Of a DNA stretch of 64,000 nucleotides, positions 1-64,000 are shown piece after piece (the stretch's first letter is position 1; every line of letters begins with the position of its first letter). The position numbers were made by a program, and so were the translations under genes. The notes beneath the pieces are model-generated. The model ran no database searches. It was not told the DNA's origin and saw only the letters and a program-made list of their open reading frames with translations. The stretch is from Tsukamurella tyrosinosolvens (lineage in GTDB: Bacteria; Actinomycetota; Actinomycetes; Mycobacteriales; Mycobacteriaceae), in NCBI RefSeq assembly GCF_900104775.1, contig NZ_FNSA01000003.1, positions 4,588,001 through 4,652,000 on the forward strand, given 5' to 3'.

Positions 1-424
1 CCTCCACGGAGGAGGTGTTGACGATCGACCCGCCGCCCGCGGCCTTCATCGGCTCGACCACGGCGCGCATGCCGAGGAAGCAGCCGAACTGGTTGATCCG
101 GATCACCCGCTCGTAGTCGGCGAGGGCGGTCTGCTCGAGCGCCGAGAAGAAGAGCACGCCCGCGTTGTTGACGAGGACGTCGAGCCCTCCGAAACCGTCC
201 TGCACCGCGGCGACCGCGGCGGCCCAGTCGTCCTCGCTCGTCACGTCGAGGTGCCGGTACACCGCGGCGTCCCCGAGCTCGGCGGCGAGCGCCTCGCCCT
301 GCTCGTCGAGGACGTCGCCGAGCAGCACCTGCGCGCCCTCCGCGACGAAGCGCCGCGCGACCGCGGCGCCCTGCCCGCGTGCGGCGCCCGTGACCAGCGC
401 CCGCTTCCCCTGCAGTCGTGCCAT
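1..424 (-). CDS. SDR family oxidoreductase, 3' end outside window
   Basis: NAD(P)-dependent short-chain dehydrogenase; only the first 141 residues are present because the window ends inside the gene. The Rossmann glycine motif TGAARGQG lies at residues 12-19 and NNAG at 86-89; the visible part stops at the NTSS stretch carrying the catalytic serine, so the Tyr/Lys pair is not seen. It resembles the FabG3/20-beta-hydroxysteroid dehydrogenase-like SDRs. The ATG at 424 has AGGAG a few bases upstream and sits 9 nt after the hsd4A stop, so it is probably the second gene of an hsd4A operon. A steroid or sterol side-chain hydroxyl substrate is inferred only from this position. Confidence 0.85.
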   Translation of the reverse strand, partial: MARLQGKRALVTGAARGQGAAVARRFVAEGAQVLLGDVLDEQGEALAAELGDAAVYRHLDVTSEDDWAAAVAAVQDGFGGLDVLVNNAGVLFFSALEQTALADYERVIRINQFGCFLGMRAVVEPMKAAGGGSIVNTSSVE

Positions 425-433
425 GCGAAACTC

Positions 434-1324
434 CTAGCCTTCCAACTGTGCTGCGACGAACATGCGGTCGTCGCGGTCCGCGAAGTAGCCCCCAACAGCG
501 GAGGCGAGGCCGGCCTCGTCCCACTGGCCGCCGTCGGCGTCGAAGCGGGCCTCCAGGCTCGGCGGCGCCATCAGCGCGACCATGCCGCCGTGCACCACGA
601 AGACCTGCCCGTTCACGCGTTCGGCCTCGGGCCCCGCGAGGAACCGCACGAAGCGCGCGACGTGGTCGACGGACAGCGGGTCGACGGCACCATCGGGGGC
701 GTCGCCGAAGACGCCCTCCGTCATGGCGGTCCGGGCGCGGGGGCAGATGGCGTTGGCGCGGACGCCGTACCGGCCGAGGCCGCGTGCGGTGGCGATGGTG
801 AGCGCGGCGATGCCGGCCTTCGCGGCGGCGTAGTTGGGCTGCCCGACGGAGCCGAACAGGAACGCCTCCGACGAGGTGTTGATCACGCGGCCGTAGACCT
901 CGCCGCCCGACGCCTTCGCCGCGTCGCGCCAGTACGCCGACGCATTGCGGGAGAGCAGGAAGTGCCCGCGCAGGTGCACCCGCACGACCGAGTCGAACTC
1001 CTCATCGGTCATCGAGAAGATCATCTTGTCGCGGCAGAAGCCCGCGTTGTTGACCACGATGTGCAGCCCGCCCAGGCCGTCGGCGGCGGCCATCAGCGCG
1101 TCGGCCGTCTCCCGGTCGCCCGAGTCACCGAGCACGAGCTCGGCGCGGCCCCCGTCGGACCGGATCTGCGCGACGACCTCCTCGGCCGCCGGCGAGACGT
1201 CGCCCACGACCACGGCGGCGCCGCCACGGGCGAGCGCCAGCGCCTCGGCGCGACCCAGGCCGGCCCCCGCACCGGTCACGATCGCCACCTTGCCGTCCAG
1301 GTTCGCCACCTCTGCCTGCGTCAT
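434..1324 (-). CDS. hsd4A: Hsd4A-like 3-hydroxyacyl-CoA / 17-beta-hydroxysteroid dehydrogenase
   Basis: 296-residue SDR resembling M. tuberculosis Rv3502c (Hsd4A), which oxidises the 3-hydroxyacyl-CoA of the sterol side chain and can act on 17-beta-hydroxysteroids. Visible motifs are TGAGAGLG (17-24), NNAG (92-95), Ser151/152 and the YxxxK pair Tyr165/Lys169. The C-terminal tail after the NGQVFVVHGG segment is longer than in FabG-type SDRs, as is typical of this subfamily. It is divergent from fadE26, as in the M. tuberculosis arrangement, and two KstR-type sites lie in the shared 120 bp promoter region. Function follows family and synteny; identification is strong. Confidence 0.88.
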   Translation of the reverse strand: MTQAEVANLDGKVAIVTGAGAGLGRAEALALARGGAAVVVGDVSPAAEEVVAQIRSDGGRAELVLGDSGDRETADALMAAADGLGGLHIVVNNAGFCRDKMIFSMTDEEFDSVVRVHLRGHFLLSRNASAYWRDAAKASGGEVYGRVINTSSEAFLFGSVGQPNYAAAKAGIAALTIATARGLGRYGVRANAICPRARTAMTEGVFGDAPDGAVDPLSVDHVARFVRFLAGPEAERVNGQVFVVHGGMVALMAPPSLEARFDADGGQWDEAGLASAVGGYFADRDDRMFVAAQLEG

Positions 1325-1340
1325 GTGCCACCCTTCGATG

Positions 1341-1355
1341 TAAGAACCTGTTCAC
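1341..1355. promoter_or_regulatory. Weak KstR-type half of the hsd4A/fadE26 operator
   Basis: AAGAACCTGTTCAC (1342-1355) keeps the AACnnGTT core of the KstR motif TnnAACnnGTTnnA but misses both outer bases. It lies about 18 nt upstream of the hsd4A start and could be a secondary operator. Confidence 0.4.
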
Positions 1356-1420
1356 TGCGGAGCATGCGCTCCCTCTCCACAGGAAAATACTGCCGAGAGC
1401 GCGGTTTCGTTCCACTTTTC

Positions 1421-1434
1421 TAGAACTTGTTCTA
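1421..1434. promoter_or_regulatory. KstR box controlling fadE26 (and hsd4A)
   Basis: TAGAACTTGTTCTA is a perfect TnnAACnnGTTnnA palindrome, the motif of the TetR-family sterol repressor KstR. It overlaps a possible -10 (TACAGT, 1433-1438), and the fadE26 ATG follows only 6 nt after that hexamer. The fadE26 transcript may therefore be leaderless and directly blocked by KstR. Confidence 0.85.
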
Positions 1435-1444
1435 CAGTGACGCC

Positions 1445-2626
1445 ATGCGGATCGACTATGCGCCGGAACAGCAGGAGCTGCGCGCCGAGCTGCGCGCGTA
1501 CTTCGCCCAGCTGATGACGCCCGAGCGCCGCGAGGCGCTCCTCGGGCCGGGCGGCGAGTACGGCGACGGGGAGGTCTACAAGGAGATCACCCGCACCCTC
1601 GGCAAGGACGGGTGGCTCGCCATCGGCTGGCCCGAGGAGTTCGGCGGCCAGGCCCGGCCCATGCTCGACCAGCTGATCTTCACCGACGAGGCCGCCGTCG
1701 CCGGCGTGCCCGTGCCGTTCCTCACGGTGAACACCGTGGGCCCCGCCATCATGGCCGGCGGCACCGCGGAGCAGAAGGCCGAGCTCCTGCCCGGCATCGC
1801 CGCCGGCGAGACCCACTTCTCCATCGGCTACTCCGAGCCGGAGGCCGGCACCGACCTCGCCGCGCTCCGCACGCGCGCGGTCCGCGACGGTGACGACTTC
1901 GTCATCAACGGCCAGAAGATGTGGACCTCGCTCATCGAGTACGCGGACTACATCTGGCTCGCGGCGCGGACCGATCTCGAGGCGCAGCGGCACCGCGGGG
2001 TCTCGATCCTCGTCGTGCCCACCGACGTCGAGGGATTCTCCTGGACGAAGGTGCACACCGTCGCCGGCCCCGGCACCTCCGCCACCTATTACCAGGACGT
2101 CCGGGTGCCGGTCACCTCGGTCGTCGGCGATCTGCACGGCGGCTGGAAGCTCATCACCAACCAGCTCAACCACGAGCGCGTCGCCCTCACCTCCGCAGCG
2201 CCCCTGCTCGATTCGGAACGGCAGGTGCGGCACTGGGCGCAGAACACGAAGCTGGCCGACGGGACGCGCGTGATCGACGCCGAATGGGTGCAGACCCACC
2301 TCGCCCGCGTCTACGCACACGCCCAGTACCTCAAGCTGCGGAACTGGAAGATCGCCTGGGCGGCCGACCACAGCGAGCTCGGCCCCGCCGACGCCTCCGC
2401 CACCAAGGTCTTCGGCACCGAGTACGCCACCGAGGGGTACCGGCTGCTGATGGAGGTGCTCGGCAGCGCGGGCATCGTCCGCGCGAAGTCGCCGGGCACG
2501 CTGCTGCGGGGCCGGATCGAGCGGCTCCACCGCAGCTCGCTGATCCTCACCTTCGGCGGCGGCACCAACGAGATCCAGCGCGACCTGATCGCGGGTGCGG
2601 GACTGCACCTGCCCGTGAGCCGCTGA
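1445..2626 (+). CDS. fadE26: FadE26 (ChsE4-like) acyl-CoA dehydrogenase subunit
   Basis: 393-residue acyl-CoA dehydrogenase closely resembling Rv3504. With FadE27 it is expected to form the alpha2-beta2 dehydrogenase ChsE4-ChsE5 that introduces the first double bond into the C8 sterol side chain CoA thioester. The N-terminus (Tyr-Ala-Pro-Glu-Gln, then LMTPERREAL), GYSEPEAGTDL (128-138) and the C-terminal FGGGTNEIQ segment (from residue 370) are family hallmarks. The ATG at 1445 was chosen because it matches the family N-terminus and follows the KstR box. It heads an operon fadE26-fadE27-GMC oxidase-fadD17 with tight spacing. Confidence 0.92.
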   Translation: MRIDYAPEQQELRAELRAYFAQLMTPERREALLGPGGEYGDGEVYKEITRTLGKDGWLAIGWPEEFGGQARPMLDQLIFTDEAAVAGVPVPFLTVNTVGPAIMAGGTAEQKAELLPGIAAGETHFSIGYSEPEAGTDLAALRTRAVRDGDDFVINGQKMWTSLIEYADYIWLAARTDLEAQRHRGVSILVVPTDVEGFSWTKVHTVAGPGTSATYYQDVRVPVTSVVGDLHGGWKLITNQLNHERVALTSAAPLLDSERQVRHWAQNTKLADGTRVIDAEWVQTHLARVYAHAQYLKLRNWKIAWAADHSELGPADASATKVFGTEYATEGYRLLMEVLGSAGIVRAKSPGTLLRGRIERLHRSSLILTFGGGTNEIQRDLIAGAGLHLPVSR

Positions 2627-2641
2627 GCGAAGGAGGCACCC

Positions 2642-3724
2642 ATGGACTTCACCGTTCCCGAGGCACAGACCGACCTCGCGGCCCTCACCCGGCGCATCGC
2701 CGAGGACTGGTCCGCCAAGAATCCCAGCCCCGGCGATTCAGGCTTCTCCCGCGAGCTGTGGGCCGTGCTCGCCCGGTCCGGCGTCCTCGATGCCGCGCTG
2801 CCCGCGTCGGTCGGCGGCGGCGATCTCGGCGTCACCGCGCACACCGCGGTGCTCGCCGAGCTCGGACGCACCGTCGCCCCCGCGCCGTACCTCGACACGG
2901 TCCTCGTCGGCGCCGAGACCCTCGCCGCGTACGGCACGCCCGAGCAGATCGAGACGTGGCTCGTCCCCGTCCTGCGGGGCGAGGACACCATCGCGGTCGT
3001 CTTCGGCGACGAGCACACCGGTTTCACCGCGACGAACTCCACCGACGGGTGGCGGCTCAACGGCGCCCAGACCGCGGTCTCGTCCGCCGCCTTCGCCGAT
3101 ACCCTGCTCATCGAGGCGACCACGCCGGAGGGACCCGCGCTGTTCGTGCTCCCCCGAGACGCCAAGGGCATCAGCATCACCCGGCAGCACGTGGTGAACA
3201 GCTCCGACGCCGCGCTCGTGGAGGCCGCCGCCGTACCGCTGCCGCGCGAAGCCCGGCTCGCGGGCGACGGCGCTCCTGCCCGCGCGCGCCGCCTCGCGAC
3301 CATCGGCTGGTGCGCCCTGCAGGCCGGCATCACCGAGCGGGCCCTGGAAATGACCGCCGACTACGCCCGCACCCGCGAGCAGTTCGGCAAGCAGATCGGC
3401 AGCTTCCAGGCCGTGCGGCAGCGTCTCGCCGACGCCTACATCGATGTCGAGGCCGTCCGCCTCACCGTGCTCGAGGCGGCCTGGCGCGAGTCCGAGGGAC
3501 TCGATGCAGTCGCCGAGATCGCCACCGCCAAGTTCTGGGCCGCCGAGGCCGGACACCGGGTGGCGCACACCACCGTCCACGTGCACGGCGGCGTCGGCAT
3601 CGACACCGATCACCCCACCCATCGCTATTTCGTGGCGGCCAAGCGCGCGGAGTTCGCGCTCGGCGGCGCGACGGCCCATCTCCGCGCCCTCGGCGCGACC
3701 CTCGCCGGAAGGAACCCCGCATGA
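2642..3724 (+). CDS. fadE27: FadE27 (ChsE5-like) acyl-CoA dehydrogenase subunit
   Basis: 360-residue acyl-CoA dehydrogenase-family protein resembling Rv3505, the partner of FadE26. In these heteromeric steroid dehydrogenases FAD sites and catalytic residues are shared between unlike subunits, which explains why this chain is shorter than a classical enzyme. The segment YARTREQFGKQIGSFQAV, around residues 240-257, and HVHGGVGIDTDHPTHRYF near the C-terminus are conserved. A strong AAGGAGG precedes the ATG, 15 nt after the fadE26 stop; its end overlaps the next start by 4 nt (ATGA). Expected cytosolic, in sterol side-chain beta-oxidation. Confidence 0.9.
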   Translation: MDFTVPEAQTDLAALTRRIAEDWSAKNPSPGDSGFSRELWAVLARSGVLDAALPASVGGGDLGVTAHTAVLAELGRTVAPAPYLDTVLVGAETLAAYGTPEQIETWLVPVLRGEDTIAVVFGDEHTGFTATNSTDGWRLNGAQTAVSSAAFADTLLIEATTPEGPALFVLPRDAKGISITRQHVVNSSDAALVEAAAVPLPREARLAGDGAPARARRLATIGWCALQAGITERALEMTADYARTREQFGKQIGSFQAVRQRLADAYIDVEAVRLTVLEAAWRESEGLDAVAEIATAKFWAAEAGHRVAHTTVHVHGGVGIDTDHPTHRYFVAAKRAEFALGGATAHLRALGATLAGRNPA

Positions 3725-5364
3725 TCCGCAAGTCGTACAAGACCGCGACCACCGCGCTCGCGCCGAACGAGGCCGTCGATTACATCGTCATCGGTTCCGG
3801 CAGCGCCGGCTCGGTGGTGGCCGGCCGGCTGGCCGACACCGGTGCCACCGTCGCGCTGCTCGAGGCCGGCCGCAACGACAACACCCGGCTCGCCCAGGTA
3901 CCGGGGATGATCTCGATGGTGCACACGGTGCCGCAGCTCAAGGCCCGGGTCGCATGGAAGCAGTACTCGGTCCCGCAGAAGTTCGCCAACGATCGCCGGA
4001 TCCCGATGACGCGCGGCAAGATCCTCGGCGGCTCGAGTTCGATCAACGGCATGCTCTTCGTGCGCGGCAACCGCGCGAACTACGACTCGTGGGCCGCCGA
4101 GGGTGCGACCGGATGGGACTACGAGGGCGTCCTCCCGGCATTCAAGCGGCTCGAGAACTGGGAGGACGGCGCGACCGACCTCCGCGGTACCGGCGGCCCC
4201 ATCGAGGTCACGCGCCAGCAACACCTCACGGCGGCGACCCGGTCGTACATGCAGGCCCTCTCCTCCGCGCTGGACACACCGGTCATCGAGGACTACAACG
4301 GCCCCTCCCAGGAGGGCGTCAGCGTCTTCCAGCAGAGTGCCTCGGGCGGAACGCGGTTCAGCTCCGCGCACGGCTACCTCCGCGGCGCGCGGCCGAACCT
4401 GCGCGTGCACGTGAACGCGCACGTCAAGCGGGTCGTGATCGAGAACGGTTGCGCCACGGGCGTCGAGGTGCTCGACGGGAACTCCGTCACCACCATCCGC
4501 GCGCATCGCGAGGTCATCGTCTCCGGCGGCGTCATCGGCACCCCGCAGATCCTCATGCTGTCCGGCATCGGGCCGGGCGCCCACTTGCGGGAGAAGGGGA
4601 TCGACGTCCACGCAGACCTCCCCGTGGGGCAGAACCTGCACGATCACCTCTTCGTCCCGCTGACCTTCCTGATGAAGGACGCGGTGCACAAGGGCACTCC
4701 CGCCTACTTCGCGAAGGGCCTGGCGCAGGAGTGGCGCAGTCCCGGTGAGAGTTTCATGGCGAACACGGTTTTCGACGCCGCCGCCTTCGTGCGCACGTCC
4801 TACGCGAAGGACATCCCCGACCTGCAGATCCACTGCCTGCCGTGGAACTACCCGACGCCCAACCAGGACGCCGACAAGCTGCACATGGTGGACCCCCGCC
4901 CGGGCCTGACGATCCTGCCCACGCTGATCTACCCGCAGAGCCGCGGCGAGCTGCGCCTCAATTCGGCGGATCCGTTGGAGCAGCCACTGATCGACCCCGG
5001 CTACCTCTCCGATCCGCAGGACACCGAGGTACTCATGGAGGGCATCGGCATGATCCGCGAGGTCATGCGCCACCCGTCGGTCGCACCGATGGTCAGCGAG
5101 GAGTTCACCCCCGGCGCCGCCTACATGGACGACGCCGCGCTGCGCCGCGAGCTCCCGAACCGCGTGCACTCGGTGTACCACCCGGTGGGCACCTGCCGGA
5201 TGGGCACCGACGAGCGCGCCGTCGTCGACCCGGAGCTCAAGGTCATCGGCGTCGAGGGTCTGCGCGTCGCGGATGCCTCGATCATGCCGTCGATCACGGG
5301 CGGCAACACCAACGCGCCGTCGTACATGATCGGCGAGATGTGCGCGCGGTTCCTCGGCGCCTGA
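3721..5364 (+). CDS. GMC-family FAD oxidoreductase in the fadE26-fadD17 operon
   Basis: 547-residue glucose-methanol-choline oxidoreductase (choline dehydrogenase-like). The ADP-binding motif GSGSAG sits near residues 24-29, GGSSSINGM is the GMC signature 1, SGGVIGTPQILMLSGIGP is signature 2, and the C-terminal segment with HPVGTCRMG and GGNTNAPS closes the substrate domain. It has no signal peptide, unlike secreted cholesterol oxidases. The start overlaps the fadE27 stop (ATGA), and fadD17 begins 1 nt after its end, so it is translated with the side-chain genes. I recall no counterpart between fadE27 and fadD17 in M. tuberculosis. The substrate is unknown; an alcohol group on a sterol or its side chain is an inference from position. 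Confidence 0.85.
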   Translation: MIRKSYKTATTALAPNEAVDYIVIGSGSAGSVVAGRLADTGATVALLEAGRNDNTRLAQVPGMISMVHTVPQLKARVAWKQYSVPQKFANDRRIPMTRGKILGGSSSINGMLFVRGNRANYDSWAAEGATGWDYEGVLPAFKRLENWEDGATDLRGTGGPIEVTRQQHLTAATRSYMQALSSALDTPVIEDYNGPSQEGVSVFQQSASGGTRFSSAHGYLRGARPNLRVHVNAHVKRVVIENGCATGVEVLDGNSVTTIRAHREVIVSGGVIGTPQILMLSGIGPGAHLREKGIDVHADLPVGQNLHDHLFVPLTFLMKDAVHKGTPAYFAKGLAQEWRSPGESFMANTVFDAAAFVRTSYAKDIPDLQIHCLPWNYPTPNQDADKLHMVDPRPGLTILPTLIYPQSRGELRLNSADPLEQPLIDPGYLSDPQDTEVLMEGIGMIREVMRHPSVAPMVSEEFTPGAAYMDDAALRRELPNRVHSVYHPVGTCRMGTDERAVVDPELKVIGVEGLRVADASIMPSITGGNTNAPSYMIGEMCARFLGA

Positions 5365-5365
5365 T

Positions 5366-6916
5366 ATGACGGCTCCGCTCCCGACGGTCGCCGACCTGCT
5401 CCGCGCCCGCGCCGACGATCCCGGTGCGGGCCTGCGGGCCGGCGACCGGACGTGGAGCTGGGCGGAGCACGTCGCGGCGTCCGCGGTCCGCGCATCCGTC
5501 CTGCGGGAGCTCCTCCCCGACGGCGCGCCGCCGCACGTCGGCGTGCTCGCCGACAACGTCCCCGAGTTCTCACTGCTGCTCGGCGCCGCGGCGCTCTCGG
5601 GGGCGGTCGTCGTGGGGCTCAATCCCACCCGCCGCGGCGAGGCCCTCGCCCGGGACGCCGCGCTCGCCGACTGCGGCGTCGTGCTCACGCAGGGCGGGCA
5701 CGCGGCGCTCGTCGACCGGCTCGACCTCGGCGTACCCGTGATCGACCTCGACGGTCCGCGGTGGGCCGCGCTCCTCGGCGCACACGCGGGCGCCCCGCTC
5801 CCGAGTGCCGAGGTGACCGCGGACAGCCTGCTCGCCCTCGTCTTCACCTCCGGCACCAGCGGCGAACCGAAGGCCGTGCGGGCCACGCACGGCAAGTTCA
5901 CCGGCGCGGGAATCATGCTGGCGCAGCGGTTCGACCTCAGCGGCGCCGACACCGCGTACATCGCGATGCCCCTCTTCCACTCGAACGCGCTGCTCGCGGG
6001 CTGGGCGGTGGCGCTCGCCGCCGGGGCGACGATCGCTCTCGCCGAACGCTTCTCGGCCTCACGCTTCCTCGGTGACGTGCGGCGGTACGGCGCCACCTAC
6101 GCGAACTACGTGGGCACGCCCCTGTCGTACATCCTCGCCACCGAGGAACGCCCGGACGACGCCGACAATCCCCTGCGCGTCCTGTACGGCAACGAGGGCC
6201 GCGCCGACGACATCGCCGCCTTCTCCCGGCGCTTCGGCTGCCACGTCCAGGACGGCTACGGCTCGTCGGAGAACGGCGTCGCCATCGCCCGCACCCCGGA
6301 CACCCCGTCCGGCGCGCTCGGGCCCCTGCCCGATGGTGTCGCCGTCTGGAGGCCCGGCACGGCGATCGAGTGCCCGCGTGCCGAGACCGCCCCGGACGGC
6401 ACCCTGCTCAACGCCGACGAGGCGATCGGCGAGCTGGTGAACACCGCCGGCACCGGCGGATTCTCCGGCTACTACAACGATCCCGCCGCCGACGCCGCGC
6501 GCGCGGACGGCGGCGTCTACCGCACGGGCGACCTGGCGTACGTCGACGACGCGGGTTACGTCCACTTCGCCGGCCGCACCGGCGACTGGATGCGGGTGGG
6601 CGGGGAGAACCTGGGCGTCGCACCGATCGAGCGGGCGCTGCTGCGCCATCCCGCCGTCGCGGACGCGGCGGTCTACGGGTTGCCGGATCGCGTCGGCGAT
6701 CAGGTGGCGGCGGCGCTCGTCCTCGCGCCCGGCGCGGAGCTCGACCCCGCGGAGCTCGCCGCCTTCCTGCGCGCGCAGCCGGATCTCGGCCCACGACAGC
6801 ACCCGCGCCGCTGGCGGATCGTGGACGAGCTCCCGCGCACCCCGTCGTTCAAGGTGCTCCGCCGCGCCCTCGTCGCGGACGGGATCGACGTCACCGCACC
6901 GCTACCCGGGCAGTAG
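5366..6916 (+). CDS. fadD17: FadD17-like acyl-CoA synthetase
   Basis: 516-residue AMP-forming acyl-CoA synthetase resembling Rv3506, which follows fadE26-fadE27 in M. tuberculosis. The P-loop-like [12 protein letters not shown] motif lies near residues 159-170, followed by YGSSEN and the [11 protein letters not shown] motif with the [14 protein letters not shown] hinge. The C-terminal catalytic lysine is probably in [10 protein letters not shown]. It is expected to activate a sterol side-chain carboxylate as its CoA thioester in the cytosol. It begins 1 nt after the GMC gene. The last 15 bp overlap the convergent ligase 3' end, so no independent terminator fits between them. Confidence 0.88.
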
Positions 6917-7771
6917 CGCCCGCACCGCGTCGATCGTGTCCGCCTCGGCGGCGGTCTTGTCCGGCCGGTAGCGCAGCACGCGGGCGAAGCGCAGGGCGAC
7001 GCCGCCGGGGTACCGGCGCGAGACCTGCACCCCGTCGAGCTCGATCTCGACCACGATCTCGGGCCGCAGGTACACGGTGTGCTCGTCGCGGGCTCGCTCG
7101 TGCAGCGGGAACTCCTCGGTCTGCCAGCGCAGCAGCGCGTCGGTGAGCCCCTTGAAGGTCTTGCCCACCATGACGGGATCGCCGCCGTCCGGGTCGTGGG
7201 CGCCGAGGTGCAGGTTCGACAGCATCCCGGTGCGCCGGCCGTAGCCCCACTCCGCGCCCAGCACCACCAGGTCGAGCGTGTGGGTCTGCTTGACCTTCTG
7301 CCACGCGCGGCCGCGGCGGCCCGCGGCGTAAGGCGAGGCGAGCGCCTTGACCATGACGCCCTCGTGCCCCGCGGCGAGGGCGGCCTCGTAGTGGGCGGCG
7401 GCCTCGTCCGGGGCGGGCCGGGCCAGCGCGGGGATGCGCAGCCCGCCCGCCACCGACTGCAACGCGTCGAGCCGGACCGACAGCGGCTCGTCCAGCAGGT
7501 CGCGGCCGTCGAGATGCAGGCAGTCGAAGAAGTACGGCCGCAGCACCGTCTCGCCGGACTCCGACGATCCGAACCGGCTCATCGTCTCCTGGAAGGGCCG
7601 CGGCCGGCCGGCATCGGTCAGGGCCAGCGACTCCCCGTCGAGCACGACGGACCGGCACGGGAGTTCCCGCGCCAGCGCGACGATCTCGGGCACGGCGTCG
7701 GTGATGTCGCGGAGCGTGCGGGTGTAGACGCGCACCTCGTCGCCGAGCCGGTGGACCTGGATCCGGGCGCC
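6902..7771 (-). pseudogene. ligB: ATP-dependent DNA ligase LigB, C-terminal part (split by the element)
   Basis: Reading from the left junction this frame encodes ARIQVHR.. onward, i.e. the rest of the adenylation domain ([30 protein letters not shown]) and the OB-fold, 288 residues after the junction glycine. It lacks the nucleotidyl-accepting lysine, which lies in the other half at 23124-23792. Joined to that half the protein would be about 505 residues, the length of Rv3062 (LigB). An ATG within the element (7795) could initiate a 297-residue fragment, but it would be catalytically dead. The 3' end overlaps convergent fadD17 by 15 bp. Confidence 0.9.
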
Positions 7772-7796
7772 AGCCAATAGTTGGTCATGACTCATG
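7757..7796. other. attL: left chromosome-element junction
   Basis: Sequence to the left continues the ligase frame; sequence to the right is element. Bases 7766-7772 (GGCGCCA) match 23139-23145 (GGCACCA) at all but one position. The most symmetric crossover dinucleotide is CC at 7770-7771: the element-side TGACTCA (7788-7794) is then centred 20.5 bp away, exactly as TGAGTCA is in attR. The dinucleotide falls in the first two bases of the Gly codon of KLDG on the minus strand. Confidence 0.8.
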
Positions 7797-7810
7797 TAGT
7801 ATTTGGCGCC

Positions 7811-9202
7811 ATGACCAGCGCCAACGCCATCATCTACGCCCGCATCTCGAAGGACCGCACAGGCGCGGGGCTCGGCGTCGAGCGCCAGGCCGAGGACTGC
7901 CGCGCCCTCGCCGAGCGGCTCGGCTGGACCGTGCTGCGCGTCGAATCCGACAACGACATCAGCGCGTACTCAGGCAAGCGGCGCCCCGGCTATGAGCGGA
8001 CCCTCGCCGCACTGGAGTCCGGCGAAGCGTCGGCGGTTATCGCGTGGCACAGCGACCGGTTGCACCGGCGCAATACGGAGCTGGAGCCGTTTCTCGACAT
8101 CGTCGAGCGCACCGGCGCGCAGGTGGCGACGGTGCAATCCGGCCCCGTGGACCTCGCGTCACCGTCGGGCCGGATGACCGCCCGGATTCTTGGCGCCGTC
8201 GCGCAGCAGGAGGTCGAGCACACGACGGCCCGGATCAAGGCCCAGAAGGCGCAGACGGCCGCAGCGGGCGGGTACCGGGGCGGGATGCGCCCGTTCGGCT
8301 ACGAGCGCGACGGGATGACGATCCGCGAGCACGAAGCGGCGATCATCCGCCGCGCCATCGCCGACGTGACGGCGGGCAAGACGATCAGCGCCGTACGGCG
8401 GGAGCTCAACGCCGCCGAGATCCGCACCTCCAGCGGGCGCGAGTGGTCGCTCCCGGGCGTGCGGAACGTGCTCACGCGGTGGCGCAACGCGGGCAAGGTC
8501 GAGCGCGAGGGCGAGCCGGTCGCGGATGCGCAGTGGCCCGCGATCGTGACCGTGGACGAGCTGCTCGCCGTGCGGGCCGTGCTCGCCAACCCCGCGCGGC
8601 GGGTGAGCCCCGGGAATCAGCGACGGTGGCAGGGCGCGGGCGTCTACATCGACGCGTACACCGGCGACCCGATGGTGTGCACCAAGAGCAGCGGGACCAA
8701 CCCCACGCCGGTCTACCGTCCCGCTGCCCGCACGGCGGGGTGCGCGTCCGTGGTCGCCGTGGATCTCGACGAGTACGTGAGCGCGGCCGTGTGTGCCCGC
8801 CTGGGCCAGCCGGACGCCCGGGAGCTGCTCGCGGCCCCGGAGGTCGATACTCGCGGCCTGAGCGGGCAACGGGAGGCCCTCGACGCCCGTCTCCGGGAGG
8901 CGGCGAGCTTGTTCTCGTCCGGCGCGATCACCGGCGCGCAGCTCACCGAGATCACGGCCGACCTGCGCGCCCAGCTCGACACGATCGACGCGCAGCTTGA
9001 CGCGGCGACGGCAGACCCGGAGTTGGCCGAGTTGCTCCGCGCCGATGACATCCGCGCCGCATGGGACGGCCCCAACGGGTTGCACGTGGACACCCGCGCC
9101 CGGCTCATCAAATCCCTTGCGCGGGTGACGGTTCACAAGATGACCGTGAAGGGCGTGAAGCGCACGTTCAAGCCGGAGTGCGTCGACATCGAGTGGCTTT
9201 GA
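7811..9202 (+). CDS. int: Large serine recombinase (integrase)
   Basis: 463-residue serine integrase. The resolvase-type catalytic domain has the nucleophile Ser13 in YARISKD, with RQAEDC and SDRLHRR downstream; a recombinase domain ([12 protein letters not shown] onwards) and a leucine/alanine-rich coiled coil near residues 365-415 follow. The usual zinc ribbon is reduced: only two cysteines (MVC.., AGC..) remain and no CxxC pair is seen, and the protein is short for this family. ATG 7811 fits the family N-terminus; TAGTAT at 7797-7802 ends 8 nt before it, suggesting a leaderless transcript starting next to attL. In-frame upstream starts at 7781 and 7787 are possible. It should catalyse attP x attB integration into ligB. 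Confidence 0.93.
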
Positions 9203-9215
9203 TCGCCAATTCTGG

Positions 9216-9224
9216 CATGACTCA
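9216..9224 (+). repeat. CATGACTCA copy downstream of int
   Basis: The 9-mer CATGACTCA, present in the attL arm at 7786-7794, recurs here in the same orientation 14 nt after the int stop, so the gene is flanked by two copies. The rest of the 219 bp gap (9203-9421) holds only a possible weak promoter (TTGTCG 9304-9309, CGGATA 9328-9333). Confidence 0.45.
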
Positions 9225-9421
9225 ACAGATTCCGAGCCCCACGCCGAACAGGCACTTTGTCGCACACTCTGGCACGGAGCAGAACAGTCCGATACAGTTC
9301 TTCTTGTCGGTAACGAGCCGACACCATCGGATACCGTGCGGCACAAGCTGAGCGGGACGAACGAGAGTCTGCGGGCCACGCGCCCCGGCTAAGCGGTGGT
9401 CTTCTTCCACAGGAGACCGCT

Positions 9422-9643
9422 ATGCCATCACCGCCCACTACCGGGCCCCGCCACCTGCGCGGATTCAGCAACGTCCACGCCTACCTGCGCGACACGCTCG
9501 GTATGCCCGTCGGCCTTCGTGCGATCAAGCGGGCCACCCACGAGGGCGAGTTGCCCCACCTGGAGATCGCGGGCCGCCACTACTTCGCCCCGGAGGACAT
9601 CGACGATTGGGTCGCGTCCCTGAAGGTCCGGGGCGCACGATGA
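9422..9643 (+). CDS. Small HTH protein, excisionase/AlpA-like
   Basis: 73 residues with a MerR/AlpA-type helix-turn-helix: GLRAIKRATHEGELPHLEIA followed by GRHYFAPEDIDDWV, the wing-plus-helix pattern of phage excisionases and AlpA regulators. In integrative elements this type either directs excision (Xis) or activates the satellite excision/replication genes. The ATG at 9422 has GGAG just upstream. It is the first gene after the integrase and overlaps the next ORF by ATGA (9640-9643), so it heads the early operon. No separate repressor of the CI type was found in the element. Role as Xis versus activator cannot be decided from sequence. Confidence 0.75.
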   Translation: MPSPPTTGPRHLRGFSNVHAYLRDTLGMPVGLRAIKRATHEGELPHLEIAGRHYFAPEDIDDWVASLKVRGAR

Positions 9644-9783
9644 CCCGGGACGAGATCCGCGCGGCCGGTGCGAGGGCGGCCGAGGGCGCGCCGCCGCTCT
9701 CGCCCGAGCAGCGGGCCCTCATCCGCGCAGCTTTCGCCGCGCGGCCGGTGTGCCAGCCGACCTCACGGAGGGCCGCCGCGTGA
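9640..9783 (+). CDS. 47-aa actinophage-type small protein
   Basis: Starts in the ATGA overlap with the HTH gene and ends in a GTGA overlap with the next ORF. The sequence contains LSPEQRALIRAAFA, a short alpha-helical stretch common in tiny early-region ORFs of actinobacterial prophages. No catalytic motif, no membrane segment. The evidence for coding is the translational coupling on both sides and the composition matching its neighbours; function unknown. Confidence 0.6.
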   Translation: MTRDEIRAAGARAAEGAPPLSPEQRALIRAAFAARPVCQPTSRRAAA

Positions 9784-10064
9784 GCCACAACCACGACACC
9801 GACATCCTTCCTGTCGTCAACCTCACGCCGGTGGGCCTCATCGAGGCCAGCTTCGGCGACCAGGTGATGACGCTGGACACCGAGGCCGCGCGGTCGCTCG
9901 CGGTGAACTTGCTCTCCCTCGTCGGCGTGCGGCTCACCGCCGATCCACCGTCCGGCGTGCCGTCGGCGATCGTGTTCCCGGCCCTGCTCGCGCAGGTCGC
10001 GGACGCCGCCGGGCAATGGCGAGACCTGCTCGCCGACGAGCCGGGCGCCGCACCGGCCCCGTAA
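9780..10064 (+). CDS. Hypothetical early-region protein
   Basis: 94 residues from a GTG start that overlaps the preceding stop (GTGA at 9780-9783). It is acidic and hydrophobic in patches (VVNLTPVGLIEASFGDQVMTL), with a helix-rich C-terminus (VFPALLAQVADAAGQWRDLL) and a Pro/Ala tail. No signal peptide, membrane segment or enzyme motif is visible. Coupled translation with the two ORFs upstream suggests one early operon. I do not recognise a function. The stop at 10064 is followed by two hairpins before the next ORF. Confidence 0.6.
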   Translation: MSHNHDTDILPVVNLTPVGLIEASFGDQVMTLDTEAARSLAVNLLSLVGVRLTADPPSGVPSAIVFPALLAQVADAAGQWRDLLADEPGAAPAP

Positions 10065-10079
10065 CCACCTGATTCACAC

Positions 10080-10131
10080 CCCGCCTCGCCGAGGCGGGCC
10101 CGGGGAGGACCAGCCCGAAACGGGAGTCCTC
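10080..10131 (+). promoter_or_regulatory. Two hairpins in the leader of the 54-aa ORF
   Basis: Hairpin 1 (10080-10098) has arms CCCGCCTC/GAGGCGGG with a 3-nt loop. Hairpin 2 pairs GAGGAC (10105-10110) with GTCCTC (10126-10131), with CCCG/CGGG inside it, and ends 1 nt before the ATG at 10133. The only SD-like sequences (GGGGAGG, CGGGAG) lie in or next to the second stem, so it may control translation. Confidence 0.5.
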
Positions 10132-10132
10132 A

Positions 10133-10297
10133 ATGCACCACCACAGCACCACCACCGACGAGATCCACGCGGCCCAGATCCGCGTCCGCATGGCCTGCTG
10201 CTGCCGCGAGCAGCCGCACCCGGCCGACGTCGAGTTCCTGAAGGCCCACGGCGCGCTCACCGACGAGCTCGCCGAGATGATCTCGTTCGTCCCCTGA
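10133..10297 (+). CDS. 54-aa Cys/His-containing protein
   Basis: Begins MHHHSTTTDEIHAAQIRVRM and carries a CCC triplet followed by REQPHP, then an acidic helix to the end (EFLKAHGALTDELAEMISF). The clustered His and Cys residues could bind metal but form no known finger. The ATG directly follows a stable hairpin containing the SD-like bases. It precedes the 304-aa ORF by 26 nt with an AAGGA-type site between them. Function unknown; coding status is supported by codon composition and position in the operon. Confidence 0.6.
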   Translation: MHHHSTTTDEIHAAQIRVRMACCCREQPHPADVEFLKAHGALTDELAEMISFVP

Positions 10298-10323
10298 AAC
10301 ACCAGCTAGAGAAGGACATTCAC

Positions 10324-11238
10324 ATGACCATGAAGATCACGACCACCCCCGGCACCGGCGGCCCCGTTGACCCGATGGCGCCGCCCGCGAGTCTCGATTA
10401 CGAGCCCGGCACCATGCCGGAGCACTTCGCGAGCAAGGAGAGCCGCGACCGGAACGCCAGGATCGAGCGGCAGAACCAGGACGCCCGCACCGCGAAGATC
10501 GCGCAGGAGACGAACTTCAGCGCGCAGGCCGCGCAGGCCCAACGACCGCCCACGCGCCCGCACCTGAAGGCCGTGGCCTCCGGCCGGGTCGCGGAGCTCT
10601 GGGAGCCGATCAGGGCCCGCGAGGTGGGCGCGTTCTCCCGCGTCCGCTCCCGCCTCGACGGGACCCGCGAGGCCGGGCAGACCCGCGAGGCGATCCTCAC
10701 CGCCGCGCTGGAGAGCGGCCGCAAGAGGGAGGCGATCCCGGAGGATCTCGGCGAGCAGCTCGCGCGGGTCGAGCAGCGGGACGCGCTCACGGAGGCCAAC
10801 CGCGCGGGCCTCCAGCTCGCGGGGAGCATGGTCGCCGACCGACTCACCCGCCTCGCGCAGGACCAGAAGCGCGACCTGTTCGCCGCCGTGCAGGCTGACC
10901 TGCGCGAGGTCGTCGCCCAGGCTCACCAGCTCGCCCGCGCGCTGGAAGGGATCACCGACGCGGAGACCGCGATCCGCCGGGGCGAGTCGGCCGTCATCGC
11001 GTGGGGTGCCCGCGAGGGCCTCCGGGAGCGGTTCCTCACCGTCGCGGCGTCCGCCCGGTTCGTGCACCGGGCCTGCGCCGACGGCTTCCAGTACGTGCTG
11101 GCCGGTGGCTCCCCCGACCAGCTCGGCAAGGCGGGCCTCGATACGGAGCGGATCTCGTCGACCTGGGAGCTGCTCGATCAGTGGATCGAGGACCTCAACG
11201 CCACCGACGCGGCGACGGACTTGCTGGTCGGCCGGTAA
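10324..11238 (+). CDS. Hypothetical 304-aa alpha-helical element protein
   Basis: Predominantly helical, charged protein with long Arg/Glu/Ala-rich stretches (residues about 30-60 and 80-210) that could form coiled coils, no membrane segment and no recognisable catalytic motif. The ATG at 10324 has GAAGGAC 9 nt upstream. It lies between the small early ORFs and the replication gene, where phages and satellites often carry unique regulators or recombination accessories. I do not recognise a family. Base composition does not differ from its neighbours. Confidence 0.65.
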   Translation: MTMKITTTPGTGGPVDPMAPPASLDYEPGTMPEHFASKESRDRNARIERQNQDARTAKIAQETNFSAQAAQAQRPPTRPHLKAVASGRVAELWEPIRAREVGAFSRVRSRLDGTREAGQTREAILTAALESGRKREAIPEDLGEQLARVEQRDALTEANRAGLQLAGSMVADRLTRLAQDQKRDLFAAVQADLREVVAQAHQLARALEGITDAETAIRRGESAVIAWGAREGLRERFLTVAASARFVHRACADGFQYVLAGGSPDQLGKAGLDTERISSTWELLDQWIEDLNATDAATDLLVGR

Positions 11239-11263
11239 CACCACTCACAGAACGGAGAAACAC

Positions 11264-11572
11264 ATGAGCAACAACGGTTTCGGCAAGTACCTGAGCGGCG
11301 AGCAGACCGACGCGCAGCGCCGCGCCACGCCCGGCTACAAGCGCGGCGTGGGCCGGTACCTCGACCCCACCACCACGGCCGCGAACGAGAAGCGGGAACA
11401 GCTCGCCCAGCTCCGGCGCCAGCGCATTCGCGAGTCGATCGACGCGGGCACGGTCCGATACGAGGGCGAGGCGTGGGGCAGCAAGAACGGCGCGCCGATC
11501 GACCCGCTCACCGGCGACGAGGCCGCGATCGAGAAGGCGTGGCGCGACGAGTTCGGCGGGGATGCCTCGTGA
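11264..11572 (+). CDS. Hypothetical 102-aa protein
   Basis: Starts with ATG 11264 after ACGGAG and ends in a GTGA overlap with the following ORF. The first third is Gly/Tyr-rich (GFGKYLSGEQ..GYKRGVGRYLDP, two GxGxYL-like repeats), the middle is a basic helix (NEKREQLAQLRRQRIRESID), and the end is acidic. It has no membrane segment or enzyme motif. The duplicated GxxxYL pattern is visible directly. Function unknown; probably co-translated with the 65-aa protein next. Confidence 0.6.
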   Translation: MSNNGFGKYLSGEQTDAQRRATPGYKRGVGRYLDPTTTAANEKREQLAQLRRQRIRESIDAGTVRYEGEAWGSKNGAPIDPLTGDEAAIEKAWRDEFGGDAS

Positions 11573-11766
11573 TTACCACGGCGACGTGCGCGAGGTGCTT
11601 CGCGCCGGTCGGCGGGCGGGTGTGGGTCGAGACCCGGCCCGACGGGGTCGCCCACTGGTCGAGCCGGTGCTCGCGCATCGTCGGCGAGATCGCCGAGGAC
11701 GTCGTCCTCGCGTTCGTGACGCCCGAGCGGGACGTTCCGATTGGCGTCAATCAGCAAGTGGCGTAA
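11569..11766 (+). CDS. 65-aa protein with CxxC motif
   Basis: Begins at GTG 11569 inside the stop of the preceding ORF. An N-terminal CARC motif and a later WSSRCSRI give three cysteines that could form part of a zinc knuckle, followed by a hydrophobic acidic helix. Short Zn-binding proteins of this kind are frequent in actinophage early regions, but no specific family is recognised. It is the last gene of the early operon; the primase promoter region begins right after its stop. Confidence 0.55.
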   Translation: MITTATCARCFAPVGGRVWVETRPDGVAHWSSRCSRIVGEIAEDVVLAFVTPERDVPIGVNQQVA

Positions 11767-11770
11767 CAGT

Positions 11771-11805
11771 ATTCGAGTCTTCGTTCGAAGATTCGATGCT
11801 ATGGT
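11771..11805 (+). promoter_or_regulatory. Putative promoter/operator of the replication gene
   Basis: TGCTATGGT (11797-11805) looks like an extended -10. Directly upstream is the inverted repeat TCTTCGTTCGAAGA (11778-11791), nested between two ATTCGA copies (11771-11776 and 11791-11796). A regulator binding there would occlude the polymerase. The assignment rests on pattern alone. Confidence 0.45.
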
Positions 11806-11845
11806 GACGGTGTCGCGCGGGTAGCTCCGCGAGCACCAACAACGA

Positions 11846-11904
11846 GAGCCAGCCGTCCCGGCCAGCTACGGCGGCCTTGCCTGGGGAGGCGGGATGGTTG
11901 GCTC
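11846..11904 (+). promoter_or_regulatory. Long structured leader upstream of the replication gene
   Basis: GAGCCAGCCGTCCCG (11846-11860) pairs with CGGGATGGTTGGCTC (11890-11904): 15 bp with two G-U pairs, enclosing a further CCAG/CTGG pairing and a GGGGAGG. It ends 21 nt before the primase ATG and would be transcribed from the promoter just upstream. Confidence 0.55.
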
Positions 11905-11925
11905 GACTCACAGAGGCGAAACCGC

Positions 11926-14787
11926 ATGTCAGACCACGAAAACAGCCCCACCGCTGCGAGCGATGAGGCTGAGTCCGAGCTTTTTTTGGCGACCAACAAC
12001 GGGAAACCCAGTCCCGAGAGTACCACGCGCGCACAGGATGCGGCGAGCATCTATGTCGACCGAGGATGGACCTCGCCGCTTCCGCTTCCGCAGGGCCGCA
12101 AGGCGACTCCCCCGGACGACACCACCGGCAATAAGCCGTACCCCACCCGCGAAGGGCTCGGCGCGCTCTGGGCCGACGCGGACGAGCGGGACAACCTCGC
12201 GCTGAGGATGCCCGTCGCCGACATCCACGGAGTGCCACACGAGGTCATCGGCGTTGACGTCGACCACTACGACGCGAAGACCGGCGCCGACACCCTCCGC
12301 GAGCTCGTGGCGAAGTGGGGGCCGCTGCCCGACACGTACATGTCCACCTCGCGCGACCCCGCGACCGGTAGCGGCATCCGGTTCTTCCTCGTCCCGGCCG
12401 GGAAGAAGTGGGTCGGCAAGCCCGGCCCCGACATCGAGATCATCCAGCGGACCCACCGCTACGCCGTCGCGTGGCCGTCGGTCGTGACCTGGGACAAGGG
12501 CCCCGTCGAGCCGCCGAGGGTCTATCAGTGGTACGCGCCCGACGGCTCCCCGTGCGATCCGCCGCCCGTCGCCGCCCTCGCGGTGCTGCCCGAGGAGTGG
12601 CAGGACGGCCTGCGCAAGGGTGACGCCGTCGCGGCGCTCGACGTGGTCGAGTTCGCCGATGACACGGCCGCGCTGGAGTGGCTGGAGGCCACCGTGCACG
12701 GATTCCGCGAGCCGATGACGCCCGTGCTCGACAGCGTGGTGCGCAAGCTCTCCGACAACGTGATCGGCGGCGCGTACGACGCGATGATCCTCGCCGTGCA
12801 CGAGATCGTGCGTCTCGGCGCGGAGGGCCACGAGGGGACCGGCCTTGCTCTGGAGCAGGCCCGCCGGATCTACTTCGAGGAGGTGCTCGGCGCCAACGAC
12901 GGGGAGGCCCGGCGCGACACGACGACGGCCGAGGGCGAGTGGCATCGTTCGCTCACAGACGACATCGAGAAGCTCCGCGCGGAGCTGGACAACGGCCTCC
13001 GGCAGCTCTCCCCTATCGGCCTCGACGCCCAGAGCTTCGAGGTTGATCCGCGCGTGTTTCTTGACCATCTCCAGACGATCCGCGCTAGGCGGGAGGACCT
13101 GATGAACACCGACACCGAGGGCCCCAGCCATGTCGACGGCACCGTCGGGGCGTCCGAGTCCGACCTCGCGGAGATCTTCGCGGACGCCTACAGCGACCGG
13201 TTGCGCTGGCTCACCGACACCGAGCAGTGGGCCGAGTACGACGACACCGCGCAGGCGTGGACGCTCGGCGTCCCGCATCCGAGGGTGCGCGCGCTCTGGC
13301 ACGAGCTGCGCAAGTCCCGGACCCTCACGTGTCTCAGCGGCGACGGCGCCGTGATCCCGGTCCCGGGGTCCCTCGCGACTGCTAAGCACGTCATCGAGTC
13401 CGCGCAGGAGAAGGCCGCCCTTGCATCGTCGCTCCGCGATTTCGACAACCTTCCCGAGAACGAGTGGCCTTGCGCGAACGGCATTCTCGACACCGTGACA
13501 CGCTCCCTTCGCCCGTACACTGCGGCCGACCTGGTGACCAAGCGGTTCGCCGTCGACTTCGTCGCGGGTGCGACAGCGCCGAGCATCGAGGCGTGGATGT
13601 CCGGGGCGATGGCGCCGAGGAACGACGACGGCACGCCCGACCTCGCGCGGGGACAGCAGTACGCCCGCTTCGTGCGCCGGTTCCACGTCGCCTCGCAGGT
13701 ACCGGCGGTGTGCTCGACGGTGCAACGATCGCTCGCGATGCACGGGCCCGCCGGGTCCGGCAAGGGCACCTTTGGCCTTGATCTGCCGCGCGCTGTTTTC
13801 GGCCCTGTGCTCGTGGTCGAGATGCAGCGCGGCTACTTCGAGAAGAAGAGTGCCGCCGGGAAGCACCGGGGCAACCTCGCGCACTACATGGAGGGCGCCG
13901 GGCTTGCCGTCGTGGACGAGAGCCTGGGACACGACGCGATGGTTGATACCGACTTCTACAAGGGCTTTGTCGGCTCTGCGGAGATGGACGTCGAGCCGAA
14001 GGGCGGGAAGCCGCGCAAGGCCCCTCGCCCGCTGGTCACGTTCATGACCAACGACGACGACCTCAATTTCGGCAAGCAGGACTCCGGTGTCCGGAGGCGC
14101 GTCGTCGCGGTCGAGCTCCCGTGGGGCTACGACTTCCGGGTCAGTGGGGGCGCAGGCGCGGCCGACGCCGACACGTCCGGCAAGTTCAACGCGCTGTTCG
14201 CGAGCGAGGGGCCCGGCGTGCTGAATCTGTACCTCGACGCCCTCGACGAGGTCCGGGCCGGGATGCAGCTTGCCACCCCCGACCCGCTCCAGATTCCCGC
14301 TGAGCTGGCAGCGGCAACCGACGAGCTCTGGTCGCATTCGTCGTTCATCGGGCGGGCCCTTGCGCACTTCCGGCCGTTGGGCCCCGACGAGGTCGACGGG
14401 CCGATCCTGAGCCTCGCCGGTATCCACGCCTTCGTGCATGATCTCGCGGAGTGCGACGAGACCGGCGGCGCGCGGGCCGTCGGCGTGAAGAACGCGAACC
14501 AGCTCCGAGCGCAGATCCTCGCGCACTTCAGCAGGCACAGCGGCGTCCGCATCGACGACGTGCGCGGGAAGATCCCCGGCGGCGGCCGGAGCGTCCACAC
14601 GCGGGTCTATGGCCTCACGGCCGACGAGGACACCGGCGCCCGACGGATCGAGGCCGACGACGAGCCCACGCGGATCTCGACGGACCACCTGGAGCAGTGG
14701 CGCACCGACAACCCCCGCAAGGCCAAGCAGAAGGCCCAGCCCTCGCACAAGATCTTCGTCCCGGCCGTCAACCCCACCGAGAAGTAG
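11926..14787 (+). CDS. Prim-Pol primase/polymerase fused to SF3/D5-type helicase
   Basis: 953-residue replication protein. The N-terminal bifunctional primase-polymerase domain shows the catalytic VIGVDVDHYD (around 110-119), the STSRDPATGSGIRFF segment and PDIEIIQRTHRYAVAWPSVV. The C-terminal part is a D5/SF3-like helicase with Walker A GPAGSGKGT (about 607-615), Walker B GLAVVDES and a sensor motif FMTNDDD. Such fusions initiate and unwind at the origin of phages, plasmids and satellites. It is preceded by a structured leader and followed by a small ORF, a terminator and the repeat-rich region, which suggests that the origin lies there. It is the largest gene of the element and the only replication protein. 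Confidence 0.88.
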   Translation: MSDHENSPTAASDEAESELFLATNNGKPSPESTTRAQDAASIYVDRGWTSPLPLPQGRKATPPDDTTGNKPYPTREGLGALWADADERDNLALRMPVADIHGVPHEVIGVDVDHYDAKTGADTLRELVAKWGPLPDTYMSTSRDPATGSGIRFFLVPAGKKWVGKPGPDIEIIQRTHRYAVAWPSVVTWDKGPVEPPRVYQWYAPDGSPCDPPPVAALAVLPEEWQDGLRKGDAVAALDVVEFADDTAALEWLEATVHGFREPMTPVLDSVVRKLSDNVIGGAYDAMILAVHEIVRLGAEGHEGTGLALEQARRIYFEEVLGANDGEARRDTTTAEGEWHRSLTDDIEKLRAELDNGLRQLSPIGLDAQSFEVDPRVFLDHLQTIRARREDLMNTDTEGPSHVDGTVGASESDLAEIFADAYSDRLRWLTDTEQWAEYDDTAQAWTLGVPHPRVRALWHELRKSRTLTCLSGDGAVIPVPGSLATAKHVIESAQEKAALASSLRDFDNLPENEWPCANGILDTVTRSLRPYTAADLVTKRFAVDFVAGATAPSIEAWMSGAMAPRNDDGTPDLARGQQYARFVRRFHVASQVPAVCSTVQRSLAMHGPAGSGKGTFGLDLPRAVFGPVLVVEMQRGYFEKKSAAGKHRGNLAHYMEGAGLAVVDESLGHDAMVDTDFYKGFVGSAEMDVEPKGGKPRKAPRPLVTFMTNDDDLNFGKQDSGVRRRVVAVELPWGYDFRVSGGAGAADADTSGKFNALFASEGPGVLNLYLDALDEVRAGMQLATPDPLQIPAELAAATDELWSHSSFIGRALAHFRPLGPDEVDGPILSLAGIHAFVHDLAECDETGGARAVGVKNANQLRAQILAHFSRHSGVRIDDVRGKIPGGGRSVHTRVYGLTADEDTGARRIEADDEPTRISTDHLEQWRTDNPRKAKQKAQPSHKIFVPAVNPTEK

Positions 14788-14798
14788 GAGAAACCCAC

Positions 14799-15191
14799 AT
14801 GTCCCTCACCATCGACCGCGATTCCGGACTTGTCGTCGTGTACCTCACGAACGCCGAGAGCAGCACCAAGCCCAGAGTCGTGCAGACGCCAGTGATCGGC
14901 TGGGCCCCCAGACGAAACGAGCACGGCGACTTCGCCGGTGCGACCCCGGTCTATTACGACTACGACGAGTGCGAGATCCGGCCCGCTGACTCCCGCTACG
15001 TCGAGCACATGCACGTTGTGACGCCGGACCTGGTGGACGCCGCCGAGGCGCAGCTACTGGAGCTTCACGCTGACGTCCACCGGCAGCTCGCGGCGATCTA
15101 CGACAAGTACGCGGACGACGAGAGCCTCGCGGACGCGGACGCTCGTGCGACCGATCGCCTAGATCGTCGGCTCGGAATCCCCGTGTACTGA
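14799..15191 (+). CDS. Hypothetical protein downstream of the primase
   Basis: 130 residues starting 11 nt after the primase stop with AGGAG at a good distance. The N-terminal half is beta-rich (LTIDRDSGLVVVYLTNAE, then PVYYDYDECEIRPAD) and the C-terminal half is an acidic coiled helix (AEAQLLELHADVHRQLAAIYDKYADDESLADADA). No catalytic or DNA-binding motif is seen. It is the last gene before a strong terminator, so it belongs to the replication operon. A role as a replication accessory is inferred only from that position. Confidence 0.65.
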   Translation: MSLTIDRDSGLVVVYLTNAESSTKPRVVQTPVIGWAPRRNEHGDFAGATPVYYDYDECEIRPADSRYVEHMHVVTPDLVDAAEAQLLELHADVHRQLAAIYDKYADDESLADADARATDRLDRRLGIPVY

Positions 15192-15204
15192 CCCGCTCGA
15201 TCCG

Positions 15205-15233
15205 CAACCCCGTACCGCTCCGGTGCGGGGTTG
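15205..15233 (+). terminator. Terminator closing the replication operon
   Basis: CAACCCCGTACC (15205-15216) pairs with GGTGCGGGGTTG (15222-15233), 12 bp with one G-U pair and a 5-nt loop, 13 nt after the stop of the preceding ORF. A short T-containing tract (gcttcgtg) follows. Confidence 0.8.
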
Positions 15234-15261
15234 CTTCGTGTCCGGGGCACAGCACGGGGGC

Positions 15262-15608
15262 AGGGGTCTGCACGCGCACGAGGACATGAGGCGGCACGGG
15301 CACAGGAGGGGTCTGCACACAGGAGGGGCCTATGTGCGGTACGGGTGTAGCCGGGTGCATGTCAGTGTTGGCGTGAATGGTGTGTGAGATAGCAATAGGG
15401 GTTAGCGTGAACACGCACATAGGGGTCCCTAATAACCCAGGGGTCTAGAGCTGGTATCACCAGGAACAGGTGAGTGGTGATACCAGATGCCCAACATATC
15501 ACCGCAGGTCAGAGCGTTATCGGCCCTCGTTTGGTATCAGGTATCAGCTCGACCCCTATTCTCCCCTCAACGCAGGGGTCCAAACGGACATAGTGGACAT
15601 GAGGGGTT
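15262..15608. repeat. AGGGGTC repeat array
   Basis: Nine copies or near copies of AGGGGTC occur at 15262, 15307, 15324 (AGGGGCC), 15397 (AGGGGTT), 15421, 15439, 15574 and 15602 (AGGGGTT) on the plus strand and 15551-15557 inverted. The spacing is irregular. No gene overlaps. They intermingle with the TGATACCA family, and the pair of arrays is the strongest candidate origin/iteron region of the element. Confidence 0.7.
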
Positions 15609-15775
15609 GTGTTGACCATGTCCGATTCCAAGGGATTCCGTAAGAGCGACAAAACAGGTGATACCACTGATACCAAATGTGAGAGTTGACGTTATTTATG
15701 CAGTTCAAGAATGGTTTTTGAGTGGTATCACATCCCCGAATCGGTGGTGATACCTGGTATCAGGTGGTGATACCA
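15452..15775. repeat. TGATACCA/TGGTATCA repeat array (iteron or operator cluster)
   Basis: Eight exact 8-mers lie at 15452, 15478, 15532, 15659, 15668, 15723, 15755 and 15768, in both orientations, plus two one-mismatch copies (15539 and 15748). Two perfect 11-bp inverted arms CTGGTATCACC (15451-15461) and GGTGATACCAG (15476-15486) surround a 14-nt spacer, and the 11-mer recurs at 15766-15776. The stretch from about 15640 to 15730 is the most AT-rich part of the element. Fits replication iterons or a repressor/activator array. Confidence 0.8.
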
Positions 15776-15776
15776 G

Positions 15777-16297
15777 CACCAAGAGGGCAGCGCAGAGCCA
15801 GCACAAGAGCCCTATGCGCCATCGAGGGCCGCCAGACGGACACGGAGGCGCCGAAGGCGTGCCGATCGCTCAGCGTGGACGTGAGGGCGTGGCAGCACGC
15901 ACGCCAGCACGGAGGACGACGGACGAGCAGACACTCGGGGGGTGGGCCCCTCCCCCACGGCCACGAGGGAGCCCCCATCGTGCTGTCTGGAATGATTCGT
16001 TCACCTAACTAAATCCTTCGATACAGCAAGCCGGAGGGTCGAATACGCCCCTGGCCTGCGGTTTTACCGTCAGCGCCGGACGCGGGCGAGCCCGGAGCGG
16101 TCCACGGCGCGCGCCATCCACGGCCCCCAGTCGCGGGATAGAGCACGAGATCCGTTCCCGCGCAGTCGATTCCAGATCCGCCCTTCGCGGGCACCAGCGG
16201 GACGCCTCGCGGGGATCGCGCCCACGCCCTCCCAGAGCCGCCCAGCGCACAGCACACCGGCACAGGCACAGTCGGGGTTGACGCCAACCACTACATT
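15777..16297. other. Non-coding stretch between repeat array and toxin module
   Basis: About 520 bp without a convincing gene: short ORFs here lack ribosome sites and have atypical composition. It holds a G/C-rich self-complementary patch (GGGTGGGCCCC, about 15940-15950) and TTGACG at 16278-16283, a possible -35. Nothing else could be supported. Confidence 0.5.
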
Positions 16298-16315
16298 ACT
16301 CGCCGCGCGGCGAGT
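16298..16315. promoter_or_regulatory. Perfect palindrome upstream of the antitoxin-like gene
   Basis: ACTCGCCGCGCGGCGAGT is an 18-bp perfect palindrome ending 38 nt before the ATG at 16354, with TTGACG 14 bp upstream. Toxin-antitoxin operons are normally autoregulated at such a site; this could be the antitoxin operator. Confidence 0.6.
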
Positions 16316-16353
16316 AGGCTGGATGGACACCGCAGCACCGGGAAGGGGACCGC

Positions 16354-16578
16354 ATGAGCACGCAAGATCGGCGCGCCGCAGCACTGAAGCGGTTGTCTGC
16401 GCGCTACGGAGATCGCGGCACCGAGACCGATCTCGCGGGGGCTGCACTGGCCGACGTGGCCGCCAAGGTCCGCGAGCGCGGGGAGGTCTCCGAGGGCGAG
16501 GCCTTCGCCGTCGCCGCCGCCGAGACCAAGGCGATCCGGGACGAACGCCGTCACGGCGCCTACGCCCGGACCTGGTAG
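16354..16578 (+). CDS. Putative antitoxin of the PIN toxin
   Basis: 74-residue charged, helical protein (STQDRRAAALKRLSARYGDR, then KVRERGEVSEGEAFAVAAAETKAIRDERR) encoded 12 nt upstream of a PIN-domain gene. GAAGGGG precedes the ATG. Its size, composition and order (small helical protein first, PIN nuclease second) fit the antitoxin of a VapBC-like pair, and an 18-bp palindrome sits in its promoter. No classical ribbon-helix-helix or AbrB motif is visible, so its DNA-binding ability is uncertain. Identification depends on the neighbour. Confidence 0.6.
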   Translation: MSTQDRRAAALKRLSARYGDRGTETDLAGAALADVAAKVRERGEVSEGEAFAVAAAETKAIRDERRHGAYARTW

Positions 16579-16590
16579 GTCTCCCCTCCG

Positions 16591-17484
16591 TTGGCGATCA
16601 CATTCGTGCTGGACACGAACACCTACATCAGCGCAGCTATCAGCCCCAGCGGGACGTGCGCACAGCTCGTCGAACTCGCCCGACAGGGCCGCGTCCGGCT
16701 CGTGGTGTCACCGCACCTACTCGACGAGCTGGAGACGCGCCTCGCGCGGGAGAAGTTCCGCCGGTGGCTCACCCTCGACGACGTCCGCGACTTCGTCGAC
16801 GCCCTCACGCTGCTCGCCGACATGGTCGACGACCGGCCCGAGAACGAGACCCCGCACGTGTGCACCGACCCGGACGACAACTTCCTCGTGGCCCTGTTCC
16901 AGGACGCACAGGCGGCGATCCTGGTGAGCGGCGACAAGGCGGTGTTGGCGATCGAGTACCCCGGCCTCGACGTGCGAAAGCCAGCGGAGGCCCTCGCCGC
17001 GCTCACGTTCACGCACGAGTGGGGCGAGGGCTACCTAGAGGGCTCCGAGGAACGATCGTTCGCCCAGATCGAGGATGAGGGCAACAGGGGGATCTTCGCG
17101 GCCTACTCGTCCTTCGTCACGGTGCTGGAGCAACCGAACGCGCACGAGTTGCTGCCTTACGTCGTCGTCCCCGAGACGCTGAAGGCATTCCGCCGGGACC
17201 TCGCATGGCTCCGGGAGAACGTTCTCAATCGGGGAATCACTACGCGGCCGGACTACGCATCGCCCGACATCGCACACCTGAAGTTGCCACCAGATCCCGG
17301 CGTCAACCTTCGCGCGACCGACGAGATTCGGCTCCCGGACGACACCATTTACGCCACGATGCAGCGGTGCCCCGACCTGGACGACCTCCCCGGCGCGGAG
17401 ATGGGGCAATGGCGCGTGTTCGGCATCGGCGCCCCGGTCCCACCTCAGAAGATCCGCCCGCGTCCCCGTCGCAACACCCGGTAG
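16591..17484 (+). CDS. PIN-domain ribonuclease, toxin-like, with long C-terminal extension
   Basis: 297 residues from a TTG start. The first ~140 residues are a PIN_3/COG1569-type domain: LDTN with the first acidic residue at position 8, the LLDELETRL glutamate, CTDPDDNFLVALFQDA and LVSGDKAVL supply the usual four acidic residues for Mg-dependent RNA cleavage. A further ~150 residues follow (EWGEGYLEGSEERSF to a basic tail PRPRRNTR) with no recognised domain; VapC toxins normally end near 140 residues. It lies in the cargo position between candidate origin and terS, where satellites often carry defence or interference genes. An anti-phage role is inference. Confidence 0.75.
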   Translation: MAITFVLDTNTYISAAISPSGTCAQLVELARQGRVRLVVSPHLLDELETRLAREKFRRWLTLDDVRDFVDALTLLADMVDDRPENETPHVCTDPDDNFLVALFQDAQAAILVSGDKAVLAIEYPGLDVRKPAEALAALTFTHEWGEGYLEGSEERSFAQIEDEGNRGIFAAYSSFVTVLEQPNAHELLPYVVVPETLKAFRRDLAWLRENVLNRGITTRPDYASPDIAHLKLPPDPGVNLRATDEIRLPDDTIYATMQRCPDLDDLPGAEMGQWRVFGIGAPVPPQKIRPRPRRNTR

Positions 17485-17733
17485 GTCTGACCAGCGGGAA
17501 CCGGCAGGCCGCTGCGCCGCCGGCCTCGTCAGAATTGACGCCGACCCGAACGTTCGTATTGACGTAAATCCTTGCATCACAGCCTGATTCGTCGTCGGAA
17601 CATTTGACTCCGCGTGCTCTACTAGAGCCATCGGCGAGCCCGGGGTGTCTTCGATTGACCTCCCAAGAACATCGGTCCCCCGGGCCCGCCGGTCACTCAT
17701 CCGCCCCTCGCGGGCACGACCACGGGAGACGAC
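17485..17733 (+). promoter_or_regulatory. Intergenic region before the packaging genes
   Basis: Two TTGACG hexamers (17535-17540 and 17559-17564) flank the perfect palindrome CGAACGTTCG (17547-17556); another TTGACT lies at 17604-17609. No clear -10 at normal spacing could be assigned. The region probably holds the promoter of the terS operon. No gene was found here. Confidence 0.4.
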
Positions 17734-17880
17734 ATGGCAACCGCCGCAGAGCACAAGACCCAGGCCGAGCAGCACCTCACCGCAGCGGAGGCCGGACTGG
17801 CCGAGCGCAAGTTCGGTCTGTTCGACCAGTACGTGGCCCTCGCCCAGCTGCACGCGACCCTCGCGACGATCGCGGACTGA
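17734..17880 (+). CDS. 48-aa protein upstream of terS
   Basis: Starts at ATG 17734 after GGGAGA and ends 2 nt before the terS start. Nearly all-alanine/glutamate helix (AAEHKTQAEQHLTAAEAGLA, then FGLFDQYVALAQLHATLATI). It could be a small scaffold or regulator of packaging, but nothing in the sequence proves that. The close coupling to terS and consistent codon use support it as a real gene. Confidence 0.55.
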   Translation: MATAAEHKTQAEQHLTAAEAGLAERKFGLFDQYVALAQLHATLATIAD

Positions 17881-17882
17881 CG

Positions 17883-18389
17883 ATGGCCGCCCGGCGCGGG
17901 ATGCCCGCGAAGGTTACGAGCGCGCAGCTCCGCGCGCACTACGACGCGGAGGTCGAGCGGCTCAATGACGAGCTCGACGAGCGGGGCGAGGACGGGTTCG
18001 AGCTCGACGACGCCGACCGTGCGTTCATCGACCGCCTCGCCGTCATCGCCGACGAGATTCTCATCCTGGAGAAGGACATCGAGCGCAACGGCCCGCTGGT
18101 CAAGTCGGCCGTCACCGGCGACACGAAGGCCAACCCGGCCGTCGCGCTACACCGGGGGCTCGTGCAGGACTTCGGGAAGATCATCGCGACCCTTGACCGG
18201 CGCCTTGCCGCGACGAGCGGGATCGAGCCCGCGACCAGCACCACGGGGCCCAAGCCGGGCACGCCCAAGGGGTTCCGAGGCGAGTACAAGCCCCGCGCCA
18301 CCGGCACGGACGGCGGCAACGTCGTCGCCATGCCGCGCCCCGCACCGAAGCACAGCAGCGCAGGCGGTCGACGGATGAGGAACACGTAA
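17883..18389 (+). CDS. terS: P27-family-like small terminase subunit
   Basis: 168 residues. The central part (LDDADRAFIDRLAVIADEIL, then NGPLVKSAVTGDTKANPAVA and a helix with FGKIIATLDRRLA) follows the pattern of P27-type small terminases of actinophages, which recognise the packaging site and recruit the large subunit. The N-terminus is a basic helix; the Pro/Lys-rich C-terminus is probably disordered. No large terminase gene follows, which is unusual for a prophage but typical for satellites that redirect a helper terminase. The stop overlaps the next ATG (TAATG). Confidence 0.65.
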   Translation: MAARRGMPAKVTSAQLRAHYDAEVERLNDELDERGEDGFELDDADRAFIDRLAVIADEILILEKDIERNGPLVKSAVTGDTKANPAVALHRGLVQDFGKIIATLDRRLAATSGIEPATSTTGPKPGTPKGFRGEYKPRATGTDGGNVVAMPRPAPKHSSAGGRRMRNT

Positions 18390-18721
18390 TGGGACGCCGC
18401 ATCAAGCGCGCGCAGCACGAGGCGCAGCCCCGCCCACAGCGGGCCACCCGCACCGCACCGGCGGCCCCGGTCCCCGCCTTCGAGGACGAGCTCGCGGCCG
18501 TCCTGGAGACGTTGGGCCTACGCGCGGACGACCTGGAGCGCGGTGGGGTGCTCAACCCGTTCGCGGGCGAGGACGGCGATGGATTCCGGCCGTTCGCGCC
18601 GTGCGAGTTCGTGTGGCCGCACGCCGCGCTACGCCGGGTCGAGCACCGGGCCGCGATCGAGCGACACCTCCGGCCGCACCGGCGGTTCTTCAGCTACATC
18701 CCGCGTGGCATCACCGCATGA
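18389..18721 (+). CDS. Hypothetical 110-aa protein after terS
   Basis: The ATG overlaps the terS stop (TAATG) and its own end overlaps the next ATG by 4 nt. A basic, Pro/Ala-rich N-terminus (MGRRIKRAQHEAQPRPQR) precedes a folded-looking C-terminal part with an acidic helix (FEDELAAVLETLGLRADDL) and an Arg/His-rich helix (RRVEHRAAIERHLRPHRRFF). In a phage this slot is normally the large terminase; this protein is far too small and has no ATPase motif. Function unknown; a packaging or capsid-modifying role is speculation from position. Confidence 0.6.
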   Translation: MGRRIKRAQHEAQPRPQRATRTAPAAPVPAFEDELAAVLETLGLRADDLERGGVLNPFAGEDGDGFRPFAPCEFVWPHAALRRVEHRAAIERHLRPHRRFFSYIPRGITA

Positions 18722-19635
18722 CCACGCTCGGCACCACGCGGGAGCGGCCGACGCACTGCAAGGGCGGCCACGAGTTCACGGAGATGAACACGCGGATCGA
18801 CCGCAACGCGGACGGTAGTTTCCGACAGCTACGGTGCCGCGCCTGTGCAGCGGAGGCGCAGCGCCGCGCCGTCGAACGCAAACGGGAATCCGGCAAGTGG
18901 GAGGACCACCTCGCCGCCCGGCGGGAACGAGAACGAGCGGGTCGCGCCGAGTCCGCGAAGGTCCACACCCGGCGGAAACGGGACGAGCTGGCAGAGCAGA
19001 ACCGGCACGACGACCAGGAGGCACTCATGGCACACGCTCGCGACCACGCGCACGTCGCGGCGGGGCCGTTCCCGATCGCTGACCCGCTCGTGCGAGTTCC
19101 GGCGGCGTGCCGCCGTGAGCACGAGCTCACGGCGCGCACGGTGCACGTCACGACCCGCGTAGTCGACGGCGAGACGGTGCCCGGCGGCGTCGAGTGCATC
19201 CGGTGCCTCCGGGAGGACTGCTACCGAGCGCACTACCGGTTGAGCGCCGCCGCCCCCGTGCCGCCGGAGATCCTCGACGAGGGCGAGTTCATGCGGCAGC
19301 CGTGCGGCACCGGCCATGTCTCGCGCCGTGCGGAGCCGTGGCCCACCGGCGCGGGGTGGTGGACGCGCGTCGAGTTCGCGTCGGGGTGGGGTTTCTGCGA
19401 CCCGGACCCCACGCCGGAGCTGCGCGCCGCCCGGGAGGCCGCGCGCAAGGCCGAACAGGACGAGCGGGAAGCCGCCGAGACGGCCCGCATCGCCGCCGAG
19501 CTCGACGAGCTGGAGTTGAAGGATGCACGAGCCCGCCGAGAGCAGCGCGCTCAGGACGCCAACGCCGCGACGGCCGCGATCCGGGCCGCGATCCGGGCCG
19601 CGATGACGGCCGCACGAGGCGGGGTCGCGGTATGA
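18718..19635 (+). CDS. Hypothetical Cys/His-rich protein (two zinc-binding-like modules)
   Basis: 305 residues. The first module, HCKGGHEFTEMN with LRCRACAAEAQRRAVERKRE, places C/H and CxxC pairs about 25 residues apart, like phage zinc-ribbon proteins. A second module has CRREHELTARTVHV with VECIRCLREDCYRAHYR. A third cysteine-containing stretch is QPCGTGHVSRR with WGFCDPDP. Long Arg/Glu helices link and end the protein. This repeated Zn-finger pattern is seen in actinophage proteins annotated as HNH-like or unknown; no HNH catalytic triad is visible here. It is coupled to the upstream gene by ATGA. Confidence 0.6.
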   Translation: MTTLGTTRERPTHCKGGHEFTEMNTRIDRNADGSFRQLRCRACAAEAQRRAVERKRESGKWEDHLAARRERERAGRAESAKVHTRRKRDELAEQNRHDDQEALMAHARDHAHVAAGPFPIADPLVRVPAACRREHELTARTVHVTTRVVDGETVPGGVECIRCLREDCYRAHYRLSAAAPVPPEILDEGEFMRQPCGTGHVSRRAEPWPTGAGWWTRVEFASGWGFCDPDPTPELRAAREAARKAEQDEREAAETARIAAELDELELKDARARREQRAQDANAATAAIRAAIRAAMTAARGGVAV

Positions 19636-19730
19636 GCGGGTATCGTGGGGGACGAACCTCTGAAGCTCGCCAGAGCTCGCGCGAAACCCAGGATCGCCCC
19701 GCGACTTCGGAGGTTTCCCCGTGCGCCTAG
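19632..19730 (+). CDS. Possible 32-aa ORF
   Basis: Starts in an ATGA overlap with the preceding gene and overlaps the next GTG start by 10 nt. The sequence (MSGYRGGRTSEARQSSRETQ and onward) is polar and without motif. The coupling at its 5' end is its only support; the same bases contain GGTATCGT, which could be a promoter -10 instead. Confidence 0.3.
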   Translation: MSGYRGGRTSEARQSSRETQDRPATSEVSPCA

Positions 19731-20050
19731 CGCTTTTGATCTTCGGCTACGAGATCGTGGCCGTCGAGATCGGTCTCGGAGACGCCGGGGAGGCCTCCGA
19801 GACCGACTTCGACGACGGCCCGGCGTACGAGCTGACCAGCGAGACACTCCCCGTCGAGACGGATCTCGGGCTGGATGATGACGAGGATGCCCCGCGCCCG
19901 CTCGTGATCGTGCGCGGCGACCACAAGCGCGGGCAGACCACGAGGACACGCCGTAACCGGCCGCCGTTCACCGGCTCCGGCCTCACACGGGTAGACGTCA
20001 GGAATGGTGTCAAGCGAAGCACACCAACGGGTTTCGGGTTCCACGCCTGA
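19721..20050 (+). CDS. Hypothetical acidic protein with hydrophobic N-terminus
   Basis: 109 residues from GTG 19721. The N-terminus LALLIFGYEIVAVEIGLG is a short hydrophobic beta/alpha segment found at the start of several small proteins in actinophage genomes; a very acidic centre (ETDLGLDDDEDAPRP) and a basic tail follow. It is too short to be a convincing transmembrane helix. TTTCCCC just upstream is a poor ribosome site, so the start is uncertain. It is the last gene before the tail module. Function unknown. Confidence 0.55.
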   Translation: MRLALLIFGYEIVAVEIGLGDAGEASETDFDDGPAYELTSETLPVETDLGLDDDEDAPRPLVIVRGDHKRGQTTRTRRNRPPFTGSGLTRVDVRNGVKRSTPTGFGFHA

Positions 20051-20147
20051 GCGGAGTTTTGACCGGCTGTGGGATCATGGACGCAAGCGCCGGGCACCCG
20101 CCCGGGACCGGGGAGGTCCACCATCGCGTAGTTAGGCATCCCCGCAC
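20051..20147 (+). promoter_or_regulatory. Leader of the tail gene
   Basis: 97 bp containing TTGACC (20059-20064), a hairpin CCGGGC-ACCC-GCCCGG (20090-20105) and ACCGGGGAGGTCCACC. A similar GGGGAGG-plus-CCA sequence occurs at 10102 and part of it at 11884. The ATG at 20148 has no ordinary SD directly upstream. Confidence 0.35.
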
Positions 20148-22112
20148 ATGGCCCCGTTCGACGTCCACGCCGCCAACCGGCACACGCCCCGGGAGCTACT
20201 CGACGCGGGCGGGCAGCTAGCACTGAAGCGGGACATCTCGTCCCCGGACGAGGTGCTGAAGATCGCGGGCCAGATCGCGGCGCTCTTCGGGTTCGACCTG
20301 GAGCACTGGCAGGACATGTTCGACTTCGACGACCTGCGCGCAGCCATCGCGGGCGAGTACGTCGGCACGGACCCCGCCCTCAACGCGATTCAGACCGTGG
20401 TGGGGACGATCCGCCGGTTCGCCACGGGCATCATCGACCCGTCGCGCCTGCCGCTCATCCCGCTCTCCCACATCGGCGAGGCCAGCCCGAACCTGCTGGA
20501 GAACGGCAGCTTCGACGGGGACGACCCCATTGAGCAGACCGAGGGGTGGACCTTCAACCCCGCCATCGGTCGGACCAAGCCGGGCAGCGCGCAGACGACC
20601 GGCAAGGGCACGCGGCGGGTCCTGTTGTCCAACGCGGTGCTGTGCACGCCGGGGCAGCAGTTCGACGTGGGCGGGTTCGTCACGTGGTCCATGCTCACCG
20701 GTGGCGGCGCGGGGGCCTTCAAGCTCTCGGCGGTGGCCTACGCGGCCGATGACTCCCACGTCGGCGAGACCGTGGTTGCGTCGATCGACTCGCCGTCCGG
20801 CGCGCAGGCGTGGACGGGGCTACTCGGCACGTACACCGTGCCGGAGGGCGCCGCGAAGATCCGCCTTCAGATCGAGGTGGCCGCCACGGTCACCGGCGGC
20901 ACGATCAACTGGGACGACCTGAGCGTCACGAAGTACGGCAACCTGCCGCAGCGCATGGTCGCGGGCCTGGTGTCTGCGCTCGGCGACCTCGGGGCCGGGA
21001 TCGCTGCCGCCGTGGAGGCAATGGGGAACTTCTTCGACAAGCTCACAGGCAAGATCGGCACCACGATCGCCGACCTCCAGTCCTGGGCCGGGCAGTTGAA
21101 GACGATCCTCTCCGGCGGCACCGTTGGCTCGGGCATCTTCCCGACCCTCGACAACGGCCTACGCGGAGTCGTGTCGGGCGTGCAGGGCTTCGCGCAGGCG
21201 ATCCTGGAGAAGATCGTGCAGGCGATCCGGGGCATCCCCGTCGTCGGCGCGGGCCTCGCGGACCTGTTCGACGACGTCGCGGGTCTCCGCAGCACGGCTG
21301 ACACCGCGAACGCCACCGCGATCACGGCCGACACGAAGGCCGTGGCGGCCCAGGGCACCGCCGACGAGATCGTCGTGGGCGTGGTGGACGGCTGGGCCGG
21401 AGCGGGCACCAGCAACGGCGAGGTGTTCGACACCATGCAGGCGATCCGCACCGCGATCCTCAACGGGTACACCGTCGAGACGATCACGAGTTCCGGCAAC
21501 TGGGCCAAGCCCACGGGCACCCTCATGGAGTTGGTCGTGGTCGGCATCGGATCGGGGAAGAACGGCACCGTCGGCAACGCCGTCGCCCCGCTCGGCGGTG
21601 GCTTCCTCACGAAGGCCTACGACCCCGCGAGCCTCCCCACGTCGGTCGCCGTCGTGATCGGCACGAACGGCAACCCGACGAAGTTCCACACCGACTTCCA
21701 GACGACGCCCGGCGCGGGTGGCATTGCCACGCAGTTCGGCTACTCGCAGACCTCGTCGATGCCCGGCAACGGCGGTCTCGGAGGTCTCCCGAACGACTCC
21801 CAGTTCAATCCCGGGACCGCAGGCGAGAGCACGCCGCTCGCGGTCGGTGGGTCGCCGGGCCTCTCGCGGGGCGCCTCGGGGCAGCCCGGCGCCTCGGTCG
21901 ACGCTTCCGTGCCGACCAAGTGCGGGGGCGCCGGTGGCGGTGGCGGCGCGTCCGGCCGAAACAGTCTCGGCGAGACGAGCGGCGGCAACGGCGGCAACGG
22001 CGGCTTCCCCGGCGGGGCAGGCGGCAACGCCGGGGCCAAGTATGGCGCGTTTGGCTCTGACGGCACGCCGGGCCTCGGCGCGGCCGGTGTCCTGTGGGTC
22101 TTCTACCGATGA
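20148..22112 (+). CDS. Minor tail / receptor-binding protein
   Basis: 654 residues. The N-terminal ~120 residues form a helical attachment region (PLIPLSHIGEASPNLLENGS at its end); residues about 120-265 resemble a carbohydrate-binding/jelly-roll module (NGSFDGDDP.. to TGGTINWDDLSV); then an alanine-rich helical region with GIPVVGAGLADLFDDVAGLR and a repeat-like TADTANATAITADTKAVAAQ coiled coil; the C-terminal ~170 residues are Gly-rich (GGNGGNGGFPGGAGGNAG) ending FGSDGTPGLGAAGVLWVFYR. This layout is typical of actinophage tail-tip proteins that contact the cell envelope. Here it occurs without any other recognisable virion gene except the two small ones that follow. Confidence 0.8.
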   Translation: MAPFDVHAANRHTPRELLDAGGQLALKRDISSPDEVLKIAGQIAALFGFDLEHWQDMFDFDDLRAAIAGEYVGTDPALNAIQTVVGTIRRFATGIIDPSRLPLIPLSHIGEASPNLLENGSFDGDDPIEQTEGWTFNPAIGRTKPGSAQTTGKGTRRVLLSNAVLCTPGQQFDVGGFVTWSMLTGGGAGAFKLSAVAYAADDSHVGETVVASIDSPSGAQAWTGLLGTYTVPEGAAKIRLQIEVAATVTGGTINWDDLSVTKYGNLPQRMVAGLVSALGDLGAGIAAAVEAMGNFFDKLTGKIGTTIADLQSWAGQLKTILSGGTVGSGIFPTLDNGLRGVVSGVQGFAQAILEKIVQAIRGIPVVGAGLADLFDDVAGLRSTADTANATAITADTKAVAAQGTADEIVVGVVDGWAGAGTSNGEVFDTMQAIRTAILNGYTVETITSSGNWAKPTGTLMELVVVGIGSGKNGTVGNAVAPLGGGFLTKAYDPASLPTSVAVVIGTNGNPTKFHTDFQTTPGAGGIATQFGYSQTSSMPGNGGLGGLPNDSQFNPGTAGESTPLAVGGSPGLSRGASGQPGASVDASVPTKCGGAGGGGGASGRNSLGETSGGNGGNGGFPGGAGGNAGAKYGAFGSDGTPGLGAAGVLWVFYR

Positions 22113-22402
22113 TGAACGGAGCAACGATGCAGCACGTCGCGGATCTCGATTGGTGGTGCCCGGTGACCAAGCTCTACCGGGCCGACGACGGCCAGCACTT
22201 CGCGGTGCTGTGCGCTGACTTCTACACCGCGCAGCACACCGAGGTGTTCCTCGCCGACGAGCACGGCACAGCGATCGACGCCGACGGCGACCCCGCCAAC
22301 GGCCTCACGGCCCTCGTGCGATGGGACGAGCAGCTCGACCACGACGAGGCCGTTGCTCGGCTCTCCGCGTGGCTTGCCCCGGATCTCGGGAAGGGCAAGT
22401 AG
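22109..22402 (+). CDS. Hypothetical protein coupled to the tail gene
   Basis: 97 residues from the ATG overlapping the tail-gene stop (ATGATGA); an internal ATG at 22127 is an alternative start. Acidic and aromatic (DLDWWCPVTKLYRADDGQHF), with a central segment CADFYTAQHTEVFLADEHGT and a helical end. Its sole location is between two tail-type proteins, so a tail-tip accessory or chaperone is plausible. No known motif. The next ORF starts directly after its stop. Confidence 0.6.
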   Translation: MMNGATMQHVADLDWWCPVTKLYRADDGQHFAVLCADFYTAQHTEVFLADEHGTAIDADGDPANGLTALVRWDEQLDHDEAVARLSAWLAPDLGKGK

Positions 22403-22579
22403 ATGGCGACGAACATCGGCGCGATCATCCCGACGCGCACGGCCGCCGAGTGGCGGCAGCTCAACCCCATGCTGGTCAAGGGCCAGCTCGTGCACGAGAG
22501 CGACACACTGGCCTTCAAGGTCGGCACCGGCAACGACCGGTACAACGATCTCGGGTACTCGGGCCTCGTACAGAACTAG
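22403..22579 (+). CDS. Tail-fibre N-terminal-domain-like 58-aa protein
   Basis: ATG 22403 is adjacent to the preceding stop. The pattern IIPTRTAAEWRQLNPMLVKG, then ESDTLAFKVGTGNDRYNDLG is the short beta motif of hyaluronidase-like/Mtd N-terminal tail repeats (typically ...Anp-hL..GE.g.E.Dt...KiGDG...Wn.L.Y). In phages it anchors fibres to the virion. As a stand-alone 58-residue protein it could cap or adapt the tail tip. Assignment is by remembered pattern. Confidence 0.6.
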   Translation: MATNIGAIIPTRTAAEWRQLNPMLVKGQLVHESDTLAFKVGTGNDRYNDLGYSGLVQN

Positions 22580-22593
22580 GGAGGAAGACGACC

Positions 22594-23049
22594 ATGACCG
22601 GACGAGCCCCGAAAACGTGCTCACAGATCATCGACACCCCGTACGGGCGCGGCCCGTGCCCTAGGAAGGCCGTCGAGCACCGGGGCCGCGACTACCGGTG
22701 CGAGCAGCACCCCGTGAAAGAGAACCTCGACGCCAACCAGCGCGCCCGGCGCCGTCGGATCAAGCCGCTCACGACGGCCGAGAAGGACCACATCCGGGAG
22801 CGGGATTGGCACGTCTGCGCAGAGTGCGGCGCACCGGCGCACCAGGTCGACCACATCACGGAGATCGCCGACGGCGGCGACAACCGGCCCTCGAACCTCC
22901 AGTTGCTGTGCGATCGGCACCACGCGCTGAAGACGGCCCAGAGCCGACGGGACGGCGACCCCCGCGACGGCGCCACGAAGCGCCGGGAGCTCTCCGCGCG
23001 TGCCCTGCAGAAACGCCGCCTGCGCGAGCAAGGTTTCTACGTGCAGTAG
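22594..23049 (+). CDS. HNH endonuclease
   Basis: 151 residues with GGGAGGAAG before the ATG. A Cys/His-containing N-terminus (residues 9-39) is followed by the HNH core: CAEC (75-78), Asp86-His87, Asn101 and CDRHH (106-110), i.e. a zinc-braced beta-beta-alpha-metal nuclease. HNH proteins beside terminases assist packaging cleavage in many phages and HNH genes are regular in satellites; here it is the last gene before attR. A terminase-assisting role is inference. Confidence 0.85.
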   Translation: MTGRAPKTCSQIIDTPYGRGPCPRKAVEHRGRDYRCEQHPVKENLDANQRARRRRIKPLTTAEKDHIRERDWHVCAECGAPAHQVDHITEIADGGDNRPSNLQLLCDRHHALKTAQSRRDGDPRDGATKRRELSARALQKRRLREQGFYVQ

Positions 23050-23113
23050 CCCGGCGACGGCACGTCACGACCGACGTAAACTCAGACATAACAGCAGGTC
23101 ACATTGGGTATGT

Positions 23114-23153
23114 AGGACTTGAGTCACAAACCACAGGTGGCACCATCCAGCTT
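23114..23153. other. attR: right element-chromosome junction
   Basis: Element sequence with TGAGTCA (23120-23126) and GGCACCA (23139-23145) passes into the ligase frame at the CC dinucleotide 23143-23144. Joining this arm to the attL arm reconstructs attP: 15 of 23 positions are symmetric about CC, including TGAGTCA and TGGC. Joining the outer sides restores the ligase codon GGC and an open frame. Confidence 0.8.
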
Positions 23154-23792
23154 GAACTCGACGCTCACCTCCGGTCCCAGGTCGGCCAGCGCGGCGGCGA
23201 CGCCGTCCGCCGGCGAGGCGAGCATCGGCGAGACGCCGCGCAACACCTCGAGCCCGAAGCCGGCGAGATCCTCGGCCCCGCCGCGCAGGGCCGCCGCGGC
23301 GGTGTCGGGCAGCGATCCGGACAGCATGGCCGCCCGGCGCACCGTCTCCAGCGGCACCTCCGCGGCGCGCGCCACCGCATCGGTCACCACGCCCGCGAGG
23401 GCGCCCTGGCGCAGCTCACCCGTGACGAGTCCGACGAGGAACCGCTGCTCCGCCGCGGTCGCGCGCCCGAACAGCCCGGTGAGGACGGCGTCCCGTCGGG
23501 CGACGGACCCGGCGCCCGACGTCCCGGCCAGCTCGTCGAGTGCGGCGGTGACCTCCTCCACCGTCAGGGACGGCTCCGCGGCGGCTTCGAGAGCGTCGAC
23601 GGTCCGCGCGACGGTGCGCCACCCGGCGCCGAGGCGGCCCTGCAGCAACTCCCCCGACAGCCAGGCGACGACGGGGCGCACGTCCCCCGGCCCGGCGGCG
23701 CGGATCACCGCGGCGAGCGTGGCGACCTTCGCGGTGCGCGATCGCGTGCCCGCGACCTCGGCGGAAACGACGACGACCTCGACGAACAGCAC
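23124..23792 (-). pseudogene. ligB: ATP-dependent DNA ligase LigB, N-terminal part (split by the element)
   Basis: GTG 23792 starts the frame VLFVEVVVVSAEVAGTRSRT, the DNA-binding N-terminal domain of LigB-type ligases. It runs 217 chromosomal residues to EFKLDG, where Lys214 would be the AMP-accepting lysine of motif I; after four element-encoded residues (ATCG, then L) it stops at 23124. The rest of the adenylation domain and OB-fold are at 6902-7771. Only excision of the element would restore the gene. As a stand-alone 221-residue fragment it should be inactive. It is divergent from the ABC transporter gene. Confidence 0.9.
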
Positions 23793-23900
23793 CCCGTCAT
23801 TGTGGCGCACACCCCTGACAGGTGCGGCACGACCGGCGGCGACAGACCGCGCCAGCGTCACGACAGTCCCACGACAGCGGGGCGATGCATCGTGGTGGCC

Positions 23901-24917
23901 ATGACGATCACCCAGATGAGGACCGGCCAGAGCCCGTCCTCCCCCACCGACCTCGCGATCGACGCCCGCGGCCTGGTCAAGCACTTCGGTGCGACCCGCG
24001 CGGTCAACGGCGTCGACCTCCAGGTGCCCACCGGCACCGTCTACGGCGTCCTCGGCCCCAACGGCGCCGGCAAGACGACCACGATCAGCATGCTCGCCAC
24101 ACTGCTGCGGCCCGACGCCGGCAGCGCCCGCGTCTTCGGCCACGACGTGGTGGCCGAGTCCACCACCGTGCGCTCGCTCATCGGCGTGACGGGGCAGTAC
24201 GCCTCGGTCGACGAGGACCTCACGGCCCGGCAGAACCTCGTGCTCTTCGGCCGGCTCCTCGGCAAGAGCCGCGCCGCCTCCCGGACGCGGGCGGAGGAAC
24301 TGCTCGGCGCCTTCGGCCTGGAGGACGCGGCGAACCGCCCGCTCAAGGAGTTCTCCGGCGGCATGCGGCGGCGGCTCGACCTGGCCGCCAGCCTCATCGA
24401 CACGCCGCCGCTGCTGTTCCTCGACGAACCGACCACGGGCCTCGATCCGCGGACCCGCTCGCAGATGTGGGACACCATCCGCGATCTGGTCGCCCAGGGC
24501 TCGACGGTGCTGCTCACCACGCAGTACCTCGACGAGGCGGACCAGCTGGCCGACCGCATCGCGGTGATCGACCACGGCCTCGTCATCGCCGACGGCACCG
24601 CCGACGAGCTCAAGGCCTCGGTCGGCTCCTCCACGCTGCAGCTCACCCCCGCCGACCGCGCCGACGCGCCGATCGTCGCGCGCACCGTCGAGAAGGTCCT
24701 GGCCGAGACGGCGGCGTTCAGCCCCGAGGCGGCCCGCGTCACCACCCCGCTGCACCGCCCCGACCTCGTGCCCGACCTGCTCATCGCCCTGCGCGAGCAG
24801 GGTGTCGCGATCGAGGAGATCACCGTCTCCAAGCCCAGCCTCGACGAGGTCTTCCTCACCCTCACCGGCCGCCCTGATGACGCGGCCACCACCGACTCCG
24901 CCCAGGAGGCGTCATGA
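23901..24917 (+). CDS. DrrA-type ABC transporter ATP-binding protein
   Basis: 338 residues with Walker A GPNGAGKTT, Q-loop GQYASVDEDLTARQNL, signature SGGMRRRLDLA, Walker B LLFLDEPTTGLDPRT and a switch-region QYLDEADQLADRIAVI; the C-terminal ~100-residue domain is that of daunorubicin-resistance (DrrA) exporters. It powers export of a hydrophobic compound through the permease encoded next, with which it overlaps by ATGA. The ATG at 23901 was preferred; a GTG three codons upstream is possible. The AfsR-like regulator convergent to it may belong to the same system, which is an inference. Confidence 0.9.
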   Translation: MTITQMRTGQSPSSPTDLAIDARGLVKHFGATRAVNGVDLQVPTGTVYGVLGPNGAGKTTTISMLATLLRPDAGSARVFGHDVVAESTTVRSLIGVTGQYASVDEDLTARQNLVLFGRLLGKSRAASRTRAEELLGAFGLEDAANRPLKEFSGGMRRRLDLAASLIDTPPLLFLDEPTTGLDPRTRSQMWDTIRDLVAQGSTVLLTTQYLDEADQLADRIAVIDHGLVIADGTADELKASVGSSTLQLTPADRADAPIVARTVEKVLAETAAFSPEAARVTTPLHRPDLVPDLLIALREQGVAIEEITVSKPSLDEVFLTLTGRPDDAATTDSAQEAS

Positions 24918-25738
24918 CCACCAGTACCCTCACCCGCGCCCCCGGCCGCACGCCGGACCGCGCGGCCCCCGATCACATCGGCCTCGCCGAGACCGTCCGC
25001 CAGTCCTTCACGATGGGCTGGCGCGGCGTCCTCAAGATCCGGCACAACCCGGAGCAGCTCTTCGACGTCGTGCTGCAGCCGGTCGTCTTCACGCTCATGT
25101 TCACGTACATCTTCGGCGGCGCCATCAGCGGCGACGTGCACAGCTACCTGCCGGTCATCATCCCCGGCATCCTGGTGCAGACCGTGATCGTCGCCTCGAT
25201 CGTCACGGGCACCCAGCTCCGCGAGGACATGAACAAGGGCGTCTTCGACCGATTCCGGTCGCTGCCCATCGCCCGGATCAGCCCCCTCGCCGGCGCGCTG
25301 CTCGCGGACGTCGTGCGCTACCTCATCGCCACGATCATCACGTTCATCGTGGGCATCGCGATGGGCTGGCGCCCTGATCCGGTCGGCGTCCTCGCCTCCA
25401 CCGCGCTGATCCTGTTCTGCAGCTTCGCGGTGTCCTGGATCTTCGCGCTCATGGGCTGCCTCATGCAGAAGGCCACTGCGGTGCAGGGCGTCTCGATGAT
25501 GATCATGTTCCCGCTGACGTTCCTGTCCAACGCCTTCGTCCCGGTCGAGACCATGCCGGGCTGGCTGCAGGCCTTCGTGAACGTGAACCCGATCAGCCAC
25601 CTGGTCTCGGCGATCCGCGAGCTGTGCAACTCCGGCCACGCCGGCGTGCACGTGGTGTGGAGCCTGGTCGGCGCGCTGGTGATCATCGCGATCTTCGCGC
25701 CGCTCGCCGTGCGGGCCTACATCCGCAACGCCCGCTGA
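24914..25738 (+). CDS. DrrB-type ABC-2 permease
   Basis: 274 residues, six predicted membrane segments including VVFTLMFTYIFGGAI, YLPVIIPGILVQTVIVASIV, LIATIITFIVGIAMGW and LVGALVIIAIFAPLAVRA; ABC-2 family signature around MIMFPLTFLSNAFVPVETMP. Partner of the DrrA-type ATPase (4-nt overlap). In Mycobacteriales, DrrAB pairs export polyketide lipids, antibiotics or drugs; the substrate here cannot be read from the sequence. It is followed by a strong bidirectional terminator. Confidence 0.9.
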   Translation: MTTSTLTRAPGRTPDRAAPDHIGLAETVRQSFTMGWRGVLKIRHNPEQLFDVVLQPVVFTLMFTYIFGGAISGDVHSYLPVIIPGILVQTVIVASIVTGTQLREDMNKGVFDRFRSLPIARISPLAGALLADVVRYLIATIITFIVGIAMGWRPDPVGVLASTALILFCSFAVSWIFALMGCLMQKATAVQGVSMMIMFPLTFLSNAFVPVETMPGWLQAFVNVNPISHLVSAIRELCNSGHAGVHVVWSLVGALVIIAIFAPLAVRAYIRNAR

Positions 25739-25765
25739 CCCCGCGTCGCCGACGCAGCCCCGCAC

Positions 25766-25799
25766 CCGCCGCGCTACGCCCTCCGGCGTAGCGCGGCGG
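25766..25799. terminator. Bidirectional terminator between drrB-like and afsR-like genes
   Basis: CCGCCGCGCTACGCC (25766-25780) and GGCGTAGCGCGGCGG (25785-25799) form a perfect 15-bp stem with a 4-nt loop. The stop codon and last codons of the minus-strand regulator lie in the stem. Confidence 0.8.
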
Positions 25800-28700
25800 T
25801 GGTGTCGCGGAGCAGACTCACCGCACGCGATCGGGAGAGGCCGGCGATGCGCTCGGTCTCCGCCCGCCAGGCCTCGGCGGAGGCGCCCGCGGGCGGGACG
25901 GCGAGCCGTCGCATCGTCTCGAACATCACCGGATAGTCCTGGCGCGCACCGAGCCTGCGGGCGAGCCCCACCATGGTCGCGGCCTCCTCGGAGGCGGGGT
26001 CGACGGCCGCCAGCCGAGCTCCGACGGCGAGGGCCATCGTCGCCGCCTGAGGCAGGTCCCAGTAGCCGGTGACCCCGAACATCGCCTCGTCGCCGGCGAT
26101 CAACGCGGACACGAGCTCGCCGCCCGTCTCGGGGGCACCGCACGCCACGACGCCGAGCAACGCGATCGCGACGAGCATCTCGCCGCCGGGATCCCTACTG
26201 CCGTTGGGGATCCGGCGCACCAGCAGCTCCCCCGCCCGGCGGTACAGCCCGGCGTCGGGCGCACCCCTCAGCCGCGCCAGCTCGGCGGTGCCGATCATCA
26301 TCGCCGCCACGGCTTCGGGGCCTCCGTCCGGGTCGGGGTCCGACGGTGCCCACGGCCCCTGCAGGGTGCGGTGCAGTGCCTCCGCCTCGTCGAGTCGGCC
26401 GAGGGAGCACAGGCTCGCCACCAGGTACGCGGTCGCCTGCTTCGCGTCCTCGTCCGCGCCGATCGAGGCCAGCTTCTCCGCTGCCGTGCGGTAGCGCCGC
26501 TCCGCCTCCTCCCACCGGGCCTGCTGGCCGAAGATGCTCGCGGTGCTCATCGCGAGCATCGCCTCGGTCCAGGCGTCACCCGGCCCGCCGATCGCGGCGA
26601 TCGCCTCCGAGTCCGCCAGTGCCCCGGACAGATCGCCGCCGTTCTCCCGCAGGTTCATCCGCGCCGCGTGGGCGTGCAGGCGGACGTCGTCCGCGGGTGC
26701 GGTCACCCCCGCGAGCACCAGCCGGAGGAGGCCGAAGACCGAGGACTGGAGGAACGCGGCGCAGAAGTAGTCCACCGCGTCGAGCAGCGTCCGCTCGGGC
26801 CGGTGCAAGCGGCGGATCATGGTGCGGCCGCGCACGACGTGTCGTGCCTTCGGATCAGCCCCGGGGGCGGCGCACGCGGCGAGCACCGTCGCCTGCCACA
26901 GCTCCCGATCCTCGTCGGTGAGCCCCGCGGCGAGCGCGGCCCGCGGGTCGGGGAGGGCGTCCACGATGCGGATGCCCAGCTCCTGCACCTGCGCATGCAG
27001 GCTCCGCATGGACCAGAGGCCCGCGAGGAGCGGGAAGACGCGGATCACGGTCCACAGCGCGGCGCGGTCACCGGCGACGAGGGCGTCGACGGCGCCGCGG
27101 AGCACGAAGGCCAGGTTCTCGAGGTCCTCGGCGAGTCGGCCGATCACGGCGTGCCCTCCGACGGAGCGGTATTCGCGCCACATCCCGGCCGCGAGCGTCG
27201 CCGCCCACGACGCCATCGCACGGTCCACGACGGTGCCCTCGGGCGTCCCGTCCGCCGCCGGCGGGGCCTCGCTCAGGCGCTCCTCGCCGAACTCGCGCAC
27301 CGTCTCCAGCATCCGGTACCGGGTACGGCCACCACTCTCGGCGACGTGCACCAGCGACTGGTTCGCGAGCGAGATCAGCGCATCGTCCAGGGCGACCGAA
27401 TCCAGTCCGGTCGCCGCGGCCGCGGCGGCGGCGTCGACGCCGGCGGGGAACCGGCACAGCCGCCGCAGGGTCAGCTGCGCGTCGGGTTCGAGGAGCTCCC
27501 AGCTCCAGTCGATCACGGCGTGCAGCGTGCGGTGGCGGTCCGGCGCGGAGCGATCGGTGGAGCGCAGCAGGGCGAACCGCTGCTCCAGCCGGTCGGTGAT
27601 CTCCTCCACGCTGAGGGTGCGTACGCGGGCGGCGGCCAGCTCGATCGCGAGCGGCAGGCCGTCGAGCCGCCGGCACAGCTCCGCGACGGCGGCCTCGGGC
27701 AGCGGCACGCCGGGACGCACGGCGCGGGCGCGCTGCACGAACAGCTCGACGGCGGCGGAACTCGCGCCGGCGGTCGCCAGGACGGGCAGCGGGTGCACCC
27801 GCTCCGCCCGGATCTGCAGAGGCGAGCGGCTGGTCGCGAGCACGCTCACGCCGGGCGCGCCGGCGACCAGGTCGGCGACCACGTCGGCGCAGGCGTCCAC
27901 GACCTGCTCGCAGTTGTCCAGCACCACGAGGCAGCGCCGGCGGCCGAGCGTCTCCAGCACGCGCGCACCCAGGTCCCGGATCGTCCTGCGCGGCATGCCG
28001 TCCGCGCCGAGGTCCGACTCGGCCAGGCCGAGGACGCGCGAGATCGCGGGCAGTACGCCCTCCGCCGAGCGGACCGCGGCGAGCGGCACGTAGTAGACCG
28101 CCGTTCCCGCATCCGCGACGGCGGCGCCGACGGCCTCGGCGATGCGGGTCTTCCCCACACCGCCCGGGCCGAGCACGGTGACGACCCGTACCTCTCCGAC
28201 CAGGCGCACCAGCTCGGCGAGTTCGGTATCGCGGCCGATGAGCGGCGTGATCTCGGCCGGAATCCCCACGGCGGCGGCCCGTCCCGAGGTCGACGGTGCC
28301 GGCGCCGCGTCGTCGAGCAGGTCGCGGTGCAGCCGCGTCGCCTCGTCGCCCGGTTCGGTTCCGAGCTCCGTGATCGACGTGCGCCGCAGGTCGGCGTAGG
28401 CGGCGAGGGCCTCGGCGACCCGGCCGGCCCCGGCGAGGGCCCGCATGAGGACGACGCGGGCGGGCTCGTCGAGGGCGTCGGCGGCGATGCGTCGCTCGGC
28501 GATCGCGGCGGCCGCGGCGTAGTCCCCCGCCGTGAGCGCCGCGGCGGCCACCCTCGCCTCGAGCCGGTCGAAGACGGCGGCCGCGCGCCGCGCGAGCTCG
28601 TCCGCCGGTCCGCCGTCGTCGAGGTCGTCGCCGGGGACGCCGCGCCACAGCCGCAGCGCGTCCGCCTCGTCGCCCGCATCGCGCAGCGCCGCCTCGGCGC

Positions 28701-28968
28701 GGGCGAGGTCGGTGTCCGCGTCGAGCCGGTAGCCGCCGGCCACGGCCTCGAGCGCCGCGGGGCGGACGATTGCGCGCACACGCGAGATCTGGGTGTGCAG
28801 TGCGGCGTGCGGCGACTTGGGCGGCGCGTCGCCCCACACCTCGTCGACGAGGCGGTCGGCGCTGACGGGCCGACCGTCGGCGAGGACGAGCGCGACGAGG
28901 AGCCGCCGGGCCCGTACCCCGGGCACGGGCCGACCGCCGGCGACGACCGGTCCGAGGACGCCGATCAT
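25774..28968 (-). CDS. AfsR/SARP-type transcriptional regulator (BTAD-NB-ARC)
   Basis: About 1064 residues. A short winged-helix SARP DNA-binding domain (VRARRLLVALVLADGRPVSA, then WGDAPPKSPHAALHTQISRV) is followed by a bacterial transcriptional activation domain (about residues 85-230), an NB-ARC-type ATPase with Walker A GPGGVGKT and LVVLDNCEQV, and a helical repeat (TPR-like) C-terminus. Such proteins integrate phosphorylation or nucleotide signals and activate nearby genes, often secondary-metabolite clusters. ATG 28968 (MIGVLGPVV) fits the family; a GTG at 29001 would add 11 residues. Its nearest candidate targets are the DrrAB-type exporter or the aldehyde dehydrogenase upstream; neither is proven. 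Confidence 0.88.
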   Translation of the reverse strand: MIGVLGPVVAGGRPVPGVRARRLLVALVLADGRPVSADRLVDEVWGDAPPKSPHAALHTQISRVRAIVRPAALEAVAGGYRLDADTDLARAEAALRDAGDEADALRLWRGVPGDDLDDGGPADELARRAAAVFDRLEARVAAAALTAGDYAAAAAIAERRIAADALDEPARVVLMRALAGAGRVAEALAAYADLRRTSITELGTEPGDEATRLHRDLLDDAAPAPSTSGRAAAVGIPAEITPLIGRDTELAELVRLVGEVRVVTVLGPGGVGKTRIAEAVGAAVADAGTAVYYVPLAAVRSAEGVLPAISRVLGLAESDLGADGMPRRTIRDLGARVLETLGRRRCLVVLDNCEQVVDACADVVADLVAGAPGVSVLATSRSPLQIRAERVHPLPVLATAGASSAAVELFVQRARAVRPGVPLPEAAVAELCRRLDGLPLAIELAAARVRTLSVEEITDRLEQRFALLRSTDRSAPDRHRTLHAVIDWSWELLEPDAQLTLRRLCRFPAGVDAAAAAAATGLDSVALDDALISLANQSLVHVAESGGRTRYRMLETVREFGEERLSEAPPAADGTPEGTVVDRAMASWAATLAAGMWREYRSVGGHAVIGRLAEDLENLAFVLRGAVDALVAGDRAALWTVIRVFPLLAGLWSMRSLHAQVQELGIRIVDALPDPRAALAAGLTDEDRELWQATVLAACAAPGADPKARHVVRGRTMIRRLHRPERTLLDAVDYFCAAFLQSSVFGLLRLVLAGVTAPADDVRLHAHAARMNLRENGGDLSGALADSEAIAAIGGPGDAWTEAMLAMSTASIFGQQARWEEAERRYRTAAEKLASIGADEDAKQATAYLVASLCSLGRLDEAEALHRTLQGPWAPSDPDPDGGPEAVAAMMIGTAELARLRGAPDAGLYRRAGELLVRRIPNGSRDPGGEMLVAIALLGVVACGAPETGGELVSALIAGDEAMFGVTGYWDLPQAATMALAVGARLAAVDPASEEAATMVGLARRLGARQDYPVMFETMRRLAVPPAGASAEAWRAETERIAGLSRSRAVSLLRDTTAALRRRA

Positions 28969-29053
28969 CGCCGCGTCATCATGGGCGTTGCCGTCGTGCA
29001 CCCGGCCAGCGTAGTCGCGGCCGGGCCGCCGGCCCGCCCTCGCGGTGGGCGGA

Positions 29054-30634
29054 TCAGCGGATGCGCAGCTTGCGCATCCAGCGCAGGACCTGCTTGGTCT
29101 GCTGGGCGTACTGCTCGTAGCTCTGCCCCGGGCGCGGGTTGTACACCTGCTGCTTCAAGGTCGCGAGGTTGGTGGTGTCGGTGTACTTGAGCAGACCCGC
29201 GTCGCCGTGGCGCACGCCCACACCCGAGGCCTTCCAGCCACCCGACGGGGTGCCCTTGCTCGCGAAGGACGCGGCGAAGCCGTCGTTGACGTTGACGTTG
29301 CCCGCCTCGAGCTGCGCGCCGATCCGCGCGGCGCGGCGCAGGTCCTTGCCCCACACGCTGGCGTTGAGGCCGTAGCGGGTGTCGTTGGCGAGGCGGATCG
29401 CCTCGTCGTCGCTCGAGTACCGGAACAGCGCGACGACGGGCCCGAAGGTCTCGGCGGACGCGAGGTGCATGTCCGGCGTGACGCCGGTGAGGATCGTCGG
29501 CGCGTAGAAGGCGGGGCCGACGTCGGTGCGTTCCCGCCCGCCGCACAACACCGTGGCGCCCTTCGCCCGCGCGTCCTCGACGTGCGCGGAGACGCGGCGC
29601 AGCTGGTCGGGCGAGGCGAGCGAGCCCATGTCCGGCTCGAAGTCGTAGGTCGCGCCCAGCTTGAGGGCGCCCGCGGCGGCGACGAACCGTCGCGAGAACT
29701 CGTCGTAGATCCTCTCGTGCACGTACATCCGCTCGATGTGCATGCACGCCTGGCCGGCGTTGGCGAAGACCGCGAAGATCGCCGACGGGATCGCCTCGTC
29801 GAGGTCCACGTCGTCGAGCACGATCATCGGGTTCTTGCCGCCGAGCTCGAGGCTGCACCCGATGAGGTTGCGCCCGGCCCGCTCGCCGACGGTGACGCCG
29901 GTGGCGCTGGAACCGGTGAACATGACGAAGTCCGACTCGTCGATGAGGGCGGGGCCGACGTCCGGCCCCTGCCCGCAGACCACCTGGAACAGGCCCTCGG
30001 GCGCGCCGGCGCGGCGCAGCAGCTCGACGCCGTACAGCGCGGCGAGCGCGGTCTTGTTGTCGGGCTTGAGGACGACGCCGTTGCCGGCGATGAGGGCCGG
30101 GATCGCGTCGGAGAGGGCCATCGCGAAGGGGAAGTTCCACGGCGCGATCACGCCGATGACGCCCTTGGGGCGGTGCAGCTCCACCGAGTTGCTCACCACG
30201 GGGACAGGGCCGCCGCGGCGGCGCGAGCGGAGCAGCTTGGGGGCGGACTTGAGGTAGTGGCTGATCACCATCGGGACGTCGCAGGACTCCTCGAAGGCCA
30301 TCCGCCGGTTCTTGCCGGTGCCGCTCTGGATGAGATCCACGAGCAGCTCGTTGTTCTCGAGGATCAGCTCGTGCAGGCGCCGGAAGACGGCGAGGCGCTC
30401 CTCGAGGGGCCGCTGGGCCCACTGCCGCTGGGCCTCCCGGGCGGTGGCGAAGGCCGCGACCACGTCGCTCGGGGTGGACTGCGGGAGCGCGCCGGTGGCG
30501 GCGCCGGTGAACACCTCGCTCATCGTGAACGGTTCGCGACTGCCGTCGGCCACCACCAGTGCGGTGAGGCGCTCGATCAGCTCGTCGGTGACGCGCGCGG
30601 GCAGGGTGCTGTCGATCTGCGTGGGCGAAGCCAT
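29054..30634 (-). CDS. Aldehyde dehydrogenase (GabD2-like) under a KstR box
   Basis: 526-residue NAD(P)-dependent aldehyde dehydrogenase. Visible motifs: IAPWNFPFAMA, FTGSSATGV (NAD site), LELGGKNPMIVLDD with the general-base Glu, NAGQACMHIERM with the nucleophilic Cys, and ETFGPVVALF. It resembles succinate-semialdehyde dehydrogenases such as Rv1731. The divergent promoter shared with the LLM oxidoreductase contains a perfect KstR box 22 nt from the start, so it belongs to the sterol response. The aldehyde released by retro-aldol side-chain cleavage (Ltp3/Ltp4, encoded nearby) is a plausible substrate, as inference. Confidence 0.88.
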   Translation of the reverse strand: MASPTQIDSTLPARVTDELIERLTALVVADGSREPFTMSEVFTGAATGALPQSTPSDVVAAFATAREAQRQWAQRPLEERLAVFRRLHELILENNELLVDLIQSGTGKNRRMAFEESCDVPMVISHYLKSAPKLLRSRRRGGPVPVVSNSVELHRPKGVIGVIAPWNFPFAMALSDAIPALIAGNGVVLKPDNKTALAALYGVELLRRAGAPEGLFQVVCGQGPDVGPALIDESDFVMFTGSSATGVTVGERAGRNLIGCSLELGGKNPMIVLDDVDLDEAIPSAIFAVFANAGQACMHIERMYVHERIYDEFSRRFVAAAGALKLGATYDFEPDMGSLASPDQLRRVSAHVEDARAKGATVLCGGRERTDVGPAFYAPTILTGVTPDMHLASAETFGPVVALFRYSSDDEAIRLANDTRYGLNASVWGKDLRRAARIGAQLEAGNVNVNDGFAASFASKGTPSGGWKASGVGVRHGDAGLLKYTDTTNLATLKQQVYNPRPGQSYEQYAQQTKQVLRWMRKLRIR

Positions 30635-30655
30635 ACCGAACTGTAACCCAAACCC

Positions 30656-30669
30656 TAGAACTTGTTCTA
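30656..30669. promoter_or_regulatory. KstR box between ALDH and LLM oxidoreductase
   Basis: TAGAACTTGTTCTA, identical to the box at 1421-1434. It lies 10 nt before the LLM ATG (30680) and 21 nt from the ALDH start, so it can repress both directions. Confidence 0.88.
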
Positions 30670-30679
30670 GATTCGAGGA

Positions 30680-31699
30680 ATGGTCAACGATCTCAATCTG
30701 GGCATCAACCTCGGCTACTGGACCCGTGGGCCGGAGGACCACACCGCGGCGGTGGTCGCCGCCGACGAGCTCGGCTACGACTACGTCTTCACCGCCGAGG
30801 CGTACGGTTCCGACGCCTTCTCGACGCTGGCCTGGTACGGATCCCGAACGAAGCGGATCAAACTCGGCACCGCCGTCGCGCAGATCCCCGCGCGCACACC
30901 CACCGCGACCGCGATGCACGCCCTGACGATCGACGGGCTGTCCGGCGGCCGCATGGTGCTCGGCCTCGGCGCGTCCGGGCCGCAGGTCGCCGAGGGCTGG
31001 TACGGGAATCCGTTCCCCAAACCGCTCGCCCGGACCCGCGAGTACGTCGACATCGTGCGCCAGGTGATCGCCCGGGAGGAGCCGGTCACCAGTGCCGGCC
31101 CGCACTACCCGCTGCCGCTGCCGGGCGGCACGGGGCTGGGCAAGCCGCTCAAGTCCATCGCCCTGCCCGTGCGGCCGCGGATCCCGATCTTCCTCGGCGC
31201 GGAGGGGCCGAAGAACGTCGCGCTGTCGACCGAGATCGCCGACGGCTGGCTGCCCCTGTTCGTCGATCCGCAGCAGGTCGAGGCGGTCTTCGGCGCGTCC
31301 CTGGCCGGTCGATCCGCGGACTTCGAGATCGCCGCGACGGTCTCGGTGATCGTCTCCGACGACCTCGACGCGGCGCTGACGCAGGCGAAGATCCCGCTGG
31401 CCTTCTACATCGGCGGGATGGGGCACAAGTCCACGAACTTCCACCTCGACCTCATCGGCCGGCTCGGCTTCGCCGACGCTGCGGTCGCCGTGCAGGAGAA
31501 GTTCCTCGCGGGCGATCGCGCGGGCGCCATCGCCGCCGTCCCCGACGAGCTCGCCGACTCCATCGCCCTGCTCGGGCCGATCGACCGGATCGCCGAGCGG
31601 CTCGCGCTATGGCGGGACTCCCCCGTCACGACGGTGCTGTTCAGCGGTGTTCGCGACGAGCCCACGCTGCGCGCGCTGGTCGAAGCCGCCCGGGGCTGA
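30680..31699 (+). CDS. F420-dependent LLM-class oxidoreductase (Rv3520c-like)
   Basis: 339-residue luciferase-like TIM-barrel protein. LGINLGYWTRG at the N-terminus, AEAYGSDAFSTLAWYGS, KRIKLGTAVAQIPARTPTATA and LSGGRMVLGLGASGPQVAEG match the coenzyme F420-binding LLM family; overall it resembles Rv3520c, a KstR-regulon gene of the M. tuberculosis cholesterol region. It probably reduces or oxidises a sterol-derived ketone/alcohol or double bond with F420, but the exact substrate is not known. The start follows a KstR box by 10 nt with CGAGGA as ribosome site. It is convergent with the next gene (3-nt gap). Confidence 0.88.
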   Translation: MVNDLNLGINLGYWTRGPEDHTAAVVAADELGYDYVFTAEAYGSDAFSTLAWYGSRTKRIKLGTAVAQIPARTPTATAMHALTIDGLSGGRMVLGLGASGPQVAEGWYGNPFPKPLARTREYVDIVRQVIAREEPVTSAGPHYPLPLPGGTGLGKPLKSIALPVRPRIPIFLGAEGPKNVALSTEIADGWLPLFVDPQQVEAVFGASLAGRSADFEIAATVSVIVSDDLDAALTQAKIPLAFYIGGMGHKSTNFHLDLIGRLGFADAAVAVQEKFLAGDRAGAIAAVPDELADSIALLGPIDRIAERLALWRDSPVTTVLFSGVRDEPTLRALVEAARG

Positions 31700-31702
31700 C
31701 CG

Positions 31703-32389
31703 TCACCGTCGGCCGAAGGTGAAGGCGAGGTCCCAGGGATCGGCGTCCCACCGGCTGATCGCCTCGATCATCACGGTCGGGGCGGTCGCCACGGTCTCGG
31801 GGCCCGACGGTGCGCTGATCGTCGCGGTCCGGTCCCATTCGTCGACGTAGGGCGCCCAGAGGTCGGACTCCCGCGGCGGCGGCGCCGTCTCGACGACGGT
31901 GACGAAGACGCCCGGCTCGGCGCCCGCGGGGAGCACGGCGAACAGGCAGAAGGGCTCGCGCCCGGCGTCGCGCGCGCCGCGCTCCACGACGAGGTACTCG
32001 TCGGTGGCGGCGCAGTGCTCGACGGCCCGGGTGAGCACCTCGCGGAAGTCCTCGAAGGTGGAACGGGACGGCCGCTTCTCCGGCGCGAGCGCGATGGACT
32101 GGGCCTCCATCGTCAGGCTCCCGTCGTCCGCCCGGAGCGGGACGCGGGGCCGCACGAGGAGCGCACCGTCGGCCTCGGACAGCCGGGCCGCCTCGCGGTA
32201 CCGGCCCTCCTTGCGCGAGACGCGGCCGATCCGGCCGGTCGCTTGGACCTCGCGGAGCCACGCATCGTCGGGCACCGACCAGAGTCGGGTGGCGCCGTCG
32301 TCCGACCAGGTGCGGACGAGGCCCCCGACGCAGGGGCTGATCTCGACGAATCCCTCGGGATCCTCGGGCTGCGCGTGCGATCCGGGCAT
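31703..32389 (-). CDS. Hypothetical 228-aa protein
   Basis: Beta-rich soluble protein with no signal peptide or membrane segment. Recognisable stretches are LVRTWSDDGATRLWSVPDDAWL, the strands PRVPLRADDGSLTMEAQSI, a helix (SRSTFEDFREVLTRAVEHCA) and an aromatic C-terminus DPWDLAFTFGRR. I recognise no family. It lies directly downstream of the PPOX gene on the same strand (9-nt gap), so it may be part of the operon NMO-like, PPOX, this gene, which starts at a KstR-like site near 34036. A function in sterol metabolism is not supported beyond that. Confidence 0.65.
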   Translation of the reverse strand: MPGSHAQPEDPEGFVEISPCVGGLVRTWSDDGATRLWSVPDDAWLREVQATGRIGRVSRKEGRYREAARLSEADGALLVRPRVPLRADDGSLTMEAQSIALAPEKRPSRSTFEDFREVLTRAVEHCAATDEYLVVERGARDAGREPFCLFAVLPAGAEPGVFVTVVETAPPPRESDLWAPYVDEWDRTATISAPSGPETVATAPTVMIEAISRWDADPWDLAFTFGRR

Positions 32390-32398
32390 CGTCCGCCC

Positions 32399-32896
32399 CT
32401 AGAGGTACGCCGCGGTGCTTCCGGCGACGGGGAGCCCGGGCATGCCGAGCTTGCGGTGGTCCCAGGAACGCACGCGGTCGCCGCGCAGGCGCACGGCGAC
32501 GCGCTTCTTCATCATCTCGTCGATGGCGGGCTTGAGCTCATCGGAGTACGGGCCGAAGTAGCGCTCGTAGACCTGCTCGCAGACCGCGCGCACCGTCGCC
32601 TCGTCCTCGACGATCTCGGCGGTGCCCTCAACGGTGACGCCGCGGAGCTGGTCGTACGACTGGCCTGCCTCGATCGACGCGCTCATCACGGGGTTGCGGC
32701 GCAGGTTCACGACCTTCTGCGACTTGGCCTTGGTCTCGATCCAGAGGTCGCCGTCGATCACGGCGTACCACATGGCGACGAGGTGCGGCGCCCCGCTCGC
32801 GCCCAGGGTGGCGATGGTGGCGGTGCGGCTGCGCTCGAGGAAGTCCTCGATCTCCGCCTCGGTCATCTGGATCTGGCCGCGCTGATTGGTTCCCAT
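32399..32896 (-). CDS. PPOX/F420-class flavin-like oxidoreductase
   Basis: 165-residue split-barrel protein of the pyridoxamine-5'-phosphate oxidase-like superfamily. TATIATLGASGAPHLVAMWYAV, DLWIETKAKSQKVVNLRRNP and VTVEGTAEIVEDEA are the strand pattern of Rv1155-type PPOX proteins binding FMN or F420. Its small size is normal for the family. The gene sits 4 nt downstream of the nitronate monooxygenase-like gene on the same strand. It might serve as an F420-dependent reductase in sterol catabolism together with the LLM enzyme; the cofactor cannot be decided from sequence. Confidence 0.82.
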   Translation of the reverse strand: MGTNQRGQIQMTEAEIEDFLERSRTATIATLGASGAPHLVAMWYAVIDGDLWIETKAKSQKVVNLRRNPVMSASIEAGQSYDQLRGVTVEGTAEIVEDEATVRAVCEQVYERYFGPYSDELKPAIDEMMKKRVAVRLRGDRVRSWDHRKLGMPGLPVAGSTAAYL

Positions 32897-32900
32897 GGGA

Positions 32901-34004
32901 TCAGCGTGCCAGGTTCAGTCGGTCGACGGCATCCTCGAACTCGCCGACCAGCTCGGCCATGATCTCGGCGACCGGGCGAACCGCGTTCATCCGGCCCACG
33001 ATCTGGCCGACCGGCATCGCGACGACCGAGGGATCCCCCGAGGCGTGAATCCGGCTGTGCGCCTCCCCCACCAGCAGGTTCTGCAGGGGCATGGGCAGGG
33101 CCAACGGTGCGCCGGGCTGCTCCCACGCCTCCGTCCACCGCGTCTTGAGCAGGCGGGCGGGCTTCCCGGAGAAGATCCGGGTGCGCACCGTGTCGGCGCT
33201 CGTCGCGGCGACCAGGGCGTCCTGCATGGTCTGCGACTTGGTGTGCGTCTCGAGGTACTCGGTGGTGGTGAGCCAGTACGAGCCCATCCACACGCCCTCG
33301 GCGCCGAGGGTCAGGGCCGCGGCGATCTGTCGGCCGGAGCCGATGCCGCCCGCGGCGACGACGGTCGCGTCGCCGCCCACCTCGTCGACGATCTCCGGCA
33401 GCAGCACCATCGAGCCGATCTCGCCGGTGTGGCCGCCCGCCTCGTAGCCCTGCGCGATGACGATGTCGACGCCGTTGTCGACGTGGGCGCGGGCGTGCTT
33501 GGCGCGGCCGGCGAGCGCGGCGACCTTGACGCCGTGCTCGTGTGCGGCGTCGATGACGTCCTTCGGCGGCGAGCCGAGGGCGTTGGCGATCAACGAGATC
33601 CGGTGCTTGAGTGCGACGTCGACGTGCGATCGGGCCACCGAGTGCAGCCAGCCGAGCACCCCCGCGCCGGCGGCACCGTCGGGCAGCTCCGGCACGCCGA
33701 GCTCGCGGAGGGTCCGCTCGACGAAGGCACGATGCTCCGCGGGGATGAGCTCGGTGAGATCGCCCGCGCTGCCCTCGGTGGGCACCTTGTTGGGCATCAC
33801 GATGTCGACGCCGTAGGGCCGGCCGTCGGTGTTGGCGTCCATCCAGTCGAGGACGGCGTCGAGCTCGTCGGGGTCGTTGAACCGGACGCAGCCGAGGACG
33901 CCGAGGCCGCCGGCCCGGGAGACCGCCGCGGCCACGTGTTCCGACGGGGTGAAGGCGATGACCGGGTACTGGATGCCCAGGTCCTCGCACAGGGGTGTGC
34001 GCAT
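32901..34004 (-). CDS. Nitronate monooxygenase / 2-nitropropane dioxygenase-like flavoprotein
   Basis: 367-residue FMN-binding TIM-barrel. YPVIAFTPSEHVAAAVSRAGGLGVLG at the N-terminus, DIVIAQGYEAGGHTGEIGSM and VVAAGGIGSGRQIAAALTLGAEGVWMGS are the class hallmarks. It belongs to the same superfamily as IpdC (53504-54562) but is a different branch, lacking the IpdC N-terminal VQTGMGWVSG. It may be a dehydrogenase or monooxygenase for a CoA or keto intermediate. A KstR-like site lies upstream (34036-34049), placing it in the sterol regulon. Substrate unknown. Confidence 0.85.
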   Translation of the reverse strand: MRTPLCEDLGIQYPVIAFTPSEHVAAAVSRAGGLGVLGCVRFNDPDELDAVLDWMDANTDGRPYGVDIVMPNKVPTEGSAGDLTELIPAEHRAFVERTLRELGVPELPDGAAGAGVLGWLHSVARSHVDVALKHRISLIANALGSPPKDVIDAAHEHGVKVAALAGRAKHARAHVDNGVDIVIAQGYEAGGHTGEIGSMVLLPEIVDEVGGDATVVAAGGIGSGRQIAAALTLGAEGVWMGSYWLTTTEYLETHTKSQTMQDALVAATSADTVRTRIFSGKPARLLKTRWTEAWEQPGAPLALPMPLQNLLVGEAHSRIHASGDPSVVAMPVGQIVGRMNAVRPVAEIMAELVGEFEDAVDRLNLAR

Positions 34005-34035
34005 GAATCCTCCTGAAGACTTCTTTCCTCCAAAC

Positions 34036-34049
34036 TAGAACCTGTTACT
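34036..34049. promoter_or_regulatory. KstR-like site between NMO-like gene and echA19
   Basis: TAGAACCTGTTACT matches TnnAACnnGTTnnA except the last base. It lies 32 nt upstream of the NMO-like start and 75 nt before echA19. Confidence 0.7.
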
Positions 34050-34123
34050 GTTCTTCGGAAGCGGATTCCCGCATTTGCCGATCCTCGTTTCGGCGAGGTC
34101 CTCGACCGAAGGAGCCTCAGGCC

Positions 34124-34918
34124 ATGACCGACGCCCCGCACGCCCTCGTCGAACAGCGCGGCCACACGCTGCTCATCACGATGAACCGGCCGGAGCGCAA
34201 GAACGCGCTCACGGGCGAGATGCTGCAGATCCTCAGCGACGCCTGGGACCGCATCGACGACGATCCGGAGATCCGCAGCGCCGTCCTGACCGGCGCTGGC
34301 GGCGCCTTCTGCGCCGGCGCGGACCTGAAGAACATGGCGAAGTCGAACCCGGGCGAGGCGATGAAGGAGGGCAGCGCCTTCGACCCGGCCCGGATCCCCG
34401 GCCTCATCAAGGGCCGCCGCCCGGGGAAGCCGCTCATCGCGGCGGTCGAGGGCGCCGCCATCGCGGGCGGCACGGAGATCCTGCAGGGCACCGACATCCG
34501 CGTCGCCGGCGAGAGCGCGAAATTCGGCGTCTCCGAGGCGAGGTGGAGCCTCTACCCGATGGGCGGCTCGGCAGTCCGCCTGCCGCGGCAGATCCCGTAC
34601 ACGGTCGCGGCGGACCTCCTGCTCACGGGACGGCACATCACCGCGGCGGAGGCCAAGGAGTACGGGCTGATCGGCCACGTCGTGCCCGATGGCGGCGCGC
34701 TCGACAAGGCCCTCGAACTGGCCGAGCTCATCAACGCGAACGGCCCCCTCGCCGTGCAGGCGATGCTGCGCACCATGCGCGCCACCGAGGGCATGCACGA
34801 GGAGGAGGCCTTCAAGGTCGACGCGAAGGAGGGCCTGCCCGTCTTCCTCTCCCGCGACGCCAAGGAGGGCCCGCGCGCCTTCGCCGAAAAGCGCACCCCG
34901 GTCTTCGAAGGCCGCTGA
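34124..34918 (+). CDS. echA19: EchA19 enoyl-CoA hydratase (sterol side chain)
   Basis: 264-residue crotonase-fold enzyme closely resembling Rv3516. Conserved: [14 protein letters not shown], oxyanion-hole segment [50 protein letters not shown] and [19 protein letters not shown]. EchA19 hydrates the enoyl-CoA formed by the FadE dehydrogenases in side-chain beta-oxidation. AAGGAG precedes the ATG. Expressed from the promoter region carrying the KstR-like site; convergent with the acyl-CoA synthetase, separated by a long inverted repeat. Confidence 0.92.
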
Positions 34919-34925
34919 CCCTGCA

Positions 34926-34986
34926 ATTGAACACCGTTTCTGTTCACCCCGACCTGCGGTTTCTCCGAACAGAAACGGTGTTCAAT
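34926..34986. terminator. 20-bp perfect inverted repeat between convergent genes
   Basis: Arms ATTGAACACCGTTTCTGTTC (34926-34945) and its exact complement (34967-34986) enclose a 21-nt loop, 7 nt after echA19 and 8 nt before the synthetase end. It can act as a bidirectional terminator, but it is AT-richer and longer than the other terminators in the window. Confidence 0.7.
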
Positions 34987-34994
34987 CGGGATGA

Positions 34995-36548
34995 TCAGGC
35001 GTATTGGGCGCGGAGCGCCTTCTTGTCGGGCTTGCCGAGGGGACTGACGGGGATCGACTCGACGAGGTCGACGGTCTTCGGCGTGTAGACGGCGCCCTTC
35101 CGGTCGCGGACCAGGTCGCGCAGTTCCTCGACGTCGACGGTCGCGCCGGCGCGCGGCACCACGACGGCCTTGACGGCCTCGCCCCACTTGTCGTCGGGCA
35201 CGCCGATCACCGCCACGGACGCGACGGACGGGTGCGTCGAGATCACGTCCTCGACCTCGCGCGGGAAGACGTTGAAGCCGCCCGTGACCACCATGTCCTT
35301 CTTCCGGTCGACGATGTAGAGGTAGCCCTCGTCGTCGAACCGCCCCACGTCGCCGGTGTGCAGCCAGCCGTGCTCGGTGGCCTCGGCGGTCTGCTCCGGC
35401 TTGTTCAGGTACCCCTGCATCACCAGCGGCCCGCGCACGCAGATCTCCCCCGGCGCACCGGGTTCGACGGGGCGCCCGTCGTCGTCGAGCAGGGCGACGT
35501 TCACCCACGGGACGGGCTTGCCGCAGCTCGCCAGCCGCTCCGGCTTCGACGGATCGTGGTCGCCGCGACGCAGCACGGAGATGGTCATCGGGCACTCGGC
35601 CTGGCCGTAGAACTGGAAGAACACGGGGCCGATCCGGTCGATCGCCTCGGTCAGCCGGGTCGGCGAGATCGCGGACGCCCCGTAGAAGACGGTCTCCAGG
35701 CTGGAGAGGTCGTACTCGTCGAACTTCGGGTGGTCCAGCAGCGCGTAGATCATGGTGGGCACCAGCATCGTCGCCGTGATCCGGTACTTCTCGATCGCCG
35801 CGAGCACGGCCTCCGGCTCGAACCGGGGCAGCACGACCATCGAGCCGCCGGACATCGATGTCGGGTTCCAGAAGGCTCCGCCGGCGTGGCTCAGCGGTGC
35901 GCACACGAGGAACCGGATCTCTTCCGGCCATTCCCATTCCGTGCGCTGGATGCGCAGCAGCGCCGCGCCGCCGGAGTAGCTGAGCATGACGCCCTTGCTC
36001 TTGCCGGTGGTGCCGCCGGTGTACGCGAGGCTCGCCGTCGACGACGGGTCGGCGGTGTGCGCCGCGAGTGGTCCGGGCTCGAAGCCGGCCGCGACGGCGG
36101 TCAGGTCGACGCCGGTCTCCGTGGGCCCCAGCGACAGCAGGGTTTTCAGTCCCGGTACCCGTTCCCGCAGCTCCGCGGCCCGCTGTTCGTACAGCCGCGG
36201 GTCGTAGATCAGGGTCTCGATCCCCGCGTCCTCCATCACGTAGACGTGGTCGTCGAGCGAGCCCATCGGGTGCAGCGCCGCGAAGCGGACGCCGGTGATC
36301 AGGTTGGCCGACTGGGCGATCAGCACCTCGTGCCGGTTGCCCGACAGCATCGCGACGGGGCTGCCCACGCCGAGCCCGACGGAGGCGTACGCCTGCGCGT
36401 AGCGGCTGACCTCATCGCGCACCTGCGCGTAGCTCAGCACGGAGTCACCGTCAGCACCGGTGACGTGAACGGCGACGCGGTCGGGATAGGCGGCGAGGGA
36501 GCCGAGCAGGATGTCTCCGGCCAGCGGCTCGCGGTGCAGATCGTCCAT
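34995..36548 (-). CDS. Acyl-CoA synthetase (FadD family)
   Basis: 517-residue AMP-forming ligase with AYTGGTTGKSKGVMLSYSGG (P-loop-like), YGQAECPM, YLNKPEQTAEATEHGWLHTGD and the hinge DRKKDMVVTGGFNVFPREVE; the final SPLGKPDKKALRAQYA holds the catalytic lysine. It does not look like FadD19, which sits beside echA19 in M. tuberculosis, but the position and the KstR box in its promoter (36655-36668) suggest a sterol side-chain acid or related carboxylate as substrate. The ATG at 36548 is taken for its fit to the N-terminus; GGAACACCTCG-type context downstream offers no better start. Expected cytosolic. Confidence 0.88.
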   Translation of the reverse strand: MDDLHREPLAGDILLGSLAAYPDRVAVHVTGADGDSVLSYAQVRDEVSRYAQAYASVGLGVGSPVAMLSGNRHEVLIAQSANLITGVRFAALHPMGSLDDHVYVMEDAGIETLIYDPRLYEQRAAELRERVPGLKTLLSLGPTETGVDLTAVAAGFEPGPLAAHTADPSSTASLAYTGGTTGKSKGVMLSYSGGAALLRIQRTEWEWPEEIRFLVCAPLSHAGGAFWNPTSMSGGSMVVLPRFEPEAVLAAIEKYRITATMLVPTMIYALLDHPKFDEYDLSSLETVFYGASAISPTRLTEAIDRIGPVFFQFYGQAECPMTISVLRRGDHDPSKPERLASCGKPVPWVNVALLDDDGRPVEPGAPGEICVRGPLVMQGYLNKPEQTAEATEHGWLHTGDVGRFDDEGYLYIVDRKKDMVVTGGFNVFPREVEDVISTHPSVASVAVIGVPDDKWGEAVKAVVVPRAGATVDVEELRDLVRDRKGAVYTPKTVDLVESIPVSPLGKPDKKALRAQYA

Positions 36549-36654
36549 GGAACACCTCGTGGATCGTTGCGGAATACCCGCGCGTAACGCGGTGGGAACT
36601 TTTTCCACGGTAAGGGCTGACCGCCGTTTCCGGGATACCCTTGCGCCAAAAAGT

Positions 36655-36668
36655 TAGAACATGTTTCA
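36655..36668. promoter_or_regulatory. KstR box between fadD and the DUF35-ltp4-ltp3 operon
   Basis: TAGAACATGTTTCA fits TnnAACnnGTTnnA exactly. It lies 9 nt before the chosen GTG of the DUF35 gene and 107 nt from the divergent synthetase start. Confidence 0.85.
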
Positions 36669-36676
36669 CTCGTGAG

Positions 36677-37639
36677 GTGACCGCAGAAACGCAGACCCTC
36701 TCGGCGCCGATGCACCTGTCCTTCGACTACACCCGGTCGCTCGGACCGGTCCTGGGCGCGTTCATGACGAACCTCCGCGAGCGCCGCATCGTCGGCACCC
36801 GGGACGCTGCCGGGCGGGTGCACGTGCCTCCGCTGGAGTTCGATCCCGACACCACGGCCGCCCTCACGGAGATCGTGCCGGTCTCCGACACAGGCACGGT
36901 GACCAGCTGGAGCTGGAACGCGCACCCCGTCGACGGACAGCCCTTCGACCGGCCCTTCGCGTACGCCCTCATCAGGCTCGACGGTGCCGACACCGCTCTC
37001 CTGCACGCGGTCGACGTCGCAGGCCCCGAGGACATCTCGACCGGCATGCGGGTGCACGCCCGCTGGGCCGCCGAGACGACCGGCGCGATCGGCGACATCA
37101 CGCACTTCGTGCCCGGCGAGGGCGACGGCGTCCCCGAGGTCGCCGCACCGTCGGGCGAGCCCATCGAGGTCCTCGTCACCCCGGTCGCGCTGCGGCTCGA
37201 GCACTCGGCCTCCGTGCCGGAGACCCGGTACCTGCAGGCCCTCGCCGAGGGCCGGCTGCTGGGCCAGCGATGCGGGACGTGCGGCAACGTCTACGTGCCG
37301 CCGCGCAACGCCTGCCCGATCGACGGCATCCCCACGACCGAGGAGGTCGACCTGCCGGACACCGGCGTGGTCACCACCTTCTGCGTGGTCAACGTGCCCT
37401 TCCAGGGCCAGCGGATCAAGCCCCCGTACGTCGCCGCCTACGTGCTGATCGACGGCGCCGACATCCCGTTCCTCCACCTCGTCCTCGGCTGCGATCCGTC
37501 CGAGGTGCGGATGGGCATGCGGGTGCGGGCCGTGTGGAAGCCGCGCGAGGAGTGGACCGAGAGTCCCGGCAACATCTCGCATTTCGAACCGACCGGTGAG
37601 CCGGACGCCCCCTACTCCAGTTACGAGAAGCACCTGTGA
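36677..37639 (+). CDS. OB-fold/Zn-ribbon (DUF35) protein, Rv3521-like
   Basis: About 320 residues with two DUF35-type modules; the second contains the rubredoxin-like zinc knuckle CGTCGNVYVPPRNACP followed by the OB-fold strands VTTFCVVNVPFQGQ. It resembles Rv3521. Proteins of this kind form complexes with thiolase-like lipid-transfer proteins and activate them as acyl-CoA retro-aldolases, as ChsH2-DUF35 does with Ltp2. The GTG at 36677 is preferred; ATG 36710 is an alternative. The stop overlaps the next GTG start (CTGTGA). First gene of the KstR-controlled ltp operon. Confidence 0.85.
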   Translation: MTAETQTLSAPMHLSFDYTRSLGPVLGAFMTNLRERRIVGTRDAAGRVHVPPLEFDPDTTAALTEIVPVSDTGTVTSWSWNAHPVDGQPFDRPFAYALIRLDGADTALLHAVDVAGPEDISTGMRVHARWAAETTGAIGDITHFVPGEGDGVPEVAAPSGEPIEVLVTPVALRLEHSASVPETRYLQALAEGRLLGQRCGTCGNVYVPPRNACPIDGIPTTEEVDLPDTGVVTTFCVVNVPFQGQRIKPPYVAAYVLIDGADIPFLHLVLGCDPSEVRMGMRVRAVWKPREEWTESPGNISHFEPTGEPDAPYSSYEKHL

Positions 37640-38715
37640 GCACACGCACCTGCACCGATCCGGACGGCTCCGTCGCCGTCGTCGGCTACGCCGCCACCCC
37701 GTGGCTGCGCGCCGCCCAGACCACCACCAACGGCGTGGAGATGCTGATCCCGCTGTTCGCCGACGTCTTCGCCCAGACCGGTCTCACCAAGTCCGACATC
37801 GGTTTCTGGTGCTCCGGCTCGTCGGACTACCTGGCGGGACGGGCTTTCTCGTTCATCGCGGCGATCGACTCCATCGGCGCCGTGCCGCCGATCAACGAGT
37901 CGCACGTGGAGATGGACGCCGCGTGGGCGCTGTACGAGGCGTGGGTGAAGATCCGCACCGGCGAGATCGACACCGCCCTCGTCTACGGCTTCGGCAAGTC
38001 CTCGGCCGGCGTGCTGCGACGGACGCTGACCATGCAGCTCGACCCGTACACCGTCGCGCCGCTGTGGCCCGACTCGGTGTCCGTCGCCGCCCTTCAGGCC
38101 CGCGCGGGCATCGACTCCGGCGCGTGGACCGAAGCCGATATGGCCGCGGTCGCCGCGCGCAACCTCTCCGATGCGACCGCGAATCCGGCGGCGCAGGTGT
38201 CGCGCACCGTCGACGCGGAGACCCTGCTGGAGGAACCGCTGTGGGCGGATCCGCTGCGCCGGCACGACATCGCGCCCGTCACCGACGGTGCCGCGGTCGC
38301 GATCCTGGCCTCGGCGGACCGGGCGCGCGAGATCCGGGAGAACCCCGCGTTCATCACGGGCCTCGAGCACCGGATCGACTCGCCCGCACTGGGCTCACGA
38401 GATCTCACCCGGTCGCCGTCGACCACCGCCGCGGCGCGCGCCGCCGGGGCGGACGGAGTGCAGCTCGCCGAGCTGCACGCACCGTTCACGCACCAGGAAC
38501 TGATCCTGCGCAGCGCGATCGGGCTCGGCGACGACGTACGGATCAATCCGTCCGGCGGTGCACTCGTGGGGAACCCGATGTTCTCCGCGGGTCTCGCCCG
38601 GATCGGCGAGGCAGCCCGCGCCGTGTGGAACGGCGACGCGGAACGCGTCCTCGCGCACGCCACCGGCGGGCACGCCCTGCAGCAGAACCTGATCGCCGTG
38701 ATGGAGGCCAAGTGA
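37636..38715 (+). CDS. ltp4: Ltp4-like thiolase-fold lipid-transfer protein / aldolase
   Basis: 359-residue non-decarboxylating thiolase-like protein resembling Rv3522. SVAVVGYAATPWLRAAQTTT, FWCSGSSDYLAGRAFSFIAA, ALVYGFGKSSAG and the C-terminal VRINPSGGALVGNPMFSAGL/ATGGHALQQNL are characteristic. The usual thiolase nucleophilic Cys context is absent, which fits an aldolase rather than a thiolase. In Rhodococcus, Ltp3 and Ltp4 are needed to degrade C24-branched sterol side chains. It overlaps the upstream gene by GTGA and the next by TGATG. Confidence 0.88.
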   Translation: MSTRTCTDPDGSVAVVGYAATPWLRAAQTTTNGVEMLIPLFADVFAQTGLTKSDIGFWCSGSSDYLAGRAFSFIAAIDSIGAVPPINESHVEMDAAWALYEAWVKIRTGEIDTALVYGFGKSSAGVLRRTLTMQLDPYTVAPLWPDSVSVAALQARAGIDSGAWTEADMAAVAARNLSDATANPAAQVSRTVDAETLLEEPLWADPLRRHDIAPVTDGAAVAILASADRAREIRENPAFITGLEHRIDSPALGSRDLTRSPSTTAAARAAGADGVQLAELHAPFTHQELILRSAIGLGDDVRINPSGGALVGNPMFSAGLARIGEAARAVWNGDAERVLAHATGGHALQQNLIAVMEAK

Positions 38716-39887
38716 TGGCTAAGCCCACCGCCGTACTCGGAACGGGCCAGACCCGTCACCGCGCCAAGCGCACCGACGTCTCGATGGCCGGAATGATCCG
38801 CGAGGCCGTCGACGCCGCGCTGCTCGACGCCGGCACCACGATGGCCGACATCGACGCCATCGTGATCGGCAAGGCGCCGGACATGTTCGAGGGCGTCATG
38901 ATGCCCGAGCTGTTCCTCGCCGACGCGCTCGGCGCCGTCGGCAAACCGCTGCTGCGCGTGCACACCGCGGGCTCGGTCGGCGGGTCCACGGCCGCCGTCG
39001 CTGCCGCCCTGGTCAAGTCGGGCGTGCACAAGCGGGTGCTCACGGTGGCGTGGGAGAAGCAGTCGGAGTCGAACGCCATGTGGGCGCTGTCGATCCCGGT
39101 CCCGTTCACCGTGCCCGTCGGCGCCGGCGCGGGCGGCTACTTCGCGCCGCACGTCCGCTCCTACATCCGGCGCTCCGGCGCGCCCGACCACGTCGGCGCG
39201 ATGGTCGCGGTGAAGGACCGGCGCAACGGCGCACGCAACCCCTTCGCGCATCTGCACCAGCCCGACATCACGCTCGAGTCCGTGCAGGCGTCCCAGATGC
39301 TCTGGGATCCCATCCGATTCGACGAGACCTGCCCGTCGTCCGACGGTGCCTGCGCCATCGTGCTCGGCGACGAGGAGGCCGCCGCCGCGTCGGAGGCCGC
39401 GACCGGCAACCGGGTCGGCTGGGTCCTCGCGACCGCCATGCGCACCGAGCCCCTCGCCTACGCGGGCCGCGAGCACGTGAGCCCCCGCGCGGGCCAGGAC
39501 GCCGCGGCCGCGCTGTGGCGCGACGCCGGCATCACCGATCCACTGCGCGAGGTCGACGCCGCCGAGATCTACGTGCCCTTCTCCTGGTTCGAGCCGATGT
39601 GGCTGGAGAACCTCGGCTTCACCCCCGAGGGCGAGGGGTGGAAGCTCACCGAGTCGGGCGGCACCGAGATCGGCGGCACGCTGCCGGTCAACCCGTCAGG
39701 CGGCGTGCTCTCGTCCAACCCCATCGGCGCGTCCGGCATGATCCGGTTCGCCGAGGCCGCCAAGCAGGTCATGGGCCGCGCCGGGGACTACCAGGTCGAC
39801 GGTGCGCGGAAAGCCCTCGGCCACGCCTACGGCGGCGGATCGCAATACTTTTCGATGTGGCTGGTGGGTGCGGACAAGCCCGCCTGA
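38715..39887 (+). CDS. ltp3: Ltp3-like thiolase-fold lipid-transfer protein / aldolase
   Basis: 390-residue protein resembling Rv3523. TAVLGTGQTRHRAKRTDVSM, RVHTAGSVGGSTAAVAAALV, WDPIRFDETCPSSDGACAIV, INPSGG-type segment VNPSGGVLSSNPIGASGMIR and GHAYGGGSQYFSMW match the family. It probably works with Ltp4 and the DUF35 protein to split the C24-branched side chain by retro-aldol cleavage. The 30 bases encoding the last nine residues plus stop are repeated 60 bp further on (39919-39948). Third gene of the operon. Confidence 0.88.
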   Translation: MAKPTAVLGTGQTRHRAKRTDVSMAGMIREAVDAALLDAGTTMADIDAIVIGKAPDMFEGVMMPELFLADALGAVGKPLLRVHTAGSVGGSTAAVAAALVKSGVHKRVLTVAWEKQSESNAMWALSIPVPFTVPVGAGAGGYFAPHVRSYIRRSGAPDHVGAMVAVKDRRNGARNPFAHLHQPDITLESVQASQMLWDPIRFDETCPSSDGACAIVLGDEEAAAASEAATGNRVGWVLATAMRTEPLAYAGREHVSPRAGQDAAAALWRDAGITDPLREVDAAEIYVPFSWFEPMWLENLGFTPEGEGWKLTESGGTEIGGTLPVNPSGGVLSSNPIGASGMIRFAEAAKQVMGRAGDYQVDGARKALGHAYGGGSQYFSMWLVGADKPA

Positions 39888-39948
39888 CGCCCGGCAGCGT
39901 TCCCCCTATCCCCCGATGGGCTGGTGGGTGCGGACAAGCCCGCCTGAC
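39859..39948 (+). repeat. 30-bp direct repeat duplicating the ltp3 3' end
   Basis: Bases 39859-39888 (beginning GGCTGGTGGGTGCGGACAAG) recur without mismatch at 39919-39948, exactly 60 bp downstream. The first copy encodes WLVGADKPA and the stop; the second is intergenic. No flanking target duplication or transposase was seen. Confidence 0.9.
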
Positions 39949-39992
39949 ACCCCCGCGGCCGCCGCCGCGTACGGAGCTCGCCGATGTGACCC

Positions 39993-40031
39993 TTGACACA
40001 TCCTCCGACTAAGTGATTTAGTCACTTTATG
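39993..40031 (+). promoter_or_regulatory. Promoter and operator of the GntR gene
   Basis: TTGACA (39993-39998), 16 bp spacer, GATTTA (40015-40020). The inverted repeat AAGTGA-TTTAG-TCACTT (40011-40027) covers the -10 and abuts the ATG at 40029, so the GntR protein probably represses itself there; the transcript would be nearly leaderless. Confidence 0.7.
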
Positions 40032-40721
40032 AATCAGACGACGGGGTCCCTGTCCGAGCGGATCGCGGACGGCATCGTGGAGATCGTCCGCACCGAGGAG
40101 CTCCAACCGGGCGACGCCTTGGCGTCCTCGCGGCAGCTCGCAGAGCGCTTCGGCGTGACCACGCCGACGGTGCGCGAGGCGCTCCGCCGACTCGAGGCCA
40201 TCGACGTGGTGCGCTTCCGCCACGGTTCGGGCACCTACGTCGGCGACGGCGTCCGCCGGCGCGTGATCGGAAACCCGCACGCCCCGCGCGGCGACCTCCG
40301 CGCCGCCCTGGAACTCGCCGACGCCCGCCTGGCGCTCGAACCGTCGATCGCCGCCCTCGCGGCTCGGCATCGCTCCGATGCCGACCTCGCGCGACTCGCC
40401 GCGGCGACCGACAACGCGCTCCGGCCACCGGCCGGCGTCGCCTCGCCCGACCTGCACTTCCACGTCGTCCTCGCGCAGGCCTCGGGAAACCGGCTCCTCG
40501 GCGAGACCATCGAGTCGCTCCTCGAGAGCCGCCGCCTGGACCAGGTCGAGATCCGGCACCAGTACGCCGACCGTCCCCGGGACCACGCCGAACACCTCGG
40601 CCTCGTCAACGCCGTCAGGGACCGCGACGAGCACCTCGCGGAGAGCCTCGCCCGCGACCACCTGCAGCACATCCGCAATGCCGTCGCCGACGCCCTCGCC
40701 GCGCAGGAGGCCGGCCGATGA
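40029..40721 (+). CDS. FadR-subfamily GntR regulator
   Basis: 230 residues: winged helix (ALASSRQLAERFGVTTPTVREALRRLEAID, wing FRHGSGTYV) at residues about 25-75 and an all-helical FCD ligand domain with ALELADARLALEPSIAALAA, LHFHVVLAQASGN and the His of DHAEHLGLV, which together bind a metal/carboxylate ligand. It probably senses a small acid related to the creatininase/AbgT genes downstream, with which it is coupled (ATGA overlap). It likely autoregulates at the palindrome over its own promoter. Ligand unknown. Confidence 0.88.
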   Translation: MNQTTGSLSERIADGIVEIVRTEELQPGDALASSRQLAERFGVTTPTVREALRRLEAIDVVRFRHGSGTYVGDGVRRRVIGNPHAPRGDLRAALELADARLALEPSIAALAARHRSDADLARLAAATDNALRPPAGVASPDLHFHVVLAQASGNRLLGETIESLLESRRLDQVEIRHQYADRPRDHAEHLGLVNAVRDRDEHLAESLARDHLQHIRNAVADALAAQEAGR

Positions 40722-41473
40722 CCAACCGACTCGCCTCCATGACCTCCGCCGAGGCGCGGCACGCGGCAGCCGCCGGCCCCGTCGTCCTCCTCGCCGCCGG
40801 CGCGCTCGAACAGCACGGGCCGGGCATGCCGCTGGGTACGGACACCGTCCGCGCCGAGGCCGTCACCGCGCGGGTTGCGGACGAATTGGGCGACGCCGTC
40901 GTCGTCGGCCCGACGATCCCGGTCGGCGTCTCGCCGCACCATCGCGGGTTCGCCGGCACCATGACGCTGTCCACCGCGACCTTCGCCGCGGTCCTCACGG
41001 AGTACGTGGACAGCCTCGCCCACCACGGATTCCGTCGATTCCTCGTGGTCAACGGGCACGGCGGCAACAACGCCGTCCTCGGCACGACCGCCCAGGACCT
41101 GCTCCGCACCCATCCGGACGTCGAACTCGCCTGGGTCGGCGTGTCCGCCCTGGCGAAGGACGCGGTCGCGCGCCTCGGAGTGAGCGAGGTCCACGGCCAC
41201 TGCGGCGAGTCCGAGACGGCGCAGATGCTCCACGTGGCACCCGATCTCGTCCGGTCCGAGCTCCTCGAGCCCGGCACCACGACCCTCGCGCAGATGGAGC
41301 CCGTCGCGCGCCTGTCCCGCACGCCCGACTTCAATCTCGCACTCGCCTGGGAGCGATTGAGTCCCAACGGCGTCCTCGGGGACCCGACCCGCGTCAGCGC
41401 CGAGGACGGACGACGCATCATCGATGAGTCCGTCGCGAACCTCACCCGTCTCGTCCGGGAGTGGCGCGCCTAG
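40718..41473 (+). CDS. Creatininase-family amidohydrolase
   Basis: 251-residue protein with the metal-binding pattern of creatininase/MftE-like enzymes: ALEQHGPGMPLGTDT (Glu31, His33, Asp42), VNGHGGNN and HGHCGESETAQML. Two divalent metals would activate water for cleavage of a cyclic amide or similar bond. There is no mycofactocin gene nearby, so it is not the mycofactocin MftE. The gene overlaps the GntR gene (ATGA) and is followed by an esterase and an AbgT transporter, suggesting a small uptake-and-degradation pathway for an amide or amino-acid derivative, as inference. Confidence 0.82.
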   Translation: MTNRLASMTSAEARHAAAAGPVVLLAAGALEQHGPGMPLGTDTVRAEAVTARVADELGDAVVVGPTIPVGVSPHHRGFAGTMTLSTATFAAVLTEYVDSLAHHGFRRFLVVNGHGGNNAVLGTTAQDLLRTHPDVELAWVGVSALAKDAVARLGVSEVHGHCGESETAQMLHVAPDLVRSELLEPGTTTLAQMEPVARLSRTPDFNLALAWERLSPNGVLGDPTRVSAEDGRRIIDESVANLTRLVREWRA

Positions 41474-41564
41474 CCCTCCCCCGATCAGCCACCCACACGC
41501 CCGGCGACCGCCGCCGGACGTCGGACGAGCGCGCCCGAGACCCGGTCGCGCGGAACGGAAGACC

Positions 41565-42536
41565 ATGCAGAACCGTCGAACCACACGCTGGGCCGCCCTC
41601 CTCGCCGCGGCGGCGGTCGCCACCGTCTCCGCTCCCGCCGGTGCGCAACCCGCCTCGGCGCCGCGCCCCGCCCACCAGCCGCGGTGCGACGGTGCCGGCG
41701 ACGTCCGGCCCGGCACCACCGCCGTACGGACCGTCGCGAGCGGCGATCGGTTGCGCAGCTACCGGATCCACGTCCCGCAGGGCTCCGACGGCCGTACCCC
41801 GCTCCCGGTCGTTGTCGCCTACCACGGCCGCGGCAGCACCGGGGCCGAGCTCCAGGAGTACTCCGGCCTCTCGGCTCTCCCCGCCATCGCCGTCTTCCCC
41901 GAGGGCGTCGTGGGCACCGGCGGCGGCGAACGCCAGGCCTGGCAGGGCGCGCCGTACGCGGCGCCGGGCGTCGACGACGTGGCCTTCACCCGGGACCTGC
42001 TCGACGACATCGAGCGGCGCGCGTGCGTCGACCGCGACCGGATCTACGCCACCGGCAAGTCCAACGGCGCCGGCCTCGTCAACCTGCTCGCGTGCCGACT
42101 GCCCGACCGACTCGCCGCGATCGCGCCCGTCGCCGCCGCGGTGTACCCCGGCGCGAACGCCGGATGTGACGGGGCCACGCCGAAACCCGTCCTCATCATG
42201 CACGGTGACGCCGATGCCACGATCCCGTACGGCGGCGACGCCGATCGGGGCCTCCCGGCGATCGACCGCTGGGCCGGTCAGTGGGCCGCGCGGGCCGCCT
42301 GCGCGGCGGAGCCCCGGACCGAGAACCTCGCCGAGGACGTCCTGCTCACCCGGTACCGCGGATGCGGGAACACTCCCGTCGAGATGATCACGGTGCGCGG
42401 TGGGGGCCACACCTGGCCCGGCGCCCTCGCCTACAGCGGCGGCGGTTACGTCACCCAGTCGGTCCGGGCCACCACCCTCGCCTGGTCGTTCTTCGAGAAC
42501 AAGCGCCTCGCCCCGTCGAACGGAGGAATCCGATGA
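41565..42536 (+). CDS. Secreted PHB depolymerase-like esterase (LpqC type)
   Basis: 323 residues. The first ~30 residues form a signal peptide (basic NRRTTRW, then AALLAAAAVATVSAPAGAQP). The alpha/beta-hydrolase domain has oxyanion segment VVAYHGRGSTG, nucleophile Ser166 in GKSNG, Asp in HGDADATIPYGG and His in GGGHTWPG, as in the polyhydroxybutyrate depolymerase/LpqC family. Two cysteines near the N-terminus and several later could form disulfides outside the cell. It is coupled to the AbgT gene (ATGA). Natural substrate unknown; an extracellular ester whose product is taken up is plausible. Confidence 0.85.
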   Translation: MQNRRTTRWAALLAAAAVATVSAPAGAQPASAPRPAHQPRCDGAGDVRPGTTAVRTVASGDRLRSYRIHVPQGSDGRTPLPVVVAYHGRGSTGAELQEYSGLSALPAIAVFPEGVVGTGGGERQAWQGAPYAAPGVDDVAFTRDLLDDIERRACVDRDRIYATGKSNGAGLVNLLACRLPDRLAAIAPVAAAVYPGANAGCDGATPKPVLIMHGDADATIPYGGDADRGLPAIDRWAGQWAARAACAAEPRTENLAEDVLLTRYRGCGNTPVEMITVRGGGHTWPGALAYSGGGYVTQSVRATTLAWSFFENKRLAPSNGGIR

Positions 42537-44086
42537 CCGCGCCCGACTCCCTCGAGCAGCCGCCCGTCGCGCCGGAACGCCTCCCCCGGATCATCCGGGC
42601 GATGGGGGTCATCGAGCGTGTGGGCAACGCACTGCCGCACCCGTTCTGGTTGTTCTGGATCCTCGCCGCGATCCTCGGCGTGGTCAGCGCTGTGATGGCA
42701 GCACTGGACGTCAGTGTCGTCTCCCCCGCCGACGGCAAGGAGGTGGTGGTGCGCAACCTCTTCTCGGGCGACGGCCTCGCCATGGCCGCGTCGACGATGG
42801 TCGAGAATTTCGCCGGCTTCCCGCCGATGGCGACGATCGTCGTGGTCATCATGGGCGTGGCGATCGCGGAGCGGAGCGGCTTCCTCGCCACCGGGATGAA
42901 GGCGGGGGTCTCCCGCGTCCCCGCCTCGTGGGTCATCTTCGCCGTCGCGTTCACCGGCACGGTCTCGCACGTCGCGTCGGCGGCGGCGTACGTGATCCTG
43001 GTGCCGTTGGGCGGTCTCGCCTTCCGCGCCGTCGGCAAGTCGCCGATCCTGGGCATCGTCGTCGCGTACACGTCGATCGCCTCCGGCTACGACGCCAGCC
43101 CGGTGCCGACCCCGAACGACGCGATCTTCGCGGGCATCACGCAGGCGGCGGCGCGGGTCATCGACCCCGATGCCGTGGTCACGCCGGTGAGTAACTGGTA
43201 CTTCAACATCGGATCCTCGCTGCTGCTCGCGATCGTGATCACCCTGGTCACCAAGCTCGTCCTGGCCAAGCGCCCCGACCTGGACGCCGATCCGGACGCG
43301 GACCTCAGCGACATGGGGACGCTCGCGCTCGAACCCGCCGAGCGGCGGGCACTGCGCCTGGCCGGCGCCACCCTGGTCGGCATCCTCCTGATCACGGCGC
43401 TGATCATGCTGCCCGCGGGGTCCCCGCTGCGCGGCGACAACGGTTCGATCACCGACTCGCCGTTCATGGAGGGCATCGCCGGCTTCGTCGCGGTCCTCTT
43501 CGGCGCCACCGGCGTGGTCTACGGCGTGATCGCGGGCACGATCCGCAAGCCCGCCGACGTCCCCGCCCTCATGGCGCAGGGCGTCAAGCAGATGGCCCCG
43601 GTCCTGGTGCTGTTCTTCGCGATCGCCCAGTTCCTGGCGTACTTCGACTGGACACACATCGGCGACGTGCTGGCCGTCGAGGCGGCGGAGCTCATCAAGA
43701 ACAGCGGTGTCCCCGTGGCGGTCGTCTTCCTCCTCGTCCTCGGTCTCCTGACCGTCGTCAACATCATGGTCACGAGCGGCTCCGCGATGTGGTCCATCGC
43801 CGCGCCGGTGCTGGTTCCCATGCTGATGCTGGTCTCGATCCCTGCGGAGACAACCCAGGCGTTGTTCCGCATCGCCGACTCGGGATCGACCGCCGTGACA
43901 CCGATGAGCCCGTACTTCATCATGGCGCTGGGCTTCCTGCAGCAGTACCGCAAGAAGGCGGGTATCGGCACCCTCGCGTCGTACACCCTGCCCCTCGCCA
44001 TCGCCATGACGGTGTCCTGGACCGCGCTGTTCTTCGTGTGGTGGGGGCTCGGAATCCCGCTCGGCCCGGGCGCGCCCGTCCGCTGA
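42533..44086 (+). CDS. AbgT-family transporter
   Basis: 517 residues with about 12 membrane segments, among them HPFWLFWILAAILGVVSAVMA, ATIVVVIMGVAIAER, the re-entrant-loop motif TPNDAIFAG/IASGYDASPVPTPND, and the C-terminal SGSAMWSIAAPVLVPMLMLV with GSTAVTPMSPYF. AbgT proteins import p-aminobenzoyl-glutamate or export sulfonamides by proton or sodium exchange. Gene context (amidohydrolase, esterase, GntR) favours uptake of an amide or amino-acid conjugate, as inference. The coding strand overlaps an open minus-strand frame continuing from the MFS gene. Confidence 0.9.
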   Translation: MTAPDSLEQPPVAPERLPRIIRAMGVIERVGNALPHPFWLFWILAAILGVVSAVMAALDVSVVSPADGKEVVVRNLFSGDGLAMAASTMVENFAGFPPMATIVVVIMGVAIAERSGFLATGMKAGVSRVPASWVIFAVAFTGTVSHVASAAAYVILVPLGGLAFRAVGKSPILGIVVAYTSIASGYDASPVPTPNDAIFAGITQAAARVIDPDAVVTPVSNWYFNIGSSLLLAIVITLVTKLVLAKRPDLDADPDADLSDMGTLALEPAERRALRLAGATLVGILLITALIMLPAGSPLRGDNGSITDSPFMEGIAGFVAVLFGATGVVYGVIAGTIRKPADVPALMAQGVKQMAPVLVLFFAIAQFLAYFDWTHIGDVLAVEAAELIKNSGVPVAVVFLLVLGLLTVVNIMVTSGSAMWSIAAPVLVPMLMLVSIPAETTQALFRIADSGSTAVTPMSPYFIMALGFLQQYRKKAGIGTLASYTLPLAIAMTVSWTALFFVWWGLGIPLGPGAPVR

Positions 44087-44089
44087 CCG

Positions 44090-45277
44090 GCGGAGCGCGA
44101 GCGCTCGGGCCCCCGGTCGGCGGAGCACCGCGCCGCCAAGGATCGCCGCGGCCACGACGACCGCGGCGAATCCGGCGGGACCCGCGATCCCACCGAACCG
44201 GTCGAGAGCGACGCCCGCGCCGACGGGACCCGCCACCGCGCCCACGTTGAGGGCCGCGGTGGCGTAGGACCCGGCCATCGTGGGCGCACGGTCCGCCGCG
44301 GAGCCGATCGCGAGGGTGATCAGGGTCCCGCCGACCGCGAACGCGAGCAGGCCGGCGACGGGCACGATCACCGGCAGGACGATCGCGTCGCCACCGCCGA
44401 CGGCGAGCGCCGTCCACGCGCTCAGCAGGAGCGGGGCGCACACGACGAGAAGGGCCCACGGGCTCGCGTCGGCGACCCTACCGACGAGCGCCACACCGGC
44501 ACACGCCCCGGCACCGAAGAGCATCAGCACCAACGGGATCCACCCCGCCGACAGCACCTCCTCCACCGGGACCGCGAGGAAGGTCAGCGCCCCGAAGGTG
44601 CCCGCGTTCACCAGCGCCGTGAGGCCGAGCAGCGACGCCGTCCGTCCGGCGCGCAGCGCGACCAGTTCGGCACGGAGAGAGGGTCGCTCGCCGCCGCCGG
44701 GGTCGATCGGGCCGGCGGCGAGGATCGCGAGGAAGGGCGGCACACACAGCGCCGCGACCGACCAGAACAGGGCGCGCCACCCCGCGGCGGCGCCGACGAG
44801 AGCGCCGGCGGGGACGCCCGCGACCATGGCGACGGTGGTGCCCGCGAGCAGCAGCGACAGCGCCCGCGCCCGCCGCTCGGGACCGACGGCCGCGGCCGCC
44901 ACGGTGAACGCGACGGCGAGGAAGCCGGCGTTGGCGAACGCGGCCACCACGCGGGTCCCGAGCAGCACGGGGAGGGACGCGGTCAGCGCGCCGACGACGT
45001 GCGCCGCCGCGAACACCGCGAGGAAGCCGAGCAGGGCGGCGCGGGGCGGCCACCGTCGGGCGAACGTGGCCGTCGCGGGGGCACCGAGGACCATCCCGGC
45101 CGCGAAGGCGGAGACGAGGCTCCCCGCGGCGGACGGCGCGACCGATAGGTCGGTCGCGAGTGCCGGCAGCACGCCGGCGAGCATGAATTCGGAGGTACCC
45201 ATCGCGAAGACGGCGAGGGCGAGGAACAGGACGAGCCGGGGCACGGAGGACTCCTGGGACGAGGGAAACGAGGACAT
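44090..45277 (-). CDS. MFS transporter; reading frame lacks an in-frame stop at the expected end
   Basis: Major facilitator of the DHA1/Bcr-CflA-type: residues ~12-390 give 12 membrane segments, with VFAMGTSEFMLAGVLPALA (TM1), FARRWPPRAALLG loop and GTLITLAIGSAADRAPTMAGSY in the second half. Normal length for the family is ~400 residues, i.e. to about position 44090. However the frame has no stop there and stays open to 42446, running antisense through the AbgT gene for over 500 residues of charged, low-quality sequence. Either a frameshift/stop-loss or a sequencing error is possible. Export of a drug or amino-acid derivative is presumed. Confidence 0.75.
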
Positions 45278-45459
45278 CGTCTCCGGTCGCCGCGGCCGAC
45301 TCGGACCGGCGGATCAGCGCACGACGGCGCGGCTCTGCACGGGGCCGACGGCGGGACCGGCGACCCCGACCTCATGCGATTCCGGCGTGCTCACGTCGGC
45401 CACGCTAGCCCCGGGCCGCCGGCGAGCGCCACCGGATAACGCGGCGCCCCGCACACGAC

Positions 45460-45487
45460 GAAGCCCCCGGGACGTCCCGGGGGCTTC
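45460..45487. terminator. Terminator downstream of cyp125
   Basis: GAAGCCCCCGGGAC and GTCCCGGGGGCTTC form a perfect 14-bp stem with no loop bases beyond the central pairs, 15 nt past the cyp125 stop on the minus strand. Confidence 0.8.
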
Positions 45488-45502
45488 GCAGAGGATGTGC
45501 GC

Positions 45503-46726
45503 CTACTCGTAGGCGACCTTCCAGTGCTTGATGCCGTTGAGCCAGCCGGACCGCAGGCGCTGCGGGGGCTCCAGCTCGCGCAGGTTCGGCATGACGTCGG
45601 CGATCGCCTTGAACATCAGGTCCATCTCCAGCCGGGCGAGGTTCGCGCCCACGCAGTGGTGCGTGCCCGAACCGCCGAAACCGACGTGCGGGTTCGGATC
45701 GCGCAGGATGTTGAAGGTGTAGGGATCCTCGAAGGCGTCCTCGTCGAAGTTCGCCGAGGCGTAGAACAGCGCCACGCGCTGGCCCTTCTTGATCGTCTGC
45801 TCACCGAGCTGGACGTCCTCGAGCGCGGTCCGCTGGAACACCGACACCGGCGTCGCCCAGCGCACGATCTCGTCGGGTGCGGTGCGCGGCCGCTGCTCCT
45901 TGTAGATCTCCCACTGCTCCGGGTAGTCGACGAAGGCCTTCATGCCGTGGCTGATCGCGTTGCGCGTGGTCTCGTTGCCGGCCACCGCCAGCAGGAGCAC
46001 GAAGAACGCGAACTCGTCACTGCCGAGCCCGTCGCCGTCGATGTCCGCCTGCACGAGGGTGGTCACGATGTCGTCCATCGGACACTTGCGGCGCTCCTCC
46101 GCGAGGTTCCACGAGTATCCGGTGAACTCGGTCATGGCGGTGAGGTAGTCGCCCTCGAACTCCGGGTCGTCGTAGGCCATCATCGAGTTCGACCAGTCGA
46201 ACAGCTTCTTGCGGTCCTCCTGGGGAACACCGAGCAGCTCGGCGATCGCCTGCAGCGGCAGCTCGGAGGCGACCTGCTCGACGAAGTCACCGCCGCCGGC
46301 CTTGCGGGCCTCGTGGACGATCTGCTCGGCCCGCTCCGCCAGCGCGTCGTGCAGGGACTGCACCGCCTTCGGCGTGAAACCACGCGAGATGATGCGCCGT
46401 GTCTTGGTGTGCTGCGGCGGGTCCATGTTGAGCAGCAGCATGCGCTGCATGTCGATCTGCTCGCGCTCGATCTCCGGTCCGAAGCGGACGATGGCGCCGT
46501 TCTCCCAGTTCGAGTACTGCTTCGGGTTCCGGGAGATGGCCTTGATGTCCTCCAGCTTGGACACCACCCAGAAGCCGCCGTCGTCGAACCCGGTGGTGCC
46601 GGGCGGGATGTCCTGCCACCACACCGGCGCCGATCGCCGCAGCTCGGCGAACTCGGCCTCGGGCCGCCGCTCCGACCACAGGTCGGGGCTGGTGAAATCG
46701 AACCCCGCGGGGAAGTGCACGCTCAC
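45503..46726 (-). CDS. cyp125: CYP125 steroid C26 monooxygenase
   Basis: 407-residue cytochrome P450 matching CYP125 (Rv3545c). HFPAGFDFTSPDLWSERRP at the N-terminus, NMDPPQHTKTRRIISRGFTP, oxygen-binding AGNETTRNA in the I helix, the ExxR motif DEIVR, and heme ligand Cys358 in FGGSGTHHCVGANLARLE. It hydroxylates C26/C27 of cholest-4-en-3-one to start side-chain degradation. GTG 46726 has GAGGAGG before it. The promoter shared with fadA5 carries a perfect KstR box, as in mycobacteria. Confidence 0.95.
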   Translation of the reverse strand: MSVHFPAGFDFTSPDLWSERRPEAEFAELRRSAPVWWQDIPPGTTGFDDGGFWVVSKLEDIKAISRNPKQYSNWENGAIVRFGPEIEREQIDMQRMLLLNMDPPQHTKTRRIISRGFTPKAVQSLHDALAERAEQIVHEARKAGGGDFVEQVASELPLQAIAELLGVPQEDRKKLFDWSNSMMAYDDPEFEGDYLTAMTEFTGYSWNLAEERRKCPMDDIVTTLVQADIDGDGLGSDEFAFFVLLLAVAGNETTRNAISHGMKAFVDYPEQWEIYKEQRPRTAPDEIVRWATPVSVFQRTALEDVQLGEQTIKKGQRVALFYASANFDEDAFEDPYTFNILRDPNPHVGFGGSGTHHCVGANLARLEMDLMFKAIADVMPNLRELEPPQRLRSGWLNGIKHWKVAYE

Positions 46727-46771
46727 GCCGCCTCCTCAAGCGTCTCCACCCGGTCTCTGGCCAGGCGTATC

Positions 46772-46785
46772 TGAAACATGTTCTA
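46772..46785. promoter_or_regulatory. KstR box between cyp125 and fadA5
   Basis: TGAAACATGTTCTA fits TnnAACnnGTTnnA exactly, 45 nt before the cyp125 start. A weaker copy, GAGAACGTGCTCTA (46920-46933, two mismatches), lies 39 nt upstream of fadA5. Confidence 0.82.
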
Positions 46786-46960
46786 CTCATTGAAGCACAC
46801 ACCGTCCGCTCGTGAGCTAGATTGCGGAGGACGCTGGCAGCACAGCAGTTACACAGGGACGAATCAGTCGGGGCGCCACCCGATGAGGCTCGACAGAGCC
46901 GGAGATCGGCGCCACAATCGAGAACGTGCTCTACCCAATCGGGACGAGCCGAGAATGTGA

Positions 46961-48133
<1,173 letters not shown>

Positions 48134-48137
48134 CACG

Positions 48138-49124
48138 ATGCGCGTAGCAGTCACCGGCGCGGCCGGATTCGTCGGCGGGAACCTCCTGCAACAGCTCGTC
48201 GAGCAGGGGCACGAGGTGGTCGCGATCGACCGCACCTCCTCGCCGCACGCCCCCGACGGCGTGCGCTGGGTGCAGGCCAGCGTTCTCGAGCCCGGCGAGA
48301 TGCGCGCGGCACTCGACGGCGTCGAGGTGGTCTATCACCTGGTCGCCATGATCACGCTGCGGATGCAGGACGAGGCCGCGTGGCGGCTCAACACGGAGGG
48401 CGTACGCGTCGTGGCACGCGCGGCCCTGGATGCCGGAGTGCGGAAGATGGTGCACCTCAGCTCCATCCACGCCTTCGACCAGGACCTCGTCGACGTCATC
48501 GACGAGACTGCGCCGCGGTCCGAGCGACCCGAGATCCCCGTCTACGACCGGTCCAAGTGGGCGGGCGAGCAGGAGCTGCGCAAGGTCGTCGACGACGGCC
48601 TGGACGCCACGGTCTGCAACCCCACGGGCGTGTGGGGTCCCGCCGATCACGGCGCCGCGCTCTCGCGCCTGAACCGGCTCGCGCACACCGCGGCCCGGGG
48701 CCGGATGCCCGCGTTCGTCTCCAAGGCCGGCTTCGACCTGGTCGACGTGCGCGACGTGGCGACGGGCGTGATGCTCGCCGCCGAGAAGGGGCGCACGGGC
48801 GAGAACTACCTCCTGGGCGGCGAGTTCGCGCCGATCATCGACGCGATGCGGCTCTCGGCGCAGGCCGCCGGGAAGGCGGGACCGCGCGTGGCGGTGCCGA
48901 TCGGCGCGCTCGCCGCGATCATGCCCGTGCTGGAGCCGATCAATGCGCGCCTCGGCTCGGACGTCCTCTCGAAGGCCGCACTCGGCCCGCTGTTCGCGTC
49001 GCCCCTGGTCGACATCAGCAAGGCGCGCAACGAACTCGGCTACGCACCGCGCTCGATGGCGACGACCGCCACCGAACTGGTGCGCTTCTTCGCGGAATCC
49101 GGCCGGCTCGGCGCCAAGGCCTGA
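48138..49124 (+). CDS. NAD-dependent epimerase / 3-beta-HSD-like extended SDR
   Basis: 328-residue extended SDR. MRVAVTGAAGFVGGNLLQQL (glycine motif GAAGFVGG), YHLVAMITLRMQDE, catalytic-like VHLSSIHAF with YDRSKWAGEQELRK (YxxxK). It resembles dihydroflavonol-reductase/3-beta-hydroxysteroid dehydrogenase-like proteins. Four nt after fadA5 and convergent with the next SDR, so part of the fadA5 unit. In M. tuberculosis the position after fadA5 is held by ddn (Rv3547), so this is a lineage difference. A hydroxysteroid or side-chain hydroxyacyl substrate is inferred. Confidence 0.85.
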   Translation: MRVAVTGAAGFVGGNLLQQLVEQGHEVVAIDRTSSPHAPDGVRWVQASVLEPGEMRAALDGVEVVYHLVAMITLRMQDEAAWRLNTEGVRVVARAALDAGVRKMVHLSSIHAFDQDLVDVIDETAPRSERPEIPVYDRSKWAGEQELRKVVDDGLDATVCNPTGVWGPADHGAALSRLNRLAHTAARGRMPAFVSKAGFDLVDVRDVATGVMLAAEKGRTGENYLLGGEFAPIIDAMRLSAQAAGKAGPRVAVPIGALAAIMPVLEPINARLGSDVLSKAALGPLFASPLVDISKARNELGYAPRSMATTATELVRFFAESGRLGAKA

Positions 49125-49162
49125 CCCCACCGACTCGGCACCTCCCCTCGCCGAGACGCGGC

Positions 49163-49199
49163 CGGCCGCACGGAGATCCCCTCCCCGTGCGGCCGGCAT
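49163..49199. terminator. Bidirectional terminator
   Basis: GCCGGCCGCACGG (49163-49175) pairs with CCGTGCGGCCGGC (49187-49199): perfect 13-bp stem, 11-nt loop, between convergent genes. Confidence 0.85.
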
Positions 49200-49212
49200 C
49201 GTCGTTTCCGGG

Positions 49213-50118
49213 TCAGGCCCCGTACACGGGCTCGGGCGCCTGCGCCTCGTCGAGGAGTCCGCGCACCACCTCACCCAGCTCCGACGGGGCCCAGCGGGCG
49301 CCCTTGTCGCGCTGCGGGCCGTGCCTCCAGCCCTGCGCCACGGAGACCTTGCCGCCCTCGACCTCGAAGACGCGGCCCGTCACGTCGGCGGACTCGGTGC
49401 TGCCGAGCCAGACCACCAGCGGCGAGACGTTCTCGGGGGCCATCGCGTCGAAGCCGCCCTCGGGAGCGGCCATGTCGTCGGCGAAGGTCACCTCGGTCAT
49501 GCGGGTCCGGGCGGCGGGCGCGATCGCGTTGACGGTGATGCCGTAGCGGCCCATCTCGGCGGCGGCCTGGATCGTCATCTCGGCGATCCCCGCCTTGGCG
49601 GCGGCGTAGTTGCCCTGGCCGACGCTGCCCAGCAGGCCGGCGCCGGAGCTGGTGTTGACCACCCGGGCGTCGGGCTGCCGCCCGGCCTTGGACTCGTCGC
49701 GCCAATAGGCGGCCGCGTGCCGCAGCATGGCGAAGTGCCCCTTGAGGTGCACGCGGGTCACCGCATCCCACTCGGCCTCGGACATGTTCACCAGCATCCG
49801 ATCGCGCAGGAAGCCCGCGTTGTTCACGAGCACGTCCAGCCGGCCGAACTCGTCGATCGCGCTGCGCACCAACGCCTGTGCTCCGTCCCAGTCCGCGACG
49901 TCGGAGGCGTTCGCGATCGCCCGGCCCCCGGCGGCGCGGATCTCGTCCACGACCTGCTGCGCGGGGCCCGACGAGGCGTCCGCGCCGTCGAGCCCGACGC
50001 CGTAGTCGTTGACCACGACGGCGGCGCCCTCCGCTGCGTAGGCGAGTGCGTGGGCTCGGCCGATACCGCGGCCCGCGCCGGTGACGATGACGACACGGCC
50101 GTCGACGATTCCTGTCAT
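49213..50118 (-). CDS. SDR family dehydrogenase, Rv3548c-like
   Basis: 301-residue SDR with TGAGRGIGRAHA, NNAGFLRDRM, NTSSGAGLLGSVGQGNYAAAKAG (Ser, Tyr, Lys) and a long C-terminal tail, closely similar in layout to Hsd4A at 434-1324. It occupies the place of Rv3548c in the M. tuberculosis cluster. AGGAGAAGAAC precedes the ATG at 50118. It is downstream of the SDR at 50147-50944 in a two-gene minus-strand operon controlled from the echA20 promoter region. Probably a hydroxyacyl-CoA dehydrogenase of sterol catabolism; the step is not known. Confidence 0.87.
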   Translation of the reverse strand: MTGIVDGRVVIVTGAGRGIGRAHALAYAAEGAAVVVNDYGVGLDGADASSGPAQQVVDEIRAAGGRAIANASDVADWDGAQALVRSAIDEFGRLDVLVNNAGFLRDRMLVNMSEAEWDAVTRVHLKGHFAMLRHAAAYWRDESKAGRQPDARVVNTSSGAGLLGSVGQGNYAAAKAGIAEMTIQAAAEMGRYGITVNAIAPAARTRMTEVTFADDMAAPEGGFDAMAPENVSPLVVWLGSTESADVTGRVFEVEGGKVSVAQGWRHGPQRDKGARWAPSELGEVVRGLLDEAQAPEPVYGA

Positions 50119-50146
50119 TGTTCTTCTCCTCGTTCGTGGTTCGGGT

Positions 50147-50944
50147 CTACCGCGCGCCGCGCGAGGCGGTCGCCGCGGCCAGGAAGGCGGGGCGCTCGCC
50201 ACCGCCGTGGACGAGCAGGGTCGCGCCCGTGACATAGGACGCGAGCGGCGAGGCGAGGAAGGCGGCGCACGCTCCCACCTCCTCGGGGTCGGCGAGCCGG
50301 CCGAGGGGCACGGTCGCGCCGATCGCAGCGATCCCGGCATCGTCGCCGTAGTGCTGTTCCGCGGCCTCGGTGCGGACCATGCCCACGTCGAGCGCGTTCA
50401 CCCGCACGGCCGGCGCCCACTCCACCGCGAGACTGCCGGTGAGCGAATCGAGTCCGGCCTTCGCGGCCCCGTACGCGGCGGTGCCGGGCGACGGGCGCGT
50501 GGCGCTGACACTGGACACGTTGACGATCGCCCCGGCTCCCGCCTCCTGCATCACGGCGTTCGCGTGCTGCGCGACCAGCAGCGGCGAGAGCAGGTTGAGC
50601 CCGACCACCTTGTCGTGGAAGCGGGGTGACGCGGTCGCCGCGTCCGAGAAGGGCGCGCCGCCGGCGTTGTTCACGAGCACGTCGAGTCGGCCGTGCCGCT
50701 CCACGATGCCGCGGACCAACACCTCGACCTGGTCGGGCTCGCGGACGTCGGCGGCGACGAACTCGGCGACGGCACCGTCGGCCTCCACCGGGCGCTCCGG
50801 CTCGCGCCGGGCGCACACCACCACGGTGGCGCCCTGCCGGAGGAAGACCCGGGCGATGCCCGCACCGATCCCCCGGACGCCGCCGGTGACGAGCACCACC
50901 GCGCCGTCGAGTCCGAGACCAGGCCCTGCAGGTGCGTTCGACAC
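50147..50944 (-). CDS. SDR family dehydrogenase, Rv3549c-like
   Basis: 265 residues from GTG 50944. VVLVTGGVRGIGAGIARVFL (TGGVRGIG), NNAGGAPFSDA, NVSSVSATRPSPGTAAYGAA with YxxxK (YGAAK), and VTGATLLVHGG near the end. It matches the Rv3549c position: divergent from echA20 and upstream of the Rv3548c-like SDR. The KstR2-type site at 50993-51010 lies 49 nt upstream. In C/D-ring catabolism several SDRs are KstR2 regulated; the exact reaction of this one is unknown. Confidence 0.86.
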   Translation of the reverse strand: MSNAPAGPGLGLDGAVVLVTGGVRGIGAGIARVFLRQGATVVVCARREPERPVEADGAVAEFVAADVREPDQVEVLVRGIVERHGRLDVLVNNAGGAPFSDAATASPRFHDKVVGLNLLSPLLVAQHANAVMQEAGAGAIVNVSSVSATRPSPGTAAYGAAKAGLDSLTGSLAVEWAPAVRVNALDVGMVRTEAAEQHYGDDAGIAAIGATVPLGRLADPEEVGACAAFLASPLASYVTGATLLVHGGGERPAFLAAATASRGAR

Positions 50945-50992
50945 AAGAATCCCCACTTCCCATTCCGGCTGACCGGGCTTCGGTGGTAGCGT

Positions 50993-51010
50993 ACCAAGCA
51001 ATTGCTAGGT
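50993..51010. promoter_or_regulatory. KstR2-type operator upstream of echA20
   Basis: ACCAAGCAATTGCTAGGT is near-palindromic and matches the KstR2 motif AnCAAGnnCTTGnT except one base. It is followed after 1 nt by a KstR-like site (51012-51025). Confidence 0.78.
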
Positions 51011-51011
51011 T

Positions 51012-51025
51012 TAGATCACGTTCTA
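51012..51025. promoter_or_regulatory. KstR-like site abutting the KstR2 operator
   Basis: TAGATCACGTTCTA matches TnnAACnnGTTnnA at all fixed positions but one (T for A in AAC). Confidence 0.5.
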
Positions 51026-51049
51026 CCTGTCTACCTCGAAGGAGTCGGT

Positions 51050-51892
51050 GTGCCTTCACCGATCACGACCACCGTCGACGAGCCCGGGATCCATACGATC
51101 ACCGTCGACGCGCCGCCCGTCAACGCCCTCACCGTGCAGGGCTGGTTCGATCTCGCGACCGCGATCACCGAGGCCGGCCGCGACCCGTCGTGCCACGTCG
51201 TGGTGGTCCGCGCGGTGGGCCGCGGCTTCAACGCCGGTGTCGACATCAAGGAGATCGACGCGGCGCAGGCGGCCGGCGACGGCTACGGCGCCCTCATCGG
51301 GGCCAACCAGGGGTGCGCCGCGGCCTTCTCCGCGGTCTACGACTGCGCGGTCCCCGTGATCATCGCGGTCAACGGCTTCTGTCTCGGCGGTGGCATCGGC
51401 CTCGTGGGCAACGCGGACGTGGTGGTGGCGTCCGACGACGCGACCTTCGGCCTGCCCGAGGTGGACCGCGGCGCGCTCGGCGCCGCGACGCACCTCGCCC
51501 GGCTCGTGCCGCAGCACCTCATGCGCACCCTGTACTTCACCGCAGGGACCATCACCGCCCAGCAACTGCATCACTTCGGCTCGGTGTACCGCGTGGTGCC
51601 CCGCGCCGAGCTCGACGACGCCGCCCTCGAGGTGGCACGCGCCATCGCCGCCAAGGACACCCGCGTGATCCGCAGGGCGAAGGAGGCGATCAACGGGATC
51701 GACCCGGTGAACGTCCACACCAGCTACCGGTTCGAGCAGGGCTTCACCTTCGAACTCAATCTCGCGGGCTACTCGGACGAGCACCGCCGCGAGTTCGTCT
51801 CCACCGGCCGCACGGTCGGCGAGGCGTCGGGCGCCGGGAGCGGACCGAGCGGGCGACCTGTTTCCGACGACGCAGCACAGGAGAACGCATGA
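51050..51892 (+). CDS. echA20: EchA20 ring-cleaving crotonase
   Basis: 280-residue crotonase-family hydrolase closely resembling Rv3550. DYPPVNA-like segment DAPPVNALTVQGWFDL, GRGFNAGVDIKEID (oxyanion hole), VNGFCLGGGIGLVGNADVVV, FGLPEVDRGALGAATHLARL and the typical EQGFTFELNLAGYSDEHR tail. EchA20 hydrolytically opens the last steroid ring (HIEC-CoA to COCHEA-CoA). GTG 51050 follows AAGGAG; the end overlaps ipdA (ATGA). The C-terminus is about 20 residues longer than in M. tuberculosis. Confidence 0.93.
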   Translation: MPSPITTTVDEPGIHTITVDAPPVNALTVQGWFDLATAITEAGRDPSCHVVVVRAVGRGFNAGVDIKEIDAAQAAGDGYGALIGANQGCAAAFSAVYDCAVPVIIAVNGFCLGGGIGLVGNADVVVASDDATFGLPEVDRGALGAATHLARLVPQHLMRTLYFTAGTITAQQLHHFGSVYRVVPRAELDDAALEVARAIAAKDTRVIRRAKEAINGIDPVNVHTSYRFEQGFTFELNLAGYSDEHRREFVSTGRTVGEASGAGSGPSGRPVSDDAAQENA

Positions 51893-52767
51893 GCGACAAG
51901 ACCATGACCGCCGAGCAGGTGGTCGCCGAACTCGAGGACGGCATGACGCTGGGCATCGGCGGGTGGGGCTCGCGGCGCAAGCCGATGGCCCTGGTCCGCG
52001 CGATCCTGCGCTCCGACCTCCGGGACCTCACCGTGGTGTCCTACGGCGGGCCCGACGTGGGTCTGCTCGCAGCGGCGGGGAAGATCCGGAAGCTGGTCTT
52101 CGGCTTCGTCACCCTCGACACCGTGCCCATCGACCCGAACTTCGCGCGCGCCCGGCAGTCCGGCGCGATCGAGGTCGCGGAGTGGGACGAGGGGATGTTC
52201 GCCGCCGGCCTCAAGGCCGCGGTGCAGCGCCTGCCCTTCCAGCCGATCCGCGCGGGCCTCGGCTCGTCGGTCATGGACGTCAACCCCGACCTCCGCACCG
52301 TCGTCTCGCCCTACGCCGACGGCGAGGAGCTGGTCGCGGTTCCGGCGCTGCGCCTCGACGTCGCGCTCGTGCACATGAACCGCGCCGACGCGCGCGGCAA
52401 CGCCCAGTACCTGGGTCCCGATCCCTACTTCGACGACGACTTCGCGCTCGCTGCCGACCGCTGCTACGTCTCGTGCGAGCGGATCGTGCCGACCGAGGAA
52501 CTGGTGGCCGGCGGCCCCGTCCAGTCGTTGCTCATCAACCGCAGTGCCGTGACCGGCGTGGTCGAGACGCCGAACGGCGCGCACTTCACCACCGCCGTCC
52601 CGGACTACGGGCGCGACGAGAAGTTCCAGCGGCACTACGCCGCGAGCGCCAAGGACCCCGCCGCCTGGGCCGAGTTCGAGCAGCGGTTCCTCTCCGGCGA
52701 CGAGGCTCACTACCAGTCCCAGGTCGCGGCCTGGGCCTCCGAATCGGCTGCCCAGGAGGCGAAATGA
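51889..52767 (+). CDS. ipdA: IpdA, COCHEA-CoA hydrolase alpha subunit
   Basis: 292-residue CoA-transferase-fold protein resembling Rv3551. LEDGMTLGIGGWGSRRKPMA is the CoA-binding start, followed by LTVVSYGGPDVGLL, KLVFGFVTLD and PNFARARQSGAIEVAEWDEG. IpdA with IpdB opens COCHEA-CoA in steroid ring C/D catabolism by a retro-Claisen-type hydrolysis, without the CoA-transferase glutamate chemistry. Overlaps echA20 upstream and ipdB downstream by 4 nt, so the four-gene operon echA20-ipdABC is translationally coupled. Confidence 0.93.
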   Translation: MSDKTMTAEQVVAELEDGMTLGIGGWGSRRKPMALVRAILRSDLRDLTVVSYGGPDVGLLAAAGKIRKLVFGFVTLDTVPIDPNFARARQSGAIEVAEWDEGMFAAGLKAAVQRLPFQPIRAGLGSSVMDVNPDLRTVVSPYADGEELVAVPALRLDVALVHMNRADARGNAQYLGPDPYFDDDFALAADRCYVSCERIVPTEELVAGGPVQSLLINRSAVTGVVETPNGAHFTTAVPDYGRDEKFQRHYAASAKDPAAWAEFEQRFLSGDEAHYQSQVAAWASESAAQEAK

Positions 52768-53507
52768 CCGACATCACCCGCGCCGAGGTCTGCGTGACCG
52801 CGATCGCCGACCTGTTCCGCAGCGACGGCGAGATCACCGCCAGCCCGATGGGGCTGATCCCGTCGCTCGGCGGGCGCCTCGCCCGGCTCACCTTCGCGCC
52901 CGACCTGCTGCTCTCGGACGGTGAGGCCTACCTCATCGCCGACGCCGCGAACCCGTCCGCGGGCATCGAGGGCTGGCAGCCCTTCAAGAAGGTGCTCGAC
53001 GTCGTCGTCCCGAACGGCAAGCGCCACGTCATCATGGGCGCCAGCCAGATCGACCGGTACGGCAACCAGAACATCTCCGCCATCGGTGAGCACCGCGCAC
53101 CGTCGCGCCAGTTGCTCGGGGTGCGCGGCGGGCCCGGCAACACCGTGAACAACCGCACCTCGTACTGGATCCCGAAGCACTCGACGCGGGTCTTCGTGGA
53201 GTCGGTCGACGTCGTCAGCGGCGTCGGCTACGACCGCGCCCACGCGGCGGGGCCGTCGGCGTCGCGGTTCCACGACATCCACCGTGTGGTCACCGATCTC
53301 GCCGTGCTGGGCTTCGGCGACGACGGGGCGATGACGCTCCTGTCCGTGCACCCGGGCGTCACCGCGGACCAGGTCCGGGAGGCCACCGGGTTCGCCCTGG
53401 CCGGCACCGACGTTCCCGAGACGCGGGTGCCGACCGCCGAGGAGCTCGACCTCATCCGCACGGTGGTGGACCCGAAGGGGCTGCGCAGCAAGGAGGTCCC
53501 GGCATGA
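52764..53507 (+). CDS. ipdB: IpdB, COCHEA-CoA hydrolase beta subunit
   Basis: 247 residues resembling Rv3552. SPMGLIPSLGGRLARLTFAP, IEGWQPFKKVLDVVVPNGKR, IMGASQIDRYGNQNISAIGE and the VRGGPGNTVNNRTSYWIPKH segment are diagnostic of IpdB. It forms the heterotetramer with IpdA and supplies part of the active site. The glutamate used by true CoA-transferases is not expected to act as nucleophile here. ATGA overlap at both ends. Confidence 0.93.
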   Translation: MTDITRAEVCVTAIADLFRSDGEITASPMGLIPSLGGRLARLTFAPDLLLSDGEAYLIADAANPSAGIEGWQPFKKVLDVVVPNGKRHVIMGASQIDRYGNQNISAIGEHRAPSRQLLGVRGGPGNTVNNRTSYWIPKHSTRVFVESVDVVSGVGYDRAHAAGPSASRFHDIHRVVTDLAVLGFGDDGAMTLLSVHPGVTADQVREATGFALAGTDVPETRVPTAEELDLIRTVVDPKGLRSKEVPA

Positions 53508-54562
53508 CGCTGCGGACCCGCTTCACCGAACTGGTCGGGGTGGAGCACCCCGTCGTGCAGACCGGCATGGGCTGGGTCTCCGGCGCCCACCTGACCGCGG
53601 CCACCGCGAACGCGGGCGGCCTCGGGATCCTGGCGTCCGCCACCATGACGTACCCCGAGCTCGAGGCCGCGATCCACAAGACCAAGGAGCGCACCGACAA
53701 GCCCTTCGGCGTGAACCTCCGCGCCGACGCGGAGGACGCGCCGCAGCGGGTGGACCTGCTCATCCGCGAGGGGGTGAAGGTGGCCTCGTTCGCGCTCGCC
53801 CCGAAGCCGGACATGATCGGCAAGCTCAAGGACGCCGGGCTCGCGGTGATCCCGTCGGTCGGCGCGGCCCGGCACGCGGAGAAGGTCGCCTCGTGGGGCG
53901 CCGACGCCGTGATCGTGCAGGGCGGTGAGGGCGGCGGCCACACCGGCGGCGTCGCCACCACGCTGCTCCTGCCGTCGGTCCTCGATGCCGTGGACATCCC
54001 GGTCGTCGCCGCCGGCGGCTTCTTCGACGGCCGCGGCCTCGCCGCGGCGCTCGCCTACGGCGCCGCCGGCGTCGCCATGGGCACCCGTTTCCTGCTCACG
54101 CGCGACAGCCGGGTCCCCGAATCCGTGAAGGCCGAGTACCTGCAGCGCGGGCTCGGTGACACGGTCGTCACCACCAAGGTCGACGGGATGCCGCACCGGG
54201 TCCTGCGCACCGCCCTGGTGGACGCCCTCGAGCGCTCGCACGGCGTGTCCACGCTCGCGCACGCGGCCGTGAACACCGTCCGCTTCCAGGCCCTCACGGG
54301 CGTTTCGTGGAAGGGCCTCGTGAGCGAGGGGCTGGCCATGAAGAAGGGCGGCGACCGCACGTGGAGCCAGCTCATGATGTCGGCGAACACGCCGATGCTG
54401 CTGCGCGCCGGACTCGTCGAGGGCAACACCGACGCCGGCGTCCTCGCCTCGGGCCAGGTGGCCGGCATCATCGACGACCTCCCGACGGTGGCCGAGCTCA
54501 TCGAGCGGATCGTCGCCGAGGCGGAGCAGCGGCTCGACGAACTCGCGCGGCTGCGCGCCTGA
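53504..54562 (+). CDS. ipdC: IpdC flavin-dependent dehydrogenase
   Basis: 352-residue FMN TIM-barrel of the nitronate-monooxygenase superfamily resembling Rv3553. TRFTELVGVEHPVVQTGMGW at the N-terminus, VIVQGGEGGGHTGGVATTLLLP and VVAAGGFFDGRGLAAALAYGA, then MGTRFLLTRDSRVPESVKAE. IpdC oxidises the 5-hydroxy-HIC-CoA intermediate before ring opening. Last gene of the KstR2-type operon; two hairpins follow before the convergent porin gene. Confidence 0.92.
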   Translation: MTLRTRFTELVGVEHPVVQTGMGWVSGAHLTAATANAGGLGILASATMTYPELEAAIHKTKERTDKPFGVNLRADAEDAPQRVDLLIREGVKVASFALAPKPDMIGKLKDAGLAVIPSVGAARHAEKVASWGADAVIVQGGEGGGHTGGVATTLLLPSVLDAVDIPVVAAGGFFDGRGLAAALAYGAAGVAMGTRFLLTRDSRVPESVKAEYLQRGLGDTVVTTKVDGMPHRVLRTALVDALERSHGVSTLAHAAVNTVRFQALTGVSWKGLVSEGLAMKKGGDRTWSQLMMSANTPMLLRAGLVEGNTDAGVLASGQVAGIIDDLPTVAELIERIVAEAEQRLDELARLRA

Positions 54563-54566
54563 ACCC

Positions 54567-54596
54567 GTCCCCGGCCATGGCGTCGCGGCCGGGGAC
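54567..54596. terminator. Terminator hairpin 1 after ipdC
   Basis: GTCCCCGGCC (54567-54576) and GGCCGGGGAC (54587-54596), 10-bp perfect stem and 10-nt loop, 4 nt after the ipdC stop. Confidence 0.75.
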
Positions 54597-54604
54597 AGGG
54601 ACGC

Positions 54605-54645
54605 GGGCCGGCGGCGGATTCTGCGGAGGATCCCGCCGCCGGCCC
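54605..54645. terminator. Terminator hairpin 2 between ipdC and the porin gene
   Basis: GGGCCGGCGGCGG (54605-54617) and CCGCCGCCGGCCC (54633-54645), 13-bp perfect stem, 15-nt loop, followed by CCTTCTC; 10 nt from the end of the convergent gene. Confidence 0.78.
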
Positions 54646-54655
54646 CTTCTCACCC

Positions 54656-55348
54656 TCAGGCGAAGCGCATGACCTCGCTGTACACGGTCTTGGAATCGTC
54701 GAACGTCCGCGACGACACCTTCAGCGTCGCGTACGCCACCGCGTCGACGCTGCCGATGCAGCCCTCGATGCTGACCCGCTTCTCACCGAAGCGCACGCCG
54801 AAGGCCTCGTCCGCCTTCGGCTTCTGGATCTCCTTGGTCCCCACGGGGAGGTAGACGATGGCACCCGGCGCCGTCTTGATGACCTGATTCTGGGTCAGGC
54901 CCAGCGACCCGCCGACACCGACGAGCGCGGCGCCCGCCGCAGGGATGCTCCCCGCGAGCGCTCCGGCGGCGCCGATGGTCTGGTTGCTCCCGATCCACGA
55001 CTCGAATCCACCGTCCTTGACCCCGCACGCGACGACGTAGCCGACCTCGACCGAGGCGGCTTCGGCGCCGGCGCCGCTCGCCAGGATCGTCGCCTCCGCC
55101 TTGCCGTCGACGTACGCGAGGCGCGACTTGTTGTCGCCCGCGAGCGGCGGGAACAGCTTCGCCTTGAGGTCCTTGAGGGCGATCTTCGCCCGCAGGCCCT
55201 CGGGCGAGCTCAGGTTCTGGGTCGCGCCCTTCACCGGCCCGGACGGGTTCTGCGGGGTGATCTGCGCGGTGGCCTGACCGGCGACGGCCGCCGACATCAT
55301 CGCGGTCGCCATGACCGCCCCCGCTGCAACGACGCTGATACGTCTCAC
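54656..55348 (-). CDS. MspA-family outer-membrane porin
   Basis: 230 residues from GTG 55348 with AAGGAG upstream. A Sec signal peptide (RRISVVAAGAVMATAMMSAA, cleavage near ATA-QIT) precedes the mature beta-rich protein. Features of the MspA family are LSSPEGLRAKIALKDLK, VEVGYVVACGVKDGGFESW, the APGAIVYLPVGTKE segment and the C-terminal VSIEGCIGSVDAVAYATLKV. It should form an octameric pore in the mycolic-acid outer membrane. Its site between the ipd and kstR2 blocks suggests, but does not prove, a role in uptake of sterols or other hydrophobic nutrients. Confidence 0.82.
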   Translation of the reverse strand: MRRISVVAAGAVMATAMMSAAVAGQATAQITPQNPSGPVKGATQNLSSPEGLRAKIALKDLKAKLFPPLAGDNKSRLAYVDGKAEATILASGAGAEAASVEVGYVVACGVKDGGFESWIGSNQTIGAAGALAGSIPAAGAALVGVGGSLGLTQNQVIKTAPGAIVYLPVGTKEIQKPKADEAFGVRFGEKRVSIEGCIGSVDAVAYATLKVSSRTFDDSKTVYSEVMRFA

Positions 55349-55711
55349 TGTTCGACTCCTTCATGTCCAACTCGATCGAGTTGCCCCACCGAAGCACTTC
55401 GACGGAATATTCACCAACCCGAATCATCCCCAGTGCCGAACCTTGCGACAGAAGCGCGCTGTCCGCGACGATTCTGCGACAAACTTCACGCAATCGACAT
55501 CCTCGGCAGACATCGCCTACTGCGGCGGTGTGCTGCATGTTTACCTTCGTCCCGAGAGAACACCTGCTCACTTCGATGAGGCGCACTCAGGCGACTCCCA
55601 GTGACAACCGATACCCCCTCGATCCTGCGGCAACGGTGTTGCGCTGGCGAGCAACGCAGGTAACCCGGGTATAGTCACTTTGCTATCCCGCATAGAACGA
55701 GGGGGTTTCCT
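55349..55711. promoter_or_regulatory. Divergent intergenic region between porin and response regulator
   Basis: 363 bp without a gene and clearly less GC-rich than its surroundings. TATAGT (55670-55675) is a good -10 for the response regulator, with the start 36 nt downstream and GAGGGGG as ribosome site. Porin side: AAGGAG only. No KstR or KstR2 box was seen here. Confidence 0.6.
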
Positions 55712-56410
55712 GTGCAGATCCTGTTCCTCACGCCGCCGGCGGGGAACCAGGCGCGACGAGGCGCCGACGCCCTCCGCATGCTCGGACATCAGGTCACGGA
55801 GTCGACACTGTCGTCGCCGGCCGCCGCCCCGGCGCTCGCAGCCGCGGACGCCGTCGTCGTCGCCTCCGACGGCGCGGCCGGCACCGACGCGTGTCGCGAG
55901 GTCCGACGGGCGACCGGCGCCCCGCTGCTGGTCCTCGCCTCGCGGCACGACGAGGTCGACACCATCACCGATCTCGCGGTCGGCGCGGACGACGTCGTGG
56001 CACTTCCTGTGTCGGCGCGCGAGATCGACGCGCGCCTGCGCGCGATCCTGAGGCGGTCGCGGACCACCGGTTCCGCGTGCACGCTGAGCTGCGGCACCCA
56101 CGAGGCGTCCGGATCCGAGATCGTCGTCGAGCCCAGCGGCCTCCGCATCGACGCCCGCCGGCAGACGGTCACTCGCGAGGGCGAGCAGATCCCCCTCACC
56201 GCCACCGAGTTCCGGCTCCTGATCGCGCTCGCGGAGCGGCGCGGCGTGCCCCAGTCGCGCGAGTCGTTGCTGACTCTCGCGTGGGGGCACGGTTTCCACG
56301 GCAAGTCACGGATCGTGGACAACGCGGTCCAACGCCTGCGCGGGAAGATCGATACCCCGGCGTGGCGCCACGTGCACAGCGTCCGGGGATTCGGCTACGT
56401 GCTCCGCTAG
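55712..56410 (+). CDS. OmpR-type response regulator with degenerate receiver
   Basis: 232 residues from GTG 55712. A C-terminal OmpR/PhoB winged helix (LTATEFRLLIALAERRGVPQ, then SRIVDNAVQRLRGKID and VRGFGYVLR) is intact. The N-terminal receiver fold is recognisable (ILFLTPPAG, VVVASDGAAGTDACREVRRA, LLVLASRHDE, LAVGADDVVALPVSAREIDA), but the phosphoacceptor Asp position after VVV is Ala/Ser and the conserved Lys before Pro is Leu. It is thus probably phosphorylation-independent; no histidine kinase lies nearby. Its end overlaps the convergent fadA6 stop by 4 nt. Targets unknown, maybe the porin gene. Confidence 0.82.
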   Translation: MQILFLTPPAGNQARRGADALRMLGHQVTESTLSSPAAAPALAAADAVVVASDGAAGTDACREVRRATGAPLLVLASRHDEVDTITDLAVGADDVVALPVSAREIDARLRAILRRSRTTGSACTLSCGTHEASGSEIVVEPSGLRIDARRQTVTREGEQIPLTATEFRLLIALAERRGVPQSRESLLTLAWGHGFHGKSRIVDNAVQRLRGKIDTPAWRHVHSVRGFGYVLR

Positions 56411-57570
56411 ATCCGCTCGATGATCGTGACGTTGGCGGTGCCGCCGCCCTCGCACATCGTCTGGAGTCCGTACCGGCCACCCCGCCGTTCGAGCTCGTGC
56501 AGCAGGGTGGTCATGAGCTTGGCGCCGGTGGCGCCGAGCGGGTGACCCAGGGCGATGCCGCCGCCGTTGACGTTGACCTTCTCGTGCGGGATTCCGAGCT
56601 CGTCCATCCATGCCAGCGGTACGGAGGCGAAGGCCTCGTTGCACTCGAAGAGATCGATGTCGTCCACCGTGAGCCCCGTCTTCTGCAGCGCGTACAGCGT
56701 GGCCGGGATCGGACCGGTGAGCATCCACACCGGGTCCGCGGCGCGGACCGAGATGTGGTGGATCCGTGCCCGGGGTCGCAGCCCGTGGCGCTGCACGAAG
56801 TCCGCCGACGCCACCATGACGGCGGCCGCACCGTCGGCGATCTGGCTGGCGACGGCGGCGGTGATGGCGGATCCCTCGGCGAGCGGCGCGAGTCCCGCCA
56901 TCTTCTCCAGCGTCGTTCCCCGACGGGGCGTCTCGTCGGCCGCGAAGTCCTCCACCGGGGCGATCTCCGCGGCGAACCGGCCCTCGTCGATCGCGGCGAT
57001 CGCCCGCTCGTGGCTGGCGAGCGCGAACTCCTCCATCCGGGTGCGGGAGACGCCCCACTTGGTGGCGATCATGTCGGCGCTGGTGAACTGGGAGACCTCG
57101 ACGTCGCCGTAGCGCTCGCGCCAGCCGACCGAACCGGAGAACGGGTCGTCGAAGCCGTACTCGCGGCCGGCGAGCATGGCGGCGCTGATGGGGATCGCGC
57201 TCATGTTCTGCACGCCCGCGGCGACCACCGCGTCGGCGGTACCGGAGAGGATCGCCTGCGCCGCGAAGTGGACCGACTGCTGGCTCGAACCGCACTGCCG
57301 GTCGACGGTGACCCCGGGGACGTGCTCGGGCAGGCCGGCGGCGAGCCAGGAGGTCCGGGCGATGTTCCCCGACTGCGGGCCGATGGTGTCGCAGCAGCCC
57401 ATGATCACGTCGTCGACGAGCTCCGGGTCGACGCCGGAGCGCAGGACCGAGGCGCGCAGGACGTGCGCGCCCAGGTCCGCGGAATGCACCGTCGACAGCG
57501 ATCCGCCGCGCTTGCCGGACGGGGTGCGGACGGCGTCGAGGATGTAGGCGCCGGGGGCGAGGTCGGTCAT
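56407..57570 (-). CDS. fadA6: FadA6 thiolase (ring C/D catabolism)
   Basis: 387-residue thiolase resembling Rv3556c. ILDAVRTPSGKRGGSLSTVH, nucleophile Cys93 in VDRQCGSSQQSV, NVNGGGIALGHPLGATGAKL with the catalytic His, and MCEGGGTANVTIIERI with the second Cys. It cleaves the beta-keto thioester formed after ring opening by IpdAB. ATG 57570 overlaps the kstR2 stop by 4 nt; it is the last gene of the minus-strand operon fadE30-ipdF-kstR2-fadA6. Confidence 0.92.
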   Translation of the reverse strand: MTDLAPGAYILDAVRTPSGKRGGSLSTVHSADLGAHVLRASVLRSGVDPELVDDVIMGCCDTIGPQSGNIARTSWLAAGLPEHVPGVTVDRQCGSSQQSVHFAAQAILSGTADAVVAAGVQNMSAIPISAAMLAGREYGFDDPFSGSVGWRERYGDVEVSQFTSADMIATKWGVSRTRMEEFALASHERAIAAIDEGRFAAEIAPVEDFAADETPRRGTTLEKMAGLAPLAEGSAITAAVASQIADGAAAVMVASADFVQRHGLRPRARIHHISVRAADPVWMLTGPIPATLYALQKTGLTVDDIDLFECNEAFASVPLAWMDELGIPHEKVNVNGGGIALGHPLGATGAKLMTTLLHELERRGGRYGLQTMCEGGGTANVTIIERI

Positions 57571-58172
57571 GGCTGCTCCTTCTCGGGGCTGGCGATCCCG
57601 TGCTCGAGGATCGTGAGGTACTGGTCGGCGACCGCGCCCACGGGCAGTTGCCCGCCGGGCCGGTACCAGCGGACCGCGACCCAGACGGTGTCGCGGAGGA
57701 AGCGGTAGGTGACATCGACGTCGAGATCCGCACGGAAGTCGCCGGATTCGATGCCGCGGGTGATGATGCCGCGCCACATGGAGCGGAACTCCTGCAGGAA
57801 GTCGGCGATGTAGGCGAAGCGCTCCTGCTGCGCGAGCCCGCGGGCCTCCGCCTGGTAGATCGCGACGGCGTCGGGGCGCGCGTCGATCGCGGCGAAGGAG
57901 GCGATGACGCAGCCGCGCAGCTGTTCCCGCGGCGCGTCGGCGGCGGCGAGGACGGCGCGGTACTCACCGAAGAGCCGGTCGAGGAAGTCCCGCAGGACCT
58001 CGTCGAGCATCGTCTCCTTGGAGTCGAAGTGGTGGTAGAGGCTGCCCGAGAGGATGCCCGCGGCGTCGGCGATGTCGCGCACCGTCGTCGCGCGGTAGCC
58101 GTTCTCAGCGAACAGCTTCGCGCTCAGGGCGAGGACCTCCGCGCGCCGCGCGGAGGGGTCCGGCTTAGGCAT
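57567..58172 (-). CDS. kstR2: KstR2, TetR-family repressor of ring C/D genes
   Basis: 201 residues resembling Rv3557c. The HTH is in ATTVRDIADAAGILSGSLYHHFDSKE (about residues 28-53); the ligand domain ends with DVTYRFLRDTVWVAVRWYRP, a KstR2 signature. KstR2 releases DNA on binding HIP-CoA, the product of FadD3. It is encoded within the operon it would control: the fadE30 promoter has KstR2-type operators at 60127-60150 and 60191-60204. It overlaps ipdF by 8 nt and fadA6 by 4 nt. Confidence 0.93.
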   Translation of the reverse strand: MPKPDPSARRAEVLALSAKLFAENGYRATTVRDIADAAGILSGSLYHHFDSKETMLDEVLRDFLDRLFGEYRAVLAAADAPREQLRGCVIASFAAIDARPDAVAIYQAEARGLAQQERFAYIADFLQEFRSMWRGIITRGIESGDFRADLDVDVTYRFLRDTVWVAVRWYRPGGQLPVGAVADQYLTILEHGIASPEKEQP

Positions 58173-58953
58173 GCTGACTGCTCACCGAGACCACCTCACC
58201 GGTCATGTAGGAACTGTAGTCGGAGGCCAGGAACACGATCACGTTCGCGACCTCCCAGGGCTCGGCGGCGCGACCGAAGACCTCGCGGCGCGAGAGTTCA
58301 TCGAGCAGTTCGTCGGAGGTGACCTTCGCGAGGAAGGCGTGCATGGCGATGCTCGGCGAGACGGCGTTGATCCGTACGCCGTGCGGCGCGGCGTCGACGG
58401 CCGAGCACCGGGTGAGCGCCATGACGCCCGCCTTCGCGGCGGCGTAGTGCGCCTGCTCGGCCTGGGCGCGCCAGCCGATCACCGAGGCGTTGTTGACGAT
58501 GACGCCGCCCCCGCCCTGCGCGATGAAGCGATTGATCGCGGCTCGGGTGGCGCGAAAGGTGCCCGTGAGCGTCACGTCCAGCACGCGGGACCACTGCTCG
58601 TCGGTCATGTCCTGCACGGCGACGCTGCCGCCGAGGCCGGCGTTGTTGACCAGCACGTCGATCCGGCCGTACCGCTCGGCGGCACCCTCGAGCAACGCCT
58701 GCACCTGTTCCTCGACGGTCACGTCGCAGGTGATCGCGTGCACGCGGTCGCCGAACTCCTCGGCGAGCTCGTCGCGCTTCTCCCCCAGGCGGCGCTCGTG
58801 CCAGTCCGAGACGACGACGCGGGCGCCCTCCTCGAGGCAGCGACGTGCGGTGGCGGAACCGATGCCGGTGCCGGCGGCCGCGGTGACGACGACGACCTTG
58901 TCCTCGACGAGGTTGCGTCCCTGGGGGTACGGGGGTGCGGGGATGGCGCTCAC
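58165..58953 (-). CDS. ipdF: IpdF, hydroxy-HIP-CoA dehydrogenase (SDR)
   Basis: 262-residue SDR resembling Rv3559c. VVVVTAAAGTGIGSATARRC (variant glycine motif), NNAGLGGSVAVQDMTDEQW, NNASVIGWRAQAEQAHYAAA with YxxxK (YAAAK), and YMTGEVVSVSSQHA at the end. It oxidises/reduces 5-hydroxy-HIP-CoA in ring C/D degradation. GTG 58953 overlaps the fadE30 stop by 4 nt. Second gene of the KstR2-autoregulated operon. Confidence 0.9.
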   Translation of the reverse strand: MSAIPAPPYPQGRNLVEDKVVVVTAAAGTGIGSATARRCLEEGARVVVSDWHERRLGEKRDELAEEFGDRVHAITCDVTVEEQVQALLEGAAERYGRIDVLVNNAGLGGSVAVQDMTDEQWSRVLDVTLTGTFRATRAAINRFIAQGGGGVIVNNASVIGWRAQAEQAHYAAAKAGVMALTRCSAVDAAPHGVRINAVSPSIAMHAFLAKVTSDELLDELSRREVFGRAAEPWEVANVIVFLASDYSSYMTGEVVSVSSQHA

Positions 58954-60110
58954 GGGCGGGCCTCTCTCGGCAGGCCGAGCACGCGCTCGGCGATGATGTT
59001 GCGCTGGATCTCGTTCGAGCCGCCGTAGATCGTGTCGGCCCGGGTGAACAGGTACAGGCGCTGCCAGTCGTCGAGCTCGGGGTCCGCGAGCAGCCCGGCG
59101 GCACCGCGCACCGTCATCGCGATCTCGCCGAGCCGGCGGTGCCAATTGGCCCACAGCAGCTTCGCGACCTCGGCGGTGCCCGTCTCGGCGGAGCCGAGCG
59201 TGCGCAGCGCGTGCGCCCGCATGACGTCGAGCTCGGTCCACGCGCGACGGAGGGCGTCGGCGACCTCGGGGCGGTCGGCGGCGCCGCTGTCGAGGGCGAG
59301 GTCGGTGAGAGCCTGCAGCTCACGGCGGAAGCCGATCTGCTGGCCGAGGGTGGCGACGCCGCGCTCGAAGGCGAGCGTGCCCATGGCGACGCGCCAGCCC
59401 TCGCCGGGCGCGCCGACCACGTTGGCGGCGGCGGTGCGGGCACCGTCGAAGAAGACCTCGTTGAACTCCGAGGTGCCGGTGAGCTGGACGATCGGCCGGA
59501 CCTCGACGCCCGGCTGGTCCATGGGGACGAGTAGGTAGGACAGGCCCTTGTGCCGGGCGGAGCCGGGGTCGGTGCGGGCGACCACGAAGCACCAGTCGGC
59601 GACGTGTGCGAGCGAGGTCCAGACCTTCTGGCCGGAGATCACCCACTCGTCGCCCTCCAGGCGCGCGGTGGTGCTGACGTTCGCGAGGTCGGAGCCGGCG
59701 CCGGGCTCGGAGTAGCCCTGGCACCACAGCTCGCGGACGTCACGGATGGCGGGCAGGAAGCGGGCCTTCTGCTCGTCGGTGCCGAAGGCGATGAGCGTGG
59801 GCCCCAGCAGTTCCTGTCCGAGGTGGGAGACCTTGGCGGGCGCGCCCGCGCGGGCGTACTCCTCGTGGAAGATCACCTGCTGCGCGAGCGACGCTCCGCC
59901 GCCGCCGTTCTCGGCCGGCCAGCCGATGCAATTCAGTCCGGCGGCGGCCAGGTGGCGCTCCCACGCGACGCGCTCGTCGAAGAACTCGTGCTCGCGACCC
60001 GGGCCGCCCGCGCCCCGGAGACCGGCGAACTCACCGGACAGGTTGGTCGCCAGCCAGTCGCGGATCCGCGTCCGGAATTCCGCGTCCGTCTCGCCGCTCG
60101 CCGTGCCCAC
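58950..60110 (-). CDS. fadE30: FadE30 acyl-CoA dehydrogenase
   Basis: 386-residue acyl-CoA dehydrogenase resembling Rv3560c, which introduces a double bond in the HIP-CoA propionyl chain. LWCQGYSEPGAGSDLANVST, QLTGTSEFNEVFFDGARTA, FERGVATLGQQIGFRREL and the C-terminal DTIYGGSNEIQRNIIAERVL are diagnostic. GTG 60110 was chosen because it gives the family length and follows GAAGGGAG; earlier GTG/TTG starts at 60131 and 60134 would lie inside the KstR2 operator. Divergent from fadD3. First gene of the operon with ipdF, kstR2 and fadA6. Confidence 0.92.
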   Translation of the reverse strand: MGTASGETDAEFRTRIRDWLATNLSGEFAGLRGAGGPGREHEFFDERVAWERHLAAAGLNCIGWPAENGGGGASLAQQVIFHEEYARAGAPAKVSHLGQELLGPTLIAFGTDEQKARFLPAIRDVRELWCQGYSEPGAGSDLANVSTTARLEGDEWVISGQKVWTSLAHVADWCFVVARTDPGSARHKGLSYLLVPMDQPGVEVRPIVQLTGTSEFNEVFFDGARTAAANVVGAPGEGWRVAMGTLAFERGVATLGQQIGFRRELQALTDLALDSGAADRPEVADALRRAWTELDVMRAHALRTLGSAETGTAEVAKLLWANWHRRLGEIAMTVRGAAGLLADPELDDWQRLYLFTRADTIYGGSNEIQRNIIAERVLGLPREARP

Positions 60111-60126
60111 GGCACTCCCTTCGCCA

Positions 60127-60150
60127 TCCACCAAGCAGTTGCTTGGTGGA
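60127..60150. promoter_or_regulatory. KstR2-type operator of fadE30
   Basis: Perfect 11-bp arms TCCACCAAGCA and TGCTTGGTGGA around a central GT; core ACCAAGCAGTTGCT differs from AnCAAGnnCTTGnT at one position. It ends 16 nt upstream of the chosen fadE30 start. Confidence 0.85.
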
Positions 60151-60177
60151 ATCAGGTTACACAGACTCGACTCGCAC

Positions 60178-60191
60178 TGTAACGTGTTCTA
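60178..60191. promoter_or_regulatory. KstR box in the fadE30/fadD3 promoter
   Basis: TGTAACGTGTTCTA fits TnnAACnnGTTnnA exactly and touches the KstR2 site that starts at 60191 (they share one base). Confidence 0.6.
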
Positions 60192-60204
60192 CCAAGCACT
60201 TGCT
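60191..60204. promoter_or_regulatory. KstR2 operator of fadD3
   Basis: ACCAAGCACTTGCT fits the KstR2 motif AnCAAGnnCTTGnT exactly; 18 nt upstream of the fadD3 ATG. Confidence 0.88.
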
Positions 60205-60222
60205 AGGCAGAAGGGTTTGCGC

Positions 60223-61749
60223 ATGTCACGCACCATCGGAGCGGCTCTGCGCGACGCCGCGGAGCGATTCGGTGAGCACACCGCCGTGGTCGACGGCGAC
60301 CTGCGGATCAGCTACACCGATCTGCACGGTCGCGCCCGCGACGTCGCCCGGGCGCTGCTCGCCGAGGGGATCCGACGGGGCGACCGGGTCGCGGTCTGCG
60401 CGCCGAACGGACACGAATGGATCGAGGCCGCCCTCGGCGCCGCGTACATCGGCGCCGTGCTGGTCCCCGTGAACACCCGGTACACGGGTCCCGAGATCGT
60501 CGACCTCCTGGTGCGCACGCGGGCACGGGGCTTCGTCGTGGCGGGCCCGTTCCTCGGCGTCGACCGGCTCGACCTCGTCGTCGAGACGGCCGGCGGCCTG
60601 CCGGGCGATATCGTCACCGTCCTGCGGCTCCCCGAGTGGGACGGGGTCCCGGCCCTGGGCGCGCGGATCACCGACGCCGAGCTCGACGGTGCGGCTGCCG
60701 CGGTGATCCCCGACGACCCGTCGGACATCTTCTTCACCTCCGGCACGTCGGGTCGGAGCAAGGGCGCGATGAGCACCCATGCCCAGACCCTGGCGAACGC
60801 CGCGAACTGGGCCGAACTGGTGGGCGTCACGGACGCGGACCGCTACCTGATCCTGAGCCCGTTCTTCCACATCTTCGGCTTCAAGGCCGGGATCCTGGCG
60901 GCGCTCCAGAGCGGCGCGGCGATCTATCCTGCGCAGACCTTCGACGTCGTGGCGGCCTTCGAACTCATCCAGAGGGAACGGATCTCGGTCCTACCCGGTG
61001 TGCCCACCGTGCACCAGATGATGCTCGACCACCCGGACCGCGGGCGGTACGACCTGTCGAGCCTGCGCGCCGCCACCACCGGCGCCGCCACGATCCCCGT
61101 CGTCCTGATCGAGCGGATGCGCGCGGAACTGTACGAGCGCGTGCTCACCGCGTACGGCCTCTCCGAGGCCCCCGTCGTCACGATGTGCCGAGCGGACGAC
61201 GCCCCCGACGTGATCGCCACGACCTCCGGCCGGGCCGTGCGCGACATGGAGGTACGCATCGCGGACGACGGCGAGATCCTGGTCCGGGGCCCCAACGTGA
61301 TCGCCGAGTACTTCGAGGATCCCGACGCGACGGCCAAGGCCTTCGACGCCGACGGCTGGTTCCACACCGGCGACGCCGGATCGATGGACGACGCGGGCAA
61401 CCTGCGGATCACCGACCGCATCAAGGACATGTTCACCAACGGCGGTTTCAACGTCTACCCGGCGGAGATCGAGCAGGTGATCGCACGGATCCCCGGCATC
61501 GCGGAGAGCGCCGTGGTCGGGGTCCCCGAGCCGCGCCTCGGCGAGGTCGGCAAGGCCTTCGTCGTGCTCACCGCCGGGCGCGAGCTGACCGAAGACGCGG
61601 TGATCGAGCACTGCCGGGAGTTCCTGGCCAACTTCAAAGTCCCCCGCAGCGTGGAGTTCGTGAGCGAGCTACCGCGCAACGCGACCGGAAAGGTGCTCAA
61701 GCGCGTCCTGCGCGGCGAGCCCGACCCTGCAGCAGGAGAGAAGCGATGA
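60223..61749 (+). CDS. fadD3: FadD3 HIP:CoA ligase
   Basis: 508-residue AMP-forming ligase resembling Rv3561. FFTSGTSGRSKG (170-181), AYGLSEAPV, YFEDPDATAKAFDADGWFHT, DRIKDMFTNGGFNVYPAEIE, and catalytic Lys in NATGKVLKRVL. FadD3 activates HIP, the bicyclic propionate remaining after A/B-ring degradation, giving the KstR2 inducer HIP-CoA. ATG 60223 is preceded by AGAAGGG. It is divergent from fadE30 across the composite operator and coupled to the next gene by ATGA. Confidence 0.94.
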   Translation: MSRTIGAALRDAAERFGEHTAVVDGDLRISYTDLHGRARDVARALLAEGIRRGDRVAVCAPNGHEWIEAALGAAYIGAVLVPVNTRYTGPEIVDLLVRTRARGFVVAGPFLGVDRLDLVVETAGGLPGDIVTVLRLPEWDGVPALGARITDAELDGAAAAVIPDDPSDIFFTSGTSGRSKGAMSTHAQTLANAANWAELVGVTDADRYLILSPFFHIFGFKAGILAALQSGAAIYPAQTFDVVAAFELIQRERISVLPGVPTVHQMMLDHPDRGRYDLSSLRAATTGAATIPVVLIERMRAELYERVLTAYGLSEAPVVTMCRADDAPDVIATTSGRAVRDMEVRIADDGEILVRGPNVIAEYFEDPDATAKAFDADGWFHTGDAGSMDDAGNLRITDRIKDMFTNGGFNVYPAEIEQVIARIPGIAESAVVGVPEPRLGEVGKAFVVLTAGRELTEDAVIEHCREFLANFKVPRSVEFVSELPRNATGKVLKRVLRGEPDPAAGEKR

Positions 61750-62630
61750 CCGACAGCACGCCCGCCCCCGACGCGACCCCCGAGACGGAGGTGGTGACCT
61801 ACGAGGTCCGCGGCCCCGTCGCCGTGGTCACCATGAACCGCCCCGAGTACCGCAACGCCCAGAACTCGGCCATGACCTACGCCCTCGACGCCGCCTTCGT
61901 GCGCGCAGTCGAGGACCCGGCGGTCAAGGTGATCGTGCTGGCGGGCAACGGGAAGCACTTCTCCGCCGGCCACGACATCGGCACGCCGGGCCGCGACGTG
62001 GATCAGCACTTCGAGAACAAGGCCGTCCTGTGGTGGGACCACGTGGGCCGGGAGGGCGGCGACCAGCGCTTCGCCCGCGAGTCCGAGGTCTACCTCGGCA
62101 TGTGCCGGCGGTGGCGGGAGATCCCGAAGCCCGTGATCGCCTCGGTGCAGGGCGCCTGCATCGCCGGTGCGCTGATGCTGGCCTGGAGTTGCGACCTCAT
62201 CGTCGCGTCGGACGACGCGTTCTTCTCGGACCCGGTGGTGCGCATGGGCATCCCGGGCGTCGAGTATTTCGCACATCCGTGGGTCATGGGCCCGCGCGCG
62301 GCCAAGGAGTTCCTGTTCACGGGCGATCGCTTCTCGGCGCAGCAGGCCAAGGAGTGGGGGATGGTGAACCGCGTCGTGCCCCGCAGCGAGCTCGAGGAGG
62401 AGACGCTCGCGCTCGCCGAGCGGATCGCGGACATGCCGAGTTTCGGCCTGGCGCTGACGAAGAAAGCCGTCAACCAGTGCGAGGACCTCATGGGCATGCG
62501 GGCGGGCATGGACTCGGTCTTCGGCCTGCACCACTTCGCTCACGCCCACAACGCCGAGGTCTCGGGCGGCGACTCCCTGGGCGGGCAGAGCGCCAAGTCG
62601 ATGGCATCCGGCGCACGGAAGGCCGAGTAG
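61746..62630 (+). CDS. Enoyl-CoA hydratase/isomerase in the fadD3 operon
   Basis: 294-residue crotonase-family protein. MNRPEYRNAQNSAMTYALDA, oxyanion region GKHFSAGHDIGTPGRDVDQH, an inserted aromatic stretch LWWDHVGREGGDQRFARESE, SVQGACIAGALMLAWSCDLI and GIPGVEYFAHPWVMGPRAAK. The internal insertion distinguishes it from EchA19 and EchA20; similar genes (echA13-like) accompany fadE31-33 in rhodococci. It probably hydrates or isomerises an intermediate after FadE30-32. Overlaps fadD3 by ATGA and the fadE31 start by one base. Confidence 0.87.
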   Translation: MTDSTPAPDATPETEVVTYEVRGPVAVVTMNRPEYRNAQNSAMTYALDAAFVRAVEDPAVKVIVLAGNGKHFSAGHDIGTPGRDVDQHFENKAVLWWDHVGREGGDQRFARESEVYLGMCRRWREIPKPVIASVQGACIAGALMLAWSCDLIVASDDAFFSDPVVRMGIPGVEYFAHPWVMGPRAAKEFLFTGDRFSAQQAKEWGMVNRVVPRSELEEETLALAERIADMPSFGLALTKKAVNQCEDLMGMRAGMDSVFGLHHFAHAHNAEVSGGDSLGGQSAKSMASGARKAE

Positions 62631-63790
62631 TGGACCTCGAGTTCGACGACGCGACCGTCGCCTTCCGCGACGAGGTGCGCTCCTGGCTGGCCGCGCACGT
62701 GCCCGCCGAGCCCCTCCCCTCGTTCGACACCGCCGAGGGCTTCGCCGCGCATCGCGTGTGGGAGTCGAAGCTCGCCGACGCCGGCCTGGCCGCGGTCTCC
62801 TGGCCCGCGGAGTTCGGCGGCCGCGACGCGACCCTGCTCCAGTGGGTCGTCTTCGAGGAGGAGTACTACGCCGCGGGCGCGCCGCTGCGGGTGAACCAGA
62901 ACGGCCTGTTCATGCTGGCGCCCACCCTCTTCAGCCACGGCACCGACGAGCAGCGCGCGCGGATCCTGCCCGCGATGGCCCGCTCCGAGCGGGTGTGGGC
63001 GCAGGCGTGGTCGGAGCCGGAGGCCGGCAGCGACATCGCCTCGCTCCGCTCGACCGCCACCCGCGTCGAAGGCGGGTGGAAGCTCTCCGGCCAGAAGACG
63101 TGGAGCTCCCGCGCCGCCTTCGCCGACGGCGCCTTCGGCCTGTTCCGCAGCGAACCCGGCTCGGAGCGGCACAGGGGCCTGACCTACCTCATGTTCGACC
63201 TGCGCGCGCCCGGCGTGACGGTGCGCCCCATCCCCCAGCTCGACGGTGAGCCGGGCTTCGCGGAGATCTTCCTCGACGACGTCTTCGTGCCCGACGCCGA
63301 CGTGATCGGCGAGCCCGGCCAGGGCTGGCGCGTCGCCATGACGACCGCCAACAACGAGCGCGGACTCTCGCTCCGCAGTCCCGGCCGGTTCCTCTCGGCC
63401 GCCGATGCCCTCGTCGACCTCTGGGAGCGCGAGGACGGCGACACCGCGAGCGCCGACGCCCAGCGCGTCGCCGACGCCTGGATCGGCGCCCGCGCGTACC
63501 AGCTGTACACCTTCGGCACCGTCACCCGCCTGCAGGACGGGGGCGAGCTCGGGCCGGAATCCAGTGTGAACAAACTGTTCTGGAGCCATCTCGACGTGGA
63601 GCTCCACGAGACCGCCCTCGACCTGCTCGGCCCGCGGGGCGAACTGACCGGCGACGCCGCGCCCGACGCGGGCCGCTGGCCGGCCGGGTACCTGTTCTCA
63701 CTGGCGGGCCCCATCTACGGCGGCACCGACCAGATCCAGCGCAACACCATCGCCGAGCGTCTCCTCGGCCTACCCCGGGGAGCCCGATGA
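62630..63790 (+). CDS. fadE31: FadE31-like acyl-CoA dehydrogenase
   Basis: 386-residue acyl-CoA dehydrogenase resembling Rv3562. VSWPAEFGGRDATLLQWVVF, QAWSEPEAGSDIASLRSTAT, GQKTWSSRAAFADGAFGLFR and the C-terminal GPIYGGTDQIQRNTIAERLL. GTG 62630 shares a base with the preceding TAG. Together with FadE32 (next) it probably forms a heteromeric dehydrogenase acting on a ring C/D acyl-CoA. KstR2-type operon. Confidence 0.9.
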   Translation: MDLEFDDATVAFRDEVRSWLAAHVPAEPLPSFDTAEGFAAHRVWESKLADAGLAAVSWPAEFGGRDATLLQWVVFEEEYYAAGAPLRVNQNGLFMLAPTLFSHGTDEQRARILPAMARSERVWAQAWSEPEAGSDIASLRSTATRVEGGWKLSGQKTWSSRAAFADGAFGLFRSEPGSERHRGLTYLMFDLRAPGVTVRPIPQLDGEPGFAEIFLDDVFVPDADVIGEPGQGWRVAMTTANNERGLSLRSPGRFLSAADALVDLWEREDGDTASADAQRVADAWIGARAYQLYTFGTVTRLQDGGELGPESSVNKLFWSHLDVELHETALDLLGPRGELTGDAAPDAGRWPAGYLFSLAGPIYGGTDQIQRNTIAERLLGLPRGAR

Positions 63791-64000
63791 GATTCGCACC
63801 GTCGCAAGAGAACGAGGCCTTCGCGGAGTCGCTCGACGACCTGCTCTCGGGGGCCGGCGTGGTGGCCGCGGCCCGCGCCTGGGCGGAGGGCGACAGCGGC
63901 CCCGGACGGAAGGTCTGGGCGGCGCTCGCCGATCTCGGCGTCACCGGCCTCGCGATCGCGGAGGAGCACGGAGGCGTCGGCGGCGACGCCATGGACCTCG
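63787..64000 (+). CDS. fadE32: FadE32-like acyl-CoA dehydrogenase, 5' part only
   Basis: ATG 63787 overlaps the fadE31 stop. The 71 visible residues (RFAPSQENEAFAESLDDLLS, VVAAARAWAEGDSGPGRKVW, LADLGVTGLAIAEEHGGVGG) are the N-terminal helical domain of an acyl-CoA dehydrogenase and match the Rv3563 position after fadE31. The window ends inside the gene, so catalytic segments are not seen. Confidence 0.82.
   Translation, partial: MRFAPSQENEAFAESLDDLLSGAGVVAAARAWAEGDSGPGRKVWAALADLGVTGLAIAEEHGGVGGDAMDL

Follow-up and report, generated by a model that had tools for sequence, protein, structure and literature searches.

What is the insertion that splits a DNA ligase gene in Tsukamurella tyrosinosolvens, and how does it travel? 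The inserted element spans 15,373 bp of the chromosome (positions 7766-23144 of the 64,000-nucleotide stretch of DNA analysed here, termed the window) and had been described in an earlier note as a phage satellite carrying its own tail-tip gene, with a prophage that had lost its structural block as the alternative. As judged from its sequence, the element is probably an integrated, cos-packaged satellite with a gene order like that of phage-inducible chromosomal islands (PICIs), one that would parasitise siphophages of the Zierdtviridae, redirect assembly of their capsids and install tail parts of its own. Its sequence points to the phage family that probably serves as helper, to a peptide that probably redirects capsids, to a site for packaging and to a swap of the tail tip. 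Its features are listed in Table 1.

Table 1. Features of the element and of the interrupted ligase gene, in window coordinates (G-numbers denote compared genomes)
Feature	Position	Strand	Remarks
Host DNA ligase, C-terminal part, interrupted gene	6902..7795	-	DNA_ligase_A_M E 1.4e-32
attL junction, core GG[CT]GCC (ligase strand), core also at attR	7766..7771		Ligase reading interrupted here
Serine integrase, 463 aa	7811..9202	+	Resolvase E 3.5e-27; PHROG integrase E 8e-80; 97% to G007
AlpA/Xis-like HTH protein, 73 aa	9422..9643	+	HTH_17 E 2.6e-4, under Pfam cut-off; 96% to G007
94-aa protein	9780..10064	+	66% to G007
304-aa protein	10324..11238	+	Homologues in G007, G673
102-aa protein with GFGKYL and GVGRYL	11264..11572	+	Motif search
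64-aa Cys-containing protein	11572..11766	+	78% to G007
Prim-Pol/D5-type primase-helicase, 953 aa	11926..14787	+	Prim-Pol E 2.7e-14; phrog_1156 E 7e-87; D5_N
130-aa protein	14799..15191	+	Without match in G007
Iteron array, 10 GGTATCA, both orientations	15453..15774		Putative replication origin
Noncoding island, conserved	15815..16240		92% identity to G007
Cos-like packaging site (G/C hairpin, then GCCCCCATCGTGCTGTC)	15939..15987	+	Likeness to Zierdtviridae genome ends
74-aa partner of PIN protein	16354..16578	+	96% to G007
PIN-domain protein, 297 aa	16591..17484	+	PIN_3 E 2.4e-19
48-aa protein ahead of TerS	17734..17880	+	Similar one in G673
Small terminase subunit (TerS), 168 aa	17883..18389	+	98.8% to G007; dN/dS 0.05
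110-aa protein	18389..18721	+	85% to G007
305-aa protein, weakly HNH-like N-terminus	18718..19635	+	Homologues in G007, G673, G632
Small protein, 97 aa by the record's start	19757..20050	+	Homologues in G007, G673; similar-looking one in Nocardia thailandica
Chimeric minor tail protein, 654 aa	20148..22112	+	phrog_746 E 6e-78
DUF7572 protein, 91 aa	22127..22402	+	DUF7572 E 5.6e-16; 75-76% to G002 and G014
Free-standing tail-fibre N-terminal domain, 58 aa	22403..22579	+	phrog_21562 E 2.9e-17
HNH endonuclease, 151 aa	22594..23049	+	55% to GTE8 gp12; 54% to Kabluna gp26
attR junction	23139..23144		N-terminal ligase part terminates as VSVEFKLDGA
Ligase, N-terminal part of interrupted gene	23124..23792	-	Start and end per annotated record

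Insertion site and gene order

An ATP-dependent DNA ligase gene was the target: a serine integrase inserted the element at its KxDG motif. In relatives, uninterrupted ligases read AAGCTGGACGGCGCCCGG or near variants across this site, and the gene is a single open frame in 13 of the 16 genus genomes that made up the sample. The bounds first proposed, 7770-23144, lay very near the ligase junctions to which they were refined. The first codons of the C-terminal ligase part come from the element.

As claimed in the earlier note, every element gene lies on the plus strand, and the integrase, primase, PIN protein, tail protein and HNH endonuclease were each recognised by profile, in confirmation of the element described. 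Likewise, the proteins scanned (all but a 54-aa frame at 10133-10297 and a 47-aa frame added in the annotated record) gave no match to any large terminase, portal, capsid, major tail or lysis family. The predicted AlpA/Stl-type regulator scored under the HTH_17 cut-off, its gene sitting at the AlpA-type position in the order. The primase shares 47% identity with that of phage Kabluna across 410 aa. The previously described repeat array proved real, with GGTATCA occurring 11 times in the window, ten of these in the array, against 1.48 expected, and with none of 100 shuffles reaching 11; this array presumably serves as the replication origin. The proposed PIN pair held for the PIN-domain protein, the sole match (13.6 bits) when eight element proteins were examined with PADLOC, but its 74-aa partner, possibly an antitoxin, showed no convincing family match.

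Gram-positive PICIs, including SaPIs, contain an integrase gene, an AlpA-like regulator, a primase, an origin and terS within some 15 kb, use a unique attachment site and lack head and lysis genes. The present element is alike, having a serine integrase and its ligase KxDG site, a putative AlpA-like regulator, a Prim-Pol/D5_N primase with the iterons as putative origin, and both TerS and a cos-like site, for which a packaging role is predicted. It departs from PICIs in having structural genes of its own (those for the tail protein, the DUF7572 protein and the fibre domain, head and lysis families being unmatched), together with an HNH gene and the cos-like site. Moreover, whereas integrase and regulator genes are divergent in classical PICIs, here both are co-directional with the rest; a relative in Nocardia thailandica has a divergent HTH regulator.

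Links to Zierdtviridae phages

The earlier note had advised looking for helper phages with features in common with the element, and such links were found in the cos-like site, a scaffold motif, the tail protein N-terminus and the HNH endonuclease. Located 5' of terS, the noncoding island is similar to Zierdtviridae genome ends. Short-word DNA matches between noncoding stretches and phage and sister sequences were chance-like; the cos likeness was first spotted by eye in that output and shuffle-tested afterwards, using two-base blocks. When the noncoding stretch was aligned locally with five phage ends, the top match fell at the same place for each. In tests with 200 shuffles, the stretch from a sister satellite in a sister genus (G673) scored above all shuffles for all five phages, while that from the window was clear for one of five, the scores for the other four being reached by 1, 2, 8 and 11 of the shuffles. 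With the Kabluna and GuyFagieri ends, the alignment with the window was limited to the hairpin part, and the window core CGTGCTGTCT differs from the CGTACTGTCC of the Gordonia phages, which counts against the satellite reading. A composite cos pattern, drawn post hoc, matched six of six satellites encoding the motif protein considered below, once each and 5' of terS; elsewhere in the 1.72 Mb searched, its sole match overlapped that of the window copy on the opposite strand, and the reversed sequence gave one match.

The small-terminase assignment made earlier was weak when the protein was considered alone (Terminase_4 E 8.2e-4, under the cut-off), yet a profile that included its relatives found phrog_1496 small terminases in three of three scanned. 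No match to TerS was obtained in the phage BLAST collection at E 0.01, again counting against a satellite. The HNH endonuclease is like that encoded next to the phage large terminase.

Most of the Zierdtviridae head-scaffolding proteins read bear GFG[KR]YL at their C-terminus, with seven of the ten containing exact GFGRYL. When 94 sequences were searched, 14 matches were obtained, every one in a satellite protein of the 102-aa type or a phage scaffold, as compared to a mean of 0.05 after codon shuffling. The motif protein was detected in five of 401 genomes of the family, all five of which were TerS-positive. Counting against the satellite reading, the motif is degenerate in three Rhodococcus Zierdtviridae scaffolds and in the Nocardia thailandica satellite; comparison of the whole 102-aa protein with phages gave no E value under 1. 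SaPI1 CpmB is reported to compete with the 80alpha scaffold by means of a capsid-binding motif, RIIK, common to CpmB and the scaffold C-terminus (eLife 2017, PMC5644958). Similarly, the 102-aa protein has a motif in common with the C-terminus of a helper-type scaffold, is a putative capsid binder and probably acts as a capsid-assembly redirector, although its motif is GFG[KR]YL rather than RIIK and occurs two or three times in the protein. The motif further indicates which end of the Zierdtviridae scaffold would bind the capsid.

At E 1e-5, the element's own genome yielded no Zierdtviridae-type capsid gene, which speaks against the satellite reading as well. A distant prophage in genome G001 (36% capsid identity) was rejected as helper, given that its scaffold-position protein lacks the motif and the 38 kb examined gave no cos-like match.

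Tail genes near terS

The 654-aa tail protein is a mosaic, with its N-terminal 420 aa resembling Zierdtviridae gp46, its glycine-rich C-terminus resembling tail proteins of genus prophages and a break near residue 420. Glycine-richness is not the explanation, with the prophage match being reached by 0 of 200 shuffles, as compared to 141 of 200 for Kabluna. In genus prophages (G002 and G014, taken as such from gene lists and not from profiles), a DUF7572 gene directly follows the minor tail gene. What had been called a fibre N-terminal-like protein was confirmed, its 58 residues matching residues 1-52 of Kabluna tail protein gp23 at 56%; a counterpart is absent from the G007 gene list. In the G673 sister satellite, the tail slot holds a Zierdtviridae-type tape measure protein (TMP) some 430 aa shorter than that of the phage, and other PICI-like elements carry different tail genes near terS.

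Possession of a tail-tip part suggests that the element would choose the cells that stolen particles enter. In the mechanism envisaged, infection by a helper would lead the element to excise and to replicate from the iterons via its own primase. Satellite TerS and HNH, acting with the large terminase of the helper, would recognise element DNA, and the 102-aa protein would compete with the scaffold, such that helper capsid protein would build smaller heads. Upon entry of the satellite tail-tip protein into helper tails, the particles would bind Tsukamurella. Should the tip decide the recipient, then satellite travel would be separable from the infection range of the helper, with bearing on gene flow among mycolic-acid bacteria.

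A broader proposal, which could equally well prove right or wrong, is that, in Actinobacteria, overwriting of the helper tail is routine for one class of satellites. Satellites of Zierdtviridae would combine a cos-like site with a multi-copy mimic of the scaffold tail, by which heads are made small, and with an exchangeable tail slot after terS, filled in Tsukamurella by a receptor-binding tip that retargets particles to the element's own host and in the sister genus by a shortened tape measure that yields short-tailed particles. In the same order, other PICI-like elements would also have tape measures near terS, and the satellite, not the helper, would pick the recipient.

Two other explanations of the tail genes were weighed. 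It is conceivable but unlikely that, in a true satellite, the tail protein and 58-aa fibre domain act not as particle parts but as inhibitors, damaging helper tails in defence against superinfection. Satellites do interfere with tail assembly, through Tai (PMC11364771) and Rta (PMC12987554), and a fibre site could be blocked by a solitary N-terminal docking domain. Yet the tail protein retains a complete, diverged C-terminal domain, apparently swapped with prophage tails along with DUF7572, and the sister satellite encodes a whole tape measure. The tail genes could, improbably, be role-less passengers from phage recombination. The dN/dS of 0.26 for the tail N-part between two genomes and the other tail genes near terS in other PICI-like elements argue otherwise, even if arrival in one event is possible, given that, in the phages, the gene for HNH and that for the fibre (whose N-terminus is like the 58-aa protein) are near one another and immediately upstream of the large terminase gene.

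Relatives and known satellites

The satellite interpretation was supported by the presence in a second genus genome (G007) of an element of about 15.4 kb that shares its attachment site and gene order with the window copy, and no full-length prophage occupied the site in any of the 16 genus genomes; related elements, without a phage late block, are present in other genera. The 13 genes compared between the window and G007 contained no stops and gave dN/dS below 1; with the tail gene entered as two parts, 13 of 14 rows lay between 0.05 (TerS) and 0.54, and the tail C-terminus gave 0.86. Because the G007 copy is conserved and dN/dS is low, a prophage decaying after deletion of head, tail and lysis genes was rejected as quite improbable. 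That one phage family supplies tail, HNH and primase would suit such decay, as would the 58-aa fragment being a deletion scar, but size, site and order are about the same in two genomes, the sister elements are without the late block, and origin, cos-like site and TerS have been retained together. A Zierdtviridae prophage would have head, tail and large terminase genes, whereas matches of the window element to the Kabluna and GTE8 proteins compared were confined to the N-terminus of the tail protein, the HNH endonuclease, the fibre domain and the primase. A non-viral, AICE-like integrative plasmid with acquired phage genes was rejected as highly improbable since, although such plasmids can also carry a serine integrase, an AlpA-like protein and Prim-Pol, no transfer gene was found among the proteins scanned, and TerS, HNH and the cos-like site indicate packaging.

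Considered as a satellite, the element can be compared with known systems. cf-PICIs build heads of their own, to which complete helper tails are added, including those of phages of other species. As with these, tail choice would decide the cells entered; unlike in these, the head would be the helper's and the tail partly the satellite's, with no capsid, portal or large terminase family being matched in the element. Putative tmp genes are reported for cf-PICIs (PMC12987554). Satellites stealing heads and tails are known, and for one Vibrio family, the Vibrio cholerae PLEs, tail-part replacement was demonstrated in 2026: their own TMP, tail assembly chaperone and baseplate hub enter helper-built tails that are ~10 nm shorter (Nature 2026, PMC12987554). 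This corrects the earlier note, in which the combination was taken as new, in that chimeric tails of satellites are already known. The element would similarly bring tail proteins related to those of the helper, but differs from PLEs in gene set, actinobacterial host and siphophage helper family, and in having no TMP but a minor tail protein whose C-terminus is of receptor-binding type, the TMP of the sister being the shortened one. No family match to TMP, tail chaperone or hub genes was seen in the window element, such that the likeness is limited to supplying a tail part. For chimeric tails, the element is a lineage separate from PLEs.

Mycobacterium candidate PICIs, defined by an integrase and a major capsid gene (mSystems 2023, PMC10654092), are found in the same order and likewise combine an integrase with phage genes; the element differs, as no major capsid gene was found in it. 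The Streptomyces satellites Mulch and Flayer have capsid and packaging genes but are without key replication genes, and MiniFlayer has its own tail fibres (ISME J 2023, PMC10690885). Also a probable actinobacterial satellite, the element is the reverse of Mulch and Flayer, with replication genes and no capsid match.

Wider searches were made for relatives. Of 28 non-self rows returned by the TerS model, 20 loci were examined, with neither the motif protein nor the cos-like pattern being found in any; TerS alone is, therefore, not family-defining. At these loci, PHROGs were applied to selected proteins, such that tail or head genes may be overlooked, and genes at unannotated loci were called by a simple script. 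Two loose motif matches lay inside unrelated-looking proteins of loci L134 and L142. Profile searches of viral contigs returned one weak locus for the primase and none for TerS or the integrase. In genome contigs, a search with the primase alignment returned 19 loci, with TerS and motif-protein homologues being detected by tblastn only in that of Nocardia thailandica (L057). Among the other 18, an integrase gene adjoins that of the primase in several, and locus L064 has a short match to the N-terminus of Kabluna gp23.

Insertion site and conservation of the element

Both ends of the element lie inside a gene encoding an ATP-dependent DNA ligase. Of the 16 genomes of the genus searched, 13 gave a ligase match within an open reading frame 524-882 codons long; the gene was split in both the 5.28 Mb genome carrying the window and a second genome, G007, and G013 had no match. 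The uninterrupted sites, caught by a sequence pattern in seven of the 13 genomes, read AAGCTGGACGGCGCCCGG or close variants. With both junctions inside the ligase, and this gene in one open frame in 13 of 16 genomes, a serine integrase has thus inserted 15,373 bp at the ligase catalytic motif. Elsewhere on the same chromosome, two integrase pairs of equal score and spacing (contig C3, 9851-12083 and 2697518-2699750; loci L004-L007) apparently represent a duplicated mobile segment.

Features of the element, in positions of the window
Feature	Positions	Strand	Remark
Ligase C-terminal part / element junction	7766-7771	- (ligase)	ligase frame breaks off here
Motif protein gene	11264-11572	+	102 aa
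Noncoding island with cos-like site	15815-16240
Small terminase subunit (TerS) gene	17883-18389	+
Minor tail protein gene	20148-22112	+	654 aa
Free-standing fibre docking domain	22403-22579		58 aa
Ligase N-terminal part / element junction	23139-23144	- (ligase)	part ends VSVEFKLDGA

Window bases 1-31,200 are identical to part of NZ_LR134446.1 (Tsukamurella tyrosinosolvens NCTC13231), apart from one base at about 15401, where the NCTC13231 record lacks one G in a run of four. That record is titled 'plasmid 4', yet contains ordinary metabolic genes along with the element; as the same region sits in a chromosome-size contig of the window's own genome, NZ_LR134446.1 may be chromosomal sequence that was given a plasmid label.

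The element is conserved. In G007, an element of about 15.4 kb occupies the same site with the same gene order, with protein identities to the window of 98.8% for TerS, 97% for the integrase, 96% for the HTH protein, 89% for the HNH protein, 72% for the tail protein and only 39% for the primase; a 130-aa gene of the window element had no match in the G007 element. The 13 genes compared, giving 14 rows as the tail gene was taken in two parts, contained no stop codons, and dN/dS values were 0.05 for TerS, 0.07 for the integrase, 0.51 for the motif protein, and 0.26 and 0.86 for tail residues 1-420 and 421-654, respectively. The replication gene and the origin diverge together, with 10 GGTATCA iterons in the window and, as judged by eye, other repeats at that place in G007.

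Related elements in the family and order

A search with the single TerS query yielded matches in six of 401 family genomes, the window's own included. The sister element in one of these, G673, comprises a split serine integrase, an HTH protein, a primase (48.6% identity over 933 aa), TerS and homologues of the 305-aa and small proteins, 3' of which lies a 1368-aa tape measure protein (phrog_6090, E 1.1e-199). The integrase of this copy (L043:8425-9474) is interrupted by a transposase-like gene, and the copy is therefore probably stuck. The element in G001 is minimal, at about 7 kb (L040:11329-18001; L041), and encodes a tyrosine-type integrase, an AlpA-like protein, Prim-Pol, the motif protein and TerS; it has some half the length of the window element and might go into particles as a multimer. 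G632 holds a related element, the integrase end of which was left undefined, while at the G535 TerS locus, near a contig end, the motif protein was not found. The element of Nocardia thailandica NBRC 100428 (L057) carries a divergent integrase and HTH regulator, an AlpA-like gene, the motif protein, a primase and TerS, with no tail gene noticed.

A TerS profile matched 27 of 397 genomes of the order (29 rows), and 20 loci were fetched from the 28 rows outside the window's own genome. In four, a tape measure gene adjoins TerS or lies one gene off (PHROG tape-measure E-values: L129, 8e-172; L135, 5e-86, its top family being labelled endolysin; L140, 4.5e-165; L146, 6e-59), with no further structural match among ten neighbouring genes save a partial terminase-like one in L140 (E 1.8e-10). 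In three PICI-like loci (L127, L131 and L136), a major capsid protein is encoded near TerS. TerS belonged to phrog_1496 in each of the three loci scanned (L128, L129 and L135). Neither the motif protein nor the cos-like pattern described below is present in these loci, so they presumably rely on other helpers; the four with tape measures, which are PICI-like and from other genera, are perhaps other tail-replacing satellites. Capsid genes are described in Mycobacterium candidate PICIs (PMC10654092), mycobacterial satellite phages are mentioned in a meeting report (PMC12908700), and the suspicion that small prophage-like elements of actinobacteria are PICIs has been raised (PMC10023795).

A cos-like site resembling Zierdtviridae genome ends and a shared scaffold motif

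Behind a G/C-rich hairpin, the genome ends of phages Kabluna, Turuncu, Emianna and NadineRae read ...GGCCCGCCGCGTAC | TGTCCTCGA, and those of GuyFagieri ...GCAGCCGCGTAC | TGCGG. The best-conserved noncoding island of the window element (92% to G007) contains GGGGTGGGCCCCTCCCCC...GCCCCCATCGTGCTGTC, the counterpart in G673 being GGGGTGGGACCCCTCCCCC...GAGCCCGCCCCGTACTGTCC. Significance was assessed with 200 shuffles of 2-base blocks for each of the five phages. The G673 score was equalled by no shuffle in any case, while that of the window stretch was reached by 0 (Turuncu), 1 (NadineRae), 2 (Kabluna), 8 (GuyFagieri) and 11 (Emianna), the alignments to Kabluna and GuyFagieri being limited to the hairpin part. 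The elements of G001, N. thailandica and G632 were subsequently seen to hold variants of the site. A composite pattern, drawn up post hoc with all six satellite sites already known, matched once 5' of TerS in each of the six satellites across 1.72 Mb of sequence; the only other match was an opposite-strand overlap in the window copy, and the reversed sequence gave one. The phage ends, being non-contiguous in the records searched, could not count here.

The motif protein contains GFGKYL and GVGRYL. In six-frame translations of 94 sequences (1.10 Mb), exact GFG[KR]YL occurred 14 times, repeated loci counted, in every case within the satellite motif protein or at the C-terminus of Kabluna/GTE8 head-scaffolding proteins; the reversed motif occurred 0 times and codon-shuffled controls gave a mean of 0.05. 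Exact GFGRYL was present in seven of ten Zierdtviridae scaffolds read, the other three, from Rhodococcus phages, having GFGQYA, GMGQWA and GMGQFI. The motif is absent from the TM4 scaffold and from the protein at the scaffold position of a distant G001 prophage, and the N. thailandica protein carries three degenerate copies. Motif proteins were found in five of 401 family genomes, all five TerS-positive, and in G673 alone among the 59 genomes of its genus. In SaPI1 CpmB and the 80alpha scaffold alike, the capsid protein is bound through a C-terminal RIIK motif, and competition between the two sets head size (PMC5644958). Like CpmB, the motif protein carries a motif found at the C-terminus of the proposed helper's scaffold; by analogy, it would compete with that scaffold and shrink the capsid.

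The mosaic tail protein and the proposed helper

The N-terminus of the tail protein points to the Kabluna/GTE8 group (56% over 57% of the protein), as do the HNH protein (55% identity), the primase and the G673 tape measure. As this one group comprises Gordonia phages assigned in their records to Zierdtviridae, we infer that family to be the likely source of helpers. In Kabluna and GTE8, the HNH gene lies immediately 5' of the large terminase gene.

Considered in 60-residue steps, tail residues 1-420 show 43-70% identity to Kabluna gp46, as compared to 20-42% to the tails of genus prophages in G014 and G002. By contrast, from residue 420 on, identity is 20-27% to gp46 and 33-55% to these prophages. 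Because the C-terminus is 24% glycine, it was shuffled: none of 200 shuffles reached its score against G014, G002 or G007, whereas 141 of 200 did so against Kabluna. Next to the tail protein, the DUF7572 protein shows 75-76% identity to its counterparts in the same two prophages. The window and G007 tails are 78-97% identical before residue 420 and 42-52% beyond, and the C-terminus reaches up to 45% identity to minor tail proteins of isolated phages. We read the protein as a part for docking to the helper, fused to a receptor-binding part that fits Tsukamurella, such that the satellite would have its protein incorporated into helper tails and thereby choose the host.

Chimeric tails were demonstrated in 2026 for the Vibrio PLEs, which their authors term the first known family with such tails; the same authors note that some cf-PICIs carry putative tmp genes (PMC12987554). 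Neither a Zierdtviridae satellite nor one with a receptor-binding tail tip was among the matches listed from the open-access literature, preprints excluded, which does not establish absence from print.

The fibre docking domain matches the first 52 residues of a Kabluna/GTE8 tail protein encoded three genes upstream of HNH. It was absent from the genes listed for G007, and may either be an acquisition scar or serve to plug the fibre site of the helper. Finally, the G673 tape measure, at 1368 aa, conserves both ends of those of Kabluna (1808 aa) and GTE8 (1795 aa); given that 95 residues correspond to some 10-15 nm of tail in the PLE study (PMC12987554), it would yield tails shorter by some tens of nanometres.
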